From: Nostoc sp. FACHB-280
Lineage (GTDB): Bacteria > Cyanobacteriota > Cyanobacteriia > Cyanobacteriales > Nostocaceae
NCBI RefSeq assembly: GCF_014697615.1
Contig: NZ_JACJSD010000009.1
Location: 1-64,000, forward strand
DNA length: 64,000 bases
Direction of reading: 5' to 3'
Every line of letters begins with the position of its first letter. Within the stretch, counting starts at the first letter, position 1. Position numbers and translations under genes: made by a program. Positions 1 through 64,000 of the stretch are shown piece after piece. The notes beneath the pieces are model-generated. The model did no database searches and was not told where the DNA came from. It saw only the letters and a list, made by a program, of their open reading frames with translations.

Positions 1-1120
1 AACGGGTTCAATTGATATTAGCTCAATTATCTTCTGAATTAGTATCCTCTTTGACCAGTTATGATTTCATCCTTGAAGCTCTTTTCCATCAAGCTTTATT
101 CTATGCAGGTTCATAGAGAATTGGTATAAGAGCAAAATCTGTTGGAGCCGCAAATCTCTCCCAGCCGACAATTGACCCAGGATGGTGGCTAAGAATCATA
201 GTTGAAATTGTATATATTTTCAGATTGCAAAAAAATTTTACACTATAATACGGTTAATCGATAGATTTAGTGATATATAGATATTAAGGCGATAATAACG
301 AAGATTTGAATTTTTATTAAGTTTAGGAAAAATACTTGTATAAATTGTTTTAAAAAGTTAATAATCAGCCAAAATGTAGACTTAATTAAGTTTAAATACT
401 TAATAAAAAAGTTCTTCTCAACCATTCGTTAATAAAAATCTCTCTGGCTTATTGAAGTAAGTAGATATCGAAAAACTATTGATTTTTACAAATTAAATTT
501 TGCTTTAAAAATATCAAGAAAATAATTTTCCGCAGAATTATTAGCTATACTAATATTTAGTAAAACTAATATTTTTTAAGCCTGATAGTATTTTCTATTT
601 GAGTAAGTTACATCTGTTGTCAGTGAGGAGCAAAGATGTAACTTGTAGAATAGGAAAATCTTCTAAGCAGTCTTAATAAAGATACAGGATGCGTCAGAAA
701 AATTACCTGTTTTATCTGTAAGTAAAGTGTTGTCTTTTTACTACCAATTATTGCTGTTCAACTGTGCTTAATAACATCTATAAAGATGTGTAGCCTAGGC
801 ATCCTATTTGATTTCCGAAAAAATTTGATTACTGCGAACTTTGTAGTAGATGCGTTACGCTGTCGCTAACACATCCTACTGGCGCGGCAAGCCTTAAATG
901 TTGCATGATAAATTTCTTGTGGGATGGGCTTCTAGCCCGTCCGGTGCGGGCAGGATGCCCACACCACAAGAGTTATTTTTATGCCCTATTTTAGCCTTGC
1001 CACGCCACTACGTACAGTTCAGAAATCAAATATTAGTCCTACAGCTAAGAAAAAAAGAGAATCATAATCCTAATTTCTCAATCTTGGCTGTTTTATATTC
1101 CTAGTCAGAATGAGGGAACC
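1..1120. other. Gene-poor, AT-rich leader region with small repeats
   Basis: I see no convincing gene in this 1.1-kb stretch. It holds a long imperfect hairpin at 590-659, a hairpin repeat around 847-878 with arms of the type GATGCGTTA and TAACACATC, and at about 920-968 a G+C-rich repeat built from two small hairpins (GGGATGGGC/GCCCGTCC and GCGGGCA/TGCCCAC). The last two resemble dispersed intergenic repeats of Nostoc-type genomes. The short reading frame across 898-1104 is made of these repeats and is not called. Confidence 0.7.
590..659. repeat. Long imperfect inverted repeat (hairpin)
   Basis: The arms AAGTTACATCT (605-615) and AGATGTAACTT (634-644) are perfectly complementary over 11 bp around an 18-nt loop. 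The outer flanks 590-595 and 654-659 also pair (ATTTTC with GAAAAT). The result is a stem of about 26 positions with an internal bulge. It lies about 460 bp upstream of the NifE-like gene. It could be a structured RNA, a terminator for a gene left of the window, or a dead miniature element. The sequence does not decide between these. Confidence 0.5.
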
Positions 1121-2539
1121 ATGAAAACTACTCAAGAAACAGCTTGTAAAGCTAATCAAAAAACACTCAAAGGTAAGAAAAAACTCACCTGCTCAAAACC
1201 ACCACAACCAGGTTCAACTCAAGGAAACTGCCCTTTTGATGGAGCAATGGTTTCTACCGGAGCTATTACTGATGCTGTTCATTTAGTACATGGTGCTGTT
1301 TCTTGTACTCATAATCCTTGGGCGACTCATGGTAGCCTCTCATCAGGATCACAACTCTACCAAACTGCTTTTACTACTGATTTTAGTGAGGGTAATATCG
1401 TTTTTGGTGGAGAAAAGAAACTGTACAAAGCTATTTTGTATGTTGCTCAACACTATCATCCTGCGGCTATTTTTGTTTATGCTACTTGTCTGACAGCTTT
1501 GATTGGGGACGATATTGATAGCGTTTGTAAAATAGCTACACAACAAATTAATATTCCGGTTATTTATGTGAATGCACCTGGATTTCTTGGTAGCAAGAAC
1601 TTGGGAAATCGCATCGGTAACGAAACTTTATTGAATTATGTTATCGGTACAGCAGAGCCAGAATTTACGACACCATTAGATATTAATATTGTTGGTGATT
1701 ATAATGTCGCTGGTGAAACTTGGAATATTTTACCATTATTCCAAAAACTAGGGATTCGCGTTCTTGCCAAAATTACAGGGGATGCTCGTTATCAGGAAGT
1801 TTGTTATGCTCATCGTGCCAAATTAAATGTTGTGCTTTGCTCAAATGTAGCTATTCAAATGGCACAAACGATGCAAGAAAGTTACGGGATTCCATATATT
1901 GAAGAATCTTTTTATGGCGTAACCAACTTAAATAATTGCTTGCGGAATATTGTAGCAAAATTGAGTTTATCTTTAGAAGATAGTCTTGTAGCTCATGAGT
2001 TGCAAAAACGAACAGAAGATTTGATTGCTCAAGAAACTGCTGCTTTGGATATTGCTTTAACTCCATATCTTGCTGATTTAAAAGGTAAGCGGATTATTCT
2101 TTCTACTGGCGGCGTAAAAAGTTGGTCGTTGATTTTAGCAGCTAAAGACTTGGGAATGGAAGTTATTGCGGCTACAGATGGCAAAACAACAGACGAGGAG
2201 AAAGTAAAAATTAAACATTATCTTGGTGAAGATGGAATTGTTTTGTCGGACACAACTCCCCAAGCATTATTAAAGGCATTACACCAAACAAAAGCTGATG
2301 TTCTGATTACTGGAGCCGGTAATAAATATACAGCACTTAAAGCACAGATTCCTTTTTTAGATATTAATCATGAACGTCATCACGCTTATGCAGGTTACAC
2401 GGGTTTAGTGGAACTAGCAAGGGAATTGCATGAAGCTTTGTATAGTCCTATATGGGAGCAGATTAGTAAAGCTGCGCCTTGGGATGAAAAATTCAGCTAT
2501 GGCGAATTAGTAAGTGCAGAGACATCTGATTTAGGTTGA
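1121..2539 (+). CDS. NifE-like nitrogenase cofactor scaffold protein (solitary paralogue)
   Basis: This 472-residue protein belongs to the NifD/NifE oxidoreductase family and is closest by eye to NifE, the scaffold on which the FeMo-cofactor precursor matures. The cysteine pattern fits NifE: C37 (NCPFDGA), C62 (SCTHNPW), C123 (YATCLTALIGDD) and a later Cys in LCSNVAIQM. The blocks DFSEGNIVFGGEKKLYKAI and PGFLGSKNLGNR are typical of the family. Its first 30 residues are Lys-rich. The ATG at 1121 has a GAGGG ribosome site. No nifN, nifD/K or other nif gene lies beside it, so it may serve an alternative nitrogenase, replace NifE, or have another cofactor role. It is not NifD, because NifD's P-cluster and cofactor-ligand context is not evident. 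Family assignment is firm; exact function is open. Confidence 0.85.
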   Translation: MKTTQETACKANQKTLKGKKKLTCSKPPQPGSTQGNCPFDGAMVSTGAITDAVHLVHGAVSCTHNPWATHGSLSSGSQLYQTAFTTDFSEGNIVFGGEKKLYKAILYVAQHYHPAAIFVYATCLTALIGDDIDSVCKIATQQINIPVIYVNAPGFLGSKNLGNRIGNETLLNYVIGTAEPEFTTPLDINIVGDYNVAGETWNILPLFQKLGIRVLAKITGDARYQEVCYAHRAKLNVVLCSNVAIQMAQTMQESYGIPYIEESFYGVTNLNNCLRNIVAKLSLSLEDSLVAHELQKRTEDLIAQETAALDIALTPYLADLKGKRIILSTGGVKSWSLILAAKDLGMEVIAATDGKTTDEEKVKIKHYLGEDGIVLSDTTPQALLKALHQTKADVLITGAGNKYTALKAQIPFLDINHERHHAYAGYTGLVELARELHEALYSPIWEQISKAAPWDEKFSYGELVSAETSDLG

Positions 2540-2550
2540 TAAAAATGTAA

Positions 2551-2585
2551 ATGGTCATTTGTCCTAACACAAAACAAATGACCAT
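2551..2585. terminator. Hairpin between convergent nifE-like and groEL genes
   Basis: A perfect 12-bp inverted repeat (ATGGTCATTTGT at 2551-2562, ACAAATGACCAT at 2574-2585) with an 11-nt loop lies between the two convergent stop codons. No long T run follows on either strand, so it is a likely but not classic bidirectional terminator. Confidence 0.6.
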
Positions 2586-2632
2586 TACAATCAACTAGTT
2601 GGGGAAAATATAAAGAGGCGATCGCCTATCTA

Positions 2633-4453
<1,821 letters not shown>

Positions 4454-4513
4454 TCTCATCCAGCCAGATTGATTCGTGCTTTACAAGCGTGCCATTCGGG
4501 TAATAATGACAGC

Positions 4514-4825
4514 CTATGACACAATTGCCAAAATGTCCTTTTCTGACAACAGGACATACTCTTCTATGCCTAGCTTGATATCAGTGCCAGCGTACTTAGA
4601 GAACAGCACTTTATCGCCAATTTTAATATCAATAGTTTGATAGGTTCCGTTATCGTTGCGTTTACCAGGGCCGACGGCGACAATTTCACCCACCTGCGGT
4701 TTTTCTTTAGCACTATCAGGCAGAAGAATACCACCCGCAGTCTTTTCTTCGGACTCACTAATTTTGAGAAACACGCGATCGCCCAAAGGTTTAACGGTAG
4801 ATACGCTCAACGCTATAGCTGCCAT
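4514..4825 (-). CDS. groES: Co-chaperonin GroES (10 kDa)
   Basis: The protein has 103 residues, the normal length for the lid that caps GroEL. The pattern [34 protein letters not shown] contains the mobile loop ([11 protein letters not shown]), and it is followed by [11 protein letters not shown] and [12 protein letters not shown]. It is the first gene of the groES-groEL pair. No CIRCE element (TTAGCACTC-N9-GAGTGCTAA), the usual HrcA operator of cyanobacterial groESL, is visible in the upstream spacer up to 5494. Identity is secure. Confidence 0.97.
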
Positions 4826-5494
4826 ACAAAATTCTCCAAACTCACTTTTTTGAGGTAACTGTTCAATTCAACTGAGAGGAAAATTCCTCATAGGTATGGA
4901 GGCAGGAGTTGAAAGGCAGGAGGCAGGAGGCTGATTAGAGGAGGATTTAAACCCAAATAGGCGAGTCAAAAAGGCTTTATTCTTAATTCAAAATTTTCCC
5001 TTCTGCCTCCTGTCTTCTGCCCTCTGCCTTGCCCGAAGGGCAGTTAAACCCTAGGCATGGAATGGCTTCTGATTAAACTAACTAAGCAATAGCAAGTTAA
5101 ATCAGAATTGCCGGTAGAGGAGTTAGTACAGTAAGTTTATCGAGTTACCGTACTTTGCTGTGTTAAGTATCATTTCACATAGTTTGAAAAAAATCAAGTA
5201 GCGCAGTAAAGCCTACATTCCCGGCATTACTTAGGATAGCTAAATATTTGCTTTACATATACTAAGTACTTGAATTTTTTGAATGGCAATGCAATACTGC
5301 TAAATTAACTACGTTAAATCGGTCAATAATTAGTATTTTAATGAAGCCTATGTAAGACTTGGAGAGCTAACTTTTCAGGTCTTCTAGAAATTATGCCTAG
5401 ATGAACTTGGCTAGTTATTTATGTAACTTAGCCTCGCTCATTATCTGGGGAAGATTGCCCTTCCCCATTTCTTACTTTTCAAGGAGTAAATTTC
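4826..5494. other. Spacer between divergent groES and flavoprotein genes
   Basis: This 669-bp spacer has no gene. A purine-rich inverted repeat (CAGGAGGCAG at 4917-4926 pairing with CTGCCTCCTG at 5003-5012) marks an intergenic repeat insertion close to groES. Promoters for both genes must lie here, but I cannot place them with confidence and I see no CIRCE palindrome. Confidence 0.6.
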
Positions 5495-7087
5495 ATGAAT
5501 AGTTCTACTCATCAAGACGCGGATGTTTTGATTATTGGTGGCGGCCCGTCTGGAACTTGGGCGGCGTGGAGTGCAGCCACCAGTGGCGCAAAAGTTGTGT
5601 TAGTAGATAAAGGTTACTGCGGTACAAGTGGTGCAGCCGCCGCATCTGGAAATGGCGTATGGTATATACCACCAGATCCCGAACAACGAGAAGCCGCAAT
5701 GGCCAGTCGGGAAGCGATGGGAGGTTTTTTAGCAGATCGGCAGTGGATGAAGCGGGTATTAGACCGTACCTATGACAACATTAATTCTCTGGCTGACGAA
5801 GGCTATCGTTTTAGTGTGGATGCAGAAGGAAAAGTTATTCGTCGCTCTTTGCAAGGCCCAGAGTATATGCGGTTTATGCGGAGAAAGATTAAGCAAGCAG
5901 GGGTGAAAATTTTAGACCATAGCCCCGCTTTAGAGTTATTGGTGGATGCAGAAGGCGCGGTCGCTGGTGCTAAGGGGATTAATCGACAAACCGGGGAACA
6001 CTGGACAGTGAAAGCCGGAGCCGTTGTGATTGCAACTGGTGGCTGTGCCTTCTTGAGTAAGGCTCTGGGTTGTAATGTTTTGACAGGAGACGGTTATTTA
6101 ATGGCTGCTGAAGCCGGGGCTGATTTCTCTGGGATGGAATTTTCCAATGCCTATGCGATTTCGCCGGCGTTTTCTTCGGTGACGAAGACTCGATATTATG
6201 ATTGGGCTTCTTTCACCTATGAAGATGGCACAGTGATTGAAGGTGCAGGTTCTAAACGCGGTCGTTCTGTGATTGCTAAGACTTTGCTGACTCAACCTGT
6301 GTATGCACGTCTCGACCAAAATATGGATGAAGCCACCAAAGCCTGGATGCGAGCTTCTCAGCCTAACTTCTTTGTAGTATTCGATCGCGCTGGGATAGAC
6401 CCATTTACACAAAGATTCCCGATCACTTTGCGTTTAGAAGGAACTGTACGCGGTACTGGCGGGATTCGGATTACTGACCATACCTGCGCTACCTCAGTTA
6501 ACGGACTTTATGCGGCGGGGGATGCGGCTACTAGAGAATTAATCTGCGGTGGTTTTACAGGTGGTGGTAGCCATAATGCAGCTTGGGCGATGTCTTCTGG
6601 CTATTGGTCGGGACAGTCTGCGGCTAACTATGCCCTGAGTTTGGGTGAAAAAGCTAACCAGCGCAGTGTTCAGGGCGTGGGTGCAGCCGGGTTACGTGGC
6701 GGTGGTGATCATCAATTCTCTGCTGAAGAAGCGATCGCCGCAACCCAAGCAGAAGTTTTCCCCTACGACCGCAATCTCTTCCGCAGCGAATCTGTATTAG
6801 GTGAATCTTTAGAAAGACTGGATAATCTCTGGCAAGAAATCCGCCATAGCCACACACCAGATGATAGTCAAATTGTGCGATCGCGGGAAGCCGCAGCGAT
6901 GGTAGCCACTGCACGTTGGATGTACAACAGTGGTTTGCAACGCCAAGAAACCAGAGGGATGCACAAGCGGATGGATTACCCTCAACAAGACCCCAACCAA
7001 CAATATCGTCTGTTGAGTGGTGGGTTAGATCAGATTTGGGTCAAGCCTGAGTCGATAGTTGCACAACGGGAATTAGCCACAGTGTAA
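5495..7087 (+). CDS. FAD-dependent oxidoreductase, fumarate reductase/aspartate oxidase-like
   Basis: This 530-residue flavoprotein belongs to the succinate dehydrogenase/fumarate reductase flavoprotein superfamily. The N-terminal Rossmann motif DVLIIGGGPSGTWAAWSAA and a later acidic strand end (VVLVDKG) bind FAD. The block GTSGAAAASGNGVWY matches the Ser/Thr-rich FAD loop, and VNGLYAAGDAATRELICGG followed by GGSHNAAWAM is the C-terminal FAD motif. A strong AAGGAG ribosome site lies 9 bp before the ATG. There is no signal peptide or membrane segment, so it should be cytosolic. The substrate is unknown. No iron-sulphur partner subunit is adjacent. Confidence 0.85.
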   Translation: MNSSTHQDADVLIIGGGPSGTWAAWSAATSGAKVVLVDKGYCGTSGAAAASGNGVWYIPPDPEQREAAMASREAMGGFLADRQWMKRVLDRTYDNINSLADEGYRFSVDAEGKVIRRSLQGPEYMRFMRRKIKQAGVKILDHSPALELLVDAEGAVAGAKGINRQTGEHWTVKAGAVVIATGGCAFLSKALGCNVLTGDGYLMAAEAGADFSGMEFSNAYAISPAFSSVTKTRYYDWASFTYEDGTVIEGAGSKRGRSVIAKTLLTQPVYARLDQNMDEATKAWMRASQPNFFVVFDRAGIDPFTQRFPITLRLEGTVRGTGGIRITDHTCATSVNGLYAAGDAATRELICGGFTGGGSHNAAWAMSSGYWSGQSAANYALSLGEKANQRSVQGVGAAGLRGGGDHQFSAEEAIAATQAEVFPYDRNLFRSESVLGESLERLDNLWQEIRHSHTPDDSQIVRSREAAAMVATARWMYNSGLQRQETRGMHKRMDYPQQDPNQQYRLLSGGLDQIWVKPESIVAQRELATV

Positions 7088-7100
7088 GTGTTGAAGATTG

Positions 7101-7139
7101 AGGAAGGAATGAGGCTGTTGCTTGATTTCTTCCTTTTTT
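7101..7139 (+). terminator. Intrinsic terminator of the flavoprotein gene
   Basis: A 9-bp stem with one mismatch (AGGAAGGAA at 7101-7109, TTTCTTCCT at 7126-7134) runs into a six-T tract 12 bp past the stop codon. Confidence 0.65.
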
Positions 7140-7199
7140 AAGCGCAGTCCCGATGAAACTTATTTCATAGCCAAGCATGAAAGAGCGAGTACTATGCTT

Positions 7200-7227
7200 A
7201 CTCAGGACTCAGGACTCAGGACTCAGC
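7200..7227. repeat. Heptanucleotide short tandem repeat (ACTCAGG x4)
   Basis: Four tandem heptamers, three of them ACTCAGG and the last ACTCAGC, lie between the flavoprotein gene and the MFS gene. Heptameric repeats of this kind (STRR) are characteristic of heterocystous cyanobacteria. The repeat argues against extending the MFS gene upstream through it. Confidence 0.85.
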
Positions 7228-7292
7228 ACTTTCAACTTCAACATAGAGGGGCGCAGAGAATTAAAGAGTTTAGAAGTTGTGAAATCTTATAC

Positions 7293-8552
7293 ATGAAATT
7301 ATTATCTTTATTTAAATTAAATCTTGATTTGCCTGCGTTGCGATCGCGTAATTATCGCCTCTATTTTGCCGGACAAGCTTTGTCGATGACGGGCAATTTC
7401 ATGACGCAGGTAGCGGTGCTTTGGTTGGTTTATCAATTAACCGATTCGGCTTTACTGTTAGGAATAGCAGGCTTTTTTGGACAATTACCAGTATTTGCCT
7501 TAGCTCCAATTTCCGGGATTTTAGCCGATCGCTACAACCGCCATCGCTTGTTATTGTTATTTCAGATTGCCGGGATTTCTGTATCTGTAATTTTGACTGT
7601 CATCACATTTTTAGGTTTGGCTAATTTTTGGACATTGCTAACCTTGAGTACATTATTAGGTTTGCTCAAAGGCTTAGATGTGCCGGTGCGTCACGCATTT
7701 GTTAGTGATATGGTGAGTCGAGAACTGATGGCAAATGCGATCGCGCTCAATGCAGCCTTTCTCAATGGTGCGCGATTAATTGGCCCTGCTCTTGGTGGTA
7801 TTTTGATTGCTAAGTTTGGCGCAGGCTACTGCTTTTTATACGATAGTCTCAGCTATATTGTGGCTATTTGGGCAATCGCAGCAATGCAAATTACACCCCG
7901 CACAGTGGAAATACAGACAAGCGATCCTTGGCGAAAGTTGCAAGAAGGGTTTCAATATGCTTATCATTTCTTACCTGTGCGTTCCATCCTGCTGTTATTG
8001 GCAACGGCTAGTTTAGTGGGTATGTCATATACAACACTTCTACCTATCTTTGCAGTCGAGGTTCTGCACGGGGGTTCAGAAACCTTGGGTTTTCTCACAG
8101 CCGCAGCTGCTATGGGTTCGGTGTTTGCTTGTGTTTATCTGAGTTTTCGCCAAAATATTGTAGGTTTAGAACGTTTAATTGCCTTTTGTCCGGCGATTAT
8201 GGGGGTTGGATTTATTTGTTTCTCTATCTCTCAAGTCTTCTGGATTTCTCAGTTAGCTTTGGTTTTAGTTGGCTGGAGTTCTACACTCCAGGTAGCTGCA
8301 AGTAATACATTGCTGCAATTTATTGTCGAGGATAGTAAACGGGGCAGGGTGATGAGTTTTTATGCTATGTGTTTTATGGGTATGGCTCCTTTTGGTAATC
8401 TCCTCGCTGGAACTCTCGCCAATTATTTAAAAGCTCCTAATACTTTGATTTTAGGTGGTGTAATCTGTATTTTAGGTTCGTTGTTATTCATACAACAATT
8501 ACCGCAACTAGTAAAATTGATTAACTTGAGGACAAAGCTAGTAGCAAATTAA
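7293..8552 (+). CDS. MFS family transporter (drug/siderophore exporter type)
   Basis: This is a 419-residue major facilitator with about twelve hydrophobic segments. The N-terminus LPALRSRNYRLYFAGQALSMTG is typical of the MFS_3/EntS-like exporter branch. Motif A between helices 2 and 3 is visible as SGILADRYNRHRLLL. The reading frame is open upstream to 7122, but that part spans a heptamer repeat and a hydrophilic stretch, so I start at the ATG at 7293, which immediately precedes the conserved N-terminus. It is presumably proton-driven export through the inner membrane. The substrate cannot be told. Confidence 0.8.
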   Translation: MKLLSLFKLNLDLPALRSRNYRLYFAGQALSMTGNFMTQVAVLWLVYQLTDSALLLGIAGFFGQLPVFALAPISGILADRYNRHRLLLLFQIAGISVSVILTVITFLGLANFWTLLTLSTLLGLLKGLDVPVRHAFVSDMVSRELMANAIALNAAFLNGARLIGPALGGILIAKFGAGYCFLYDSLSYIVAIWAIAAMQITPRTVEIQTSDPWRKLQEGFQYAYHFLPVRSILLLLATASLVGMSYTTLLPIFAVEVLHGGSETLGFLTAAAAMGSVFACVYLSFRQNIVGLERLIAFCPAIMGVGFICFSISQVFWISQLALVLVGWSSTLQVAASNTLLQFIVEDSKRGRVMSFYAMCFMGMAPFGNLLAGTLANYLKAPNTLILGGVICILGSLLFIQQLPQLVKLINLRTKLVAN

Positions 8553-8774
8553 TTGACGATCATTATTCAGATTTGAATGAAATTAAAGATTTTTGGCATT
8601 CTGACAACGATATCTGCATTGGAGAATAATTGTGTTGGCTAATAAAGTTTGATGGTTCCACTTGTTTACTGCTAGTCAATCTCTATAGTGTGGAAGTAGC
8701 AATTTTTGCCTTAATGATAAAATTTTTTGTGTAGATGGGAATACTAAGCCTAGTATTTATATCAATTTGATACT

Positions 8775-11700
8775 ATGCTGAGAATCCCCGGTTATAAATT
8801 GGGTAAAGAAATTTACAACGGTTCTAAAACTTTGGTTTACCGCGCTATCCGAGAGATTGATTCATTATCGACAATCCTAAAAGTGCTGAAGAACCCTTAT
8901 CCAAGCTTTAATGAACTGGTACAGTTTCGCAATCAGTATACTATTGCTAAAAATCTCAACTATCCCGGAATTATTCAAACTTACAGTCTGGAAAATTATG
9001 AGAATAGCTATGCGTTAGTCATGGAAGATTTTGGGGGAATTTCGCTGCGGGAATGGCGAACTAAAAGTCAGGAGTCTGAAGGTGGGATAAGTGTAGGATT
9101 TCTGAAGGAATTTTTACAGATAGCGATCGCACTATGCAATTGTTTAGATATACTTTATCGAGAATCTATTATTCATAAAGATATTAAACCCAGCAATATA
9201 TTAATTAATCCTGAAACTCAGCAAGTTAAATTAATCGATTTTAGTATTGCATCTTTATTACCACGAGAAACTCATACTATCCTGAATCCCAGTGTTTTAG
9301 AAGGGACACTAGGTTATATCTCACCAGAACAAACAGGGAGAATGAACCGGGGAATTGATTACCGAACTGATTTTTATTCTTTAGGGATTACTTTTTACGA
9401 ATTGCTCACAGGCGATTTACCATTTCAATCAAATGATCCAATGGAGTTGGTACATTTTCACATTGCCAAAAAAGCGCCTTTACTCAATCACATTAATCCC
9501 CAAATACCAAATTTACTTGCCGAAATTGTTAACAAACTGATAGCGAAAAATGCCGAAGATAGATATCAAAGTGCATTAGGACTAAAATTCGATTTAGAAA
9601 ATTGTTTAAATCAGCTAAATTCTACTGGAAAAATTCAAAGCTTTGAAATTGCTCAACAAGATGTATGCGATCGCTTTATTATTCCTGATAAACTCTATGG
9701 CAGAAAAGCAGAAGTAGAAACTTTGTTGCAAGCCTTTGATAGAGTTAGTAATGGCGCAACAGAAATGGTATTGGTTGCTGGTTTTTCTGGTATTGGCAAA
9801 ACCGCAGTTGTCAACGAAGTTCATAAACCAATTGTGCGCCAACGTGGTTATTTTATTAAGGGTAAATATGACCAATTTCAACGGGATATCCCGTTTAGTG
9901 CGTTTGTGCAAGCGTTCCGAGATTTGATGGGACAATTGTTAACTGAAACTGATGCACAAATACAGCAATGGAAAAGCCAAATATTAGCCGCCGTTGGCGA
10001 AAATGGACAAGTAATTATTGAAGTTATCCCCGAATTAGCCAGTATTATCGGTGAACAGCCACCCGCCATAGAATTATTCGGAACAGCAGCCCAAAACCGC
10101 TTTAATTTATTATTTCAAAAATTTACCAAAGTTTTTACCAGTGCAGAACATCCTTTAGTCATATTTTTAGATGATTTGCAATGGGCAGATTCAGCATCAT
10201 TAAAGTTAATGCAAATATTAATGGCTGATACAAATCATCTTTTGTTAATTGGTGCTTACCGAGATAACGAAGTTAACCCAGGTCATCCCTTAATATTAAC
10301 TTTAAATGATATCCAAACAACGAAAGTACTCATTAATACAATTACTTTAGCTGCATTGGATCAAGATCATATTAATCAATTAGTAGCTGATACTCTCAGA
10401 TGTCCTGTAGATTTAGTCATAAATCTTTCTCATTTAATATATCATAAAACTAAAGGTAATCCATTTTTTACTACACAATTTATCAAGGCTTTACATCAAG
10501 ATGCCTTAATAAAATTTGACGCGAACTTAGGCTGCTGGCAATGTGATATTACGCAAATTACAACTCAATCTTTGACAGAAGATGTTGTCAAGTTCATGAG
10601 TTCGCAACTGCGAAAACTTCCATTATCGACTCAACAAGTATTAAAATTAGCAGCTTGTATTGGGAATCAGTTTGATTTAGAGACTTTAGCAATTGTTTCG
10701 GAACAATCAGAAGTTGAAACGGCTACTGCTTTGTGGGCAGCCTTAAAAGAAGGGTTAATTTTACCGATTAATGATGTTTATAAATTTTATCAACAAGAGT
10801 CATTAGTTAATAGAGACACTTGGGGTAAGGTGGGTTTAGATATTGATGCAAGTAATGTAAATTTGGCATTAGAAAACAGTGAAGAACAGACAAATGAAGA
10901 AACACAAATAATAGTTGCCTATAAATTTTTACATGACCGTGTACAACAAGCAGCTTATTCTCTGATTCCTGACAATCAAAAACAAGCAACTCACTGGCAG
11001 ATTGGTAAATTACTTCAGCAACAATTTTCAGAAGATGAGCAAGAAGAGAAATTGTTTGATATTGTTGGGCATTTGAATCAAGGTCAGGCATTAATTAGCC
11101 AAAAGAGCGATCGCCAAATCCTCGCCCAACTGAACTTAAAAGCCGGTGCTAAAGCAAAAACTGCCACAGCTTATGCTGCTGCGATTGCCTATTTAAACAC
11201 TGCGATCGCACTTTTGGAATCTGACTGCTGGCAAACACAATATGAATTAGCCTTAGAAATACATACAGCAGCAACCGAAGCCAGTTATTTAAATGGTGAT
11301 TTTGCCGGGATGGAAAAGTTTGCGGCCTTGGTATTGCAACAAGCCACAACTATCCTTGACAAAGTAAAAATTTATGAAATTCAAATCGCTGCCCAAACTT
11401 CTCAAAGTCAAATGTTAGCAGCGATCGCAGTTGGTAGAGAGGCTTTAAAACAATTGGGAATTGAATTCCCCAGCGAATTGGATGAGGTTCACATTGGCAA
11501 AGCTTTAGCAGAGGTAAACCAACAACTCAACAACAGAGAAATTGCCGAACTGATTAACCTACCCTTGATGAGTGAACCCACAGCCCAAGCTGCAATGCAA
11601 CTGTTAGGAATGTTGTTTGCACCAGTGTTTCTGGGAAATCCCAGTTTACTGCCTTTGTTGGGTGCAACGATGGTGCGGTTGTCGCTAGAGTTTGGTAATG

Positions 11701-14330
11701 CACCTGCCTCAACGGTAGGATACGTAACTCAGGGTTTGGTACTGTGTGCCTTTTTCGGTGAAGTTGAAACTGGTTATAAGTTCGGGAAATTAGCACTCTC
11801 CCTATTAGATAAATTAAATGCTCAAAGCTGGCAATCCTGTACTGTTACACTGTTTGCTTGTTTTATTCAACATCGCCAACAGCAATTTTTAACAACCTTT
11901 TCCATATTAAAGGAAGCCCAGAGAACTGGTATGGAAACTGGTGATTTTCTCTATGTGGGCTATAGCATAGTAATTTATACTTTTACAGCACTGTTTGTTG
12001 GCGTAGACCTTAACACCTTGACCCTAGAATTTCCTACTTCTAATGCTGTTCTGGCTCAAGTTAAGCAAGATTCCGCGCGTGTTTATTTGGACATGATGCA
12101 GCAAACCGTCGAGCAATTGAAAGAAACCGTCAGTCAGCCAGATTGTTTAATTGGCAAGATATATGATGAAACAGTAATGTTGCCAAAGCACAAACAGGAT
12201 AATGATCTTTCAGGAATCGCCTTTGTTTATGTTTACAAACTTTTACTGGCCTACTCTTATGGTAATTATGCCAATGCGCTCGACTACATTACTCAAGTCA
12301 AACCCTATTTAATGGCATTATCAGGGCTAATTCATTTTCCAGTTTTCCATTTTTATGCAGCCCTCACCCATCTAGCAATTATTTCCACACAATCAGAACC
12401 AGAGCAAATTCTCAGTGAGGTAGAAGTTCATCAAACAACTCTGCATCAGTGGGCGGAATCTGCCCCATTGAATTATTTACATAAGTGGCATTTAGTGGAA
12501 GCCGAAAAATGTCGAGTTCGCGGTCAAAAATTAGCAGCAATGGAACATTATGATCGCGCCATTACTCTTGCTAAAGATAACAAATTTCTCAACGAAGAAG
12601 CCTTAGCGAATGAACTAGCTGCCAAATTTTATCTTGGTTGGGGTAGAATAAAAATCGCTCAAGCCTATATGCTGGAAGCATATTACTGTTATACCCGTTG
12701 GGGTGCAAAAGCCAAAGTCATAGATTTAGAAAATCGCTACCCCTTACTACTAGTTACAATTCTGCATAAACAGCAAAGCTCTTTCAACGCAACAGAAACA
12801 ATTATTTCCACCTCCTCAGAGAAAGTTGATAGTTCCAGTTTCAGTAAAAGTAATCTTTCAACCAATCTAGATTTAGCCAGCATTGTCAAAGTTTCGCAAT
12901 CGCTATCTAGTGAAATTGAGTTAGAAAAATTACTTTCGACTTTACTAGAAGTCATACTCCAAAACGCGGGTGCTGATAAATGTGCATTACTAATGCCAAA
13001 AGGTAATTCCTGGTTTATTGAAGCACTTTATCAACTCGAACAACCCAGTTGCATTTTGTGTTCTCTTCCCTGTAATGATCATCAAACAGTACCCCTGAGT
13101 CTAATTAATCAGGTGAAAAATTCCCTGGCTTTAGCGGTGATTGAGAATGCAGTTACAGAACAAACCTTAGCGGCAGATCCTTATATATTGCAAAATTCGC
13201 CCAAGAGTGTGCTTTGTGCGCCAATTTTGAATCAAGGCAAATTGATTGGCATTTTATATTTAGAAAATAACTTAACAATAGGAGCATTTACCCGCGATCG
13301 CCTAGAAATTTTACAGTTATTAATTTCTCAAGCCGCCATCTCGTTAGAAAATGCTCGATTGTACGCACAACTAGAAGATAGGGTCAAAGAACGCACCCAA
13401 GAACTCAACCACAAAAATGAGCAGCTGCAAACAACCTTAAAAGAGTTACATCGTACCCAAACACAAATGGTACAAAGTGAAAAAATGTCAGCTTTAGGGC
13501 AATTAGTCGCCGGCATTGCCCACGAAATCAATAACCCCATTACCTTTATACATGGCAACTTAAATTACATTCAGCAATATACCAATGACTTATTACATAT
13601 AGTAGATGCCTATCAAGACCACTATCCTCATCCGCCAGAAGCTTTAAATGCAGAAATCGAAAATCTAGATTTTAACTTTGTGAAAGAAGATTTACCGAAT
13701 ATTCTCAAATCTATGCACACAGGTTCTGAGCGCATTCGACAAATGGTTTTATCTTTACGTAACTTCTCTCGTTTGGATGAATCAGAATATAAAGCTGTAA
13801 ATCTCCATGAAGGCATCGATAATACATTAGTCATGTTGCAATATCGACTGCAAGCTCAAGCTCATCGTCCAGCGATCGAAATTATCAAAGAATATGGTGA
13901 ACTACCGTTAGTAGAATGCTGCGCTAGAGAAATTAACCAAGTATTTATCAATGTGATTGTCAATGCGATCGATGCTTTAGAAGAAAGGAGTCGAAATCTC
14001 GGCTTACAAGAAATTACAGCTAAACCAAATCAAATTCTGATTCAGACCCTCACAACCAAACAAAACCAAATCCAAATTATCATTGCCGATAATGGCGTTG
14101 GGATTTCAGAAAATATCCAATCTCGTTTATTTGACCCATTTTTCACAACCAAACCTGTAGGTAAAGGTACAGGTTTAGGATTGTCCATCAGCCATCAAAT
14201 TATTACAGAAAAACATGGCGGTTCAATTCATCTCAACTCTGTATTAGGTCAAGGAACAGAATTTATCATTACTTTACCTATTAAAGCAGATAAACATCCT
14301 CTTGCTAACGTAGTGGTTGAACTTTCATGA
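8775..14330 (+). CDS. Hybrid Ser/Thr kinase - AAA ATPase - GAF - histidine kinase
   Basis: This giant 1851-residue signalling protein has an architecture common in Nostoc-type genomes (HstK-like). Residues 5-275 form a eukaryotic-type protein kinase: Lys36, HKD with Asp136, and GTLGYISPEQTGR. The metal-binding DFG is DFS here. An AAA/STAND-like ATPase follows, with a P-loop GFSGIGKT at 337-343 and Walker B VIFLDDLQWAD. A long helical TPR-like region comes next, then a GAF domain at about 1370-1520, a coiled coil, and a histidine kinase with H1583 in GIAHEINNP, an N-box (INVIVNAIDAL) and the G-boxes DNGVGIS and GKGTGLGLSI. No membrane segment is seen, so it should be cytosolic. The input signal and partner regulator are unknown. 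A small STAS protein lies downstream after a long gap. Confidence 0.9.
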   Translation: MLRIPGYKLGKEIYNGSKTLVYRAIREIDSLSTILKVLKNPYPSFNELVQFRNQYTIAKNLNYPGIIQTYSLENYENSYALVMEDFGGISLREWRTKSQESEGGISVGFLKEFLQIAIALCNCLDILYRESIIHKDIKPSNILINPETQQVKLIDFSIASLLPRETHTILNPSVLEGTLGYISPEQTGRMNRGIDYRTDFYSLGITFYELLTGDLPFQSNDPMELVHFHIAKKAPLLNHINPQIPNLLAEIVNKLIAKNAEDRYQSALGLKFDLENCLNQLNSTGKIQSFEIAQQDVCDRFIIPDKLYGRKAEVETLLQAFDRVSNGATEMVLVAGFSGIGKTAVVNEVHKPIVRQRGYFIKGKYDQFQRDIPFSAFVQAFRDLMGQLLTETDAQIQQWKSQILAAVGENGQVIIEVIPELASIIGEQPPAIELFGTAAQNRFNLLFQKFTKVFTSAEHPLVIFLDDLQWADSASLKLMQILMADTNHLLLIGAYRDNEVNPGHPLILTLNDIQTTKVLINTITLAALDQDHINQLVADTLRCPVDLVINLSHLIYHKTKGNPFFTTQFIKALHQDALIKFDANLGCWQCDITQITTQSLTEDVVKFMSSQLRKLPLSTQQVLKLAACIGNQFDLETLAIVSEQSEVETATALWAALKEGLILPINDVYKFYQQESLVNRDTWGKVGLDIDASNVNLALENSEEQTNEETQIIVAYKFLHDRVQQAAYSLIPDNQKQATHWQIGKLLQQQFSEDEQEEKLFDIVGHLNQGQALISQKSDRQILAQLNLKAGAKAKTATAYAAAIAYLNTAIALLESDCWQTQYELALEIHTAATEASYLNGDFAGMEKFAALVLQQATTILDKVKIYEIQIAAQTSQSQMLAAIAVGREALKQLGIEFPSELDEVHIGKALAEVNQQLNNREIAELINLPLMSEPTAQAAMQLLGMLFAPVFLGNPSLLPLLGATMVRLSLEFGNAPASTVGYVTQGLVLCAFFGEVETGYKFGKLALSLLDKLNAQSWQSCTVTLFACFIQHRQQQFLTTFSILKEAQRTGMETGDFLYVGYSIVIYTFTALFVGVDLNTLTLEFPTSNAVLAQVKQDSARVYLDMMQQTVEQLKETVSQPDCLIGKIYDETVMLPKHKQDNDLSGIAFVYVYKLLLAYSYGNYANALDYITQVKPYLMALSGLIHFPVFHFYAALTHLAIISTQSEPEQILSEVEVHQTTLHQWAESAPLNYLHKWHLVEAEKCRVRGQKLAAMEHYDRAITLAKDNKFLNEEALANELAAKFYLGWGRIKIAQAYMLEAYYCYTRWGAKAKVIDLENRYPLLLVTILHKQQSSFNATETIISTSSEKVDSSSFSKSNLSTNLDLASIVKVSQSLSSEIELEKLLSTLLEVILQNAGADKCALLMPKGNSWFIEALYQLEQPSCILCSLPCNDHQTVPLSLINQVKNSLALAVIENAVTEQTLAADPYILQNSPKSVLCAPILNQGKLIGILYLENNLTIGAFTRDRLEILQLLISQAAISLENARLYAQLEDRVKERTQELNHKNEQLQTTLKELHRTQTQMVQSEKMSALGQLVAGIAHEINNPITFIHGNLNYIQQYTNDLLHIVDAYQDHYPHPPEALNAEIENLDFNFVKEDLPNILKSMHTGSERIRQMVLSLRNFSRLDESEYKAVNLHEGIDNTLVMLQYRLQAQAHRPAIEIIKEYGELPLVECCAREINQVFINVIVNAIDALEERSRNLGLQEITAKPNQILIQTLTTKQNQIQIIIADNGVGISENIQSRLFDPFFTTKPVGKGTGLGLSISHQIITEKHGGSIHLNSVLGQGTEFIITLPIKADKHPLANVVVELS

Positions 14331-15045
14331 TCATCTTTGTCGGGTAAAACCTTAATTTATCAATCATTCTGGAATCAGATATAATTTTTTTGATTAACTG
14401 ATGAAATAGTTTGTTCATCAAATCCATAGATTTTTATTTATAGTTTTAATTGTTACAAACAATCTAATTTCATAAATACTGGATTGCACATAATTTTCTG
14501 AAAAATTATAGATACTACCTGTGTAATTTCACCTTAATTTTTGTAAAAAATTATACTATTAATTTAAAAACCCTTCTGTTTGGTGTAATTCTGTGCTGTT
14601 TGCTACTTCGTTGATAAAGAGTTAGCAAAAACCATTCTCGAACATCGACGTTAAACAGCTAATTGCGGTATAAAGTATTTACCCAGAAAAAAGTAACTCC
14701 AATACAATTAATTTTTTCAGGACTTCTAAAGTTAATTGCTTTGACCGAATTACTTGCATTAGATATTTATAGAGATTGCAATTAATTCAGAGCAATATCA
14801 ACATTGTTTCTATGAAGGCAAGAGTCCTTACGAAATATATAGGAATATGCCTCCTATAAAATACTGGCTGGAGCTACAGCTAGTATCAAAAAAATAACTA
14901 CAGTTTAATTAGCCAAATTTTAGTTAGGCATCGATAGTATATTTTCCATGAAAATTATAGAAAATATACATCATATAACTGGTAATTGCTCAGGCTGTCA
15001 CTTCTTCTAAGTAACTTGAACTTCTCAAAAAAAGGTAACTCATTT
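14331..15045. other. Long AT-rich spacer
   Basis: These 715 bp lie between the hybrid kinase and the STAS gene. I see no gene, strong hairpin or recognisable operator. The only clear signal is an AAAGG ribosome site just before 15046. Confidence 0.6.
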
Positions 15046-15396
15046 ATGAACGGCAAACTTCGGCTAACAGTACTCGAACCAGCAGGGATTTTAGATAAAA
15101 TTAGCGGCAATCAATTACATAATGAAATTAGCGCCCTGATAAACAACGGCACTAACATTATATTGATTGATATGCAAGGAATTAAGTTTATAGATAGTTC
15201 TGGCTTAGGTTATTTAGTGTCAGCAATGCAGATGGTCAGTAATGCTAATGCTAAATTATTTGTCTGCTCCATTAGTGATCAGGTTCAAATGTTGTTTGAA
15301 ATGACTAAAGTGAATAAATTATTACAAATTTTTGTTGATAAAGAAGAATGTAAACGATACGTTTTAAGTACTTTAGCTCGGATGTCTTACAAGTAA
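15046..15396 (+). CDS. STAS-domain anti-sigma factor antagonist
   Basis: This 116-residue protein consists of one STAS domain. The central motif IKFIDSSGLGYLV contains the Ser that is phosphorylated in SpoIIAA/RsbV-type antagonists (DSSGLG at 50-55 counted from this start). The frame is open 20 codons upstream, but the ATG at 15046 has a ribosome site (AAAGG, 11 bp before) and begins exactly at the conserved fold. It probably takes part in a partner-switching circuit with a kinase/anti-sigma factor encoded elsewhere. It may be linked to the preceding multi-domain kinase, but that is inference. Confidence 0.85.
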   Translation: MNGKLRLTVLEPAGILDKISGNQLHNEISALINNGTNIILIDMQGIKFIDSSGLGYLVSAMQMVSNANAKLFVCSISDQVQMLFEMTKVNKLLQIFVDKEECKRYVLSTLARMSYK

Positions 15397-15545
15397 AGAT
15401 TCATGGTCAATATGCTATTCATTTGAATTGCAGCATTTTTATGGGAAGAAAAGCTAGAAACCCTCTCTTTTTCCCTACTCCCTGCGGCCTCAATATAAAA
15501 AATTAAATGCTTAACAGCTTATGGTTGAGGCTACAGCAAATTTCA

Positions 15546-15624
15546 AGTGAATGAAGTACACAATTGAGTTATCAATGCTATGTAGATATATTTTCATTCT
15601 GACTTCTAACTCCTGAATTCTGCT
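15546..15624. repeat. Dispersed repeat family C, copy 1
   Basis: This stretch of about 80 bp matches 37866-37947 in the same order: GTGAATGAAGTACACAA, then AGTTATCAA, then CATTCTGACTTCTAACTCC and AATTCTGCT. Both copies are intergenic. Confidence 0.75.
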
Positions 15625-15636
15625 GTAACTATTATT

Positions 15637-16410
15637 CTATTCTTCGAGTTTTAGTGACGGGCGTAGCCACAAATATATAATCAGTCCCCAAAATGGTATT
15701 AAGCGGACTAGCCAGAGTATTTTGTCGTTATCCCATTGACGACGCGCCATATCATCTTTCACTAGCCACGACTGAAATAACCAGAATACTAACATATCTA
15801 CCACAAAAGAATATGCTAGGCGATCGCTCAACAATAAATCTAATAAACCTTGCCAACGGGTTGTAATATCACCGTACTCAGGACGGGCTAATACAGCCCA
15901 ACTCAACGAAACCACAAAAACCCCAGCCAAAACCGAAGGTAAAACTCGGCTTTCGCCTACTTTTTCGACAAATGTTAAAGCATTTTTTGGTACTTGTGGA
16001 TTTGCTTGACGCAAACCCAACCAAGGAAGAAAAAAGACATTGGTGAGTAATGCGGTACCAATTAAGAAAGTAATTATGGAAAATCGCTGATTGCGGCCAT
16101 CAATTACAAAACCCCAAAATAATAATCCCCAAGTCACCACAATATTGAATAATCCCTCTAGTGCAGGATTGCTAATTGGTGCTTCACTGGGGAAAATAAT
16201 TGGTAATACCAACCAAAAATTCATACTCAAATTGAATATTTCTGCTAATGTTTTGGGTGTGACATGCAGCAGTGATTCTCCTGGCGGAATATCGCTTAAT
16301 AATAAATAACCAACATAAACTAACCACACAGTCCAGATGAATCCTCTGGATAAATTTAGCGATAAATCATGAGTATTATTTGCAATAAATTGTTTGAATT
16401 CGCTGAACAT
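15637..16410 (-). CDS. Conserved-looking polytopic membrane protein
   Basis: This 257-residue protein has about six or seven hydrophobic segments, at roughly residues 24-44, 60-78, 88-105, 112-132, 157-176, 197-217 and 236-252. A polar central loop includes ARPEYGDITTRWQGLLDLL. I do not recognise a catalytic motif. The region around VLARPEYGDITTRW recalls cyanobacterial/plastid membrane proteins of unknown function, but I cannot name a family. Its ATG overlaps the stop codon of the upstream 819-residue gene by one base, so the two are translationally coupled. Confidence 0.75.
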   Translation of the reverse strand: MFSEFKQFIANNTHDLSLNLSRGFIWTVWLVYVGYLLLSDIPPGESLLHVTPKTLAEIFNLSMNFWLVLPIIFPSEAPISNPALEGLFNIVVTWGLLFWGFVIDGRNQRFSIITFLIGTALLTNVFFLPWLGLRQANPQVPKNALTFVEKVGESRVLPSVLAGVFVVSLSWAVLARPEYGDITTRWQGLLDLLLSDRLAYSFVVDMLVFWLFQSWLVKDDMARRQWDNDKILWLVRLIPFWGLIIYLWLRPSLKLEE

Positions 16411-18869
16411 TACTTTTTACGGCTATTATTACTAATAACTTTTATCCCTAAAATTTTCAGAGTTTCGTGATAATCACTAATCGTCAGAGAAGTCAACTCT
16501 TGACCCAATAAATAAAAGCTACCCATAACTTTAACAGAATTTGACCTTACGTTTTTCGCTTTGTGAAGTGTTACTGTGGCGTATCTTTGATTGTTTATGC
16601 CTTTGAGGAGAAAAATACCAGCAAAATTGAAGCTACCAGATGTAACTAATTGCTCACTATTAACGCTGGCATTGATATCTGCAAAGGTATAACCTAAAAA
16701 CTTCAGATTTCCAGCAATACTGGCAGAATTATTCAGAGAATTATTGATGCCTTTAAACAGTGTAACTGTAGCACCTTCAAAAGCTAATATCCCAAAATTC
16801 AAATTACTCCTAGCTTGTAAACCCCGTTCACTGAGGCTGATACCTGATGCAGTAAATTTTTTACCTAAAATAGTTATATCACCAGTACCAAGCAGTTTTC
16901 TATTAATTAAATCAAGTTGAAATTTCGGCACATTGATATTCAAGATATTCCCTAAATTAATCGCTGCATTATTAATTTCGATGTTTTGTTGATCAAATGA
17001 TAATGTGCCGTTACCCAAAGATTGGTTAAAAGCAAAAATATTTGCTGTACCTGTGGCGCTTTGATTGATAAAATCAACTGTAAGTTGGGGAATAATTAAA
17101 TTTAAAAATCCGACTAAACCTAGCTGGACATTGTTTAAATTAATATTATCTTTGCTGACATCAAATGTAATACTTGCTAAAGTATTACCCAAAATCGAAA
17201 CTGTGCCGAAGCCACTGCCTTTACCAGATTTTCTATCAATACTTAAGGCATCAACATCAATACTCAATAGATTAGCCAAACTGATATCAAAGTTCTTAAA
17301 TATTGCTTGTTCAGGCGTAATTTTAAACTCCACATTGGCGATTTCTTTGCCCAACATTTCTACATAACCATCTCCCTGAAGATACTGTTCATCGGGAGTT
17401 ACCTTGAGAGATAAATCTAAAGTATCATCATCTGTACCTTTAATTTTCAGAAACTCTAAATCGATTTCTGGGACTTTTAATGAACCCTCAATATGCTTAA
17501 AAGCTTTATCCCCTTGCAAACTTAAAATTGCTGCATAACCCCAAGCATTAACTTTGCCATTAATTTCTAAACCTTCTGATATTGGTTGTGCTGCAATGGT
17601 TGTTGGGAAAGGTACATACTTAATTAAGGGGTTAAGTATGCCGTCTCCATCTCTATCTAGTGGTTCAATGTTTAAGTTGAGTAGGTTTTCTAAAAAGCCT
17701 AAAGCTTGATTAACTAAATCAATTGAATAACCTACTTGCTTGGTAATAAAAGATGTGACTGGCCCACGCCATAACTCTATTAGACTAACTGCTTGCTTGG
17801 GATTTAAAATTAACGCTAATCTTTCAGGATCATTAGTATCCATGAGAAATGCAACTTCCAAATCAGTCTTGTCCCATTTCAAATCACCAATGAAACCAAA
17901 ATTATCAAAATAAGGAGGTAAATATGTTCCGCCTCCTTGAAATCGGATATTGCGAAGTTCAGTTCCAACTAAACCGTAAGGATTACACCAAGGTTTTTCG
18001 CTTTGCTGGCTGAAGAATGCTGTTAAAGATTCTGGTTCTAACGATAGACTACCTGATAGCAATAGTTTCGGTTCTTGTTCTTGGGTGGTATCGTAGCCTT
18101 CAAGAATTAGGTTTCCTATTAGTCCAAAATTCGGTTCTAAATCAGTTCCAATATTTAAATTGATGAGTAAGTTATTAAAAGTAGCTTTAAGTTGTTGCTG
18201 ACACAATAATTGAACATTGCCAGGAATATTACCTATTAAACTTACTTGTCCCATAGGATTAAAGCTAATTATGGCTGTGAAGCCAGCCATGCCTAAATTT
18301 CCACAAATAAAGTTACTAAAATTTCCAGGTAAATTATTTAAATCAATGTCGCCAATAAAATTTAATCCTGGGTTTAAGTTGATACTGCCTAACTTGGGAT
18401 GAGTAAAATAATAGCTATTATCAGTTATGATTATCTCTGTATTACCAAGGTTTAAATCGGTGATAATAGGTATTGTATTTGTTAAAAACTTAAAGCTAAA
18501 ATTTTTAGGTAATTTATATTTTAATGTGGTTTTATCGCCAAAAAGTACTTCTATTTTTTGTTTATTTAGTAAGCCTTTAACCTTGAGTTCTATTTCTTGC
18601 CTATTTTGAGATACTGTATATTTTGGCGTGAATATACTAATTTTATGACTGCCAAAGATGGCATTAATTATAGTATCAAGTGCCACATTCATGTATGGCA
18701 CTGGACTATGAAGGTTAAAGGCTTTATCTAAATCTAAATCTAAATTATGATTGTCATCGAAATTAATTTCTGAGCTTGATTTAGCTAGATTTACACTATC
18801 TAAAGACTCAAGTTTGAATTTGATATTCTCAGGTAGGATAATTTCGGCTGAGTTAAGAATATTAGGCAT
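16410..18869 (-). CDS. Large repetitive beta-strand protein of unknown function
   Basis: This 819-residue protein consists of many short alternating hydrophobic/polar strands with recurring units of the type G-x-G-x-(I/V)-x-(I/V)-L-G and LxxxFxxNQSATGTANI. This is consistent with a long beta-solenoid or stacked beta sheets. A single acidic calcium-loop-like motif, DRDGDGILNP, lies near residue 405. There is no signal peptide, lipobox or transmembrane segment at the N-terminus, so it is cytosolic or exported by a leaderless route. It is coupled by a one-base overlap to a membrane protein gene. No known domain is recognised. Asn, Leu and Ile are strongly enriched and codons are AT-rich like the neighbours. 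Confidence 0.75.
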   Translation of the reverse strand: MPNILNSAEIILPENIKFKLESLDSVNLAKSSSEINFDDNHNLDLDLDKAFNLHSPVPYMNVALDTIINAIFGSHKISIFTPKYTVSQNRQEIELKVKGLLNKQKIEVLFGDKTTLKYKLPKNFSFKFLTNTIPIITDLNLGNTEIIITDNSYYFTHPKLGSINLNPGLNFIGDIDLNNLPGNFSNFICGNLGMAGFTAIISFNPMGQVSLIGNIPGNVQLLCQQQLKATFNNLLINLNIGTDLEPNFGLIGNLILEGYDTTQEQEPKLLLSGSLSLEPESLTAFFSQQSEKPWCNPYGLVGTELRNIRFQGGGTYLPPYFDNFGFIGDLKWDKTDLEVAFLMDTNDPERLALILNPKQAVSLIELWRGPVTSFITKQVGYSIDLVNQALGFLENLLNLNIEPLDRDGDGILNPLIKYVPFPTTIAAQPISEGLEINGKVNAWGYAAILSLQGDKAFKHIEGSLKVPEIDLEFLKIKGTDDDTLDLSLKVTPDEQYLQGDGYVEMLGKEIANVEFKITPEQAIFKNFDISLANLLSIDVDALSIDRKSGKGSGFGTVSILGNTLASITFDVSKDNINLNNVQLGLVGFLNLIIPQLTVDFINQSATGTANIFAFNQSLGNGTLSFDQQNIEINNAAINLGNILNINVPKFQLDLINRKLLGTGDITILGKKFTASGISLSERGLQARSNLNFGILAFEGATVTLFKGINNSLNNSASIAGNLKFLGYTFADINASVNSEQLVTSGSFNFAGIFLLKGINNQRYATVTLHKAKNVRSNSVKVMGSFYLLGQELTSLTISDYHETLKILGIKVISNNSRKK

Positions 18870-18961
18870 AAGTAAATTATCGTAAAAGTATTTTATAGCA
18901 TTTATTAACTAACTATACAAAAACTAGCTCAAATTCAGTATATACGCGCAAAAATGTTTAT

Positions 18962-18997
18962 AAAAATAAATTAGCCCTACCTAAAAAGTAGGGCTAA
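18962..18997 (-). terminator. Intrinsic terminator of the 2360-residue gene
   Basis: A perfect 10-bp stem (TTAGCCCTAC at 18971-18980, GTAGGGCTAA at 18988-18997) with a 7-nt loop is followed on the minus strand by TTTATTTTTA. It sits about 50 bp after the stop of the giant gene and upstream of the 819-residue gene. Confidence 0.85.
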
Positions 18998-19045
18998 TCG
19001 CTATTGTTTATCTCTGATGAAGAATCTAATTGCTAGAGAAGATAA

Positions 19046-22000
19046 TTAGGCGATGTTTAATTCAACGCGGACGATTAAATCGTTGAAATCGCGATCGCCT
19101 CCTCTTGGCAAATCTTCAAAGCCAAAGATATTACTACCTAACAAAGCAATTTGGTCTGTTTGTCTGGTGTTAGCACCTAAGAATGGGAAGTAAACCGCCG
19201 GATTTCTGGGGTTGCTATCTAAAACTGCTTCTGGTGTGCCATTGGCAATAATAAATGGTGCATAGATATAACCTCCTTGCAGGGTTGCAGAGTAGGTTGC
19301 TGTTCCACGGTTAGCTGTTAGGTCAATACCTGAAACACGGTTGCGGACAGCTGCTTCAGTATAACCAGCTTGTCCGGGTAAGATATCTGCTTGACCATCT
19401 CCGTTGAGGTCAATACCACCATTCACATCGCTGACTCGGTAGAAACTGGCGTAGTTTCTATAGCCTGCATCTTTGCTAACGACAAAATCAGCAGTGACCA
19501 ATTCTGTAACGTTACGCAAGTCAATGAGTTCGGCTTGTGATTGACCTTGCAAAGCTGTACCAATTGGTAAAACTGTGTCGGTCGATTGGATATTGACTAC
19601 TAAATCTTGGAAAGGCTGACCATTTCCTGGTTGAAATTCCCAAGCGAGGGAGAATGTATCGTTACCTAAGTTGGTGATTCTTTGGGTGTTGGGATTAGCG
19701 AAGATAACGCTGTTGCTAGGGATATTACCAGCGCGGACATCATCACTAGTACCGCTTCTGACTACATAGAATCTGAGTTGGTCGCCTGAATCAAATTCTA
19801 GTAATCTCGAAACATCGGCATTATTTAAGCCACGATTCACCGCCGAGAAGATGGTTCTAGCCCTTTCTAAAGCGGCTTCAGTGTAACCTGCTTCGCCTGG
19901 GGCGATACCGTTGATTCTACCTGCGGCATCATCTACAGTAAACACACCGATTTCATTGGTACGGCTAGTACTGCGTCTGGTGAGGTCTACTTGCAGTCGG
20001 GTTTTGGCACCACTACCCTTGATTGTGAATATATCACTGTTGGGAATTTGGGCGAGAGGGCGATCGCTATCGGCAATAGTAACAGTTGCGGTGGTGTTAG
20101 TTCTGGCAAGGTCGTAGTTGTTACCATCCACTAACGTCAAAGTTACTGTTTCATTGCTTTCTACCAAGTTGTCATCAATTGGTTTAACGGCAATATCGAC
20201 GTAGGAACTACCAGCCGCGATGGTGGCTGTACCTGTGAGGCTGTCGTAATCACTACCGTTAGTGGCAGTTCCACCAACAGTATATTTGAAGGTTAAAGCT
20301 GTATTGGTATTACCAGCACGAGAAATGCGGAAGGTTGCTGGGGTGGAATTTCCTTCTGTGGCATTGGGAGTAGTGCTTGTAACACTAATCACACCAGTAG
20401 TTAAATTCAGGGGCTTGTCTAGATGCAGGAGAATAATTTCGTTGTTGTCGATGTCTCCTGGTCTACCTTGGGAGAAGGGATAATTATTATCGTTGGCGAC
20501 CAAGATGGTGTTCGCATCCAATACCAACACATCTTCAATGGTAACGAAGGGGAAGGTAAATTTTGTGCTACCGTCTCGATTCAAGTCATTGGGGTCTTGA
20601 ATATTCAGCAAATCTGCGACTTCTTGTTTTTCGACAAAGCCATTAGCATCGCGTTTTGAGAAGTCTACTTTGAATATTTTCTTGAATTGGGCGGCGCTAC
20701 CTTGCAGACCATCCCGTTCAATTACCAGATATTCATTTTCGTTGATGACGGTGAAATCACCAATGGCATAACTGGGGTTATCCAAACGGTAATAACCAAC
20801 CAAACCTTGATATTGTTCTGAGGCGACATCAAATTTATAAATCCGCAGTGAACCAGCAGGGTCGCCAGCCACAGTACCTTCTAATAATGGGTACAGAGTT
20901 TGTCTGTCGGGACTGATGGCTAAACCTTCAAAACCTCTAGAACCACCAAGGTTAGCAACGGCTGGCTGTCCAACAAATTGGTCGCGGACTAAATCACCGA
21001 CACCGGGGAAATCGGTAAAGTAAGCATCTACACCCAAATCGATGAATTGTCTGTATTCTGCCAGTGGGTCGCCGTTGTAATCGGATGCTAAGAACACGCT
21101 TTCATTGCGGAAGGTATAAGGATGTACCTGCAAACCTGCGGCGTGGGCATCTTGGACTAAAGTTGTGGGAGTAGCCAAGACTCTATCTGCATCGGTAATT
21201 AAACCATCACCATCGAGGTCATCAGCTTGACGATCACCGTTACGGTCTACCGTTGTAGCGGGGATAATCAAGCGTTTGTTAGGCCCAATCCCGACTGCGT
21301 AAGTGGCGATCGCCGCTAGTCCTGTCGGTCTAATTAAGTCGCCGTAGGTGCGAGTATCACCATTAAATTGGAAGTCGTAAGGTTGACCTGTCGCGCCCCC
21401 AATTAACTGAATTAAGGGGATATTAATTCTGGCGGTGGGTAAGATATTTTGTTTCAATTCCCGCAGATTACCCACCTCAAAGGATTGAATAAATACTCTG
21501 TCGGGATCAGTAAAGTTTTCCGCAACTAAAACATTTACCAGCAATTGTCCCAGACTGGTATTGATGGGTGTACCGTCAATGCGTCTACCTTCAACAGCAA
21601 AGTAAGTCGGGTGTTTGGTTTCGGGATAAATGCCGATTTTCCGCCCAGTTTCGGCTTCTACTTGCTGTACCAAATCAATGATTTCTTCCAGGGTAGGAAC
21701 TTTCAACCCATCATTGTTAAATCTGGTTCCGCGCAAGCCCGGTAAGCGTTCAATCGCATTCAGAGTTTTGATTTCTGCTAAGGTGAGGTCTTCGGTAAAC
21801 CAACCTCTGATAGTTCTACCATCGATAACTTTGGTCGTCAGTCGGTCAGCAAACTCAGGACGCAGGTAAATATCGGTGCTAGTGTCAGTTAGATTAACTG
21901 AACCATCATTGTTGAGAATTGCCAAAGCATTTTCGTGACGGGCGATTAAACGTCCATCTTTGGTCGCTACTAAGTCAGGTTCGATGAAATCTGCACCTTG

Positions 22001-25000
22001 AGCGATCGCTAGTCTGTATGCTTCTAAAGTATGTTCTGGTCTTTCACCACTCGCGCCACGATGTCCAATAACTAATGGTGCATCACCACTTAAAGTATTA
22101 AACTCCCGTAGATTGCGGACATCGGGGTTTTGAGGCGATCGGACAAACTGTCCGGTCAACTGGTCACGGACAAAATCACCAGTCCCAGGAAAATCTGTAA
22201 AATAACCATCTACACCCAAATTAATAAACTGGCGAAACTCTGCTTGAGGATCACCGTTGTAGTCGGATGCAAGATAACGCCCTTCGTTACGGAAGGTATA
22301 AGGATGGACTAACAAGCCTGCATTATGGGCATCGCCTACCAAAGAGGTTGGTGTAGTTAAGGTTTTGTCTGCGTCGTTAACTAATCCATCACCGTTGACA
22401 TCATCGGCTTGACCATCGCCGTTAGCATCCACACCGCGAACCGAAACAATCATCCGCTTCCAAGGGCCGATTCCTTCAGCGTAGGTGGCAATTTCTCGCA
22501 AACCTTCGGGTGTTCTTAAATCGCCGTAGGTGCGAGTGTCACCATTAACTTGAAAGTCAAAAGGTCTGATTTCATTTAGCGAACCATCAAGATTAATATC
22601 ACCTGCATCCAACAACTGAATTAACGGCAAGTCAATACCAGCCGCAGGTAAAATCACATCATTGAGTTGGCGGAGATTACCGACCTCGAAAGATTGAATA
22701 AATACGCGAGTGGGGTCAGTAAAATCATTCTCAACTAAGAGGTCTACTAACTTTTGACTGATATCTTGATTGATTGGTGTACCATCGAGTTTTGTCCCGA
22801 CGGATGCAAAGTAGGTGGGGTGCTTAGTTTCAGGATAAATGCCGATTTTCTTACCTGTATCTGCTTCTACCCGCTTCACTAAATCAATGATTTCTTGCAA
22901 AGTAGGAATTTCGTACAAGTCGTTAAAGGCTTGAGTACGGAAACTTGGCTGAATTCTGGCGCGGAGGGTTTTAATTTCTGCGAGGGTGAAGTCTTCAACA
23001 AAGAAACCTTCCTCCGCGATGCCATCTACAATTTTAGTTCTAAGGCGATCGGCAAATTCAGGATGATCTAAAACGTTGGTAGTGTTAATAATATTCGGTT
23101 CGTGACGGGCAATCAACACACCATCTTTTGTCACCACTAAGTCCGGTTCAATGAAGTCTGCACCTCTTTGAATCGCCAACATATAAGAACCAAGGGTGTG
23201 TTCTGGTAGTTCACCACTTGCGCCTCGGTGTCCAATCACAATCGGTGTTTGACCGTTGAGGGTGTTGAGATTGGTAATGTTGGGTGTGGGAATTGGTGCA
23301 TCTAAAAGTTTGCCAGTTGCATCAAAGTGCAGTAAGTAAGGGCCAAACTCATCACCAATCCAGAAAGTACCATCTTCCGCAATCACGAAAGATTCGATAT
23401 CAAAATCTGCACCAGTTAATAGGCGATCGCTGGTGTTTTCATTCACAATCTGGAAAGGAACTTTATTATCTGGGTCAGATAGCTGAATAAAGTTCAAAAT
23501 ATTGACGCTTCCGTTACCGCCTGGTTCTGCACCCCGGAAACTCGGATCAGCACGATAAATCCGCAGTAGATAATCGGCGCTATTATTTTGACTACCAAAA
23601 CCGTTGTCAGAGAGGAAATAGAAGGAATTATCATCAGCCCTCTGCACACCACTGAACCCTTGTATTGGTTGGGCGGCGAAGGGGACATTTCGACCGTTGG
23701 TATTTCCTGTGATTGCACTACCAGACCTTGGCCCCTCAGCAAAGGTATCAGCAGGAAGTGAAGCAAAGCCTTTGAGGGTGACTCTGGGGACAAACTGGGA
23801 AGTATCAGGATTGCGAGGATCGTAACCTGTGGTATCGATGGTTAAAGCCTCTGGGAAAGCGTTGGCGATGTTTTGCCAAGGAACAAACTTAAAGTTACTG
23901 CTGATGTTTTCAATTTCCCCATCATCTTCTACAAGTACGGCGGGATCATTAGAACCGTCTTGGGTGATAAACACGCCTGATGGAAAGTTAGCGCCTAAAG
24001 GTACATTGATCACATCTGCACCGTCAGACTCCTGCACACTATCAATTGACCCGTTGTTACCGACAGCAAAGCTACCTATATACTCGTTATTACCTGCACG
24101 GTTGTAAGCCACAAAGGTGTTATCGCCTTGGCTAGAAGCTAAAAGATAGCCTTGACCATCGCTACCATAGTAAATTGTTAATCCTTCAACATCATCGCTG
24201 AGATTACTACCACCCAAATCTCGGACGCGATCAATCAGTGTACCTGTACTGCTTCCGTAGGGTTCTGCGTCAAATTTCCAGATACCGACATCTTCCTGAC
24301 CGATGTAGAGATAACCTGTTTCTTGGTCAACTACCATCCCTTCGGTTTGCGGCGATCGCCCTTCTGTGGTAGGAATGGTAAATTCCCTGACTAGTTCTGC
24401 ACCAATTTGACCATTACCTTTGTCTATTAATTTTAACTGGGCAACGTCTCCAGTTTCCCGACGGCTAACAAAGGCATAGTAATTATTGCTTTGGGGGCTG
24501 CGGTATAAGGCTAAACCGTAAGCACTGCGTTCGTCGGATGAATAAGGCGGTTCAAAAGGTGCTGCTTGGAAAATAGTACCAAGACTGCTATCGGTGATGT
24601 CTTCTAAATATTCACCGGGGGTTGTGGGGTTGGGATTAATTTGGAAGATTGCTAGTTTATCATTTTCGCGATCGCTGGCTACAGCAATATCAATGGTTTG
24701 ATTCCCCAACTTAAAGCCATATTGCAAATCAATATTGTTGTAGCGAATATCACAAGGATTGAAGGTTTGCAACAATTCCCCAGACAAGTTGTAAACCCGC
24801 AACCCGCCATTTTTTACCGAGGTCAATACCAAGCTGTCGGCGGAATTGGTGGCGTTGACATAAATAGCTGGGTCATCTGCATCGGCATTTTGAATATCAT
24901 CATCCAATAAAGCGGGGCTGGTTTCGACAGTTGGTGCAACGGTGGGAATTAAATCTGCACCCAAAGTTAGAATTTGGGTAAACTGAGTGGCGCTGAAGTT

Positions 25001-26128
25001 GTTGTCACTCACCAGAACAATTGATTGACGACCATCTGGTAAGGTGGGGCCAAACTCTATCCCTTCGATGTTATCTAAGCCAGTGGGTAAATCTAAATCA
25101 TTCAAATTCAACAGTAAGCGTTTTTGGGCTGGTTGAATTGCAGCTAATTGTTCAGAACTCAAACTACTGAGTGAGTCAATGCTGCTGATATCAGTTGCAC
25201 CTTGGAGAGAGATTTCGTAGATTTTGATTGTATTACCTGTACCCGGAACGCCCGTAGAAAAAGAACGTTCTACAGCGAGGATTGTCCCGCGATTATCAAT
25301 AGCTAGTAAATCTACTAAGCCATTGGTGCCAAATGCAGTATTTGGTACTGGTGTTTCTGCTACTGAGTCAGTGACATACAAGTATTCTTTTGTTGGCTGT
25401 CCTGTAACCAAATCATATTGCAGGATGCGCGAAGGTGTACCCGTAGTCAAAGAAGCCACAGCCCCATCTTGGAATAAAGCATTTTCGGTGGCGGTGAATA
25501 AAGTTGTTTGGTCTGGGGTAATGGTGAGACTTTCCAAAGCCAAGTTATTTCTGACACCAGAGGTTTGAGTATCACCTGGATTAATCAAACCATCGCTGTT
25601 AGTATCTTGAACCACTGGTAAGAATTTAGTCGGGATAGTTAGCGATCGCAATTCCTGACCTGTAGTCAGAGAAAATTCCCTGACAAACGGATTTGTTACC
25701 CGACCAGCATTAATATTGACTTCTCCTTCCGAAGAAATGAAAACTGTATTGTTGTTAGTTAATACAATATCTTCTGGGTCTAAACTCAACGCCGCAAAGA
25801 AATTACCATTGGTATCTCTGAGGGGAGTGACATTAGTAAAAGTCACATTATTAGTAGCAGGATTACCAGTGAAAGTATAAAAGCGGGCAGGGCCAATTTG
25901 GGAGCGATCGTCCGAAATGGCATAGTAACGATTATTAGCAGCATCGTAAGCAAGACCAGATAAACCACCTACTGGAGTTGGCGTACCATTAACAATTCCT
26001 GCTACACCAGAAGGAATAAAACCTGTAGCAAAAATCTGTTGTCCTAGAAATTCTACATTGGTGATAGTTTTACCAGCTTGCATATTTTTGGGTATGGATA
26101 AATCAGGATTCAGAGAAGCGATTTCCAC
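19046..26128 (-). CDS. Giant extracellular phytase-like / glycerophosphodiesterase protein
   Basis: This 2360-residue mosaic contains, in order: a phytase-like esterase propeller (about 20-395, [21 protein letters not shown]); a 3-phytase-like propeller (about 400-740, [10 protein letters not shown] and KNGGLRVY); the first part of another esterase-like phytase domain (about 780-950, [20 protein letters not shown]); two tandem glycerophosphodiester phosphodiesterase domains (about 960-1315 and 1350-1710, each with [15 protein letters not shown] and FIEPDLV); the rest of the interrupted propeller (about 1715-1900, [19 protein letters not shown]); a Calx-beta domain (about 1920-2035); and DUF4114-like C-terminal modules ending [19 protein letters not shown]. 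It should release phosphate from phosphodiesters and phytate outside the cell. There is no N-terminal signal peptide, so type I secretion is likely. A Pho-box-like array lies about 145 bp upstream. Confidence 0.88.
21000..23250 (-). repeat. Tandem internal duplication of the GDPD module
   Basis: Two consecutive units of about 1.1 kb (roughly 22190-23250 and 21000-22080) encode the two GDPD domains. The same landmarks occur in the same order: [55 protein letters not shown] and DYNGDP.AE.RQFI.LGVD.YFTDFPG. The units have diverged but are clearly an internal duplication. Confidence 0.85.
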
Positions 26129-26272
26129 TTTTACTCACTAAAAATTCGTGAGTTTGTGAACAGGCGATTGCAAATTTGCCATGAAAATATAAACCGCAAA
26201 GATGCACTTTACAGCTTGGGCGATCGCGCTATGAAATAACTGTGAGATTCAGTGCTTCACGCTATCCCAGCT

Positions 26273-26302
26273 AGGTTAAGAAATGCCTAGCAAAAGGTTA
26301 AT
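26273..26302 (-). promoter_or_regulatory. Pho-box-like array upstream of the phytase/GDPD gene
   Basis: Read on the minus strand, three octamers with an exact 11-bp period and TTT spacers occur: ATTAACCT, GCTAGGCA, CTTAACCT. The outer two fit the cyanobacterial PhoB/SphR box (consensus CTTAACCT-like direct repeats separated by 3 bp); the middle one is degenerate. The array ends about 145 bp before the start codon of a phosphoesterase gene, which is the expected regulon. A similar array occurs at 62779-62808. Confidence 0.65.
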
Positions 26303-26407
26303 TAAACTTCCTTGTCTGAACTTTGGAAAAGTCAGCCTGTTTGGGGAGATAAGGGAGACAAAGAAGACAAGGGGGACAAGGTAGACAAAGTAGATTCATA
26401 TCTTGCA

Positions 26408-26625
26408 CCAAACGACTGAAGTCGCGGCTACACAGATAAAACCCGCACTTCGACAAGCTCAGTGACCACATTTCGGCAAGCTCAATGACCGCCTGCGCGG
26501 GTTCCAAACCTTGATTTGATGTTAGTCCGCCTAGCCTGTGGCAACAGCAAAGCTGAACGCGGATTAGTATATGCAAATAGCCTGTGAAGGCAGGCTTTGT
26601 TCTTGTAGCCGCGACTTCTAGTCGT
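26408..26625. repeat. Miniature inverted-repeat element
   Basis: The left end CGACTGAAGTCGCGGCTAC (about 26412-26430) is the reverse complement, apart from one inserted base, of the right end GTAGCCGCGACTTCTAGTCG (about 26607-26626). The interior carries CCCGCACTTCGACAAGCTCA and GCCTGCGCGGG stretches. This looks like a non-coding miniature element. Confidence 0.6.
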
Positions 26626-27165
26626 TCGCGTCTATGTGGTTCGTTATCTAGTCCTATATATAAGTAGTAGACTACCGAAATTAATCGGCGTTCATCCGCG
26701 TCCATCTGCGGTTAATTTTCTTCTTGTCAGTCCAGTAGAGTCACAAATCAATTTCCTGATTGCAGCGATCGCACAACCCCAACAAGGTCTGTGTCAGATA
26801 ATTTTTCTCTTAAAATCGGAATTTGCAGATAAAATTTTACCACAGATTGAGACAAAATCCTGAAAGTATGCTTTAAATATAAAGTTAATCTCTTACAACG
26901 GTTTTGACCTCGACATTGTACCGTTTTTCAGCGTTCAGGGTCAGGCAATGGAGTTTCTTCGGCAAAGATAGCAATTTGCAGCAGAAAAAACAGTTGTCTG
27001 AAGTGATTCAGGTAATGATATTGCATTGTTCGCTGTGGGCAATAAAGGGGGAATCATATTTAGTAATGCTCAATGGCATACTAAACATCCGACTGGCTAT
27101 CGGTAATTAGCACAAAACCCTTGTGTTGAGGGAATTCTAAAAGTTTTGTAATATTGTGGATTCTT

Positions 27166-27801
27166 ATGATTAGCTATCTCAAAGGTCTTGTTGCGGGTGT
27201 TCAGACAATTGGCGGTAATCGCGTCATTTTGACGATCGAAGTCAATGGTATTGGTTATGATTTGCAAGTTCCCCAAAGGTTAGCACAGCAGTTACCAGAA
27301 TCGGGAGGAGTGGTGCAAATTTTCACTCATTACCAAATTCGGGAGGAAGTACCTTTACTGTATGGCTTTGCTTCACCAGCAGAACGGGATTTATTTCGCC
27401 ACTTGCTAACAGTTAGCGGTATTGGTGCAGCTTTGGCGATCGCCCTCCTAGACACCTTGGAATTACCAGATTTAGTCCAAGCCATCATCGCAGGTAACAC
27501 CCAAATCTTAATTCAAGCCCCTGGTGTGGGCAAAAAAACCGCAGAACGCATCTGTTTAGAACTGAAAAGTAAATTGATTGAATGGCGCAAATCAGCCGGG
27601 TTCTTCGTCGCTACAGGCGGCCCAGCACCAGGGATTTTAGAAGAAGTGCAGATGACTTTGTTCGCCTTGGGTTACACAGCCCACGAAGTTAGCCACGCCT
27701 TACACGTTGTGAGTGAAGACATTGGGCTACCCAAAGATGCTTATGTGGAAGATTGGATCAAACAAGCGATCGCCCACCTCAGCAGCGAACAAGTGCAGTA
27801 G
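27166..27801 (+). CDS. ruvA: Holliday junction branch migration subunit RuvA
   Basis: This 211-residue protein tetramerises on Holliday junctions and loads the RuvB motor. The N-terminal OB fold begins MISYLKG and contains GIGYDLQVP. The two helix-hairpin-helix motifs are visible in [19 protein letters not shown] and [19 protein letters not shown], and a C-terminal RuvB-binding segment ([15 protein letters not shown]) follows. The ATG at 27166 starts the conserved N-terminus; a TTG four codons earlier is less likely. ruvB and ruvC are not adjacent, as is usual in cyanobacteria. Confidence 0.95.
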
Positions 27802-27844
27802 AGGCTAGAGACTAGTATTTTTTCTCAGCACTTGCAACTACTGA

Positions 27845-28519
27845 CTAATATTTAATCAAATCTGGTTCAGTCGAAGAATTTAAAAACGTCCACAACTGCA
27901 AATCGGTAAAATCGGGAATTGCCATAAACGCGCCGACTGTTTGCAGATTTTGTGGATCGTGGGTGGAGGCGATACCAATGGTAGGAATCCCAGCCGCAAC
28001 AGCCGCACGAATACCCGAAGGAGAATCTTCCAGGGCGATCGCTTTCTCTGCGTTAATCTTTAATTTGTTTAAAGCCACTTGATAAGGTGTAGGATCAGGT
28101 TTACCTGCGGTGCAATCTTCTGCCAAAATCACTGCATGAAAAGCTTCTTTAATCCCTAAAACCTCAAGCACAAATTCTACATTCAACCGAGGTGCATTGG
28201 TAACTAATGCCCGTTTTAGCTGATGTGTTTCTGTCCAAGCTATGAGTTCAGCAAATCCACTCAACGGTTGCAAATGGGAAGCTAATTCACGAAACAATGC
28301 TTCTTTATCGTCAGCAAATTTCTGCCCTTCTGCTGCTGATAATTGCGGCAAAATATCTTTGACAATTTCTGGATTCAAACGTCCACTAATCCGAGATTGG
28401 TAAAATTTTTCATCTATATCAATGTTGTAGTCTGCCAACATTTGCTGCCAAGCTTGGTAATGTATCGGATCAGTATTGACAATAGTGCCATCCAAGTCAA
28501 AGAGAACTGCTGCCAGCAT
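27845..28519 (-). CDS. HAD-superfamily hydrolase, beta-phosphoglucomutase-like
   Basis: This 224-residue cytosolic enzyme has all four HAD motifs: the Asp nucleophile and acid/base D8 and D10 (LFDLDGT), the Thr of ALVTNAP, the Lys of AGKPDP, and the acidic pair in ALEDSPSG. The four-helix cap after motif I (residues about 15-85) puts it in subfamily IA, with beta-phosphoglucomutases and sugar-phosphate phosphatases. The substrate is probably a small phosphorylated sugar, but is not determined. It is convergent with ruvA. Confidence 0.85.
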   Translation of the reverse strand: MLAAVLFDLDGTIVNTDPIHYQAWQQMLADYNIDIDEKFYQSRISGRLNPEIVKDILPQLSAAEGQKFADDKEALFRELASHLQPLSGFAELIAWTETHQLKRALVTNAPRLNVEFVLEVLGIKEAFHAVILAEDCTAGKPDPTPYQVALNKLKINAEKAIALEDSPSGIRAAVAAGIPTIGIASTHDPQNLQTVGAFMAIPDFTDLQLWTFLNSSTEPDLIKY

Positions 28520-28569
28520 AATTTCTTAAGTGTAAACAAATATTAACTTTATTTACACAGTTTACCTGA

Positions 28570-28763
28570 AAAGTGTGAAGTATGAAAAGAAGAAGTTCAT
28601 ATAATTAAGTAGGGTGACGCACTGCTGAAAGGATGTTTTAACAGTTATCTTGTTGGTAGGTGGTGGCGTGTTAAGGCAAACTTCTACTTTGTGTGACGCT
28701 TAAATCCTCAGATTGCTGTAACACACCCTACTAGACTTCACACTTCACACTTCATACTTCAAA
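28570..28763. repeat. Inverted-repeat element before nagB
   Basis: The spacer between the divergent HAD and nagB genes contains AAGTAGGGTG (about 28605) matching CACCCTACT (about 28724) in inverse orientation. AGTGTGAAGT-type sequence lies at both ends (about 28572 and 28735-28760). This is the layout of a small dispersed intergenic repeat. The right end runs up to the nagB start codon. Confidence 0.5.
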
Positions 28764-29534
28764 ATGGTTGCTGCCAAAAACTTTTTTCGTGTTGATGATT
28801 TACAAGTGCAAGTTTACAATTCTGAAGCAGAAATGGCTGAGGATGTTGCACAGATTACCAACAAATATTTAAAGGATATCTTAGACAAACAGGGTAAAGC
28901 TGCTGTTTTATTAGCAACAGGTAATTCGCAACTCAAATTTCTAGATGCGTTAATTAGGTTGGGTGGTGTAGATTGGTCAAGAATTACTTTATTTCATTTA
29001 GATGAATATTTAGGCATTACGGCTGATCATCCTGCGAGTTTTCGACGTTATCTGCGAGAACGGGTAGAAAATAAACTAACTCCGCAGCAATTTCATTATA
29101 TAGAAGGTGATACATTAGAGCCTGTGGCTGAATGCGATCGCTACACGCAATTACTCCAAGCACAGCCAATCGATTTATGTTGTTTAGGTATTGGCGAAAA
29201 TGGACATTTAGCTTTTAATGATCCTGATGTCGCTAATTTTCATGATCCTTATAGTGTCAAGTTGGTGAAATTAGATATAATCAATCGCCAACAACAAGTA
29301 AATACTGGTCATTTTCCCAATATCGACAGTGTGCCACAATATGCTTTTACTGTCACTCTGCCATTAATTTGTACAACCAAAAAAATTATCTGCCTAGCAC
29401 CAGAAAAACGCAAAGCCCAGATAGTAAAACAGATATTAAAACAAACAATCAGCACCGATTGTCCTGCATCAATTCTCCGTCATCAATCACAGGCAACTTT
29501 ATTTTTAGATGTTAATTCTGCGAGTTTATTGTAG
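28764..29534 (+). CDS. nagB: Glucosamine-6-phosphate deaminase
   Basis: This 256-residue enzyme converts glucosamine-6-phosphate to fructose-6-phosphate and ammonia. The phosphate loop LLATGNSQLKFLDAL, the catalytic FHLDEYLG, and the lid/active-site block LGIGENGHLAFNDP are intact, as is ASFRRYLRER. Length is close to the bacterial NagB norm. A 6-phosphogluconolactonase is less likely because of the LDEY and ENGHLAFNDP pair. No other amino-sugar gene is beside it. Confidence 0.9.
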   Translation: MVAAKNFFRVDDLQVQVYNSEAEMAEDVAQITNKYLKDILDKQGKAAVLLATGNSQLKFLDALIRLGGVDWSRITLFHLDEYLGITADHPASFRRYLRERVENKLTPQQFHYIEGDTLEPVAECDRYTQLLQAQPIDLCCLGIGENGHLAFNDPDVANFHDPYSVKLVKLDIINRQQQVNTGHFPNIDSVPQYAFTVTLPLICTTKKIICLAPEKRKAQIVKQILKQTISTDCPASILRHQSQATLFLDVNSASLL

Positions 29535-29562
29535 TGCTTAGTGAAAGATATGTGTATAGCAA

Positions 29563-29763
29563 TCAACACTTATCTTCTAGCTTAATACTAGATAAACAAG
29601 CCTCAAGATAAGGGCAATCTTCACACTTAATTTCTTCACCTGGATTCGCACAACCACAAGGAGGTGCAATCAAGCATTCGCTTAGTTTTTTAGATTTGGA
29701 AGAGGGTTTTAGTATTATTTCAGTAGCCGCTTCTTGGAGGCAGAAAATTACATCCCGCACCAT
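29563..29763 (-). CDS. Small Cys-rich protein
   Basis: This 66-residue protein is rich in cysteine toward its C-terminus: CLIAPPCGCANPGEEIKCED and then CPYLEAC, ending in KC. The spacing suggests metal or iron-sulphur binding, but no family is recognised. It starts with an ATG, and no alternative frame is better. It is convergent with nagB. I call it a gene because of the organised Cys pattern, with moderate certainty. Confidence 0.6.
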   Translation of the reverse strand: MVRDVIFCLQEAATEIILKPSSKSKKLSECLIAPPCGCANPGEEIKCEDCPYLEACLSSIKLEDKC

Positions 29764-29900
29764 AATATTGAGCCTTTGGTTATCTAGGTAAACTAATTAT
29801 TCATTCGTGATTTAAGTGATGAGTAAAATGTAAAATTAATTGCACTCAACGCACACCGTTTAAATTCCTAATTTCAATCCCTAACTTTATTTATGGGGTT

Positions 29901-30170
29901 TCACTCAGCACTCACACTTCGACGTTGCTCAGTGTAAAGCACTTTCAACTCAGCACTCCTGAACTGATAAGTTTCAGTTGACCATTTTACCCATGCTGAA
30001 ACTTGATCCTCAAAGACAAACTCTCGTCTTTGAGAATTAGCAGTCTCAGCTACTAATACCTTGAGAGTTACGGTTTGCATATTATGATTCATAGTCTGCT
30101 GTCCGTAACCAATCACTTTTCCTAGATGACCTGTTTGTTGATTCAGCACATAATCACCAATGGTGAACAT
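29901..30170 (-). CDS. Small hypothetical protein, SH3-like N-terminus
   Basis: This 89-residue protein begins FTIGDYVLNQQTGHLGKVIGYGQQ, which resembles a small beta-barrel (KOW/SH3-like) opening, followed by a second strand-rich part (VTLKVLVAE, REFVFEDQVSAWVKW). There is no signal peptide or membrane segment. The function is unknown. The downstream end near 29901 abuts sequence with CACTTCGAC repeats. Confidence 0.6.
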   Translation of the reverse strand: MFTIGDYVLNQQTGHLGKVIGYGQQTMNHNMQTVTLKVLVAETANSQRREFVFEDQVSAWVKWSTETYQFRSAELKVLYTEQRRSVSAE

Positions 30171-30303
30171 AGTGACACTTTCAACGTGGATAAGTAGATG
30201 AGTTTTATTTTATTCTCTATAAAAAATTAAATACAAACCTCATGCTTATAGGATGATTTACTTTATCATATTTTCATATATTGTCTAACTAGCGATAGAT
30301 GTC

Positions 30304-30417
30304 ATACCAATTCTATGTGAGTCTGCATTTAATCTTCATATCTCTTCCTTCTTTGTGTTCTTTGCGCCCTTTGTGGTTCGTTCTTTAATTCAGTGCATCT
30401 TCATGCAGAATTGGTAT
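30304..30417. repeat. Miniature element with ATACCAATTCT ends
   Basis: Perfect 11-bp terminal inverted repeats, ATACCAATTCT (30304-30314) and AGAATTGGTAT (30407-30417), enclose a core that reads on the minus strand AACGAACCACAAAGGGCGC. The core is nearly the same as in the elements at 62648-62764 and 57930-58003. A lone AGAATTGGTAT-type end also occurs near 117-128. This fills most of the 365-bp spacer 30171-30535. Confidence 0.75.
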
Positions 30418-30471
30418 CAGACTATTTTAAATTAGTAATTACTTTCTCTAGTTTGGTCTAAATTCTTAACT

Positions 30472-30507
30472 AAAAATAAAACCCGATTTAGGCAGAAAAT
30501 CGGGTTT
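30472..30507 (-). terminator. Intrinsic terminator after the HTH-like gene
   Basis: The stem AAACCCGATTT/AAATCGGGTTT (30479-30489 with 30497-30507) is followed on the minus strand by a TTTTATTTTTA run, about 30 bp after the stop codon at 30536. Confidence 0.85.
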
Positions 30508-30535
30508 GTTGTGCTTTAGTATTAAAGATTGATTT

Positions 30536-30859
30536 TCATCTGTTCAATGCTAACTCTTTTTTTTGTTTCATAATTGATAAATACTCACTACGAGTTCCAT
30601 CTACACGGTAGTGGTCACAGATGCGACAGAGTTTGAGCAAATCCAATCGACTAAATACTTTTTGACGTTCAATTCCGTTATCGTTTCGCCAGCGCCAAAA
30701 AGTTGTACGGTCAATGCGGCGATCGCTCTCAGGCCATCTTCTGCGAGATAAAAAATTTACCAATTCTTCTTCGTAAAACAAGTAGCCTTTTGGTAACTTC
30801 AAGAGTTCTTCTCTTAAATCATTTAGCGGTATGAGTGGATCTAGCTCAGATAGTCTCAT
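30536..30859 (-). CDS. Small protein with a possible helix-turn-helix
   Basis: This 107-residue basic protein has the central segment RIDRTTFWRWRNDNGIERQ. It looks like a helix-turn-helix recognition unit of the kind that reads DNA in MerR-like or phage-like small regulators. The rest is helical (LLKLCRICDHYRVDGTR). It has its own intrinsic terminator, which supports it as a real gene. The family is not recognised. Confidence 0.65.
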   Translation of the reverse strand: MRLSELDPLIPLNDLREELLKLPKGYLFYEEELVNFLSRRRWPESDRRIDRTTFWRWRNDNGIERQKVFSRLDLLKLCRICDHYRVDGTRSEYLSIMKQKKELALNR

Positions 30860-31262
30860 GCCAGCAAGCCCTTATAGTTTCTTGTACATTCAATTACACA
30901 GCACACTTTTGCAACACGGTTTTATCACTTTTTTTGAATTGAAATACTGCAAGATTAAGTCTGAATAGAGAGTAATAAGATAGTAGGATGAACATTATAT
31001 TTATTCTCCCTACTACTTTTTTTACCCGCTTTTCTCAACAAACAGTACAAATTTACGTGATTTAATCAAACACAATAAACTGATTAATACTTAATTGCAA
31101 CCCTCATGCAACAATTTAATATCATGTTCAGCTATTTTCAATAATTATCAAAATCTACTTTTAGATAGATGTACAATTTATATTAGATAAACATAAAAGC
31201 GATCGCCTGATGTTTACTGCCAATGATGCCACTAGTAACACTATAATAGGCGATCGCAAAAC
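30860..31262. other. Spacer with a plus-strand terminator-like hairpin
   Basis: This 403-bp spacer has no gene. TAGTAGG (30981-30987) pairs with CCTACTA (31009-31015) and is followed by seven T residues on the plus strand, although no annotated plus-strand gene precedes it. Near 31199-31258 two HIP1-type arms (GCGATCGCCT and AGGCGATCGC) form an inverted repeat after the lipoprotein gene. Confidence 0.5.
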
Positions 31263-32153
31263 TTACACTACATTTACCCAAAAATCGGCTGTGCTAACTT
31301 TACCATTACGCTGAAATTGCATCCACAGTTTATATGTTCCAGGTTGAGGAAAGTTGGTGACGAATTTTATCTGTCCATCTGGACTATTTTTGTGAGCATG
31401 GGCATGGATATAATCAGCAACTGTCAAGGGTGATGAACTTTTCAAAATCACTAAATGTCCTCTTTCGCCTAAATAAGTCTCTAAACCCTTAATTGGCTGA
31501 TTATTTGCCGTATCTTTGATATCAAAATTTAAGGTAACTTCTTTACCAGCCTGGATATTTTGATTGGCAACATCAAGATTAACTTTAACATTAGATATAA
31601 CTTTAGTTTTTTCAAACTTTTCTAAACTTTTTGGTAAGGGGATTGAACCAGGAATTTTAATTTGCATTAATGACAATGCTTCATTTTGTCCAGATGGTTT
31701 ATAGTCACTAAACAAACTATAGTTACCAGGAGTGGAAAAATTAGCACTCACTTCAAAACGTCCATTACCTTTATAAGTAGGATGAATATGATCATAAGTG
31801 GCTAAATCCTCGCGCACGATAATTAAGTGCATGAGTTTTTCTTGAAAAGTATCAAACTTGTTTATGGATTTACCGTCAGTATCTTGAATATTAATTACTA
31901 AATTAACAGGCTGATTTGGTATCAAATTTTTTGGCGTAGTTAGTTTTGCTTGGGTAGTGATGTTTGTCTTCGCACCATCACTAGTATGTTCCATTGAGTG
32001 ACCCTGATGTTCACTCGACATATTATGCTGATGATCAGTTTGATGTGGTTCACTCCCAGATACCTGCGTTTTGTCAGATTTTTTAACCGATGAGCAACCA
32101 GATACGATTAATAGGCTAGTTAATACGATAATTCCAGTCCAAAAACGCTTCAT
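31263..32153 (-). CDS. His/Met-rich lipoprotein, predicted metal-binding
   Basis: This 296-residue envelope lipoprotein starts with a signal peptide ending in the lipobox SGC (Cys20). Residues about 37-62 form a His/Met-rich stretch (HQTDHQHNM, EHQGHSMEHT) typical of copper or other metal binding. Two beta-sandwich repeats follow. Each has a His-bearing loop (LIIVREDLATYDHIHPTYKG and LVILKSSSPLTVADYIHAHAH) and ends GTYKLWMQF or GNYSLFSDY, which resembles YtkA/FixH-like domains. It is divergent from the ethylene-receptor-like kinase, with an inverted repeat in the spacer. The metal identity is inferred only from the His/Met composition. Confidence 0.8.
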   Translation of the reverse strand: MKRFWTGIIVLTSLLIVSGCSSVKKSDKTQVSGSEPHQTDHQHNMSSEHQGHSMEHTSDGAKTNITTQAKLTTPKNLIPNQPVNLVINIQDTDGKSINKFDTFQEKLMHLIIVREDLATYDHIHPTYKGNGRFEVSANFSTPGNYSLFSDYKPSGQNEALSLMQIKIPGSIPLPKSLEKFEKTKVISNVKVNLDVANQNIQAGKEVTLNFDIKDTANNQPIKGLETYLGERGHLVILKSSSPLTVADYIHAHAHKNSPDGQIKFVTNFPQPGTYKLWMQFQRNGKVSTADFWVNVV

Positions 32154-32484
32154 TTTGCTTTTATTCTCCCATTAAACCTAACATTTCTATGAAAATCTAG
32201 GGTAACTGCTCATAAGATAACTCATCAAGAAAAGAGTTATCAAAAGAAGTTATATTTGTTATACAATATAAACTTATTTCAGAAAATTTACGGTAACAAG
32301 CAACTCGTTTTTGAGATAACTTGATATCAATCAATATTTATTACATAACTTAGTTAAAAAGCTAATTATTATGCAGTATGAAGGATACAAGTACTTGAGG
32401 AGTGTCTGCACACTGAGAAGCAACAAAACTCTTCCACAATCATGACCCTCCAGTAAAAGCTTTGACAATCAATAGGTTTTGAGG
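32154..32484. other. Spacer between divergent lipoprotein and sensor kinase genes
   Basis: This AT-rich spacer has no gene. It contains an inverted repeat at 32216-32241 and a further GATAAC half-site near 32315. Both promoters must lie here. Confidence 0.6.
32216..32241. promoter_or_regulatory. Inverted-repeat operator candidate
   Basis: GATAACTC (32216-32223) and GAGTTATC (32234-32241) form a perfect 8-bp inverted repeat around a 10-bp centre, 63 bp upstream of the lipoprotein start codon. A third half-site (GATAACTT) occurs at 32315-32322 on the kinase side. The regulator is unknown. Confidence 0.45.
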
Positions 32485-34436
32485 ATGGCATTTTTAGATA
32501 ATTTTTTTTTCCTAACCAGTTTATTCCCCACGGACATTGCTATCTGTGGAAACCGGGATTAGTGTGGTTGCACGTTCTTTCCGACTCACTAACTGCAATA
32601 GCTTATTATTCAATTCCATTCATGCTGGTGTATTTCGTCCGCAAACGCAAAGATTTGCCGTTTGACTGGATATTTTTAATGTTTGGTGCATTTATCATTG
32701 CTTGCGGTACAACTCATGTTATGGATGTTTTGACACTTTGGTATCCAACTTACTGGTTATCAGGTTTAATTAAAGCCATCACAGCTTTAATCTCAATCAC
32801 TACATCTGTACAACTTGTACCGTTAATACCTCAAGCACTAGCTTTACCTAGTCATGCACAACTAGAAGCTGCAAACTCTCAACTAGCCACAGAAATTGCT
32901 GAACGCAAACGCACAGAAGAAGTACTCCGAGAAAGTGAAGAACGTTGGCAATTAGCTTTGCGTGGCAATAATGATGGGATTTGGGATTGGAATATTAAAA
33001 CAAATCAAGTATTTTTCTCTTCTCGTTGGAAAGAAATGCTTGGTTATGAAGATGATGAAATTAAAAATCATTTGCAAGAAATTTGGACAAGGATTCACCC
33101 AGATGATTTAGATGCTGTTGTCAAAGCAGTTCAAGAGCATTTTGCGAAAGTGACACCATTTTATGCTAAAGAATTTCGTGTTCTTTGTAAAAATGGGACG
33201 TATAAATGGATATTAGATCGGGGTCAAGCCTTGTGGGATGAAAATGATAATGTAGTCCGTATGGTAGGGTCACATACAGATATTACTGAACGTAAGCAAG
33301 CTGAAGAAACTTTAAGTAGACTACTCACACAACTAGAAATTAAAGTAGCAGAACGCACAGCAGAGTTAACAAGAATTAATCAGTCATTAGAGGCAGAAAT
33401 TACTAAGCGTCAACAGATAGAAACGGCATTAAGAGATAGTGAAGAGCGATTTCGGACGGCATTTCATCAAGCAGCCGTTGGGATTGCTCATGTAGGTTTA
33501 GATGGCAGATGGTTATTAGTCAACCAAAGGCTTTGCGATATTGTTGGTTATACATCAGAGGAATTAGAATTACGTACTTTTCAAGAAATTACTCACCCAG
33601 ATGATTTAAGAGAGTCTTTGAAATGTATTGATGAAATATTGTTAGGCAATATTCAAACATATACAATCGAAAAACGTTATTTTCGTAAAGATGGTGCTGT
33701 CATCTGGATTAACTTTACTGTTTCGTTAACACATCATACTTCAGGAGAGCCAAAGTATTTTATTGCTGTGATTGAAGATATTAGCGATCGCAAACAATCT
33801 CAAGCCCAAATTCAAGCATCATTACTCGAAAAAGAAGTTCTACTCAAAGAAATTTACCATCGAGTCAAAAATAATTTACAAGTCATCTCTAGTTTGCTGA
33901 ATTTGCAATCTGATTATATTAAAGATAAAGAAGATATATACATATTTCAAAAAAGTCAGCAGCGGATTGAATCAATGGCGTTGGTACATGAAAAAATGTA
34001 TCAATCTCCCGACTTGGCTCGCATTGATTTTGGTGAGTATATTCAAGATTTAGTTGCCAGTTTATTTAGCTGTTACGCAATTAATGCAGGGGCAATTTCT
34101 TTACAATTCCATGTTAAATATCAGGTTTTACTCGGTTTAGATTTGGCAATTCCCTGTGGTTTAATTGTGAATGAACTTGTATCTAACTCCTTAAAATACG
34201 GGTTTCCTAATGGTAGAATCGGAGAGATTTGTGTAGGAATTACAGAAGATTTAGACCAGAAATTTACTATTTTTGTTAGTGATAATGGTGTCGGATTACC
34301 ACCTAACTTTAATTTTCAAAATACAGCATCGTTAGGTTGGCAGTTGGTTGAGGCTTTAACTCAACAAATTTCCGGAACAATTAAGATTAACAGTCAGACT
34401 GGTGTAGAATTTCAAATAACATTTCCTTTAACATAA
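32485..34436 (+). CDS. Ethylene-receptor-like PAS histidine kinase, apparent 5' frameshift
   Basis: The main frame (624 residues from the GTG at 32562) has a three-helix membrane domain matching plant ETR1. Relative to ETR1, the residues needed for copper/ethylene binding sit at a constant offset of 17: D8, Y15, I18, P19, I45, C48 and H52. Two PAS domains follow (about 125-250 and 290-410), then a HisKA_2 kinase core with the His of IYHRVKNNLQ near residue 433 and an ATPase with NELVSNSLKYG and DNGVGLPP. Upstream of the GTG the same frame still encodes conserved PHGHCYLWKPGLVW but meets a stop at 32499. The ATG at 32485 (MAFLDNFF) is in another frame and joins only if a nine-T run at 32502-32510 shifts. 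Confidence 0.85.
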
Positions 34437-34741
34437 ATTAAAGGAAATATTATTTAACAGTATAAGGATATCGGAGGTGGTAATAAGATTTATCAGGAGT
34501 CATACTATTTCACTTTAAGAATGATACAAATAGGCAAGCAGAGGGGGCAGAGGAGCAGAGGAAGAGATTTGTATCAGTAATTTCGTGAATTGACATCATG
34601 AGTTAGGAGTTAGAATTCAGAATGATGATGACTTCTAGATTCTGGGTTCTGAATACATAGGAAGATTTTGATTACCTTATAATTGCTGTTTGAGATATTT
34701 GATTTATCTATGCTTGGTAATTTATTTTATAATACACATAC
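34437..34741. other. Spacer with dispersed repeat
   Basis: This 305-bp spacer between the two sensor genes has no gene. It holds a copy of dispersed repeat family B at 34508-34594 and stretches related to the GGAGTTAGAATTCAGAAT-type repeats. A promoter for the next gene is likely after it. Confidence 0.6.
34508..34594. repeat. Dispersed repeat family B, copy 1
   Basis: TTTCACTTTAAGAATGATAC at the left and CAGTAATTTCGTGAA at the right match 56993-57098, with GCAGAGG-type sequence between. Both copies are intergenic. Confidence 0.75.
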
Positions 34742-36265
34742 ATGACGGACGCGAATATTTTAGTTGTTGAAGACGAATCTATTGTTGCGAAGGATTTACA
34801 AAATAGACTGAGGAGATTTGGCTATACAGTGGCTGGAATTGCGTCTTCTGGTCAAGAGGCGATTAAGAAAGCTATGGAATTTAGCCCTGACTTAGTACTT
34901 ATGGATATCCGTTTAAAAGGGCAAATGGATGGTATACAAGCAGCGGCAGAAATTCATAAATGTTTAGATATTCCGATAATTTATTTAACTGCTTATGCAG
35001 ATGAAGATACATTAGAAAGAGCCAAAATAACCGAACCTTTTGGTTATTTACTCAAACCTTTTAAAGAAAGAGAACTAAAAACAAATATTGAAATTGCACT
35101 AACAAAACATAAATTAGAGAAACAATTGAAAACTAACCAAAAATGGTTAGCGACATTACTCAATAGTATTAGTGATGGGGTGATATCTAGCGATCGCAAT
35201 CAACTGATCACCTTTATGAATCCGGTAGCAGAAAAGTTGACAGGGTGGACACAGGCAGAAGCGATCACTAAAAATATAGCAGAAGTATTTAAAATTATTG
35301 ATATCAATACTAGAGAACCTTTAGAAAATCCGATCAAAACAGTTCTAGAATCAGAGGCGATCGCACCTTTTTTCACCACAACTATTTTAATTGCTCAAAA
35401 CGGTACCGAAACACCAATTGATCCCAGCGCCGCACCCATCAAAGATGACCAAAATAATCTCATCGGTGCGGTGTTAGTGTTTCGGGATGTGACCGAAAGA
35501 TTACAAGCGATGGCTGCGCGACAAAAACAAATGCAGCAAGAGCAACTTGTCGCCCAATGGGAGCAACTCAATCAATTCAAAAATGACTTTTTAAATTTAG
35601 TTTCTCATGAATTGCGATCGCCGCTTTACCACATGAAAAGTATGATTCAAATGTTACAGATAGCAACAGCTGTTCAAGAACAGCATTACTTTCTGGACAT
35701 TTTAGAAGCAGAGTGCGATCGGGAAATGGAACTGATAAACGACTTATTAGAGTTACAACGCCTGGAAAACTCATCAAATCTGCTGTTAGCTCCTGATTTA
35801 TTAGTTTTACAACAGTGGCTACCTTGGCTGATTGAACCATTTCAAATCCGCACTCAAGAACATCAACAAACCTTGCAACTTTATCTACCGGAAAATTTAC
35901 CTGCACTATTTTCTGACCGTCCTAGCTTAGAACGTATCTTAGTAGAATTGCTAAATAATGCTTGTAAGTATACACCTGCTGGTGGTGAAATTGTGTTGAG
36001 TGTCAGCCATGAAACTGCTGAAATTCCAGCCAAAATGATTGTTACCGTTAGGAACTCAGCCGAAATCCCCGCCGATGAATTACCCAGAATTTTTGAAAAA
36101 TTTTACCGCTTTCCTGATGCAGATATTTGGAACCAAGGTGGTACAGGCTTAGGTTTAGCAATTGTGCAGAAGTTAGTAGCACAACTGCAAGGTAGCATTC
36201 AAGTCACCAGCAATCAGGGATGGACAACGTTTACTTTAACATTAAGTGATTTAGAAATCAGTTAA
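34742..36265 (+). CDS. REC-PAS-histidine kinase
   Basis: This 507-residue soluble protein has a receiver domain at its N-terminus (1-120) with phospho-acceptor D55 (LVLMDIRLKG), the acidic pair E10/D11, and Lys in GYLLKPFK. A PAS domain follows (about 135-250; FMNPVAEKLTGW), then a short coiled coil and a histidine kinase with the His of LVSHELRSPLYH near 289. The ATPase motifs LVELLNNACKYTP and GGTGLGLAIV are intact. It probably takes a phosphate from an upstream kinase and signals on. The preceding ethylene-receptor-like kinase on the same strand is the natural candidate, but the link is inferred from position only. Confidence 0.9.
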   Translation: MTDANILVVEDESIVAKDLQNRLRRFGYTVAGIASSGQEAIKKAMEFSPDLVLMDIRLKGQMDGIQAAAEIHKCLDIPIIYLTAYADEDTLERAKITEPFGYLLKPFKERELKTNIEIALTKHKLEKQLKTNQKWLATLLNSISDGVISSDRNQLITFMNPVAEKLTGWTQAEAITKNIAEVFKIIDINTREPLENPIKTVLESEAIAPFFTTTILIAQNGTETPIDPSAAPIKDDQNNLIGAVLVFRDVTERLQAMAARQKQMQQEQLVAQWEQLNQFKNDFLNLVSHELRSPLYHMKSMIQMLQIATAVQEQHYFLDILEAECDREMELINDLLELQRLENSSNLLLAPDLLVLQQWLPWLIEPFQIRTQEHQQTLQLYLPENLPALFSDRPSLERILVELLNNACKYTPAGGEIVLSVSHETAEIPAKMIVTVRNSAEIPADELPRIFEKFYRFPDADIWNQGGTGLGLAIVQKLVAQLQGSIQVTSNQGWTTFTLTLSDLEIS

Positions 36266-36407
36266 GTCAAGAGACTAGTACAAAAAGGCAAAAGTAAAAG
36301 ATCAAAAGGAAAAAGAAACAATAGTGATACCACAAGCTTTTTAGCAATTTCTTATGGTTGGTTTATTTATGCCCATTGGTCACAGAAAAAACTTTCTTCT
36401 CTAGTCT

Positions 36408-37799
36408 CTAGACTCTCTTTTCCCACTTAGATGACATGATCCGAAATCGCCAACTCAAAACTATAGCCGCACTAGCTAAACCTATGGCTAATCCCCACCA
36501 TAGGCCAATAGTTCCATAACCAAACCAAACTCCCAGTGCATAACCAGTTAATAAACCAACACACCAGTAAGCAAAAACCCCAATTAACATTGGGATGCGA
36601 GTATCTTTTAAACCACGTAATGCTCCAGATGCGGTTGCTTGGATGCCATCAGCAATTTGAAAAAATGCTGCTACTGCCAGTAATTTTATTGCTAAATTGA
36701 CTACATTTTGATTGTTGGGATTGTTGATGTCTAGGTAAAGCGAAACAATCAATTTGGGAAATAACCAAAATATTACACCAGCGATCGCCATAGACAAACC
36801 TCCCAAGGCAATGCCTACATATCCAGCCAAACGGACATTTTGCAAGTCTTCCTCCCCAGCTAATTGCCCAACACGTACTGTTGTTGCCAGAGAAATACCC
36901 AAAACCATCTGAAATGACATAGAAGCGGTTTGCAAAGCAATTTGATGGGCAGCGAGCGCAGCTGTTCCCAATTGGCCGATAATAAACGTCACAACAGTAA
37001 ACAATCCAGCTTCTACAGCAACTAATCCGCCAATGGGTAAGCCAACCTGAAAAATTTCCCAAAAAATGCGGCGATTTTGTTGGCTGAGTTTGGAAATAGG
37101 TGAAGACTGAAAAATTTTGTAAACTGCAAAGCGACGTTGACTAAATATATAAATAGCCAGAGTAATAAACATACTCCACAGTGACAAAGCACTAGCCCAA
37201 CCAATACCAGCTAGTCCCAGGGCGGGTAGTCCTAATTTGCCAAACATTAAAACATAGTTAGCGGTAATATTGAGCAGCGTACCCAAGACAACAGTTACCA
37301 TTACTAACTGCGGTTGGGAAATGGCAGACAGAAAGCCTTTTAGCACAGCAAAACCTAATGCTGGGATAAAACCCCAAGCGATCGCTCTTAAATAAGTTTG
37401 TGCTAGTGCAGCTGCATTCACATCCTGCCCTAACAGCACCAGCAAAGTACTACCATGCCAAAGTAAGACTGTAATTGGTATACCTAATAGCAGAGATATC
37501 CCTAAGCCTTGTCGCACAATCTGACCAACTTGTTCAGGCTTACCGGCTCCGTATGCTTTCGCCACTAGGGGGCTGACAGCAGAAATCATACCTGTAATCA
37601 CAAGCAAACAAAAGGTAAATATTGCCGCACCCAAACCTCCAGATGCGATCGTCTGACTGCCTAACCAACCCATCATCACTGTATCGACAAAACCTGTTGC
37701 TGATTGGGCTATTTGTGCTGCTACTAGTGGAACAGCTAACAGCAGACATTGTTTAACTTCAGAAATCAATCTGGAGCCACTGGTATTGTCCTTAATCAT
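36408..37799 (-). CDS. MATE family multidrug efflux transporter
   Basis: This 463-residue inner-membrane protein has about twelve hydrophobic segments in two related halves. The signature FVDTVMMGWLGSQTIASGGLGAAIF near the N-terminus and QTASMSFQMVLGISLATTVRVGQLAG in the second half are typical NorM/DinF-type MATE motifs. It is presumably a sodium- or proton-coupled exporter of organic cations. It has no partner gene. The substrate cannot be told. Confidence 0.9.
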   Translation of the reverse strand: MIKDNTSGSRLISEVKQCLLLAVPLVAAQIAQSATGFVDTVMMGWLGSQTIASGGLGAAIFTFCLLVITGMISAVSPLVAKAYGAGKPEQVGQIVRQGLGISLLLGIPITVLLWHGSTLLVLLGQDVNAAALAQTYLRAIAWGFIPALGFAVLKGFLSAISQPQLVMVTVVLGTLLNITANYVLMFGKLGLPALGLAGIGWASALSLWSMFITLAIYIFSQRRFAVYKIFQSSPISKLSQQNRRIFWEIFQVGLPIGGLVAVEAGLFTVVTFIIGQLGTAALAAHQIALQTASMSFQMVLGISLATTVRVGQLAGEEDLQNVRLAGYVGIALGGLSMAIAGVIFWLFPKLIVSLYLDINNPNNQNVVNLAIKLLAVAAFFQIADGIQATASGALRGLKDTRIPMLIGVFAYWCVGLLTGYALGVWFGYGTIGLWWGLAIGLASAAIVLSWRFRIMSSKWEKRV

Positions 37800-37865
37800 T
37801 AGATTTGAAAATTACTTGAAGATGGGTAAATTTGCCATCTTTTACTTTTGCAAAAGATGGCAAAG

Positions 37866-37947
37866 AGTGAGTGAAGTACACAAGTTAGTTATCAAAACTA
37901 GATAGATAGTCTATTGTCATTCTGACTTCTGACTCCTAAATTCTGCT
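37866..37947. repeat. Dispersed repeat family C, copy 2
   Basis: This is the second copy of the roughly 80-bp repeat at 15546-15624, sharing GTGAAGTACACAA, AGTTATCAA, CATTCTGACTTCTGACTCC and AATTCTGCT. Confidence 0.75.
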
Positions 37948-37982
37948 ACATCAACAGCAGTTTACGTTGTTGGTAGCGAATT

Positions 37983-38210
37983 TCACTCCTCTAAATGGTC
38001 TATTTCCCCTGTTTCATATTCATACTGCTCTACCACTTCTTCCGCGTCGTCTTCTTCATCTTCGTAATAGTGTTCCACAAATACGTAAGGTTCTAATCGT
38101 CCAGTACTCGCTAACCAATCAAGCAAAGATTGCTCTTGCTTGAGCGGAATAATCGCTGCTGGCTGATAACGGGGTTCTTCGTGGAGAGCGGGGTTAGACA
38201 GCTTAACCAT
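37983..38210 (-). CDS. DUF3134-like small acidic protein
   Basis: This 75-residue cytosolic protein has the N-terminal pattern NPALHEEPRYQPAAIIPLKQ followed by SLLDWLASTGRL, which recalls the cyanobacterial DUF3134 family. It ends in a strongly acidic tail (EDEEDDAEEVVEQ). I start at the ATG at 38210, which follows a GGGGG ribosome site, rather than at a TTG five codons upstream. The function of the family is unknown. Confidence 0.7.
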   Translation of the reverse strand: MVKLSNPALHEEPRYQPAAIIPLKQEQSLLDWLASTGRLEPYVFVEHYYEDEEDDAEEVVEQYEYETGEIDHLEE

Positions 38211-38225
38211 CGTTTTTACCCCCAA

Positions 38226-38590
38226 CGAATCGATCTGTATTTCCAGTTGCCTTAAGCAATTGCAACTTGGTATGACTAACAGTCTGCTGCGTGTAATCTC
38301 AAAAACCTCTGACTTTTGGCAGATGTTCTTCTCTCCACAAGAACGATTTGCTGTTAATTTGCGAAGTAAATTTTTTTGTGCGATCGCCTACATTATTTGA
38401 TAACTCGTGATGCGTGCAACTTAGACAAACTGATTTATCTGTCAGGTTCCTATTGAATTTTCCCTGTAACCTGTAACCTATAACCTGTTTCCTACTTAAA
38501 AACAAACACAACAACCAAGCAACGCCTGATTGTTGTGTAAGGGTGTGGCACTTACTGTGAAGCTCTGCTTAAGAAATTCAGAGCAAGGGC
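38226..38590. other. Spacer between DUF3134 gene and psaM
   Basis: I see no gene or confident regulatory site in this 365-bp stretch. It contains a few TAACCTGTAACCTATAACC-like short direct repeats around 38463-38490. Confidence 0.55.
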
Positions 38591-38686
38591 TTACTTGTAA
38601 AGTTCTGTCGCTAAACGCCAAGCCAAAACGCCTGGAATTAGCGCCACAACTAGAGCAATATAAACTTGGGTATCTGAGATGGTCAT
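38591..38686 (-). CDS. psaM: Photosystem I reaction centre subunit XII (PsaM)
   Basis: This 31-residue single-helix protein has the PsaM pattern: a short lumenal start (MTISDTQVYIALV), one hydrophobic helix (ALVVALIPGVLAW) and the conserved C-terminus RLATELYK. A strong GGAGG ribosome site lies 9 bp before the ATG. PsaM sits at the trimer interface region of cyanobacterial photosystem I in the thylakoid membrane. It is easily overlooked because of its size. No other photosystem gene is adjacent. Confidence 0.92.
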   Translation of the reverse strand: MTISDTQVYIALVVALIPGVLAWRLATELYK

Positions 38687-38844
38687 TGTTGAAAACCTCC
38701 TAAACTTAAATCGATTTTCGACAGTTCGTTTACTACTTTTCCTTGTTTTGCCGATTTTGGGGAATATCTTGTTACAAGATGCAACAATAGCCCTGGTGAA
38801 TCAGTAGTCTATAGTTATCTTTCATTATAAAAATTTATAAAAAT

Positions 38845-40095
38845 ATGGATTTGTATTTAGGGATTGATTATGGAACCTCTGGTGCAAGGGCTGTGGTAAT
38901 TGATGACCAAGGCAATGTACAAACAGAGGTGCGCTATCCTTGGCAGAAGAAGGATGCTGACCATTGGAGTCGGGCTTTATGGAGTTTGTTAGCCGATATT
39001 CCTGAGCCATTGCGCCAACAAATCAAAGCGATCGCTATTAATGGGACTTCCTCTACTGTTCTGCTTTGTGATGGGGCTGGTAAGCCTGTAGATGTCCCTT
39101 TACTTTACAATGACGCGCGGGGGGCAGTGGTACTAGAGCAGCTAAGGAAAGTTGCACCACCTAATCATACAGTATTAAGTGCTACTTCCAGTCTTGCCAA
39201 ACTTCTGTGGATGTCACAGCAAACATTTTTTGCAGAAGCCCGATATTTTGTGCATCAAGCCGATTGGTTAGCCTTTCTATTGCATGGACAATTGGGTATT
39301 AGTGATTACCATAATGCTTTAAAGCTAGGCTATGACGTGGAAGCCTTGGAATATCCAGAATGGTTAAACCAACTAGCAATACCGATTCAGTTACCGCAAG
39401 TGTTAGCACCAGGGACACCCATCGCCGAAATTCGCCCAGATATTGCGATGAAATTTCGTTTTCGCCGTGATTGCTTAGTATGTGCGGGTACAACTGATAG
39501 TATTGCCGCCTTTATTGCCAGTGGTGCAGAATTACCAGGAGAAGCTGTGACATCTCTGGGTTCAACCTTAGTACTGAAATTATTAAGCCATACTCGGATA
39601 GAAGATGCCAGATATGGAATTTACAGTCATCGGTTTGGTGATTTGTGGTTGACTGGCGGTGCGTCTAATACGGGTGGTGCTGTGTTGCGGGAATTTTTTA
39701 CGAATGCAGAGTTAGAAAATTTGAGTCGGGAAATTGATCCAGCCAAAGTCAGCAACTTAGATTATTATCCCTTGTTGCAACCAGGCGATCGCTTTCCAAT
39801 TAATGACCCCAAATTACCGCCACGACTTACACCACGCCCAGAAATACCAAAAGAATTTTTACACGGTTTACTAGAAAGTATTGCGCGAATAGAAGCCAGG
39901 GGATATGAACTATTACAAAGCTTGGGCGCAAATCCAGTACAACGAGTATATACAGCAGGTGGTGGTGCAGCAAATTCTACTTGGACTGCTATTCGTCAAC
40001 GACATTTAAAAGTACCTGTTGTTGCCTCAGGTTACACCGAAGCTGCTTACGGGACAGCACTTTTAGCTCAAACAAAATATCGCCATCCTCAATGA
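38845..40095 (+). CDS. FGGY-family sugar kinase, D-ribulokinase-like
   Basis: This 416-residue cytosolic kinase has the actin-like ATPase fold: phosphate-1 motif LGIDYGTSGARAVVID near the start, a second phosphate motif CAGTTDSIAAFIASG, and the adenosine motif YTAGGGAANSTWTAIRQR. It is shorter than E. coli xylulokinase and lacks its C-terminal extension. This matches the cyanobacterial/plant XK-1-type proteins that act as D-ribulose kinases. It would return free ribulose to ribulose-5-phosphate. It is divergent from psaM. Confidence 0.82.
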   Translation: MDLYLGIDYGTSGARAVVIDDQGNVQTEVRYPWQKKDADHWSRALWSLLADIPEPLRQQIKAIAINGTSSTVLLCDGAGKPVDVPLLYNDARGAVVLEQLRKVAPPNHTVLSATSSLAKLLWMSQQTFFAEARYFVHQADWLAFLLHGQLGISDYHNALKLGYDVEALEYPEWLNQLAIPIQLPQVLAPGTPIAEIRPDIAMKFRFRRDCLVCAGTTDSIAAFIASGAELPGEAVTSLGSTLVLKLLSHTRIEDARYGIYSHRFGDLWLTGGASNTGGAVLREFFTNAELENLSREIDPAKVSNLDYYPLLQPGDRFPINDPKLPPRLTPRPEIPKEFLHGLLESIARIEARGYELLQSLGANPVQRVYTAGGGAANSTWTAIRQRHLKVPVVASGYTEAAYGTALLAQTKYRHPQ

Positions 40096-40195
40096 TTGTT
40101 GAAGGAGGCAGAAGGCAGGAGATAAAATTCTGACCATGCCTAGTATGTGTGCCTTTTAAATTTACTCACCTATACTTCAACTGTTATATCTCTCT

Positions 40196-40228
40196 ACCTT
40201 GTCCCCCTTGTCTACCTTGTCCCCCCTA
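40196..40228. repeat. Degenerate tandem repeat (CCTTGTC/CCCCCTT type)
   Basis: This short low-complexity repeat sits before the DUF2809 gene. Its reverse complement resembles the GACAAGG stretch at 26349-26396. Confidence 0.6.
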
Positions 40229-40245
40229 TATTTCGGAAATGCTCA

Positions 40246-40647
40246 ATGTTATCACTGATAAACATTCGCTGGCGCACTATTCTTTCTCTGACTATTATTC
40301 TCCCTATTGGACTTTTATACAGTCACTATCGCTATTCTGTTGGGTGGTTAAACCAAGAGGTAGGAGGGATTTTTTATGAGATATTTTGGTGCTTGCTGGC
40401 ATTTCTATTTATTCCGACTCGCAAGTCAGTTTGGCAAATTCCGTTATGGGTATTGGTCATTACTTGCTTGTTAGAATTTATGCAATTATGGCATCCACCT
40501 TTTTTAAATTGGATGCGTTCATTTTGGTGGGGAAGAATGTTAATAGGTACAGCTTTCACTTGGGTAGATTTCCCCTATTATTTTATTGGTAGTGGGTTAG
40601 GATGGCTGTGGCTGCGGCTGATAATTCGGGGAGCAAAGCTCAAATAA
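40246..40647 (+). CDS. DUF2809-like membrane protein
   Basis: This 133-residue protein has about four hydrophobic helices. The central motif NQEVGGIFYEIFWCLLAFLFIPT is the characteristic part of DUF2809/VanZ-like small membrane proteins, and LLEFMQLWHPPFLNWMR follows. The frame is open upstream to 40147, but that part is low-complexity repeat, so I use the ATG at 40246 where the hydrophobic family-like region begins. The function is unknown. It is convergent with the REC-DUF3685 gene, with only 8 bp between stops. Confidence 0.75.
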   Translation: MLSLINIRWRTILSLTIILPIGLLYSHYRYSVGWLNQEVGGIFYEIFWCLLAFLFIPTRKSVWQIPLWVLVITCLLEFMQLWHPPFLNWMRSFWWGRMLIGTAFTWVDFPYYFIGSGLGWLWLRLIIRGAKLK

Positions 40648-40655
40648 GCCAAAAT

Positions 40656-42434
40656 TTACTTTTGTCTTTCGCTGTTGCGGTTGAAATTTTTTTCTGAGAA
40701 CGACACACTACCAATACCTTGAAGAATACCGCGAGCAATTAAACCTAAACCACGACCAATGACTTGGGTTAAAACGAAAACAATCCCACTGCCTAAAAAA
40801 GATAATAGCGATTGTAGGCGGGGAGCGATCGCATCCCAAAATTCTAGTCCTAGCGTCACAAATAACGGCACACCTGCAAGCTTGGCTAATTCTGCATTGC
40901 GCGGCGCGTAAACTGATGTTTTTGCAATTCCCCTTGGTGCTAACACAAATAACTCATAGCGGCTTTCAAAAATCGCCTTAGCTTCATTTACATAATTATT
41001 TAAACGGTATTTCCAAGACAAGTCATTTCTAAACCGTTCAATTTCCCGCGTTGAAATTAACTTGCGAGTATAAAAGTTTTTCTTAATTGCTTCTACATCT
41101 GCTAAATAATTTAACAGTGGTTGTAATACCCCATTGCCAACTTGAATCAACAAATTTTCTAAAATCATTAATGCCTGAGCTTTAGCATCGTTACTATCAG
41201 CTAGATAAGCCTGATTATCAATCTGTAAATCTGTTTGAAACAGCAAATAAGAAAGTAACTCTACGACAAAGGGAATTTTATTGAAAATATCAGTTTGAAT
41301 AATTCTGGGATTTTGCAATAATACCTTGACAACTTCAATATTCTGCCCACCGATTGGCACTTGGGAAAATTTACCAAAAAAATCTGTAACTGTGGCTTGC
41401 CATAAATCAAATAAAATAGTATCTTTAAATCCCTCTAACTGCTCAATGGTGATTTGAGAAGCGCGTAAATCTTCAATCTGTTTAGCTAACTTCTGTAATA
41501 TCAAATAAAGTAATTCCCGTTTCTTATCTTCCCGGAGAATATCAATTTCTAAAGGCACATCTGCAACATTTTCTAAAGAAAACTGTAATTTATTTATACA
41601 AGCTGAAAATAAGTCAAATTGCAAAGCACTTGGGTTAATTTCTGGGAGCAAAGTTAGGGGTGTTTCCACATCTGTAGGGACAATTACACTACTAGCTGAG
41701 GAAATTACTGCTAAATCTTCGGTTGGAGAAATCAACGGTGATTGTTCTGGGGGGGAAATTAACAAGTGATGGAGTAACCAACGCGCTGCTAACAGTTCTC
41801 GCCGTTGTCCCGCCAGCACAGCCCGGTCTAGTATTGGTAAGCCTGGGGTTTGTAGTTTGACTGTAACTGTTGCTAGAGAAGCACTAACATAATTGATTCC
41901 CGATAAACACTGATTTTGCCACAGCCGCAGCCAAGGTATTCGGGGAGGCGACGGGATGGGAGGCGAAGGTGGATTGGTATCTAATACCCAATGGAAACCA
42001 CCAGAAGCGACTTCTGAGATCACAGCAATAATTTCAGATGCAGGAGTACCTTTAGGGAGATAGCCATTCACCCCAACAGCCCTAACAGCCGCCAGAATTT
42101 CTCGGTTTTGAACAGCACTCAACAGTAAAATCGGTAAGTTGGGGTAGGAAGTTTTTAGCAGGCGACAAAATTCTAAACCTTGCAACTGACTCTCAACAGA
42201 GCGAAACTCCAAAGGAGTCGCTTTGCGATCGCTTCCCAATTCCAAAACCACTAAATTTACTGAGCCTGGGTCTTGATGGGTAAGTTCTGCTAGGCTTTGC
42301 AAAGCTGCTGTCTCTGTTTCTACCTCTGCAACAACTTGCAAATTCAGCATTGCTTCTAAAGTTACCCGCAGTCCTAAGCGAAAAATCGGATCTTGGTCAA
42401 CTAATAATAATTTGAGAGGGCGATCGCTCATCAT
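40656..42434 (-). CDS. REC-like receiver fused to DUF3685
   Basis: This 592-residue protein has an N-terminal receiver-like domain (about 6-150): DQD acidic pair at 13-15 and LSA and PKG motifs, followed by a long helical region of cyanobacterial DUF3685 type that ends in a hydrophobic C-terminal segment (LLSFLGSGIVFVLTQVIGRGLGLIARGIL). The expected phospho-acceptor Asp is Glu65 (LVVLELG), so normal phosphorylation is unlikely and the domain may be locked. It is divergent from the NACHT-pentapeptide gene by 100 bp. Confidence 0.8.
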   Translation of the reverse strand: MMSDRPLKLLLVDQDPIFRLGLRVTLEAMLNLQVVAEVETETAALQSLAELTHQDPGSVNLVVLELGSDRKATPLEFRSVESQLQGLEFCRLLKTSYPNLPILLLSAVQNREILAAVRAVGVNGYLPKGTPASEIIAVISEVASGGFHWVLDTNPPSPPIPSPPRIPWLRLWQNQCLSGINYVSASLATVTVKLQTPGLPILDRAVLAGQRRELLAARWLLHHLLISPPEQSPLISPTEDLAVISSASSVIVPTDVETPLTLLPEINPSALQFDLFSACINKLQFSLENVADVPLEIDILREDKKRELLYLILQKLAKQIEDLRASQITIEQLEGFKDTILFDLWQATVTDFFGKFSQVPIGGQNIEVVKVLLQNPRIIQTDIFNKIPFVVELLSYLLFQTDLQIDNQAYLADSNDAKAQALMILENLLIQVGNGVLQPLLNYLADVEAIKKNFYTRKLISTREIERFRNDLSWKYRLNNYVNEAKAIFESRYELFVLAPRGIAKTSVYAPRNAELAKLAGVPLFVTLGLEFWDAIAPRLQSLLSFLGSGIVFVLTQVIGRGLGLIARGILQGIGSVSFSEKNFNRNSERQK

Positions 42435-42534
42435 TGGCTGAGATGCAAGGGGTATTCCTACTTATTGTTACCTGTTTTCGTCACCCAATAAATGAATCAT
42501 AATGGCATAGGCGGAGTCTTAGTTGTGTAATTAA

Positions 42535-45500
42535 ATGAACCTCAGTATCAGGCAATGGTTGGCAGAACGCCAGATTGAAATTAGTCAAATTCGAGAATTT
42601 TCCCTTGGTCAATTGGCGGGTGTAGCCTACCGCATTGTCCAAGATATGGAAGTTAAAAGCCTTGCACCACTTGATGTCTGTACTTTAGCAGAGGTTTTAG
42701 AACTACCTTTGGGTTCTGTTTGGCAAGATATCAAGCTGATTGCGCGGTTAACAGAAAGCCTGTTGCGTAGTCTCAGTGAAAAAAAAGCTTTAAAACGTAA
42801 CGAAGGCACATGGTTGGCGTTTCACATTGCTTATCTCTATGCTTTAGATCAGATCATTCAACAAGAAGTCCGCTTACAAAAACCTTGGTTGAATCGAGCT
42901 TTGATTTCCAGTCAAGGAGAAATTTTACAGGAAATCATTGGCAAACTGAGTTTGCAAGATGTGCAACTCCAAGGATTATTAAAAACTTTAACTCAGGGAA
43001 AATTAACTGATACCCAAGCAGAACAAGCCTTGGCTGTAGTGGCAGATTCTTTATTAGTGCAGCAAATGAATAACGCCACTGTTGCTTGGTTAATTGCTAA
43101 CGGCGCAGAAGATTTAGAAGCAAAATTGTTAACCCAGCGTTTAACTCATTCTCTTAGTGGATACTTACTAAAAGTTGTGGCGGAAAATGCCCCACAACTG
43201 GCACAATTACAAAAATTTTTCCAATTAGGTTCTACAAGTAATATTGCTCCTTCAGAATTAGGTAATTTAGGTGCAGCTAAAAATTCATCTGTAGGAGACA
43301 AAATTGATTTATGTCGAGAAAATTATCGGGGAATTTTACTGCAAAATCTCAGCCAACCTTTATTTATAGAATCTTTTGCCCTCAAGGATATTTATATTAC
43401 TCTTAAAGGTTTAATAGCAAATACCAATAATCCATCTGTTGATATTAAAAAATGGGCGCAAGAACAGTTGGCAAATCGTGAAACTATCGCTGTGATTGCT
43501 GCCGAACCAGGATATGGTAAAACCAGTTTCTGCCAAATTTGGGCAGCAGAAGTAGCCAGAGAACTTTATCCCAATTGGATGCCGGTGATTATTCGGCTGC
43601 GGGATATTAAATATGGTCAAACTTTAGCAGAAACTCTAAATTCTGGTTTCGCTTTGAATGCTCAAACTAATTTAAATAATTGGTTAGAACAAGAACATCC
43701 GCGATGTTTGTTACTGCTTGATGGTTTGGATGAATTACCTGCTGCTAATTTAGGAACCAGAGCTAAAACAATTTTTATTCAGCAGTTAATAGCATTGCAA
43801 GCTCAAGGTAAACATAAGATTATTTTAACTAGTCGCAAAAATGCTTTAGAAGAAATTGAGCCAGATATATTGTCGCAGTTACCACAAATTATTATTCAAC
43901 CATTAGAACAAGAACAATTAAAACAATGGTTTCAACAATGGGCAATGTTACAATCATTACCCATTGCTCAAAATTTCTTTACCTTCTTAAAGCAATCTGG
44001 GTTATTTGTGAGTAACTCCAAGTTTCCCGAACTTTCGGCTTTGGTGCGCCAACCATTGTTGCTGTATTTGCTAGGTGTTTTACATCGTGATGCACTCATA
44101 GGTGATGAAATTTGGCAATTAGCGCAATCACCTAGTACTACTAAAGTGGTTTGGGAAATTTTTCGTCGCCTGAGTCGTTGGTTATTAGGCTATCCGGTGA
44201 CTGGGGGAATTAAAACCATGCTGTTGCGTTCCGGTTCGGCTCACATTCATCGTACACAAGAAGCGATCGCTAATTTACTATCTGGTTGTCATCCCCAAGA
44301 TTTATTAAACCAAATGCAGGCGATCGCTCTCCAAATTCTACACAGCGATCGCTATCAAATTCATCTCACAGAAACTTCCCCTGCCCAGACTTTACCAGCT
44401 TTCTACTTCAAAACTTCCCACTCCCTGGTTACAGAATTTTCTCACCCCAAATTAGGCGAATATCTCTGTGCAGAAGCAATTGCTCATCAACTAAAAATTC
44501 TGACACAGCAGCAAAAAGATGACTACGGAACATTAGTTTTCACACTTGATTCACTTCAGAGTGTTGCTCAAAATTTATATAAAACACTTGGTTATGGTGT
44601 CCTCACTACAGAAATTAAGCAACTGGTAATTGAAACTTTACTCCACCAGCCTCAAAGTGATTTCTCTTTAGATTTATTATTACAACGTCTAGAATTGTTT
44701 TGGCGTGGTTATTGTCAAGGTCGTTGGTTGAATGAAGGAATAGCCCATCAAGCGTGGAATTATTTTCACACAATCGGCAATCCCATCAATGTTGAGCAAA
44801 TTAATGCCAGTGTAGGCATAAATGTATTTTTACTATTATCTGCTGGTTATCGAGTTACCAAAGTTGCTTTTTCTCCTTGTGGTAATCCGCAAAATGTCGC
44901 AGAATTCTACCCAGAAGTTTTGACAATGCTAATGGGTAAAGCCGCAATTTTATCTAATTCTGTTTGGCTCAGACGCATTCTCCCCCAATCTTTAACTAAA
45001 CTCAATCTCTCTAGTGCATCCTTGCTACAAGTAATGTTAGTTAAAGCCAATCTGGAGCAGACAAATTTAACTAATGCCAATTTAAGTTATGCCAACTTAA
45101 CCAATGCCAATTTAAGTTATGCCAACTTAACCAATGCCAATTTAAGTTATGCCAACTTAACCAATGCCAATTTAACTAATGCCAATTTGACTGGTGCCAA
45201 CTTGACTGGTGCTAATCTTAGCAGCATCAATCTAGAAAATGTCAATCTTACCAATGCCTGCTTATTTGATGCCATCCTGACTGATGCTGACCGAGAAATT
45301 GCCACGATGAACGGTGCTGTATTTTCTTTAGAACAGTTCTACACCCTAAAAAAATTACTATCACAGACATCTGTGGCAAATGTCACAGACAGCGACGACC
45401 AAACAGCAGCTTGGTTAAGCAATACCAACATCGGCACAATTGATGACTCACAAGGAGAGTCAATTGCTTCTGTTGATTTATACGATGATGATGATGATGA

Positions 45501-45549
45501 TGTGGAAGATGAAACTGTATTTAGTGTGAATCCCAGCGATTATGATTGA
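42535..45549 (+). CDS. NACHT-type STAND NTPase with pentapeptide repeats
   Basis: This 1004-residue protein has an N-terminal helical region (1-300), then an NTPase domain with P-loop AAEPGYGKTSFCQIW (about 321-335), Walker B LLLLDGLDELP (about 391-401) and sensor ILTSRKN. A winged-helix/helical arm region follows. Pentapeptide repeats (A-N-L-S/T-x, about 840-900) form a right-handed beta-helix. The tail is acidic (DDDDDDVEDE). Such proteins act as signal-dependent switches, and some STAND NTPases act in antiviral defence, but nothing here proves that. Three perfect 30-bp DNA repeats lie inside the pentapeptide region. Confidence 0.85.
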   Translation: MNLSIRQWLAERQIEISQIREFSLGQLAGVAYRIVQDMEVKSLAPLDVCTLAEVLELPLGSVWQDIKLIARLTESLLRSLSEKKALKRNEGTWLAFHIAYLYALDQIIQQEVRLQKPWLNRALISSQGEILQEIIGKLSLQDVQLQGLLKTLTQGKLTDTQAEQALAVVADSLLVQQMNNATVAWLIANGAEDLEAKLLTQRLTHSLSGYLLKVVAENAPQLAQLQKFFQLGSTSNIAPSELGNLGAAKNSSVGDKIDLCRENYRGILLQNLSQPLFIESFALKDIYITLKGLIANTNNPSVDIKKWAQEQLANRETIAVIAAEPGYGKTSFCQIWAAEVARELYPNWMPVIIRLRDIKYGQTLAETLNSGFALNAQTNLNNWLEQEHPRCLLLLDGLDELPAANLGTRAKTIFIQQLIALQAQGKHKIILTSRKNALEEIEPDILSQLPQIIIQPLEQEQLKQWFQQWAMLQSLPIAQNFFTFLKQSGLFVSNSKFPELSALVRQPLLLYLLGVLHRDALIGDEIWQLAQSPSTTKVVWEIFRRLSRWLLGYPVTGGIKTMLLRSGSAHIHRTQEAIANLLSGCHPQDLLNQMQAIALQILHSDRYQIHLTETSPAQTLPAFYFKTSHSLVTEFSHPKLGEYLCAEAIAHQLKILTQQQKDDYGTLVFTLDSLQSVAQNLYKTLGYGVLTTEIKQLVIETLLHQPQSDFSLDLLLQRLELFWRGYCQGRWLNEGIAHQAWNYFHTIGNPINVEQINASVGINVFLLLSAGYRVTKVAFSPCGNPQNVAEFYPEVLTMLMGKAAILSNSVWLRRILPQSLTKLNLSSASLLQVMLVKANLEQTNLTNANLSYANLTNANLSYANLTNANLSYANLTNANLTNANLTGANLTGANLSSINLENVNLTNACLFDAILTDADREIATMNGAVFSLEQFYTLKKLLSQTSVANVTDSDDQTAAWLSNTNIGTIDDSQGESIASVDLYDDDDDDVEDETVFSVNPSDYD
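45073..45162 (+). repeat. Three perfect 30-bp tandem repeats in the pentapeptide region
   Basis: Identical units at 45073-45102, 45103-45132 and 45133-45162, with a partial fourth, each encode two pentapeptides (ANLSY and ANLTN). Sequence identity at third codon positions points to recent expansion or ongoing homogenisation. Confidence 0.95.
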
Positions 45550-45568
45550 TGTTAAGAAGTAAAAAGGA

Positions 45569-45643
45569 AAAAGTTAAAAGGCAAAAGGATTCAAAAGAAT
45601 AATGATCACCAGCCCAAGCTAGGAAAGCTCAATTTTAACTTTT
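45569..45643. repeat. AT-rich inverted repeat between convergent genes
   Basis: AAAAGTTAAAA (45569-45579) and TTTTAACTTTT (45633-45643) are inverse copies flanking about 50 bp, in the gap between the NACHT gene and furC, which converge here. It could act as a weak bidirectional terminator, or be a repeat remnant. Confidence 0.45.
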
Positions 45644-45682
45644 AACTTTTACCCTCTTCAGTTGGTTTTTAATTCCATATCC

Positions 45683-46132
45683 CTACACATCTTCGGATGG
45701 ATGACGATAGCCATAAAAGTTAATACTATATTCTGTAATTTTTACGCCCGTTTGTTGTTCAACTTGACGCAAAAGTTCTTCTGGCAATTCTATATGTACA
45801 TCCAAAATTTGATTAGTATCGAGACAATTGATATGGCTGTGAGCATCGCTAATATTGCCATATAAGCGACCATCACAGTGTTCGATACATTCAATAATGC
45901 CTTGACTGGATAAGGCTTCTAGGTTTTGATATACAGAGGTATGACCAATGTCTTTGCCTTCTTGGTTGAGGCGATCATAAATTTCTCTTGCAGATAGATG
46001 CTCATTTGCTTGCCATAGCAGTTCTAAAATAAAACGGCGCTGGCGACTAACGCGCATACCCAGCGTTTGACACCGATCTAGCGCATCTTCTAGAGAACGA
46101 ATTGGTTTTTTAGCTATCGTTGGTTTTTCCAT
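45683..46132 (-). CDS. furC: Fur-family regulator, FurC/PerR-like
   Basis: This 149-residue protein has a winged-helix DNA-binding domain (RVSRQRRFILELLWQANEHLSAREIYDRL, then HTSVYQNLEALSSQGII) and a Fur dimerisation domain with the metal ligands HSHINC. The classic C-terminal CxxC pairs of Fur/Zur are absent. The start and length fit the FurC (PerR-type peroxide sensor) paralogue of Anabaena. It probably represses peroxide-defence genes using Fe/Mn. I see no clear operator upstream. Confidence 0.8.
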   Translation of the reverse strand: MEKPTIAKKPIRSLEDALDRCQTLGMRVSRQRRFILELLWQANEHLSAREIYDRLNQEGKDIGHTSVYQNLEALSSQGIIECIEHCDGRLYGNISDAHSHINCLDTNQILDVHIELPEELLRQVEQQTGVKITEYSINFYGYRHPSEDV

Positions 46133-46602
46133 ATTAGATTTCGCTAAGTATTCAGGAAAATTGTGATTTCCAGGTTTATTTTTGTTTTTTGATATAAAAA
46201 AATATTATATGATGCTTTTTCTTTCTAACTGTGTTGTGGTTAGCGATCGCTCAATAACTATCACTGTCTAACCGCAGTGTTTACAGCTTGTTGAGGGCTA
46301 ATTCATCATCTTCCTCGCTAAAGCAAACTCATTACAACTTTAGCTTAAAATTCAAATTAATGTCTACCTTGGGATAGGTGTAGTTTATATGACGCAACAG
46401 AGTGCCGTTGAAGCGGACATTCTACCCTGTGTAAATAATTAATTTAGGTAAAATTTTTAATCCTCTTTTTTTCGATAAAAATTGAGCTAAAAACCTTAAA
46501 ATTCAGTCTCTGCAAGGATTATGGTATTTAAATGGACGAGTAGTAGAAAAATAGCGAGTATAATCGGTGACTGACAATTTAGTTATCTCTGAAAGGTTAT
46601 CT
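46133..46602. other. Spacer between divergent furC and a small acidic gene
   Basis: This 470-bp spacer is AT-rich. I see one HIP1-type GCGATCGC site near 46244 and no gene or confident operator. Confidence 0.55.
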
Positions 46603-46869
46603 ATGTCAGATCAATTTACTTTTACCGTTACCAATGAAACCGACCTAGCCATTACAGAGTTGTGGGTGTCTCTTGATGAAGATGAGTGGCTACCATTCAC
46701 CTTGAGCGATGATGGAATTCCATCAGGTGAAACCACAACAATCTATTGGGCTGAATATACCAATGATTCACCTTGTGAATGGTACATATCTGCTGTATTT
46801 GAAGATGAATCAGAATCTGAATCAGCCTTATTTAACTTTTGTAAAGAACCAGATTTAACATTTAGTTGA
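46603..46869 (+). CDS. Small acidic beta-rich protein
   Basis: This 88-residue protein is strongly acidic (FEDESESESALF) and strand-rich (FTFTVTNETDLAITELWVS, TTTIYWAEY), consistent with a small beta sandwich. It has no signal peptide. The frame is open 12 codons earlier, but the ATG at 46603 has a GAAAGG ribosome site and starts the strand pattern. The family is not recognised. Confidence 0.7.
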   Translation: MSDQFTFTVTNETDLAITELWVSLDEDEWLPFTLSDDGIPSGETTTIYWAEYTNDSPCEWYISAVFEDESESESALFNFCKEPDLTFS

Positions 46870-46986
46870 AGAAGAATTTAGGAGTCAGAATCAATGAGTG
46901 TCAGGTCTTTCTCTTTCACTCATTGAGATTGAGTGTAGTAATTCACCGTTTATTGATTCGCGGTTGCGTACAGAATTTATGCTGAA

Positions 46987-47007
46987 TCCTGACTCCTGAC
47001 TCCTGAA
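46987..47007. repeat. Heptanucleotide tandem repeat (TCCTGAC x3)
   Basis: Three tandem heptamers, the last ending in A, lie just before the azoR stop codon region. The type is the same as the repeat at 7200-7227. Confidence 0.8.
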
Positions 47008-47032
47008 TTCTATTTTGATAAAACTTACAACT

Positions 47033-47656
47033 TTACCAACTAGTTACAATCTGTGCGATCGCTTCTTTAGCAGCTGCTAATGATTGTTGACGAGCATCAT
47101 CACCTAAGTTGAGGCTGTCAGCATGGATAAATGTGACATCAGTTAGACCAATAAAACCCAAAATAGTGCGGAGATAAGGTTCTTGATGGTCATAAGCTGC
47201 AAAGGGTGTACCTGGGGGAAAAGTCCCGCCGCGAGAGGTGATAATTAACACTTTTTTGCTGCTATCAACTAAACCTTTATAGCCGTTCGCATCAATTCCA
47301 AAGGTACGACCGACACGCACAATTTGGTCAATATAAGCTTTAAAAGTAGAAGGAATATTCAAGTTATACATTGGTATACCAAAAACATAGCGATCGGCAG
47401 CCAAGAACTCATCAATTAAACTATCCGAAAGCTGAATCGCCTCCACTAGTTCGGGTGTGCGTGCATCAGGTGGTGTAAAAGCTGCTGCTATCCATGATTC
47501 ATCTACATGGGGAACAGGATAATGACCCAAATCGCGGTAGGTAACGGTATCACTAGGGTGAGAATTTTTCCAAGATGTCACGAACTCATAAGAGAGCGAT
47601 CGCGAAATAGAACGTTCACCACGAGGACTAGAATCAATGTGTAGAAGATTTGCCAT
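47033..47656 (-). CDS. azoR: FMN-dependent NADH-azoreductase
   Basis: This 207-residue flavodoxin-like quinone/azo reductase carries the FMN-binding start LLHIDSSPRGERSISRSLS, the block YVFGIPMYNLNIPSTFKAYIDQIVRVGRTF and the loop ITSRGG. These are hallmarks of AzoR. It reduces quinones or azo compounds with NADH in the cytosol and protects against thiol or quinone stress. It is divergent from the next exonuclease-like gene. Confidence 0.92.
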   Translation of the reverse strand: MANLLHIDSSPRGERSISRSLSYEFVTSWKNSHPSDTVTYRDLGHYPVPHVDESWIAAAFTPPDARTPELVEAIQLSDSLIDEFLAADRYVFGIPMYNLNIPSTFKAYIDQIVRVGRTFGIDANGYKGLVDSSKKVLIITSRGGTFPPGTPFAAYDHQEPYLRTILGFIGLTDVTFIHADSLNLGDDARQQSLAAAKEAIAQIVTSW

Positions 47657-47716
47657 AAATAAAGCCTAAAATCAGATTATTACTCAATTTGTTGGGTTGA
47701 ACGAGCAGTAAAAAAG

Positions 47717-48280
47717 GTGACAATTGAAATCTACGTCAGCACAGATATAGAAGCAGATGGCCCAATTCCGGGGCCTCATTCCATGCTCAGTATTGGATCA
47801 GCAGCTTATACCGCCGATAAACAATTAATTGCCACCTTTTCGGCAAACCTGGAAACCTTACCAGGCGCAGCAGGACATCCCAAAACTATGAAATGGTGGT
47901 CAAAACAGCCAGAGGCTTGGGAAGCCTGCCGAATCAACCCTCAACCACCAGCATCAGTGATGCAAGCATATTATACTTGGCTAAAAGCATTACCCGGCAA
48001 ACCCATCTTCGTTGCCTATCCCGCAGCCTACGATTTTATGTTTGTTTATTGGTATTTGCTGAAATTTGTCGGTGAGAGTCCCTTTAAACATTCAGCACTC
48101 GATATCCGTTCCTACGCAATGGCATTTTTGCAAAAAAATTATACTGACTCCGGTAAAGAAAACTTCCCATCTGAATGGTTAGAAGAATCTCCCTTAAGCC
48201 ATATCGCCCTAGAGGATGCTATTCAACAAGGCAAGTTGTTTTGCAATCTCCTGCAAAACAACCTACAGCGTAAACATTAG
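47717..48280 (+). CDS. DEDD-family 3'-5' exonuclease
   Basis: This 187-residue protein has the three exonuclease motifs: [10 protein letters not shown] (D and E), a middle [15 protein letters not shown] with its Asp, and HIALEDA with the final His/Asp pair (DEDDh). This fits RNase T/DnaQ-like exonucleases acting on DNA or RNA ends. It starts with GTG at 47717 just after a GG-rich ribosome site. It has no DNA polymerase neighbour. The substrate is unknown. Confidence 0.82.
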
Positions 48281-48312
48281 ACTAAGTAGTCTGTATTTAT
48301 GAACAAACAAGA

Positions 48313-49638
48313 TCAAGTTTTTAGACCATCAATATAAGCTTTAATGGTGGAAAATCCTGCCATTTTTTCATAGAAGAAATTATTGACAATCTTCATTACT
48401 TCCGCTTGGGCTGCTTCTACCTGTGGCCCTAGAGGAACACCTGGCTTCTGACGACTGATACAGCGATATAAACGCAGCAGATGACGCACAATCTCTAATT
48501 CTGCTTCTCCTTCTAAGACTTTAATCACTGACATAATTAGTTCGTCTGTCTGATCGAGAATGCTTTCGATATCAAAGACAGAGCTTTTTTCTGTGGCTTC
48601 TTGGACTGTAACTACCAATGAGTGGACTTGATACAGTAATGCGGCTGGTTCATCAAACAGTTCACGCAAAAAGGCAGCTTCTTCATACTGACCATTTAGC
48701 CGAAAAATATTGTACAGGCGTTTAGCTGCTTTACCGTAGTTAAGGTGGTCATCTTTGAGATATTTCTGTACTTCCTTTTGTAACCGTGCTACATAGTCAT
48801 CCAACACATCTGCGGAGACTTGCTTCACCAGTTTAGAAAAGATAGGAGCCGATTGAGCGTCTAAATAAACTTCTTGGAAATAACCATCAAGATAGCCATC
48901 TAAAGGTGTGATCGTACCATCAGGAGCTTCCCAAGTGACATCTAAGACGTTGCTGGCGTTTGCTAATTGACCGCGTACTTGATCAGCAACTACCCAATCT
49001 AGCTTGCACCAACCAGGTTCTTGGGCGACAGAATCCCAAGTAATCACGAGGGGATTTCCCTGAAGATCAGTTGCTTGAATTTCGCCAGCTACTACTTCTT
49101 CAGGAAGCCATGTGATTGGTGAACCGTGATGATAGGTGTTATTACCACGAATGATATCTTGCGAATAGCTACCAAATTTCAGTTCAATTAATTGGTAATT
49201 AGGGCCAGATAAGCTGCTGATAGCTTTCTCTCGCATAATTCGGGCGAGAATTTCACAAGCTGCGCTTTTAGTAGGAGCAATAATATTCACTCGCTCAAAG
49301 TAGTCACAATCACCAGGATGAGTTTGTACTTTTGATTGTGCTGCTGAACCAGAAAGCGCCAACGCTGTTTCTACAACACCGGGAATGTCGTCAAATTCGA
49401 CAATTTTGCCGATCGCCCGAAACCGTTCTACATCTTTGGGATCAAAATCTAACATGGTGACTTTGTGACCAAAGACACCAGTTTCGTGATCAACGACAAT
49501 ATCGCTGTCACCTGTAGCCTCAGTGATTGACTTCATCCAACGGTCTAATTCTTCCTCGTTGAGTTGAACGCCTAATCGATTGGCAGATTCAATAACGCGA
49601 TCGCGTGCTTCTCTGGTTTGGTCTGGTATTGTACTCAT
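48313..49638 (-). CDS. Protein with a possible nucleotidyltransferase fold
   Basis: This 441-residue soluble protein has an N-terminal half whose motif order recalls polymerase-beta-type nucleotidyltransferases: GSAAQ (97-101), GDCDYFE with D110 and D112, and a third Asp in CKLDWVV (D214). A helical C-terminal half (about 270-441) follows. It has no signal peptide or membrane segment. If real, it would transfer a nucleotide to a small molecule, RNA or protein. It is convergent with the exonuclease gene. The assignment is my reading of three acidic residues only, so it is tentative. The gene itself is clear. Confidence 0.7.
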   Translation of the reverse strand: MSTIPDQTREARDRVIESANRLGVQLNEEELDRWMKSITEATGDSDIVVDHETGVFGHKVTMLDFDPKDVERFRAIGKIVEFDDIPGVVETALALSGSAAQSKVQTHPGDCDYFERVNIIAPTKSAACEILARIMREKAISSLSGPNYQLIELKFGSYSQDIIRGNNTYHHGSPITWLPEEVVAGEIQATDLQGNPLVITWDSVAQEPGWCKLDWVVADQVRGQLANASNVLDVTWEAPDGTITPLDGYLDGYFQEVYLDAQSAPIFSKLVKQVSADVLDDYVARLQKEVQKYLKDDHLNYGKAAKRLYNIFRLNGQYEEAAFLRELFDEPAALLYQVHSLVVTVQEATEKSSVFDIESILDQTDELIMSVIKVLEGEAELEIVRHLLRLYRCISRQKPGVPLGPQVEAAQAEVMKIVNNFFYEKMAGFSTIKAYIDGLKT

Positions 49639-50471
49639 ATCTGAATCTTTGACAAATATTAGGTTGATTCCAAACTACTAGCTTGAGTTCAGTTAGGGAG
49701 TTTTTTAAATACTTACTCGAAAAATTATTGCCATATTTTATTATGTTTAACAGCCCCAAAGTCAGGTAAACAATTGAAAAACATGACAACTATTTTTCTA
49801 AGGTTCAAAAATACTGAAATCAGTTTAATATCCGATTTGTTTCCCTAATAATTGTATATTTATCACTGATAATATACTCATCCAGCTTTACTCAAACAGT
49901 AATTAATAAAGTTGCAAACAACAGATGTTTTTTTACAAAACTGTTGTTTATTACATTGTGATTATTTTGGCTATATTCTGACAATTTACTAAATTTGTAA
50001 ACAGAAAAATTTGTATTTATTTTTACTATTAATACGAATTGACAAAATAATATTTATAATGCTTTCTGACTAAAAATAGTATAAAAAACTACAAAGAGAA
50101 ATTAACTGTCTTATCTGTCTGATGACAGTTCTTAACTTGTGGCTTAAATGTCTTATCTGTCTTCATATTTTTTTACAGAAAATTAGAAAAATCTCTAAAA
50201 ATTCGGTTTATCCTGCTTTACTTTTATTTGAAATTCCGCCTTGTAGTTCTATTAATACCAACCACATAGTTTTGCTACCAACTTTTATGGTAATATCTGG
50301 GAATCTTGAATTCAAGGACTTCCAAAAATTAACTTATTCAATTGGAAGGGAAGAGGAGATGAATAGGCTACTTCTCTTTTCAAAGCTTATGGCATCACTC
50401 CTGAATCCTAACTTCTTTAATCACTTAAAATTTGGCTACTCCCAACTTTTAAGTTAGCAGCAATTTATTCT
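49639..50471. other. Long AT-rich spacer before the subtilase gene
   Basis: This is an 833-bp spacer. A reading frame at 50122-50457 has no family features and poor codon pattern. The only clear signal is a 14-bp direct repeat, TGTCTTATCTGTCT, at 50107-50120 and 50149-50162, exactly 42 bp apart. It may be an activator site. Confidence 0.55.
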
Positions 50472-51968
50472 GTGAAAATATCCCCTATGGTTTCTGAACA
50501 AAAAAATATCAATATTATTTCCAGCTTAATTAATAAATCTCATCATCCATTGAGCTTGAGTTTAGCAACAAATCATATATCAATAGCACACACATCTCTT
50601 CCCATAACTATTAGTACTAGCTCTAATACAACCACGTTAAATAATCAAACAACCCAAGTTTCTACTCCACCAGACCTAATAGTACAAAATACAGTGGCTC
50701 CAAATTCGGTAGCTGCTGGTAGTACGCTCAACATTAACTATCAAATCAAAAACCAAGGCTCGGAGAATGCTTTTTCTAGCTACACTTTGTTTTACTTATC
50801 TCACGATACAAGTGTGAGTGATGATGATTTGTATTTAGGCTCTGATGAAATTGCTAGTCTAAATCCAGGTGCTTACAGTTCCAGAACAGTCACTTTTAGT
50901 ATTGAGAAGAATGCCGCCGCAGGTAGTTATTATTTGTTGTACAAAGCAGATGCTAACAACAATGTAGTTGAAACTAATGAAAATAATAATATTGTTGCTA
51001 AAGCGATCGCGCTCCAGAATAGTTTTAGTTCAATTAATGGTTATGGCTTGATTAATGCAGCCGCAGCTTTAGCTCAAGCTATAGGTCAGACAACCTTTGG
51101 AGATGTCCCTGACTTGGGAGGACTCAATTGGGGTGCAGACCTGATCAAAGCACCAGAAGTTTGGGCTAAAGGATATACCGGTGCAGGAATTACTGTTGCA
51201 GTTGTAGATAGTGGTGTTGACCGCAACCATCGAGATTTAAATTCTAATATCTGGAAAAACACCAAAGAAATAGCAGGTAACAATAAAGATGATGATGGCA
51301 ACGGCTATATTGATGATGTTTATGGTTGGAACTTTGTTAGCAACAACAACAACACCCTAGATAAGAATGGTCATGGTACTCATGTTGCAGGTACAATCGC
51401 CGGAGTAAACAATAGCTTTGGTGTCACTGGCATTGCCTATAATGCCAAAATTATGCCAGTGAAAGTGTTGAGCGATAATGGTTCCGGCTCTGATAGTGCG
51501 ATCGCCAATGGTATTCGTTATGCGGTGGATAATGGCGCTAATGTAATTAACGTCAGTATTGGCAAGGAGCAGCCAAACACTGATATACAATTAGCTGTTG
51601 AATATGCCAGCAGTAAAGGTGCGATCGTTGTGATGGCGGCGGGAAATGCTGGTGCTTCTACACCATACTATCCGGCCAGCTATGCTCAAGCTTGGGGATT
51701 GGCTGTGGGAGCAGTTGATCAATATGGGACGACAGCAGATTTTTCTAATCGCGCCGGTACTGAACTACTGAGCTATGTGACAGCCCCTGGTGTTGGAGTT
51801 TATTCCACACTTCCTGGTAATAAGTATGTTTCGTGGAACGGTACATCTATGGCTACTCCTCATGTTGCTGGGGTAGTAGCCTTGATGCTCAGTGCAAATA
51901 AAAATTTAACTGATGCCCAAATACGTAAGATAATCACAGCCACAGCCAGCAATAGTTTGACAGCATAA
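50472..51968 (+). CDS. Subtilisin-like serine protease with CARDB domain
   Basis: This 498-residue protease has an N-terminal CARDB-like beta-sandwich (about 70-180; PPDLIVQNTVAPNSVAAGS and VVETNENNN), then a subtilase domain with the full triad: D246 (VAVVDSGVD), H301 (NGHGTHVAGT) and S459 (NGTSMATPHVAG). An acidic calcium-binding-like insert KDDDGNGYIDDVYGWNF lies between D and H. No classic signal peptide is evident, so export may be leaderless or depend on the start. The frame starts at GTG 50472, with an ATG five codons later. It is probably an extracellular or periplasmic protease. Confidence 0.88.
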   Translation: MKISPMVSEQKNINIISSLINKSHHPLSLSLATNHISIAHTSLPITISTSSNTTTLNNQTTQVSTPPDLIVQNTVAPNSVAAGSTLNINYQIKNQGSENAFSSYTLFYLSHDTSVSDDDLYLGSDEIASLNPGAYSSRTVTFSIEKNAAAGSYYLLYKADANNNVVETNENNNIVAKAIALQNSFSSINGYGLINAAAALAQAIGQTTFGDVPDLGGLNWGADLIKAPEVWAKGYTGAGITVAVVDSGVDRNHRDLNSNIWKNTKEIAGNNKDDDGNGYIDDVYGWNFVSNNNNTLDKNGHGTHVAGTIAGVNNSFGVTGIAYNAKIMPVKVLSDNGSGSDSAIANGIRYAVDNGANVINVSIGKEQPNTDIQLAVEYASSKGAIVVMAAGNAGASTPYYPASYAQAWGLAVGAVDQYGTTADFSNRAGTELLSYVTAPGVGVYSTLPGNKYVSWNGTSMATPHVAGVVALMLSANKNLTDAQIRKIITATASNSLTA

Positions 51969-51984
51969 GGTTTAGGAATCAAGG

Positions 51985-52017
51985 GTATAAGGGTTTTAAA
52001 CACTTACACCCTTATAC
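51985..52017. terminator. Hairpin between convergent subtilase and PEP-CTERM genes
   Basis: GTATAAGGGT (51985-51994) pairs perfectly with ACCCTTATAC (52008-52017) around a 13-nt loop. It lies between the two stop codons, with no strong T run. It likely helps terminate both transcripts. Confidence 0.6.
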
Positions 52018-52044
52018 ACCTATACCCCTTCACCCTACCTAAAA

Positions 52045-52761
52045 CTAACAACTCTCAGCTTTTTTACGCTTCAACCAACTACCTACCAACCCAGCAAGGA
52101 CGATACCACCAATAGTTGTTGGTTCAGGTACCGCCTGATTTCCAGAACCTTGTGAATTACCATTACTGACTCGGTAAACACTTACATCATCTAAGTTTAA
52201 CCAGTCATGTCCAGTACGGCCGGAAAACTTTAACTCTGTAGCGGTGGATTGGGCAATGAAATTCAGCGTGTATTTTTTGAAATTTTGTAGGGGATCAATA
52301 TCTAGAGTGAGGTTAGTTAGTTCTAACAATTTCTGTCCACCTGCAAATACTTGAAAGATATTATCCAAACGAGGTGCTTCTTCTACAGAGGCTAGATAAA
52401 AACTGAGTTGGTACTCTTTATTCTTTTTGGTAGCGAGAGTTTGTGAAAGTGAACCCAATGTTCCAGGCGCAGTGTAGTTAAACTCAACGCTGCGTAGACC
52501 ATTAGTCAGAGGGTTGGGATAGTTTGACAAGCGAACCGAATAAGTACCAATGTCCGTCACACTACCATTAGTCCATCCGGTAATAAAAGGATTAGGTACA
52601 GTAGGATCATAGTCTGGGTTGACTAGTGGGTCTATTTCAAAATCTCCATTCTGGACGAGATTCACTCTAGCTGCTTGCGCTCGCGGAATGTAAGCACCAG
52701 TAATTACAATGGCGCTAGTCATACCAAGAAAGATAATTCCCAAATTTTTCGCTGATTTCAT
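52045..52761 (-). CDS. PEP-CTERM exported protein
   Basis: This 238-residue protein has a signal peptide (hydrophobic IIFLGMTSAIVITGAYI, cleavage near AQA), a beta-sandwich starting NLVQNGDFE with a later NLDDVSVYRV (DUF642/carbohydrate-binding-like), and a C-terminal sorting signal VPEPTTIGG followed by a hydrophobic helix and Lys/Arg-rich end (LKRKK). The sorting signal is processed by an exosortase in species that have it. The product is probably exported to the envelope or exopolysaccharide. It is downstream of modA on the same strand with a 78-bp gap. Confidence 0.9.
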   Translation of the reverse strand: MKSAKNLGIIFLGMTSAIVITGAYIPRAQAARVNLVQNGDFEIDPLVNPDYDPTVPNPFITGWTNGSVTDIGTYSVRLSNYPNPLTNGLRSVEFNYTAPGTLGSLSQTLATKKNKEYQLSFYLASVEEAPRLDNIFQVFAGGQKLLELTNLTLDIDPLQNFKKYTLNFIAQSTATELKFSGRTGHDWLNLDDVSVYRVSNGNSQGSGNQAVPEPTTIGGIVLAGLVGSWLKRKKAESC

Positions 52762-52839
52762 CAGATTTTAACTCCAAAAATTCCAAAAAACGAGATTTAC
52801 AAAATATGCGATCGCAGATATACCCTGATGAGTTCTGGG

Positions 52840-53742
52840 TTAGGGAACACCAAATTTACGGTTAATAAACCTAGTTCTCGCTGTACTACTGGATAAATAG
52901 TTGGCAAAACTAGTTGCTGCTGATGAGTTTGCCGTTCTATTGAGTACAGCTGCTGGATAGACAATGGCGTTGTGGCAGTTTTGTGGCGCAGTAGCGATAA
53001 AGGCTGTGCTATTAGAAATAGCTTGGTCTGTGGTGTAAACTATGCCTGCATCAATTGTGTTGCCATTCAGGGTTCTATTCTGTACTGCTGCTAAGACGTT
53101 ACGTACATTGCTGGCGAAAACTAACTTGTTGGCAGTCGTGCTATTTAGGAGTGTGTTATAAGTACCTCCACCACAACCACTCAGGGTACTTTGAAGAACT
53201 TGTTGAGCATAGGCTCCTGCGGGTACAGTTGCGGGATCTCCGATTGCAATACCTCTTCTACCTGTTCTTCCAGAACCATTTGTTAATTGATCAAAATTAG
53301 AAATGGTGGGACTTGGTGCCGGAGCAGTCGGCGTATTTGGTCTAATTAAGACTAGACGGTTAGTTGCAACAGTCACAGGCCAACCTGAAGCCAATTGTCC
53401 TGCTGCTTGCAGGCTATTCATTTGGGTTGTCGCCGCCGAAATAAAAATGTCTGGGATGCCTGCTGACTGGTTAGCTGGTAGATTTATTTGATTGAGTAAC
53501 GCACCAGAAGAATCAAAAGTATTGACAAAAGTGACTCCCAAACTGGGGTTAGCAGCAATAAAGCTACTTTCAATTTCTGGTATTACTTCTGATAAACTAA
53601 CTGCGGCAAAAACTCGTAAGGTAACTGCCGCCTGTGCCTTTTCGGTTGTTTGATTGAGCAGGGGTAAGCCAATTACTAAAACCAAGCTGGTAATCGCCGC
53701 AGTTATCCAGGTGATCAAACCTCTTCTTCGAGTTAGAAACAT
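52840..53742 (-). CDS. modA: Molybdate-binding periplasmic protein ModA-like
   Basis: This 300-residue ABC-transporter binding protein has a signal peptide (SLVLVIGLPLLNQTTEKAQA) and the ModA start LRVFAAVSLSEVIPEIESSF, followed by SSGALLNQI, PDIFISAATTQMNSL, AIGDPATVPAGAYAQQVL and DAGIVYTTDQAIS. These contribute the oxyanion-binding residues in ModA. It should bind molybdate or tungstate outside the cell. I start at the ATG at 53742, just before the basic/hydrophobic signal sequence, not 16 codons upstream. No modB or modC lies nearby. Two palindromic operator candidates lie in the spacer shared with ilvD. Confidence 0.88.
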   Translation of the reverse strand: MFLTRRRGLITWITAAITSLVLVIGLPLLNQTTEKAQAAVTLRVFAAVSLSEVIPEIESSFIAANPSLGVTFVNTFDSSGALLNQINLPANQSAGIPDIFISAATTQMNSLQAAGQLASGWPVTVATNRLVLIRPNTPTAPAPSPTISNFDQLTNGSGRTGRRGIAIGDPATVPAGAYAQQVLQSTLSGCGGGTYNTLLNSTTANKLVFASNVRNVLAAVQNRTLNGNTIDAGIVYTTDQAISNSTAFIATAPQNCHNAIVYPAAVLNRTANSSAATSFANYLSSSTARTRFINRKFGVP

Positions 53743-53781
53743 GCTGAATCGTTTAGTTGGTGTAAGGTTGATGCAGGCGTA

Positions 53782-53880
53782 TATTACCAACCACAGAGGC
53801 TATTTACCAATATATTTGGTAATAATACTATGAGCAATCCTACCAGGGTTGGCCGTTATTACCAACATATCTGGTAATAA
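53782..53880. promoter_or_regulatory. Palindromic TTACCA operator cluster between modA and ilvD
   Basis: Site 1, TTACCAATATATTTGGTAA (53804-53822), has perfect TTACCAA/TTGGTAA arms. Site 2 (53856-53880) has perfect 9-bp arms TTATTACCA and TGGTAATAA around a 7-bp centre. A half-site TATTACCAA lies at 53782-53790. The centres are 55 bp apart, and site 1 is 71 bp from the modA start. This looks like a binding region for a dimeric regulator, not the E. coli ModE box. Confidence 0.8.
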
Positions 53881-54020
53881 AACCTTGACAAAACACTGTG
53901 GTGAAAATTCGGCAATAAATAAATGATCAACACTGAGGTTAATACTCTTGTGTGCTGCGTTGGCATGAGAAAATCAGATAATACGATCGCAATACAAGCG
54001 ATAAAGTCAAAGGAAGAAAG

Positions 54021-55712
54021 ATGTCGGATAATTTGAGAAGCCGGGTTGTAACACAGGGTGTACAGCGATCGCCAAATCGAGCGATGCTCCGGGCTGTTGG
54101 GTTTGAAGATGCCGATTTTAACAAAGCAATTGTCGGTATTGCCAATGGTTACAGCACTATTACCCCTTGCAATATGGGGATAAACAAATTGGCACAAAGG
54201 GCAGAAGCTGGTATTAAAAGTGCTGGAGCTATGCCGCAAATTTTCGGAACAATTACCATCAGTGATGGCATTTCGATGGGAACAGAGGGGATGAAATATT
54301 CCCTCGTGTCAAGAGAAGTGATTGCCGATTCCATTGAAACTGCTTGTACTGGACAAAGCATGGATGGCGTATTGGCAATTGGTGGTTGTGATAAAAATAT
54401 GCCAGGAGCAATGCTGGCGATCGCGCGGATGAATATTCCCGCGATTTTTGTCTACGGTGGTACAATCAAACCCGGACATTACAACGGTCGTGATTTAACT
54501 GTAGTCAGTTCCTTTGAAGCGGTGGGACAATACAGTGCTGGCAAAATTGACGAAGCTGAACTAACAGCCGTTGAACAAAATGCTTGTCCGGGTGCGGGTT
54601 CCTGTGGCGGGATGTACACAGCTAACACCATGTCTTCGGCATTTGAAGCAATGGGGATGAGTTTACCTTATTCTTCCACAATGGCAGCCGAAGATGCCGA
54701 AAAAGCCGACAGTACGGAAAAATCTGCGTTGGTGTTAGTCGAAGCAATTCGCAAGCAATTATTACCACGCCAAATTATCACCCGTAAATCTATAGAAAAT
54801 GCTATTGCGGTAATTATGGCAGTTGGCGGTTCCACTAATGCAGTATTGCATTTTCTGGCGATCGCCCGCGCGGCTGGTGTGGAATTAACCATCGACGACT
54901 TTGAAACTATCCGTGGTCGAGTACCTGTATTGTGCGATTTAAAACCAAGTGGTAAATACGTCGCTACAGATTTACACAAAGCTGGCGGTATTCCTCAAGT
55001 CATGAAAATGCTGCTGGTACATGATTTGTTGCATGGTGACTGTATTACCATTACTGGTCAAACCATTGCCGAAGTGCTTGCCGATGTGCCGAATGAACCT
55101 AGTCCAGACCAAGATGTGATTCGTCCTTGGGATAAGCCGATGTATGCTCAAGGTCACTTGGCGGTTCTCAAAGGTAATTTGGCTACAGAAGGTGCTGTGG
55201 CGAAAATTACCGGGGTGAAAAAACCAGTCATTACCGGCCCAGCTAGAGTTTTTGAATCAGAAGAATCTTGCTTAGACGCGATTCTGGCAGGCAAAATTAA
55301 AGCTGGTGACGTGATTGTGATTCGTTACGAAGGCCCCAAAGGCGGGCCAGGAATGCGGGAAATGTTGGCTCCTACCTCCGCAATTATTGGTGCTGGCTTG
55401 GGTGATGCTGTCGGATTAATTACCGATGGGCGTTTCTCCGGCGGTACTTATGGGATGGTAGTTGGTCACGTTGCACCAGAAGCAGCTGTGGGTGGAGCGA
55501 TCGCCTTAGTCGAAGAAGGTGATAGCATCACCATTGATGCACCATCACGGCTCTTACAGTTGAATATTTCTGATGAAGAATTAGCCCGCCGCCGTGCTAA
55601 TTGGCAACCCCGCCCACCTCGTTACACTAAAGGCGTATTGGCCAAGTATGCCAAGTTGGTATCTTCCAGCAGCCTTGGTGCAGTGACAGACTTAGGTTTG
55701 TTTGATAGTTAA
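54021..55712 (+). CDS. ilvD: Dihydroxy-acid dehydratase IlvD
   Basis: This 563-residue iron-sulphur enzyme dehydrates 2,3-dihydroxy acids in valine, leucine and isoleucine synthesis. The cluster cysteines are in [19 protein letters not shown] and [16 protein letters not shown], and the substrate-site blocks [10 protein letters not shown] and [15 protein letters not shown] are intact. The N-terminus [25 protein letters not shown] is typical. It is divergent from modA and shares the palindrome-bearing spacer. Confidence 0.97.
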
Positions 55713-55713
55713 T

Positions 55714-55835
55714 CAACCGCAGATAGACGCAGATCAAATAATCTCTGCGTCTCTGCAAGACTAGATGAATGTACCTGATTGGGATGAAAAACGCTGTAAG
55801 AGTTCGAGAGAGTTCTTACATAAATCTTAGGATTT
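55714..55835. repeat. Repeat remnant between ilvD and dus
   Basis: AACCGCAGATAGACGC and TAAGAGTTCGAGAGAGTTCTTA (around 55798-55820, broken by substitutions) resemble the core and right part of the miniature element at 62648-62764. This looks like a degraded copy. Confidence 0.45.
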
Positions 55836-55856
55836 TCAGCAAGCCCTACTTAATAT

Positions 55857-56885
55857 ATGTTCCAGGTATCGCTTCCCCAATCCCTCCACTCAGATTTACC
55901 TCTCACTGCCCTTGCACCTATGCAAGATGTGACAAATCTCAAGTTTATGAAGGTCATTGCTCATTACGGCAACCCTGACTACTTCTTCACTGAATATTTT
56001 CGCGTCAATGAAACATCTCGGCTGAATCCCAAGATTCTGGCATCTATTACAGAAAATGATACTGGTCGCCCTGTTTTTGCTCAAATGATTGGCGAAAGCA
56101 TTCCTGATTTAGTCCGAACAGCAAAGGAACTCTGTGGTTACAATATCGCTGGAGTTGACTTAAACATGGGTTGTCCCGCACCGAGAATCTACCGTAAACA
56201 AGCTGGAGGTGGATTACTACTGGTGCCAGAAAAAGTAGATCGCATTTTGGCGGAACTCAGACAAGCAGTTAATGACCGACCTTTAAGTGTCAAAATGCGC
56301 TTGGGCTTTGAAAATAGCGATACTTTTTTCCAAATTCTCGATATCATCAATCGCCACAGCATTGATTTGTTGAGTTTACATGGTCGCACGGTAAAAGATA
56401 GATACCAAGGCAGGGTAAATTACGCTTTGATTGCCCAAGCGGTTAGACACGTCAATTGTCCCGTCTTGGCTAACGGAAATATATACTCGGCAGCACAAGC
56501 AATCTCGGTACTTGAGCAAACAGGTGCGGTTGGTGTGATGGTAGGCCGTTGGGCAATTGGTAATCCCTGGATTTTTCATCAAATTCGCCAAGCATTGCGC
56601 TCTGAGCCAATTACGCCTGTTCCTTTAACAGAAGTACGCCACTACATTGACCTTTTATACCAAACTCCAGAAGCACCCAATATTCCAGAAAGAGCGCGTG
56701 TCGGCTACCTCAAACTATTTCTCAACTACATTGCTCTCAGTGTTGACAGCCAAGGTAATTTCCTGCGACTAATGCGACAAGCGCAGACCGAAGTTGAACT
56801 TTTTCAGATATGCGATCGCTTTTTGTTAGCTGACCCTGCACAGACTTTAGCCTTAGCTCCTTTAATAACCAGAGACTTAACCTGA
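55857..56885 (+). CDS. tRNA-dihydrouridine synthase
   Basis: This 342-residue FMN enzyme reduces uridine in the D-loop of tRNA. TALAPMQDVTNLKF begins the TIM barrel, the catalytic Cys lies in VDLNMGCPAP, and RKQAGGGLLL, SVKMRLG, LLSLHGRTVKDRYQG and CPVLANGNIYS complete the family motifs. The start ATG at 55857 gives a normal length. It belongs to the Dus family (bacterial DusA/B/C branch not resolved by eye). Confidence 0.93.
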   Translation: MFQVSLPQSLHSDLPLTALAPMQDVTNLKFMKVIAHYGNPDYFFTEYFRVNETSRLNPKILASITENDTGRPVFAQMIGESIPDLVRTAKELCGYNIAGVDLNMGCPAPRIYRKQAGGGLLLVPEKVDRILAELRQAVNDRPLSVKMRLGFENSDTFFQILDIINRHSIDLLSLHGRTVKDRYQGRVNYALIAQAVRHVNCPVLANGNIYSAAQAISVLEQTGAVGVMVGRWAIGNPWIFHQIRQALRSEPITPVPLTEVRHYIDLLYQTPEAPNIPERARVGYLKLFLNYIALSVDSQGNFLRLMRQAQTEVELFQICDRFLLADPAQTLALAPLITRDLT

Positions 56886-56992
56886 CTGTTCAAGATAGGA
56901 ATTAGGAAATTGTATTTGAGGAGCTTAAACGGTGGAAACCTTCTGGCGACAAGAAACGGTCGAATCTAAAACATACATTACTCCTAATACAA

Positions 56993-57098
56993 TTTCACTT
57001 TAAAAATGATACGGATATGCAAGTAGCGCCTCGACTTCGCTCGGCGACCAGAAGCAGAGTTGCAGAGGAAGCGATTTCTGTCAGTAATTTCGTGAAAT
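56993..57098. repeat. Dispersed repeat family B, copy 2
   Basis: This matches 34508-34594 at both ends (TTTCACTTTAAAAATGATAC; CAGTAATTTCGTGAA), with a longer middle that includes CCTCGACTTCGCTCGGCGA, a sequence that looks like an additional insertion. Confidence 0.75.
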
Positions 57099-57122
57099 GG
57101 TATAACTCATTACTCATCACTT

Positions 57123-57932
57123 TTAAGTGGCAGTTGTCTTGCGAATGGTAGCAGCAGTAATACGATCAACCAATCCTGGCACAATTAGCTTTGCCCAAGG
57201 CAGTATCTTACCCTTCAAAGTCATGATATGTTCTCGTTTACGGCGCTCCATTGCCCAGATAATTTGACGCACACACTCTTCCACCGACATATTGCCTTGG
57301 CTTTCATCACGCGGACTTTTACCTAATGGTTTTCCATCTGCGCCCAAGGCTCGTTGGCGAATATCTGTGGCGACAAAACCCGGCGAAATAACCACTACAT
57401 CTACTCCTGTTTGGTGCAGTTCCATCCGCAATGTGTCAAAGAAACCTTGCATAGCATGTTTACTAGCAACGTAACCTGTACGAGTGGGTACACCTGTTTT
57501 GCCGCAAATTGAAGAAATTGCCACCAATAGTCCTCGACTGGCTTTCAGGTAGGGCAGGGCATAATGAGTACAGTAGACCGCACCCAGATAGTTAACCTGC
57601 ATTACCCGTTCAAAAATTGAAAGATCAGTCACTTCATCAAAGCAAGTCAGCATTCCAATGCCGGCATTGTTGATTAAGATATCAATCTTTCCAAACTTAG
57701 CGATCGCTTTTTCCATCAACTGCTGACAAGCTTCTGGTTGAGTGACATCTGTCGGGACTGCAATCACCTCCGCAGGATAATTTGTACAAGCACTCAGCGT
57801 TTGTTCTAATCCTTCTTGATTGCGAGCAGCCAAAACTAAATTTGCACCCTGCTGGGCTAACGAAATTGCCAGCGTTCGGCCAATTCCAGCCGATGCACCC
57901 GTGAGAACAATGGTTTTGTTAGCAAATATCAC
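57123..57932 (-). CDS. Short-chain dehydrogenase/reductase
   Basis: This 269-residue classical SDR has the cofactor motif TGASAGIG near the start, NNAG at about 90 and the catalytic Ser, Tyr and Lys in ISSICGKTGVPTRTGYVASKHA. The Arg in LAARN after strand 2 suggests NADP(H). A C-terminal hydrophobic stretch (ILPWAKLIVPGLVDRI) suggests membrane association or a lipid substrate. It starts with GTG at 57932, right at the edge of a dispersed repeat, so the start region may be altered. The substrate is unknown. Confidence 0.88.
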   Translation of the reverse strand: MIFANKTIVLTGASAGIGRTLAISLAQQGANLVLAARNQEGLEQTLSACTNYPAEVIAVPTDVTQPEACQQLMEKAIAKFGKIDILINNAGIGMLTCFDEVTDLSIFERVMQVNYLGAVYCTHYALPYLKASRGLLVAISSICGKTGVPTRTGYVASKHAMQGFFDTLRMELHQTGVDVVVISPGFVATDIRQRALGADGKPLGKSPRDESQGNMSVEECVRQIIWAMERRKREHIMTLKGKILPWAKLIVPGLVDRITAATIRKTTAT

Positions 57933-58003
57933 TTTGTGTCCTTTGCGCCCTTTGCGGTTTAATAACTACTCACACAGAATTAATTAATTTTTGCGTAAGT
58001 CCT
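57930..58003. repeat. Copy of the AGGACTTACGCAA miniature element
   Basis: The right end TTGCGTAAGTCCT (57991-58003) is identical to that of the element at 62648-62764. On the minus strand AACCGCAAAGGGCGC lies further in, as in the other copies. The left terminus is not intact. Confidence 0.7.
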
Positions 58004-58115
58004 GTACTAAGATTTTTACTCAGTACTCAGCGAGAAGTTGCGTGCGCGGGTTCCCCGCGTTGAGCAAACTTCGGTGACTTTCAAGCTAGGAGTATACCTT
58101 CACAATCTTGCATCC

Positions 58116-59498
58116 TTATGTGTTTTCTTGAGGAATCATAATCGTAAATGTCGTACCTGTACCTACTTGACTTTCTACGATAATTTCTCCTTGATGTAGC
58201 TCTACACATTTTTTGACAACTGCTAACCCTAATCCTGTTCCAGCAATATTTTCAACATTTTGGCATCGGTAAAAAGGCTGATATATTTTATGTTGCTCTG
58301 CTAATGGAATACCAATTCCTTGATCAATAACTTGAAAAGTGATCAGTTCCGCTTCACATTTTAATATTAAATAAATTGCGGTTGCATTATTTGAATATTT
58401 AATGGCATTTAATAACAAATTACTGAGAATAGAATACAAAAGCTTCTCATCAATATTAGCTTTAAAAATAGAACCAATTTTTTGAAATCTGATCATATTT
58501 GCTTTTGTAGCAAAAAGCTGTAAATCTTCTACTAAATTCAAACAAAAATTTTCTAAATTTATTACTTGTAATTTAAAATCTAACTGTCCTGCTTCGGCTC
58601 GCGTTAAAATTAATATATCCGTTAATATATGATTCATGATTTTAGCAGAAGATTGAATACGAAAAATATTCTTTAAATGCTGTTCATCTACTAAATTTTC
58701 GAGACTTTCATTTAATAACTGTGATGAAAGTAAAATTATACTTAAGGGTGTCCGAAATTCATGAGAAATCATAGAAAATAATTGAATCTTTAAATCACCT
58801 ATTTTCTTTTCTTGAGCTAAAGAAAATTCTAAGTCTCTAATTCGCTCACGTTTAATCCATTGCTTTTCCAGAATTATACATAAACCAAGAATTATGATTA
58901 AAATTAAAAATGTTGTAAAAATTTCTATAAAAACTCGGAAATAAATACTTTGTTTTGATTGCTCTAATGAATCTTGGAGATGAGTTTGTTCTTCTGCTTT
59001 AATTTCTGCAATGACCTGTAAGATTTTTTCGCGAATCTGAACACTACTAACAGTAATATTATTTTGTACCGAAAATGCTTTTTCATCTTTTTGGTAAAGT
59101 TCTATAGATTGCTCTAACAGAGATAATCTCTGATTGACTAATAAATTTAAACTGACCAATCGTTTTTCTTGACTACCAGACTCATGTATTTGTTTTTGTA
59201 ATATTTGCAGTTGAGAGCGCATATCTGCCGTTGCATGATAATAACGCTGCAAATCTTGACTACTACCTAAAAAAATATATCCTCGTCTAGCTGATTCTGC
59301 GGCGGTCATTGCGCCATAGAAATTTGTCAAAGCATTGAGAGTTTGATATGTCTGCTGCACCCTGTTAGCTCCAGATTTGATTTCATCTGTGTTCTTTAAC
59401 GAAACAAAACAGATAATTACCATCAGCAACAGAGTTAAACCAAAACCTCCCATAATCCATTTTCCGGGGAAAGTCCATTTGATCAATTGCTGAGTCAT
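58116..59498 (-). CDS. CHASE3 membrane histidine kinase
   Basis: This 460-residue sensor has an N-terminal membrane helix (IMGGFGLTLLLMVIICFVSL), an extracytoplasmic CHASE3-like helical domain (about 35-180; MTAAESARRGYIFLGS and LVNQRLSLLEQSIELY), a second membrane helix (IFTTFLILIIILGLCIIL), a short linker, then a HisKA domain (His of MISHEFRTPLS near residue 246) and an ATPase with NLLLNAIKYS, DQGIGIP and GTGLGLAVV. It is divergent from an OmpR-type regulator gene across 86 bp and probably forms a two-component pair with it. The ligand is unknown. Confidence 0.92.
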   Translation of the reverse strand: MTQQLIKWTFPGKWIMGGFGLTLLLMVIICFVSLKNTDEIKSGANRVQQTYQTLNALTNFYGAMTAAESARRGYIFLGSSQDLQRYYHATADMRSQLQILQKQIHESGSQEKRLVSLNLLVNQRLSLLEQSIELYQKDEKAFSVQNNITVSSVQIREKILQVIAEIKAEEQTHLQDSLEQSKQSIYFRVFIEIFTTFLILIIILGLCIILEKQWIKRERIRDLEFSLAQEKKIGDLKIQLFSMISHEFRTPLSIILLSSQLLNESLENLVDEQHLKNIFRIQSSAKIMNHILTDILILTRAEAGQLDFKLQVINLENFCLNLVEDLQLFATKANMIRFQKIGSIFKANIDEKLLYSILSNLLLNAIKYSNNATAIYLILKCEAELITFQVIDQGIGIPLAEQHKIYQPFYRCQNVENIAGTGLGLAVVKKCVELHQGEIIVESQVGTGTTFTIMIPQENT

Positions 59499-59584
59499 AA
59501 ATTGAGTTAAACAATATTTACTTATACATGATAAATTTAAGGCATTGCTGATATATTTGCCTGTTACTCAATAAAAGATCAAAT

Positions 59585-60277
59585 ATGCGGATTTTAGTAG
59601 TTGAAGATGATATTCAACTCGCAGAAGTACTAGCAGAAGCACTCAACAGACGGCAATATGTGGTGGATATTGCTAAAGATGGAGAAGCAGCTTGGAACTC
59701 TACACAATCTATGAAATATGATTTGATAGTTCTGGATATAACCTTGCCTAAGCTAGATGGAATTAAGTTTTGTCACCAGTTACGAACTGTCGGCATCAAC
59801 AATGCTGCACATCGTAATGCGACTATACCAGTGTTAATGTTAACAGCCCGTGACACCGTAGCTGACAAGATTGCTGGGTTAGATGCTGGCGCAGATGATT
59901 ATGTAGCCAAACCATTTGATTTAGAAGAGTTAATGGCTAGAATTCGTGCATTACTTAGACGAGGTACTTCCAGCAGCACAATGAGTCTGTTATGGGAAAA
60001 ATTGTACCTAAATCCTAGCACCTATGAAGCTACTTATGATGGCTATCCCCTATCATTAACTCTCAAAGAATATGCAATTTTAGAATTACTGGTGGCTCAT
60101 GGTAGACGAGTACTAAGTCGTTCTAGCATTATTGAACAAGTTTGGTCAGTTGATGAATCTCCTGTTGAAGAAACAATCAGATCCCATATTCGGTGCATTC
60201 GACAAAAGCTGAAGGCGTTAGGTGCAGCAGAAAACTTCATTGAAACTGTTCATGGACTAGGATATCGCTTGAAATAG
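59585..60277 (+). CDS. OmpR-family response regulator
   Basis: This 230-residue regulator has a receiver domain (1-120) with phospho-acceptor D51 (DLIVLDITLPKLDG), the acidic pair D8/D9, Thr in MLTARD and Lys in YVAKPFD. The winged-helix output domain ends with RSHIRCIRQKLKALGAAENFIETVHGLGYRLK. It pairs by position with the divergent CHASE3 kinase. Three tandem 11-bp direct repeats, a typical OmpR-family binding layout, lie about 50 bp after its stop codon. Confidence 0.92.
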   Translation: MRILVVEDDIQLAEVLAEALNRRQYVVDIAKDGEAAWNSTQSMKYDLIVLDITLPKLDGIKFCHQLRTVGINNAAHRNATIPVLMLTARDTVADKIAGLDAGADDYVAKPFDLEELMARIRALLRRGTSSSTMSLLWEKLYLNPSTYEATYDGYPLSLTLKEYAILELLVAHGRRVLSRSSIIEQVWSVDESPVEETIRSHIRCIRQKLKALGAAENFIETVHGLGYRLK

Positions 60278-60919
60278 TCATCATGATACTCATCTCATTA
60301 GCAGCGTTGAAAATTTAGTCAGGATTCTCTACACGAAATATACACAACCTCTACACGAGGATTGCACATCAATATAATATTATGATGTTTGACCTTAAAA
60401 AGATAAATATCAAATTTAATCTTTAAGTATTGTATTTGATGTTTAATTGCCTCTATTTAATCATTTATCAGGGTTCATAAAATTTACGTGATTTGGAGTC
60501 ATTAAATAAAACTGAGTTGACTAAGCTTATGAATAAATGTGACCGTGGCAGTGGTAGATATTACAATCTGATTTTAATTAATGAGATTTGTTCATTTATT
60601 ACTTTCTGTAATTTTTAAATAAGCTAATAAAAACCTCTATTTTCTCTGTAAAAATAATTACCACTGTCCTGTAAGTTTGCTGTTGTTATAGATTTTAATT
60701 GGCAAATTTAATACAGGAAGAAGGTAGGTTAGCTTGCAAAGATAAAGGTTTAGCATTGCCTTGAGGTTTTTATTATTTTTGTGTTTTCCCTTATTTTTAA
60801 AAGTAAAATCCGAGATTAATTCTGTGTTTTACAAGGACTGTGGCTGACGTAAATAGATAGAGTCAGTTTTGTGCATATTTTATAACTGCACATACTTGGT
60901 TGTTTGTTAAATAGTCCTA
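60278..60919. other. Spacer between response regulator and haem peroxidase genes
   Basis: This 642-bp AT-rich spacer has no gene. It contains the 11-bp direct repeat array at 60328-60360. Nothing else is clear before the peroxidase start. Confidence 0.6.
60328..60360 (+). promoter_or_regulatory. Three 11-bp direct repeats, OmpR-type operator candidate
   Basis: The units TCTACACGAAA, TATACACAACC and TCTACACGAGG follow each other with no gap. Direct repeats with an 11-bp period are the usual target form of OmpR-family regulators, and such a regulator gene ends just upstream. The downstream gene is the haem peroxidase, whose start is about 560 bp away. Confidence 0.55.
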
Positions 60920-62512
60920 ATGAAAATTATGAATAGCCCAAAAGTTAAAGGCTCAAAAGATAAAGCACTCTTGAAAAAGAAAATCCTTTCTGTGTTAGCG
61001 ATCGCTATTACTGCTATTTTTTCTATCGGTGTGATCGTGGGTGGTTTTCTTGACCGAGAAGTGAAAGCACAGTCTGTTGATGCAACTCTACCCAGTAGAT
61101 TCGGCCGGATGTTTCGTAATCTACCACCCTTTGCACCACCCAGCCCAATTGTTAAAAATGCTCTGATGGAAATGGGTAAACCAGGGGGTATCTTAGATGC
61201 TAAAGACAATTTAGCCGCAGGGCCAATAGCCCTGATCACTGATCCTACTCTCAACGTTAACAATCCCAACAACCCCACCCATACAGCTGGTACAACCTTT
61301 ATGTCCCAGTTTTTGGATCTTGACATTACCTTTGATACGACATCTCGACTAGGCCAAGTAACACCTCCAGTCTCCGCCACAAACTCTCGAACCGCAGCCT
61401 TTGACCTTGATAATATCTACGGTTCTGGGCCGATAGGTTCGCCAAATCTCTACGACCCTAAAGATCCAATTAAGCTGAAACTTGAAAGTGGCGGCTTGTT
61501 TGAGGATTTACCGAGAGACGCAAACAATCGAGCGATTATTGCCGACCCACGCGGCGATCAGCATCTTATTATCAGTGGATTGGTAACTGCGTTCTATAGC
61601 TTCCACAACCATCTGGTGGATTTGGTTAGATCCCAGTCTCCTAATACCTCGAACGATGATGTTTTTCGTCAGGCTCGTCAATTGACCACATGGCACTACC
61701 AATGGACAATCCTCCATGAATTTTTGCCCCTGGTAGTTGGTCAAGATATGGTAAATGACATATTAAAAAATGGGCGTAAATTTTATAATCCCTTGCCAAA
61801 TAGAGGATTTATCCCGGTTGAGTTTCAAATTGGTTATCGTATCGGTCACAGTATGATCCGGCCTTCCTACCGAGCTAACTTAGCTGGAGACAATGGCAAG
61901 CCATTCTTTGCATTCATTTTTGATCCTTCTCAAGAGGGAAAACCTGATCCAGATGACCTCCGTGGTCGAGCAAGAGCAGCACGACGCTTTATTGGCTGGC
62001 AGACATTTTTCGACTTTGGAGATAATCAAGTCAGACCGAATAAATTAATCGATACGAAAATTTCTAGCCCACTGTTTAACTTGCCACTTCAGACTATTGG
62101 TTCAGGTACTCCTCCGACTTCACTTATCCAACGTAACCTGCTCCGACACCTGACTTGGTTACTACCATCTGGTCAAAGCATTGCCCAGAGGATGGGTGTA
62201 CCTGTACTCAGTAAGTACGACTTGGCAGAACTGCGGAGTATTTACCCTACCTTCGATACTTCCACACCGCTTTGGTACTACATCCTCAAAGAAGCTGAAC
62301 TGAAAGAAAAAGGCTTGCATCTAGGCCAAGTTGGCGGTCGGATTGTTGGTGAGGTAATTATCGGTCTGCTTCAGGTTGACCCAAATTCTTATCTCAATGT
62401 AAATCCGTCTTGGGTGCCGACTTTACCCACTAAAACTGGTAAACCTCAAGATTTTCGGATGACTGATTTCTTAACTTTTGCTGGGGTAGATCCGGTTAGT
62501 CGTGGTCAGTGA
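60920..62512 (+). CDS. Animal-type haem peroxidase family protein, distal His missing
   Basis: This 530-residue protein starts with a basic region and one hydrophobic segment (VLAIAITAIFSIGVIVGGFL) ending near KAQ, so it is exported or membrane-anchored. Family landmarks are visible: catalytic Arg211 (ADPRGDQHL), helix FYSFHNHLVDL, and proximal His310 (IGYRIGHSMIRPSYR). The distal block that normally reads QF-x-D-H-D is QFLDLDITFD, with Gln130, Asp133 and Leu134 where the distal His is expected. Peroxidase chemistry is therefore doubtful. A strong intrinsic terminator follows. Confidence 0.88.
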   Translation: MKIMNSPKVKGSKDKALLKKKILSVLAIAITAIFSIGVIVGGFLDREVKAQSVDATLPSRFGRMFRNLPPFAPPSPIVKNALMEMGKPGGILDAKDNLAAGPIALITDPTLNVNNPNNPTHTAGTTFMSQFLDLDITFDTTSRLGQVTPPVSATNSRTAAFDLDNIYGSGPIGSPNLYDPKDPIKLKLESGGLFEDLPRDANNRAIIADPRGDQHLIISGLVTAFYSFHNHLVDLVRSQSPNTSNDDVFRQARQLTTWHYQWTILHEFLPLVVGQDMVNDILKNGRKFYNPLPNRGFIPVEFQIGYRIGHSMIRPSYRANLAGDNGKPFFAFIFDPSQEGKPDPDDLRGRARAARRFIGWQTFFDFGDNQVRPNKLIDTKISSPLFNLPLQTIGSGTPPTSLIQRNLLRHLTWLLPSGQSIAQRMGVPVLSKYDLAELRSIYPTFDTSTPLWYYILKEAELKEKGLHLGQVGGRIVGEVIIGLLQVDPNSYLNVNPSWVPTLPTKTGKPQDFRMTDFLTFAGVDPVSRGQ

Positions 62513-62600
62513 TGTTATTGTCGGACTTTTCATAAGTTTGGTTTATTTCCACCGACCTAACTACAACTGAGCAGCTTGATAAAATATCCAAACAGTAAAG

Positions 62601-62640
62601 AAAGCAGGTGAGCATAACTCACTTGCTTTTTGCTTTTTTA
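62601..62640 (+). terminator. Intrinsic terminator of the haem peroxidase gene
   Basis: The 12-bp stem AAAGCAGGTGAG (62601-62612) with CTCACTTGCTTT (62618-62629), including one G-T pair and a 5-nt loop, runs into TTTTTGCTTTTTT. Confidence 0.9.
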
Positions 62641-62647
62641 TAAAAAT

Positions 62648-62764
62648 AGGACTTACGCAAAAGTATGAAAAAACGAACCGCAAAGGACGCATAGACACGA
62701 AGTGGCTTCCCGAAGGGTAGGACACAAAGTTATAAGAGTTTGAGAGAGTTATTGCGTAAGTCCT
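62648..62764. mobile_element. Complete 117-bp miniature inverted-repeat element
   Basis: Perfect 13-bp terminal inverted repeats, AGGACTTACGCAA (62648-62660) and TTGCGTAAGTCCT (62752-62764), enclose a non-coding core with AACGAACCGCAAAGGACGC. Related pieces occur at 4317, 30304-30417, 55714-55835 and 57930-58003. There is no obvious target-site duplication and no transposase. It sits directly before the Pho-box-like array of the next gene. Confidence 0.85.
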
Positions 62765-62778
62765 GAAATATTCTCTAA

Positions 62779-62808
62779 ATTTACCTGTTCCTAGTATTTC
62801 CTTAACCT
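62779..62808 (+). promoter_or_regulatory. Pho-box-like array upstream of the Calx-beta gene
   Basis: Three octamers with an exact 11-bp period occur: ATTTACCT, CCTAGTAT and CTTAACCT, with GTT and TTC spacers. The last is a perfect cyanobacterial Pho-box unit. The layout, including a degenerate middle unit with CTAG at the same place, copies the array upstream of the phytase/GDPD gene. It ends about 205 bp before the start codon at 63013. Confidence 0.6.
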
Positions 62809-63012
62809 TGATTAAGTAAATTTTCGGGGACGATTTACACAGAAAAATTAGTCTCTACTTAATTTGCTGTATATACAAAAACACTCAATGCAGTCGCATA
62901 GAACTTGTTTTATCGGGACTGCTTGATTGAAGCGTAATTCTATGTTTACGAGCGAAGCACATCTGGCGATCGCTCTAAATTTCATGAGCTATACATCTGA
63001 GGAAAAATAATA

Positions 63013-64000
63013 ATGTCGATTCAATTTAATGGCTCTTATTCTGAGAACTTTGATACTTTGGCATCTTCTGGGAATAGTAGTGTACTTCCTAATGGTTGGG
63101 CATTGTTAGAAACTGGAACCAGTGCAAATGTCAACGGACAGTACACGGCTGGTACTGGCTCTAATAACGCAGGGGATACATATAGTTTTGGCGCGACAGG
63201 TTCTAGTGAGAGAGCTTTTGGAAGCTTGCTTTCAGGTACGATAACTCCTACAATCGGCGCAAACTTTACAAATACAACAGGTAGCACAATTACAACATTG
63301 AATCTGTCCTATAGAGGTGAACAATGGCGTTTGGGTGCAACTGGTAGGGCTGATCGCTTGGATTTTCAGTACAGTCTGGATGCAACATCTTTAAATACAG
63401 GAACTTGGGTAGATGTTGATAGTTTAGATTTCAGTTCCCCTGTAACTACTGGAACCGCAGGAGCATTAGATGGAAATACTAATAGCAGCCAAATCACCGC
63501 AAGTATTACAGGGCTAAATATCCCTAGTGGAGGCACCTTTTGGTTCCGTTGGGTGGATTTTAACGCCTCTGGTTCAGATGATGGTTTGGGAATTGATGAT
63601 TTTTCGCTTTCTACTGGGGTTACACCGCCTGCGGTTCCCACAGTGGCGATCGCAGCTACAGATGCAACCGCCGCCGAAGCAGCAGCCGACCCCGGAACTT
63701 TCCGCATCACCCGCACAGGCGATACAACTAATGCGCTGACTGTTAATTACACGGTTGGGGGTGGTGCAAATCAGACAGACTACACACCAAACTTGACGGG
63801 TAGTGTTGTCATCCCTGTTGGACAGTCCTTTGTGGATATCACAATCACACCCGTGGATGATTCGCTGCTGGAAGGGAATGAAACAGTTACTCTGACACTT
63901 GTAGACACTGCGGATTATGATTTAGGTGCAACTGCCACAGCCACCGTAACAATTGCTGATAATGATGTTGCGCCTGGGGCAATTCGTATTCATGATATTC
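63013..64000 (+). CDS. Secreted Calx-beta protein, 5' part (possible extracellular nuclease)
   Basis: The gene runs off the window after 329 codons with no stop. The start ATG at 63013 follows a GAGG ribosome site. Residues about 1-205 form a Gly/Ser/Thr-rich beta sandwich (SYSENFDTLASSGNSSVLPNGW opening; FWFRWVDFNASGSDDGLGIDD end). A Calx-beta domain follows at about 210-315 (EAAADPGTFRITRTGD through VTIADND). It then reads GAIRIHDI at the window edge, which resembles the start of ExeM/NucH-type extracellular nucleases, though too little is visible to be sure. There is no N-terminal signal peptide. A Pho-box-like array lies upstream. Confidence 0.8.
   Translation, partial: MSIQFNGSYSENFDTLASSGNSSVLPNGWALLETGTSANVNGQYTAGTGSNNAGDTYSFGATGSSERAFGSLLSGTITPTIGANFTNTTGSTITTLNLSYRGEQWRLGATGRADRLDFQYSLDATSLNTGTWVDVDSLDFSSPVTTGTAGALDGNTNSSQITASITGLNIPSGGTFWFRWVDFNASGSDDGLGIDDFSLSTGVTPPAVPTVAIAATDATAAEAAADPGTFRITRTGDTTNALTVNYTVGGGANQTDYTPNLTGSVVIPVGQSFVDITITPVDDSLLEGNETVTLTLVDTADYDLGATATATVTIADNDVAPGAIRIHDI

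Follow-up and report, generated by a model that had tools for sequence, protein, structure and literature searches.

The window, a 64,000-nt stretch of the Nostoc sp. FACHB-280 genome, contains two large genes on opposite strands, each preceded by a Pho-box-like array of three octamers and a probable -10 box:

19046..26128, minus strand: target 1, 2360 aa, with Phytase-like, Phytase, GDPD, Calx-beta and DUF4114 domains
26302-26273, minus strand: Pho-box-like array 1, ATTAACCT-TTT-GCTAGGCA-TTT-CTTAACCT
26302-26295, 26291-26284 and 26280-26273, minus strand: unit 1, middle unit and unit 3 of array 1
26259..26264, minus strand: probable -10 box of array 1, TAGCGT, 16 nt past the first base of unit 3
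62779-62808, plus strand: Pho-box-like array 2, ATTTACCT-GTT-CCTAGTAT-TTC-CTTAACCT
62817..62822, plus strand: probable -10 box of array 2, TAAATT, 16 nt past the first base of unit 3
63013..63999, plus strand: target 2, 5′ part, an ExeM/NucH-like extracellular nuclease of 1320 aa overall

The phytase and GDPD domains bear out the description of target 1, in an earlier note on this DNA, as a clear phosphoesterase. Target 2 runs past the window end to contig base 66975, and its product combines Calx-beta, endonuclease/exonuclease/phosphatase and cadherin-like domains with RTX (calcium-binding) repeats. It matches the ExeM/NucH model NF033681 over positions 1-509 of 546 (E 1.1e-57) at 196.2 bits, below the curated cut-off of 300, and is a relative of ExeM/NucH rather than a full member; the suggestion that this Calx-beta gene may encode a nuclease agrees with the match. 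Judged by such features, both products are likely secreted phosphoesterases, probably exported by a type I system. The closest named relatives in target-gene comparisons are in Nostoc, with 90-96% identity in the best segment.

Both arrays are intergenic, ahead of the target genes and outside any coding sequence, with 144 bases between array 1 and the GTG at 26128 and 204 bases between array 2 and the ATG at 63013. They have the top two three-unit scores of the window, each matching 18 of 24 letters where the next best array matches 16. Their coordinates, exact 11-bp period and outer units were all confirmed, and reading of the sequence places CTAG at one shared offset in both middle units, as the earlier note had stated. 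The arrays show the spacing of the SphR Pho box (three 8-bp units, 3-bp linkers, 11-bp period), lie in putative promoter regions of phosphate-acquisition genes and are followed by a probable TAnnnT -10 box at the same 16-nt distance from the start of unit 3. Compared with the cyanobacterial consensus YTTAAYYW (PMC13226834, also for Suzuki 2004), unit 3 of both arrays fits, whereas unit 1 is one letter off in array 1 (ATTAACCT) and two off in array 2 (ATTTACCT), and TTAA is absent from both middle units. The proposed match to the published three-unit SphR box appears sound in spacing and in the near-consensus outer units. The two middle units agree with CTTAACCT at only 3 and 4 of 8 letters.

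We compared these arrays with chance expectation. A lenient outer-unit score gives three matches in the window, compared with an average of 0.85 among 300 first-order Markov sequences, and the outer units alone are unremarkable, because 65 of the 300 hold two or more such matches. An outer-unit match with a CTA middle occurred in 5 of the 300 sequences; the window has two. Within the 7.64-Mb genome, the CTAG pattern with up to two mismatches recovers only arrays 1 and 2 (0 and 1 mismatches, respectively), array 1 being the sole exact match. This pattern was derived from the two arrays, so that independent support has to come from conservation in relatives. Looser scans of the same genome, used for best matches only, gave no excess for the CTAG pattern with three mismatches (10 against 17 in the reversed control) and did not separate the signal for the outer pair with one mismatch (6 against 5) or for an adjacent unit pair with two mismatches (20 against 26). 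The enrichment scan that the earlier note had proposed succeeds in relatives' genomes; confined to this genome, loose scans gave no excess over their controls.

The same genome holds further Pho boxes. Canonical tandem units lie upstream of three of its nine PBP_like_2 (PstS-type) genes, for example TTTAATCT aga ATTTACCT ctt ATTAAACT on contig C24, and a PhoX gene on C48 is preceded by TTTTACCT att CTTAACCT, with its start 70 bp upstream. A TIGR02154 search for SphR returned 154 matches in this genome, none above the cut-off, a point against reading the arrays as SphR operators; the match at C48:109812 is no more than an SphR candidate, lying near a PhoX gene that has a box itself. A single further exact TTAACCT-N15-TTAACCT pair is present in the genome (L001, G000:C70:112338-112366). 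It precedes a gene for a 190-aa PEP-CTERM protein, which faces a second PhoX gene in convergent orientation, and the sequence of this array is also found in four other genomes of the genus.

Conservation was followed at orthologous loci. An array lies within 900 bp upstream of the phytase-GDPD orthologue at four of ten loci (L008, L009, L014 and L018), with GCTAGGCA or GCTAGACC as the middle unit and outer units that vary. When the scan was widened to L008-L020 (13 of the 79 fetched loci), a GCTAG array was found at ten of them, namely L008-L015, L017 and L018: immediately ahead of the phytase-GDPD gene at L008, L009, L011, L014 and L018, and 4.6-6.8 kb before it, heading a neighbouring gene, at the other five. 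L016 is cut by a contig end and has no array, and at L019 and L020, which belong to more distant cyanobacteria, the centres are different. The nucH-type array (TTTACCT...CCTAGTAT...TTAACCT) is present in 7 of 11 genus genomes, our own included, and is near-identical in six of the ten others; a NucH protein is encoded within 1.5 kb in four of these six, not at L140 and L149.

To cover the family, 145 Nostocaceae genomes were surveyed with TTAACCT-N15-TTAAYCT, leaving the middle free. Matches were found in 100 genomes, about 174 in total by hand sum against about 50 for the reversed control. In principle the arrays could be repeats of an A+T-rich motif that arose by chance and regulate nothing, as the 65 Markov sequences with two or more outer-unit matches and the failure of loose genome-wide scans to exceed their controls might suggest, but the excess over the control in the family, the orthologous conservation and the association with particular genes make this highly improbable. 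Among the 150 matches listed, the middle is CTAG at the window offset in at least 25, GTAC in at least 25, TTAA in at least 11 and CTAT in at least 3; the 25 with CTAG comprise 23 counted by script and two, both in G128, counted by eye, five rows lying outside the script count. At least eight of the 150 matches listed have CTAG at a different offset, all at one other place. The notion that every Pho array of the family has a CTAG centre was ruled out, since GTAC and TTAA are also among the matches listed.

The CTA-centred arrays were then examined for the genes behind them. We fetched 19 of the 25 CTAG and one of the three CTAT arrays, giving 20 from 19 other genomes, and in 19 of the 20 the next gene is BLAST-similar to target 1 or 2 and starts 115-495 bp from the array start. 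At L180, L187 and L196 the similarity to the window targets is C-terminal only, and these genes carry or match 5′-nucleotidase; at L189 the array is followed by a 154-aa frame and then a GDPD gene. Domains behind the scanned CTA-centred examples are endonuclease/exonuclease/phosphatase, phytase, GDPD and 5′-nucleotidase. The remaining six of the 25 listed CTAG matches belong to our own genus and all stand ahead of phytase-GDPD relatives. In contrast, a set of 20 non-CTAG matches is mixed, with six choice-of-anchor I proteins, one alkaline phosphatase (L215) and ten matches that have no frame of at least 80 aa starting within 300 bp.

Other array classes recur in the survey. The choice-of-anchor I arrays, from several genera (L204 assigned by domain, the other five, L205-L208 and L217, from the start peptide alone), carry one more TTTTACCT unit on the upstream side, and have a degenerate centre and mostly a GATA-containing -10 region. 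The GTAC middle marks a second recurrent class, CTTAACCT TTC TGTACCTT GAC CTTAATCT, which was read at three loci:

L198 (G000:C87), 446-486: GTAC-class array
L199: GTAC-class array
L200: GTAC-class array

None of the three has a frame of at least 80 aa starting within 300 bp downstream, and an Rfam search of these loci gave no match. A 417-aa opposite-strand frame ends about 150 bases beyond the array at L200, and the sequence downstream of the array looks conserved by eye at L198 and L200. The GTAC arrays are possible promoters of a phosphate-regulated small RNA or antisense transcript. A further recurrent insert between outer units, (G/C)CTAGA(T/A)AT, shifts CTAG three bases downstream relative to the window class (G110:C97, G187:C21, G021:C7, G158:C1 and G140:C272); no gene lies close downstream at L209 and L210.

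Promoters were also selected by gene rather than by box. The N-terminal 70 aa of the EEP-phytase and of the 5′-nucleotidase and the first 99 aa of our own PstS served as queries, matching 89 of 145, 48 of 145 and 56 of 60 genomes, respectively. For the 30 loci returned per query, 700 bp upstream was scanned by scoring the outer units only. Arrays over threshold were found at 15 EEP-phytase, 13 5′-nucleotidase and 23 pstS loci, and the centre is CTA(G/T) in 15 of 15, 10 of 13 and 0 of 23 of them. The phosphoesterase arrays pooled give CTA(G/T) at bases 2-5 of unit 2 in 25 of 28, a count in which the G138 promoter belongs to both sets and near-identical rows from sister species (L228, L229 and L231) are included. 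Counting against the SphR-operator reading, 15 of the 30 EEP-phytase and 17 of the 30 5′-nucleotidase loci lack any over-threshold array in those 700 bp. When all three units were scored instead, CTA(G/T) was present in 23 of 30 phosphoesterase arrays versus 0 of 28 at pstS; the outer-only scan is the fairer contrast, because scoring the middle unit favours TTAA at pstS. The array at L230 was rejected (20 to 19), being 1398 bp off and resembling coding sequence, and the L259 array falls under the unit threshold in a later scan.

The class alignment retains 36 promoters of 44 distinct rows, the eight without TA at the -10 place having been dropped; two of the retained rows, with ATTTTTCT and ATTTATTT centres, look like noise. 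The middle GCTA columns, which played no part in selection, hold 1.33, 1.39, 2.00 and 1.69 bits in these 36 promoters, and the four columns that follow hold 0.50-0.94 bits. The class -10 box is TAnnTT and lies 16 nt downstream of the first base of unit 3; its TA was the filter, and its TT columns, which were not filtered on, hold 1.14 and 1.82 bits. The idea that the CTAG-bearing middle may be a real variant of the box is thus upheld by comparison of sequences, with CTA(G/T) kept across Nostocaceae phosphoesterase promoters and absent from the pstS promoters examined. On this evidence, the odd middle unit is conserved in many relatives and is not a decayed copy, and the variant (G/C)CTA(G/T)nnn in place of nTTAAnnn is typical of the promoters of predicted secreted phosphoesterases in Nostocaceae.

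A conserved centre could be something other than a Pho half-site. The outer units would then be a real Pho box and CTAG a different site, either recognised by another regulator or acting through DNA shape or methylation, giving the promoter two inputs. CTA(G/T) is indeed kept while neighbouring bases vary, the low agreement of the window's middle units with CTTAACCT fits such a site, and many copies extend to the 6-bp palindrome GCTAGC. The palindrome is not universal, however (GCTAGG, GCTAGA, CCTAGC and GCTATC occur), and the unit holds the 11-bp register with a half-site-like YTA core. A TAG-type unit, CATAGTCT, also stands in the Synechocystis phoA-nucH box, in a strain with three known SphR sites (PMC1906773). 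We consider a second input quite unlikely.

The range of the class bears on its history. Beyond Nostocaceae, the exact CTA(G/T) pattern occurs in one of 262 genomes of other families (among 291 searched), where it lies ahead of a phytase-GDPD relative with 48% identity. At L266 (G049), L265 (G128) and L264 (G138), short frames lie between a CTAG array and a different gene, and they match the first 31-51 residues of 5′-nucleotidase. These frames are probably 5′-nucleotidase remnants, left where the promoter was kept and the gene behind it exchanged. Many of the arrays would accordingly be one inherited promoter, and their conservation probably does not represent independent events. Both the remnant frames and the near-confinement to one family are what would be expected if CTAG were an inherited accident, that is, if one ancestral phosphoesterase-cluster promoter had spread in Nostocaceae with a middle not yet changed. 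Against this, GCTA is kept where the flanks, the spacers and the final three bases of the unit all vary. The nucH array has different flanks and alternates in the way seen in the other class, with CTAG in the genus but CTAT in Anabaena. An accident of descent therefore seems unlikely.

We favour the reading that both arrays are SphR (PhoB-type) operators at the -35 place with a conserved variant as the middle unit, and regard it as very probable from the sequence comparisons. The arrays would take the place of a -35 element, unit 3 starting 16 nt ahead of the TAnnnT -10 box. Under low phosphate, phosphorylated SphR would occupy the tandem repeats of 11-bp period and bring RNA polymerase to the genes for the large, presumably secreted phosphoesterases, which would make these genes phosphate-inducible in this strain. 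In Synechocystis, electrophoretic mobility shift assays showed PhoB binding to be weakened or lost when any one of the three TTAA cores was mutated (2024, PMC11126600), and a CTAG centre could therefore be expected to bind poorly. The simplest function would thus be that of a weaker site, at which more phosphorylated SphR or cooperativity would be needed. Such a weak centre may set a higher threshold, so that costly exoenzymes would come on later than transporters. More tentatively, and with rather less than even confidence, we suggest that the CTA(G/T) half-site is under selection and defines a distinct Nostocaceae class of Pho operator, that secreted-phosphoesterase genes respond unlike pst genes, and that the operator is kept as genes behind it are exchanged. 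If so, one regulator would stage uptake first and exoenzymes later, through a different phosphate level or cooperativity. A change that costs PhoB much of its binding in vitro in Synechocystis is yet conserved in one promoter class of Nostocaceae, and the CTA(G/T) arrays offer a natural series in which half-site quality can be set against the order of phosphate-starvation genes. The CTA(G/T) centre may also serve as a marker for secreted phosphoesterase genes, many of which encode giant multi-domain proteins.

The window arrays share with the SphR/PhoB box its tandem 8-mers, 3-bp linkers, YTTAAYYW-like outer units and position ahead of phosphate genes, either at -35 or further upstream; they differ in a middle unit that is CTA(G/T) rather than TTAA, conserved in one promoter class. 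The gene nucH (alr0276) is up under phosphorus starvation in Nostoc PCC 7118 (PMC7564538) and a GDPD-phytase gene has been described in Nodularia (PMC3610870). Table 1 of Su 2007 (PMC1906773) lists the box TTTTACCTtctCCTATTATtctCTTAATCT at -178 of nucH alr0276 in Anabaena PCC 7120 and a copy at -174 in A. variabilis. These boxes, the nearest published copies, precede the same kind of gene, agree with the window arrays in linker lengths and closely in outer units, and have CCTAnTAT in the middle; CTAT there in place of CTAG counts against the favoured reading. The nucH half is consequently not new, because an array of such form was predicted for Anabaena in 2007. CTAT is the middle in 2 of the 30 rows of that table, both of them nucH, and the abstract and Results of Su 2007 make no comment on the middle unit. 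Among open-access main texts, searched with terms other than CTAG itself, we found no report of CTA(G/T) as a conserved, phosphoesterase-specific central unit. The novel part is the centre, read from these alignments as a conserved, class-specific variant. The phoA-nucH box of Synechocystis PCC 6803 in the same table, CTTAACCTtttCATAGTCTaacCATAAGTT, resembles the window arrays in its strong first unit, its weak TAG-type second unit and the phosphatase and nuclease behind it, but its third unit is degenerate too, four boxes are reported and the lineage is another. Complex Pho operators of Streptomyces contain unequal repeat units for which PhoP has differing affinities (PMC4415409); they are like the window arrays in that units are unequally conserved, and differ in consensus, regulator (PhoP) and phylum.
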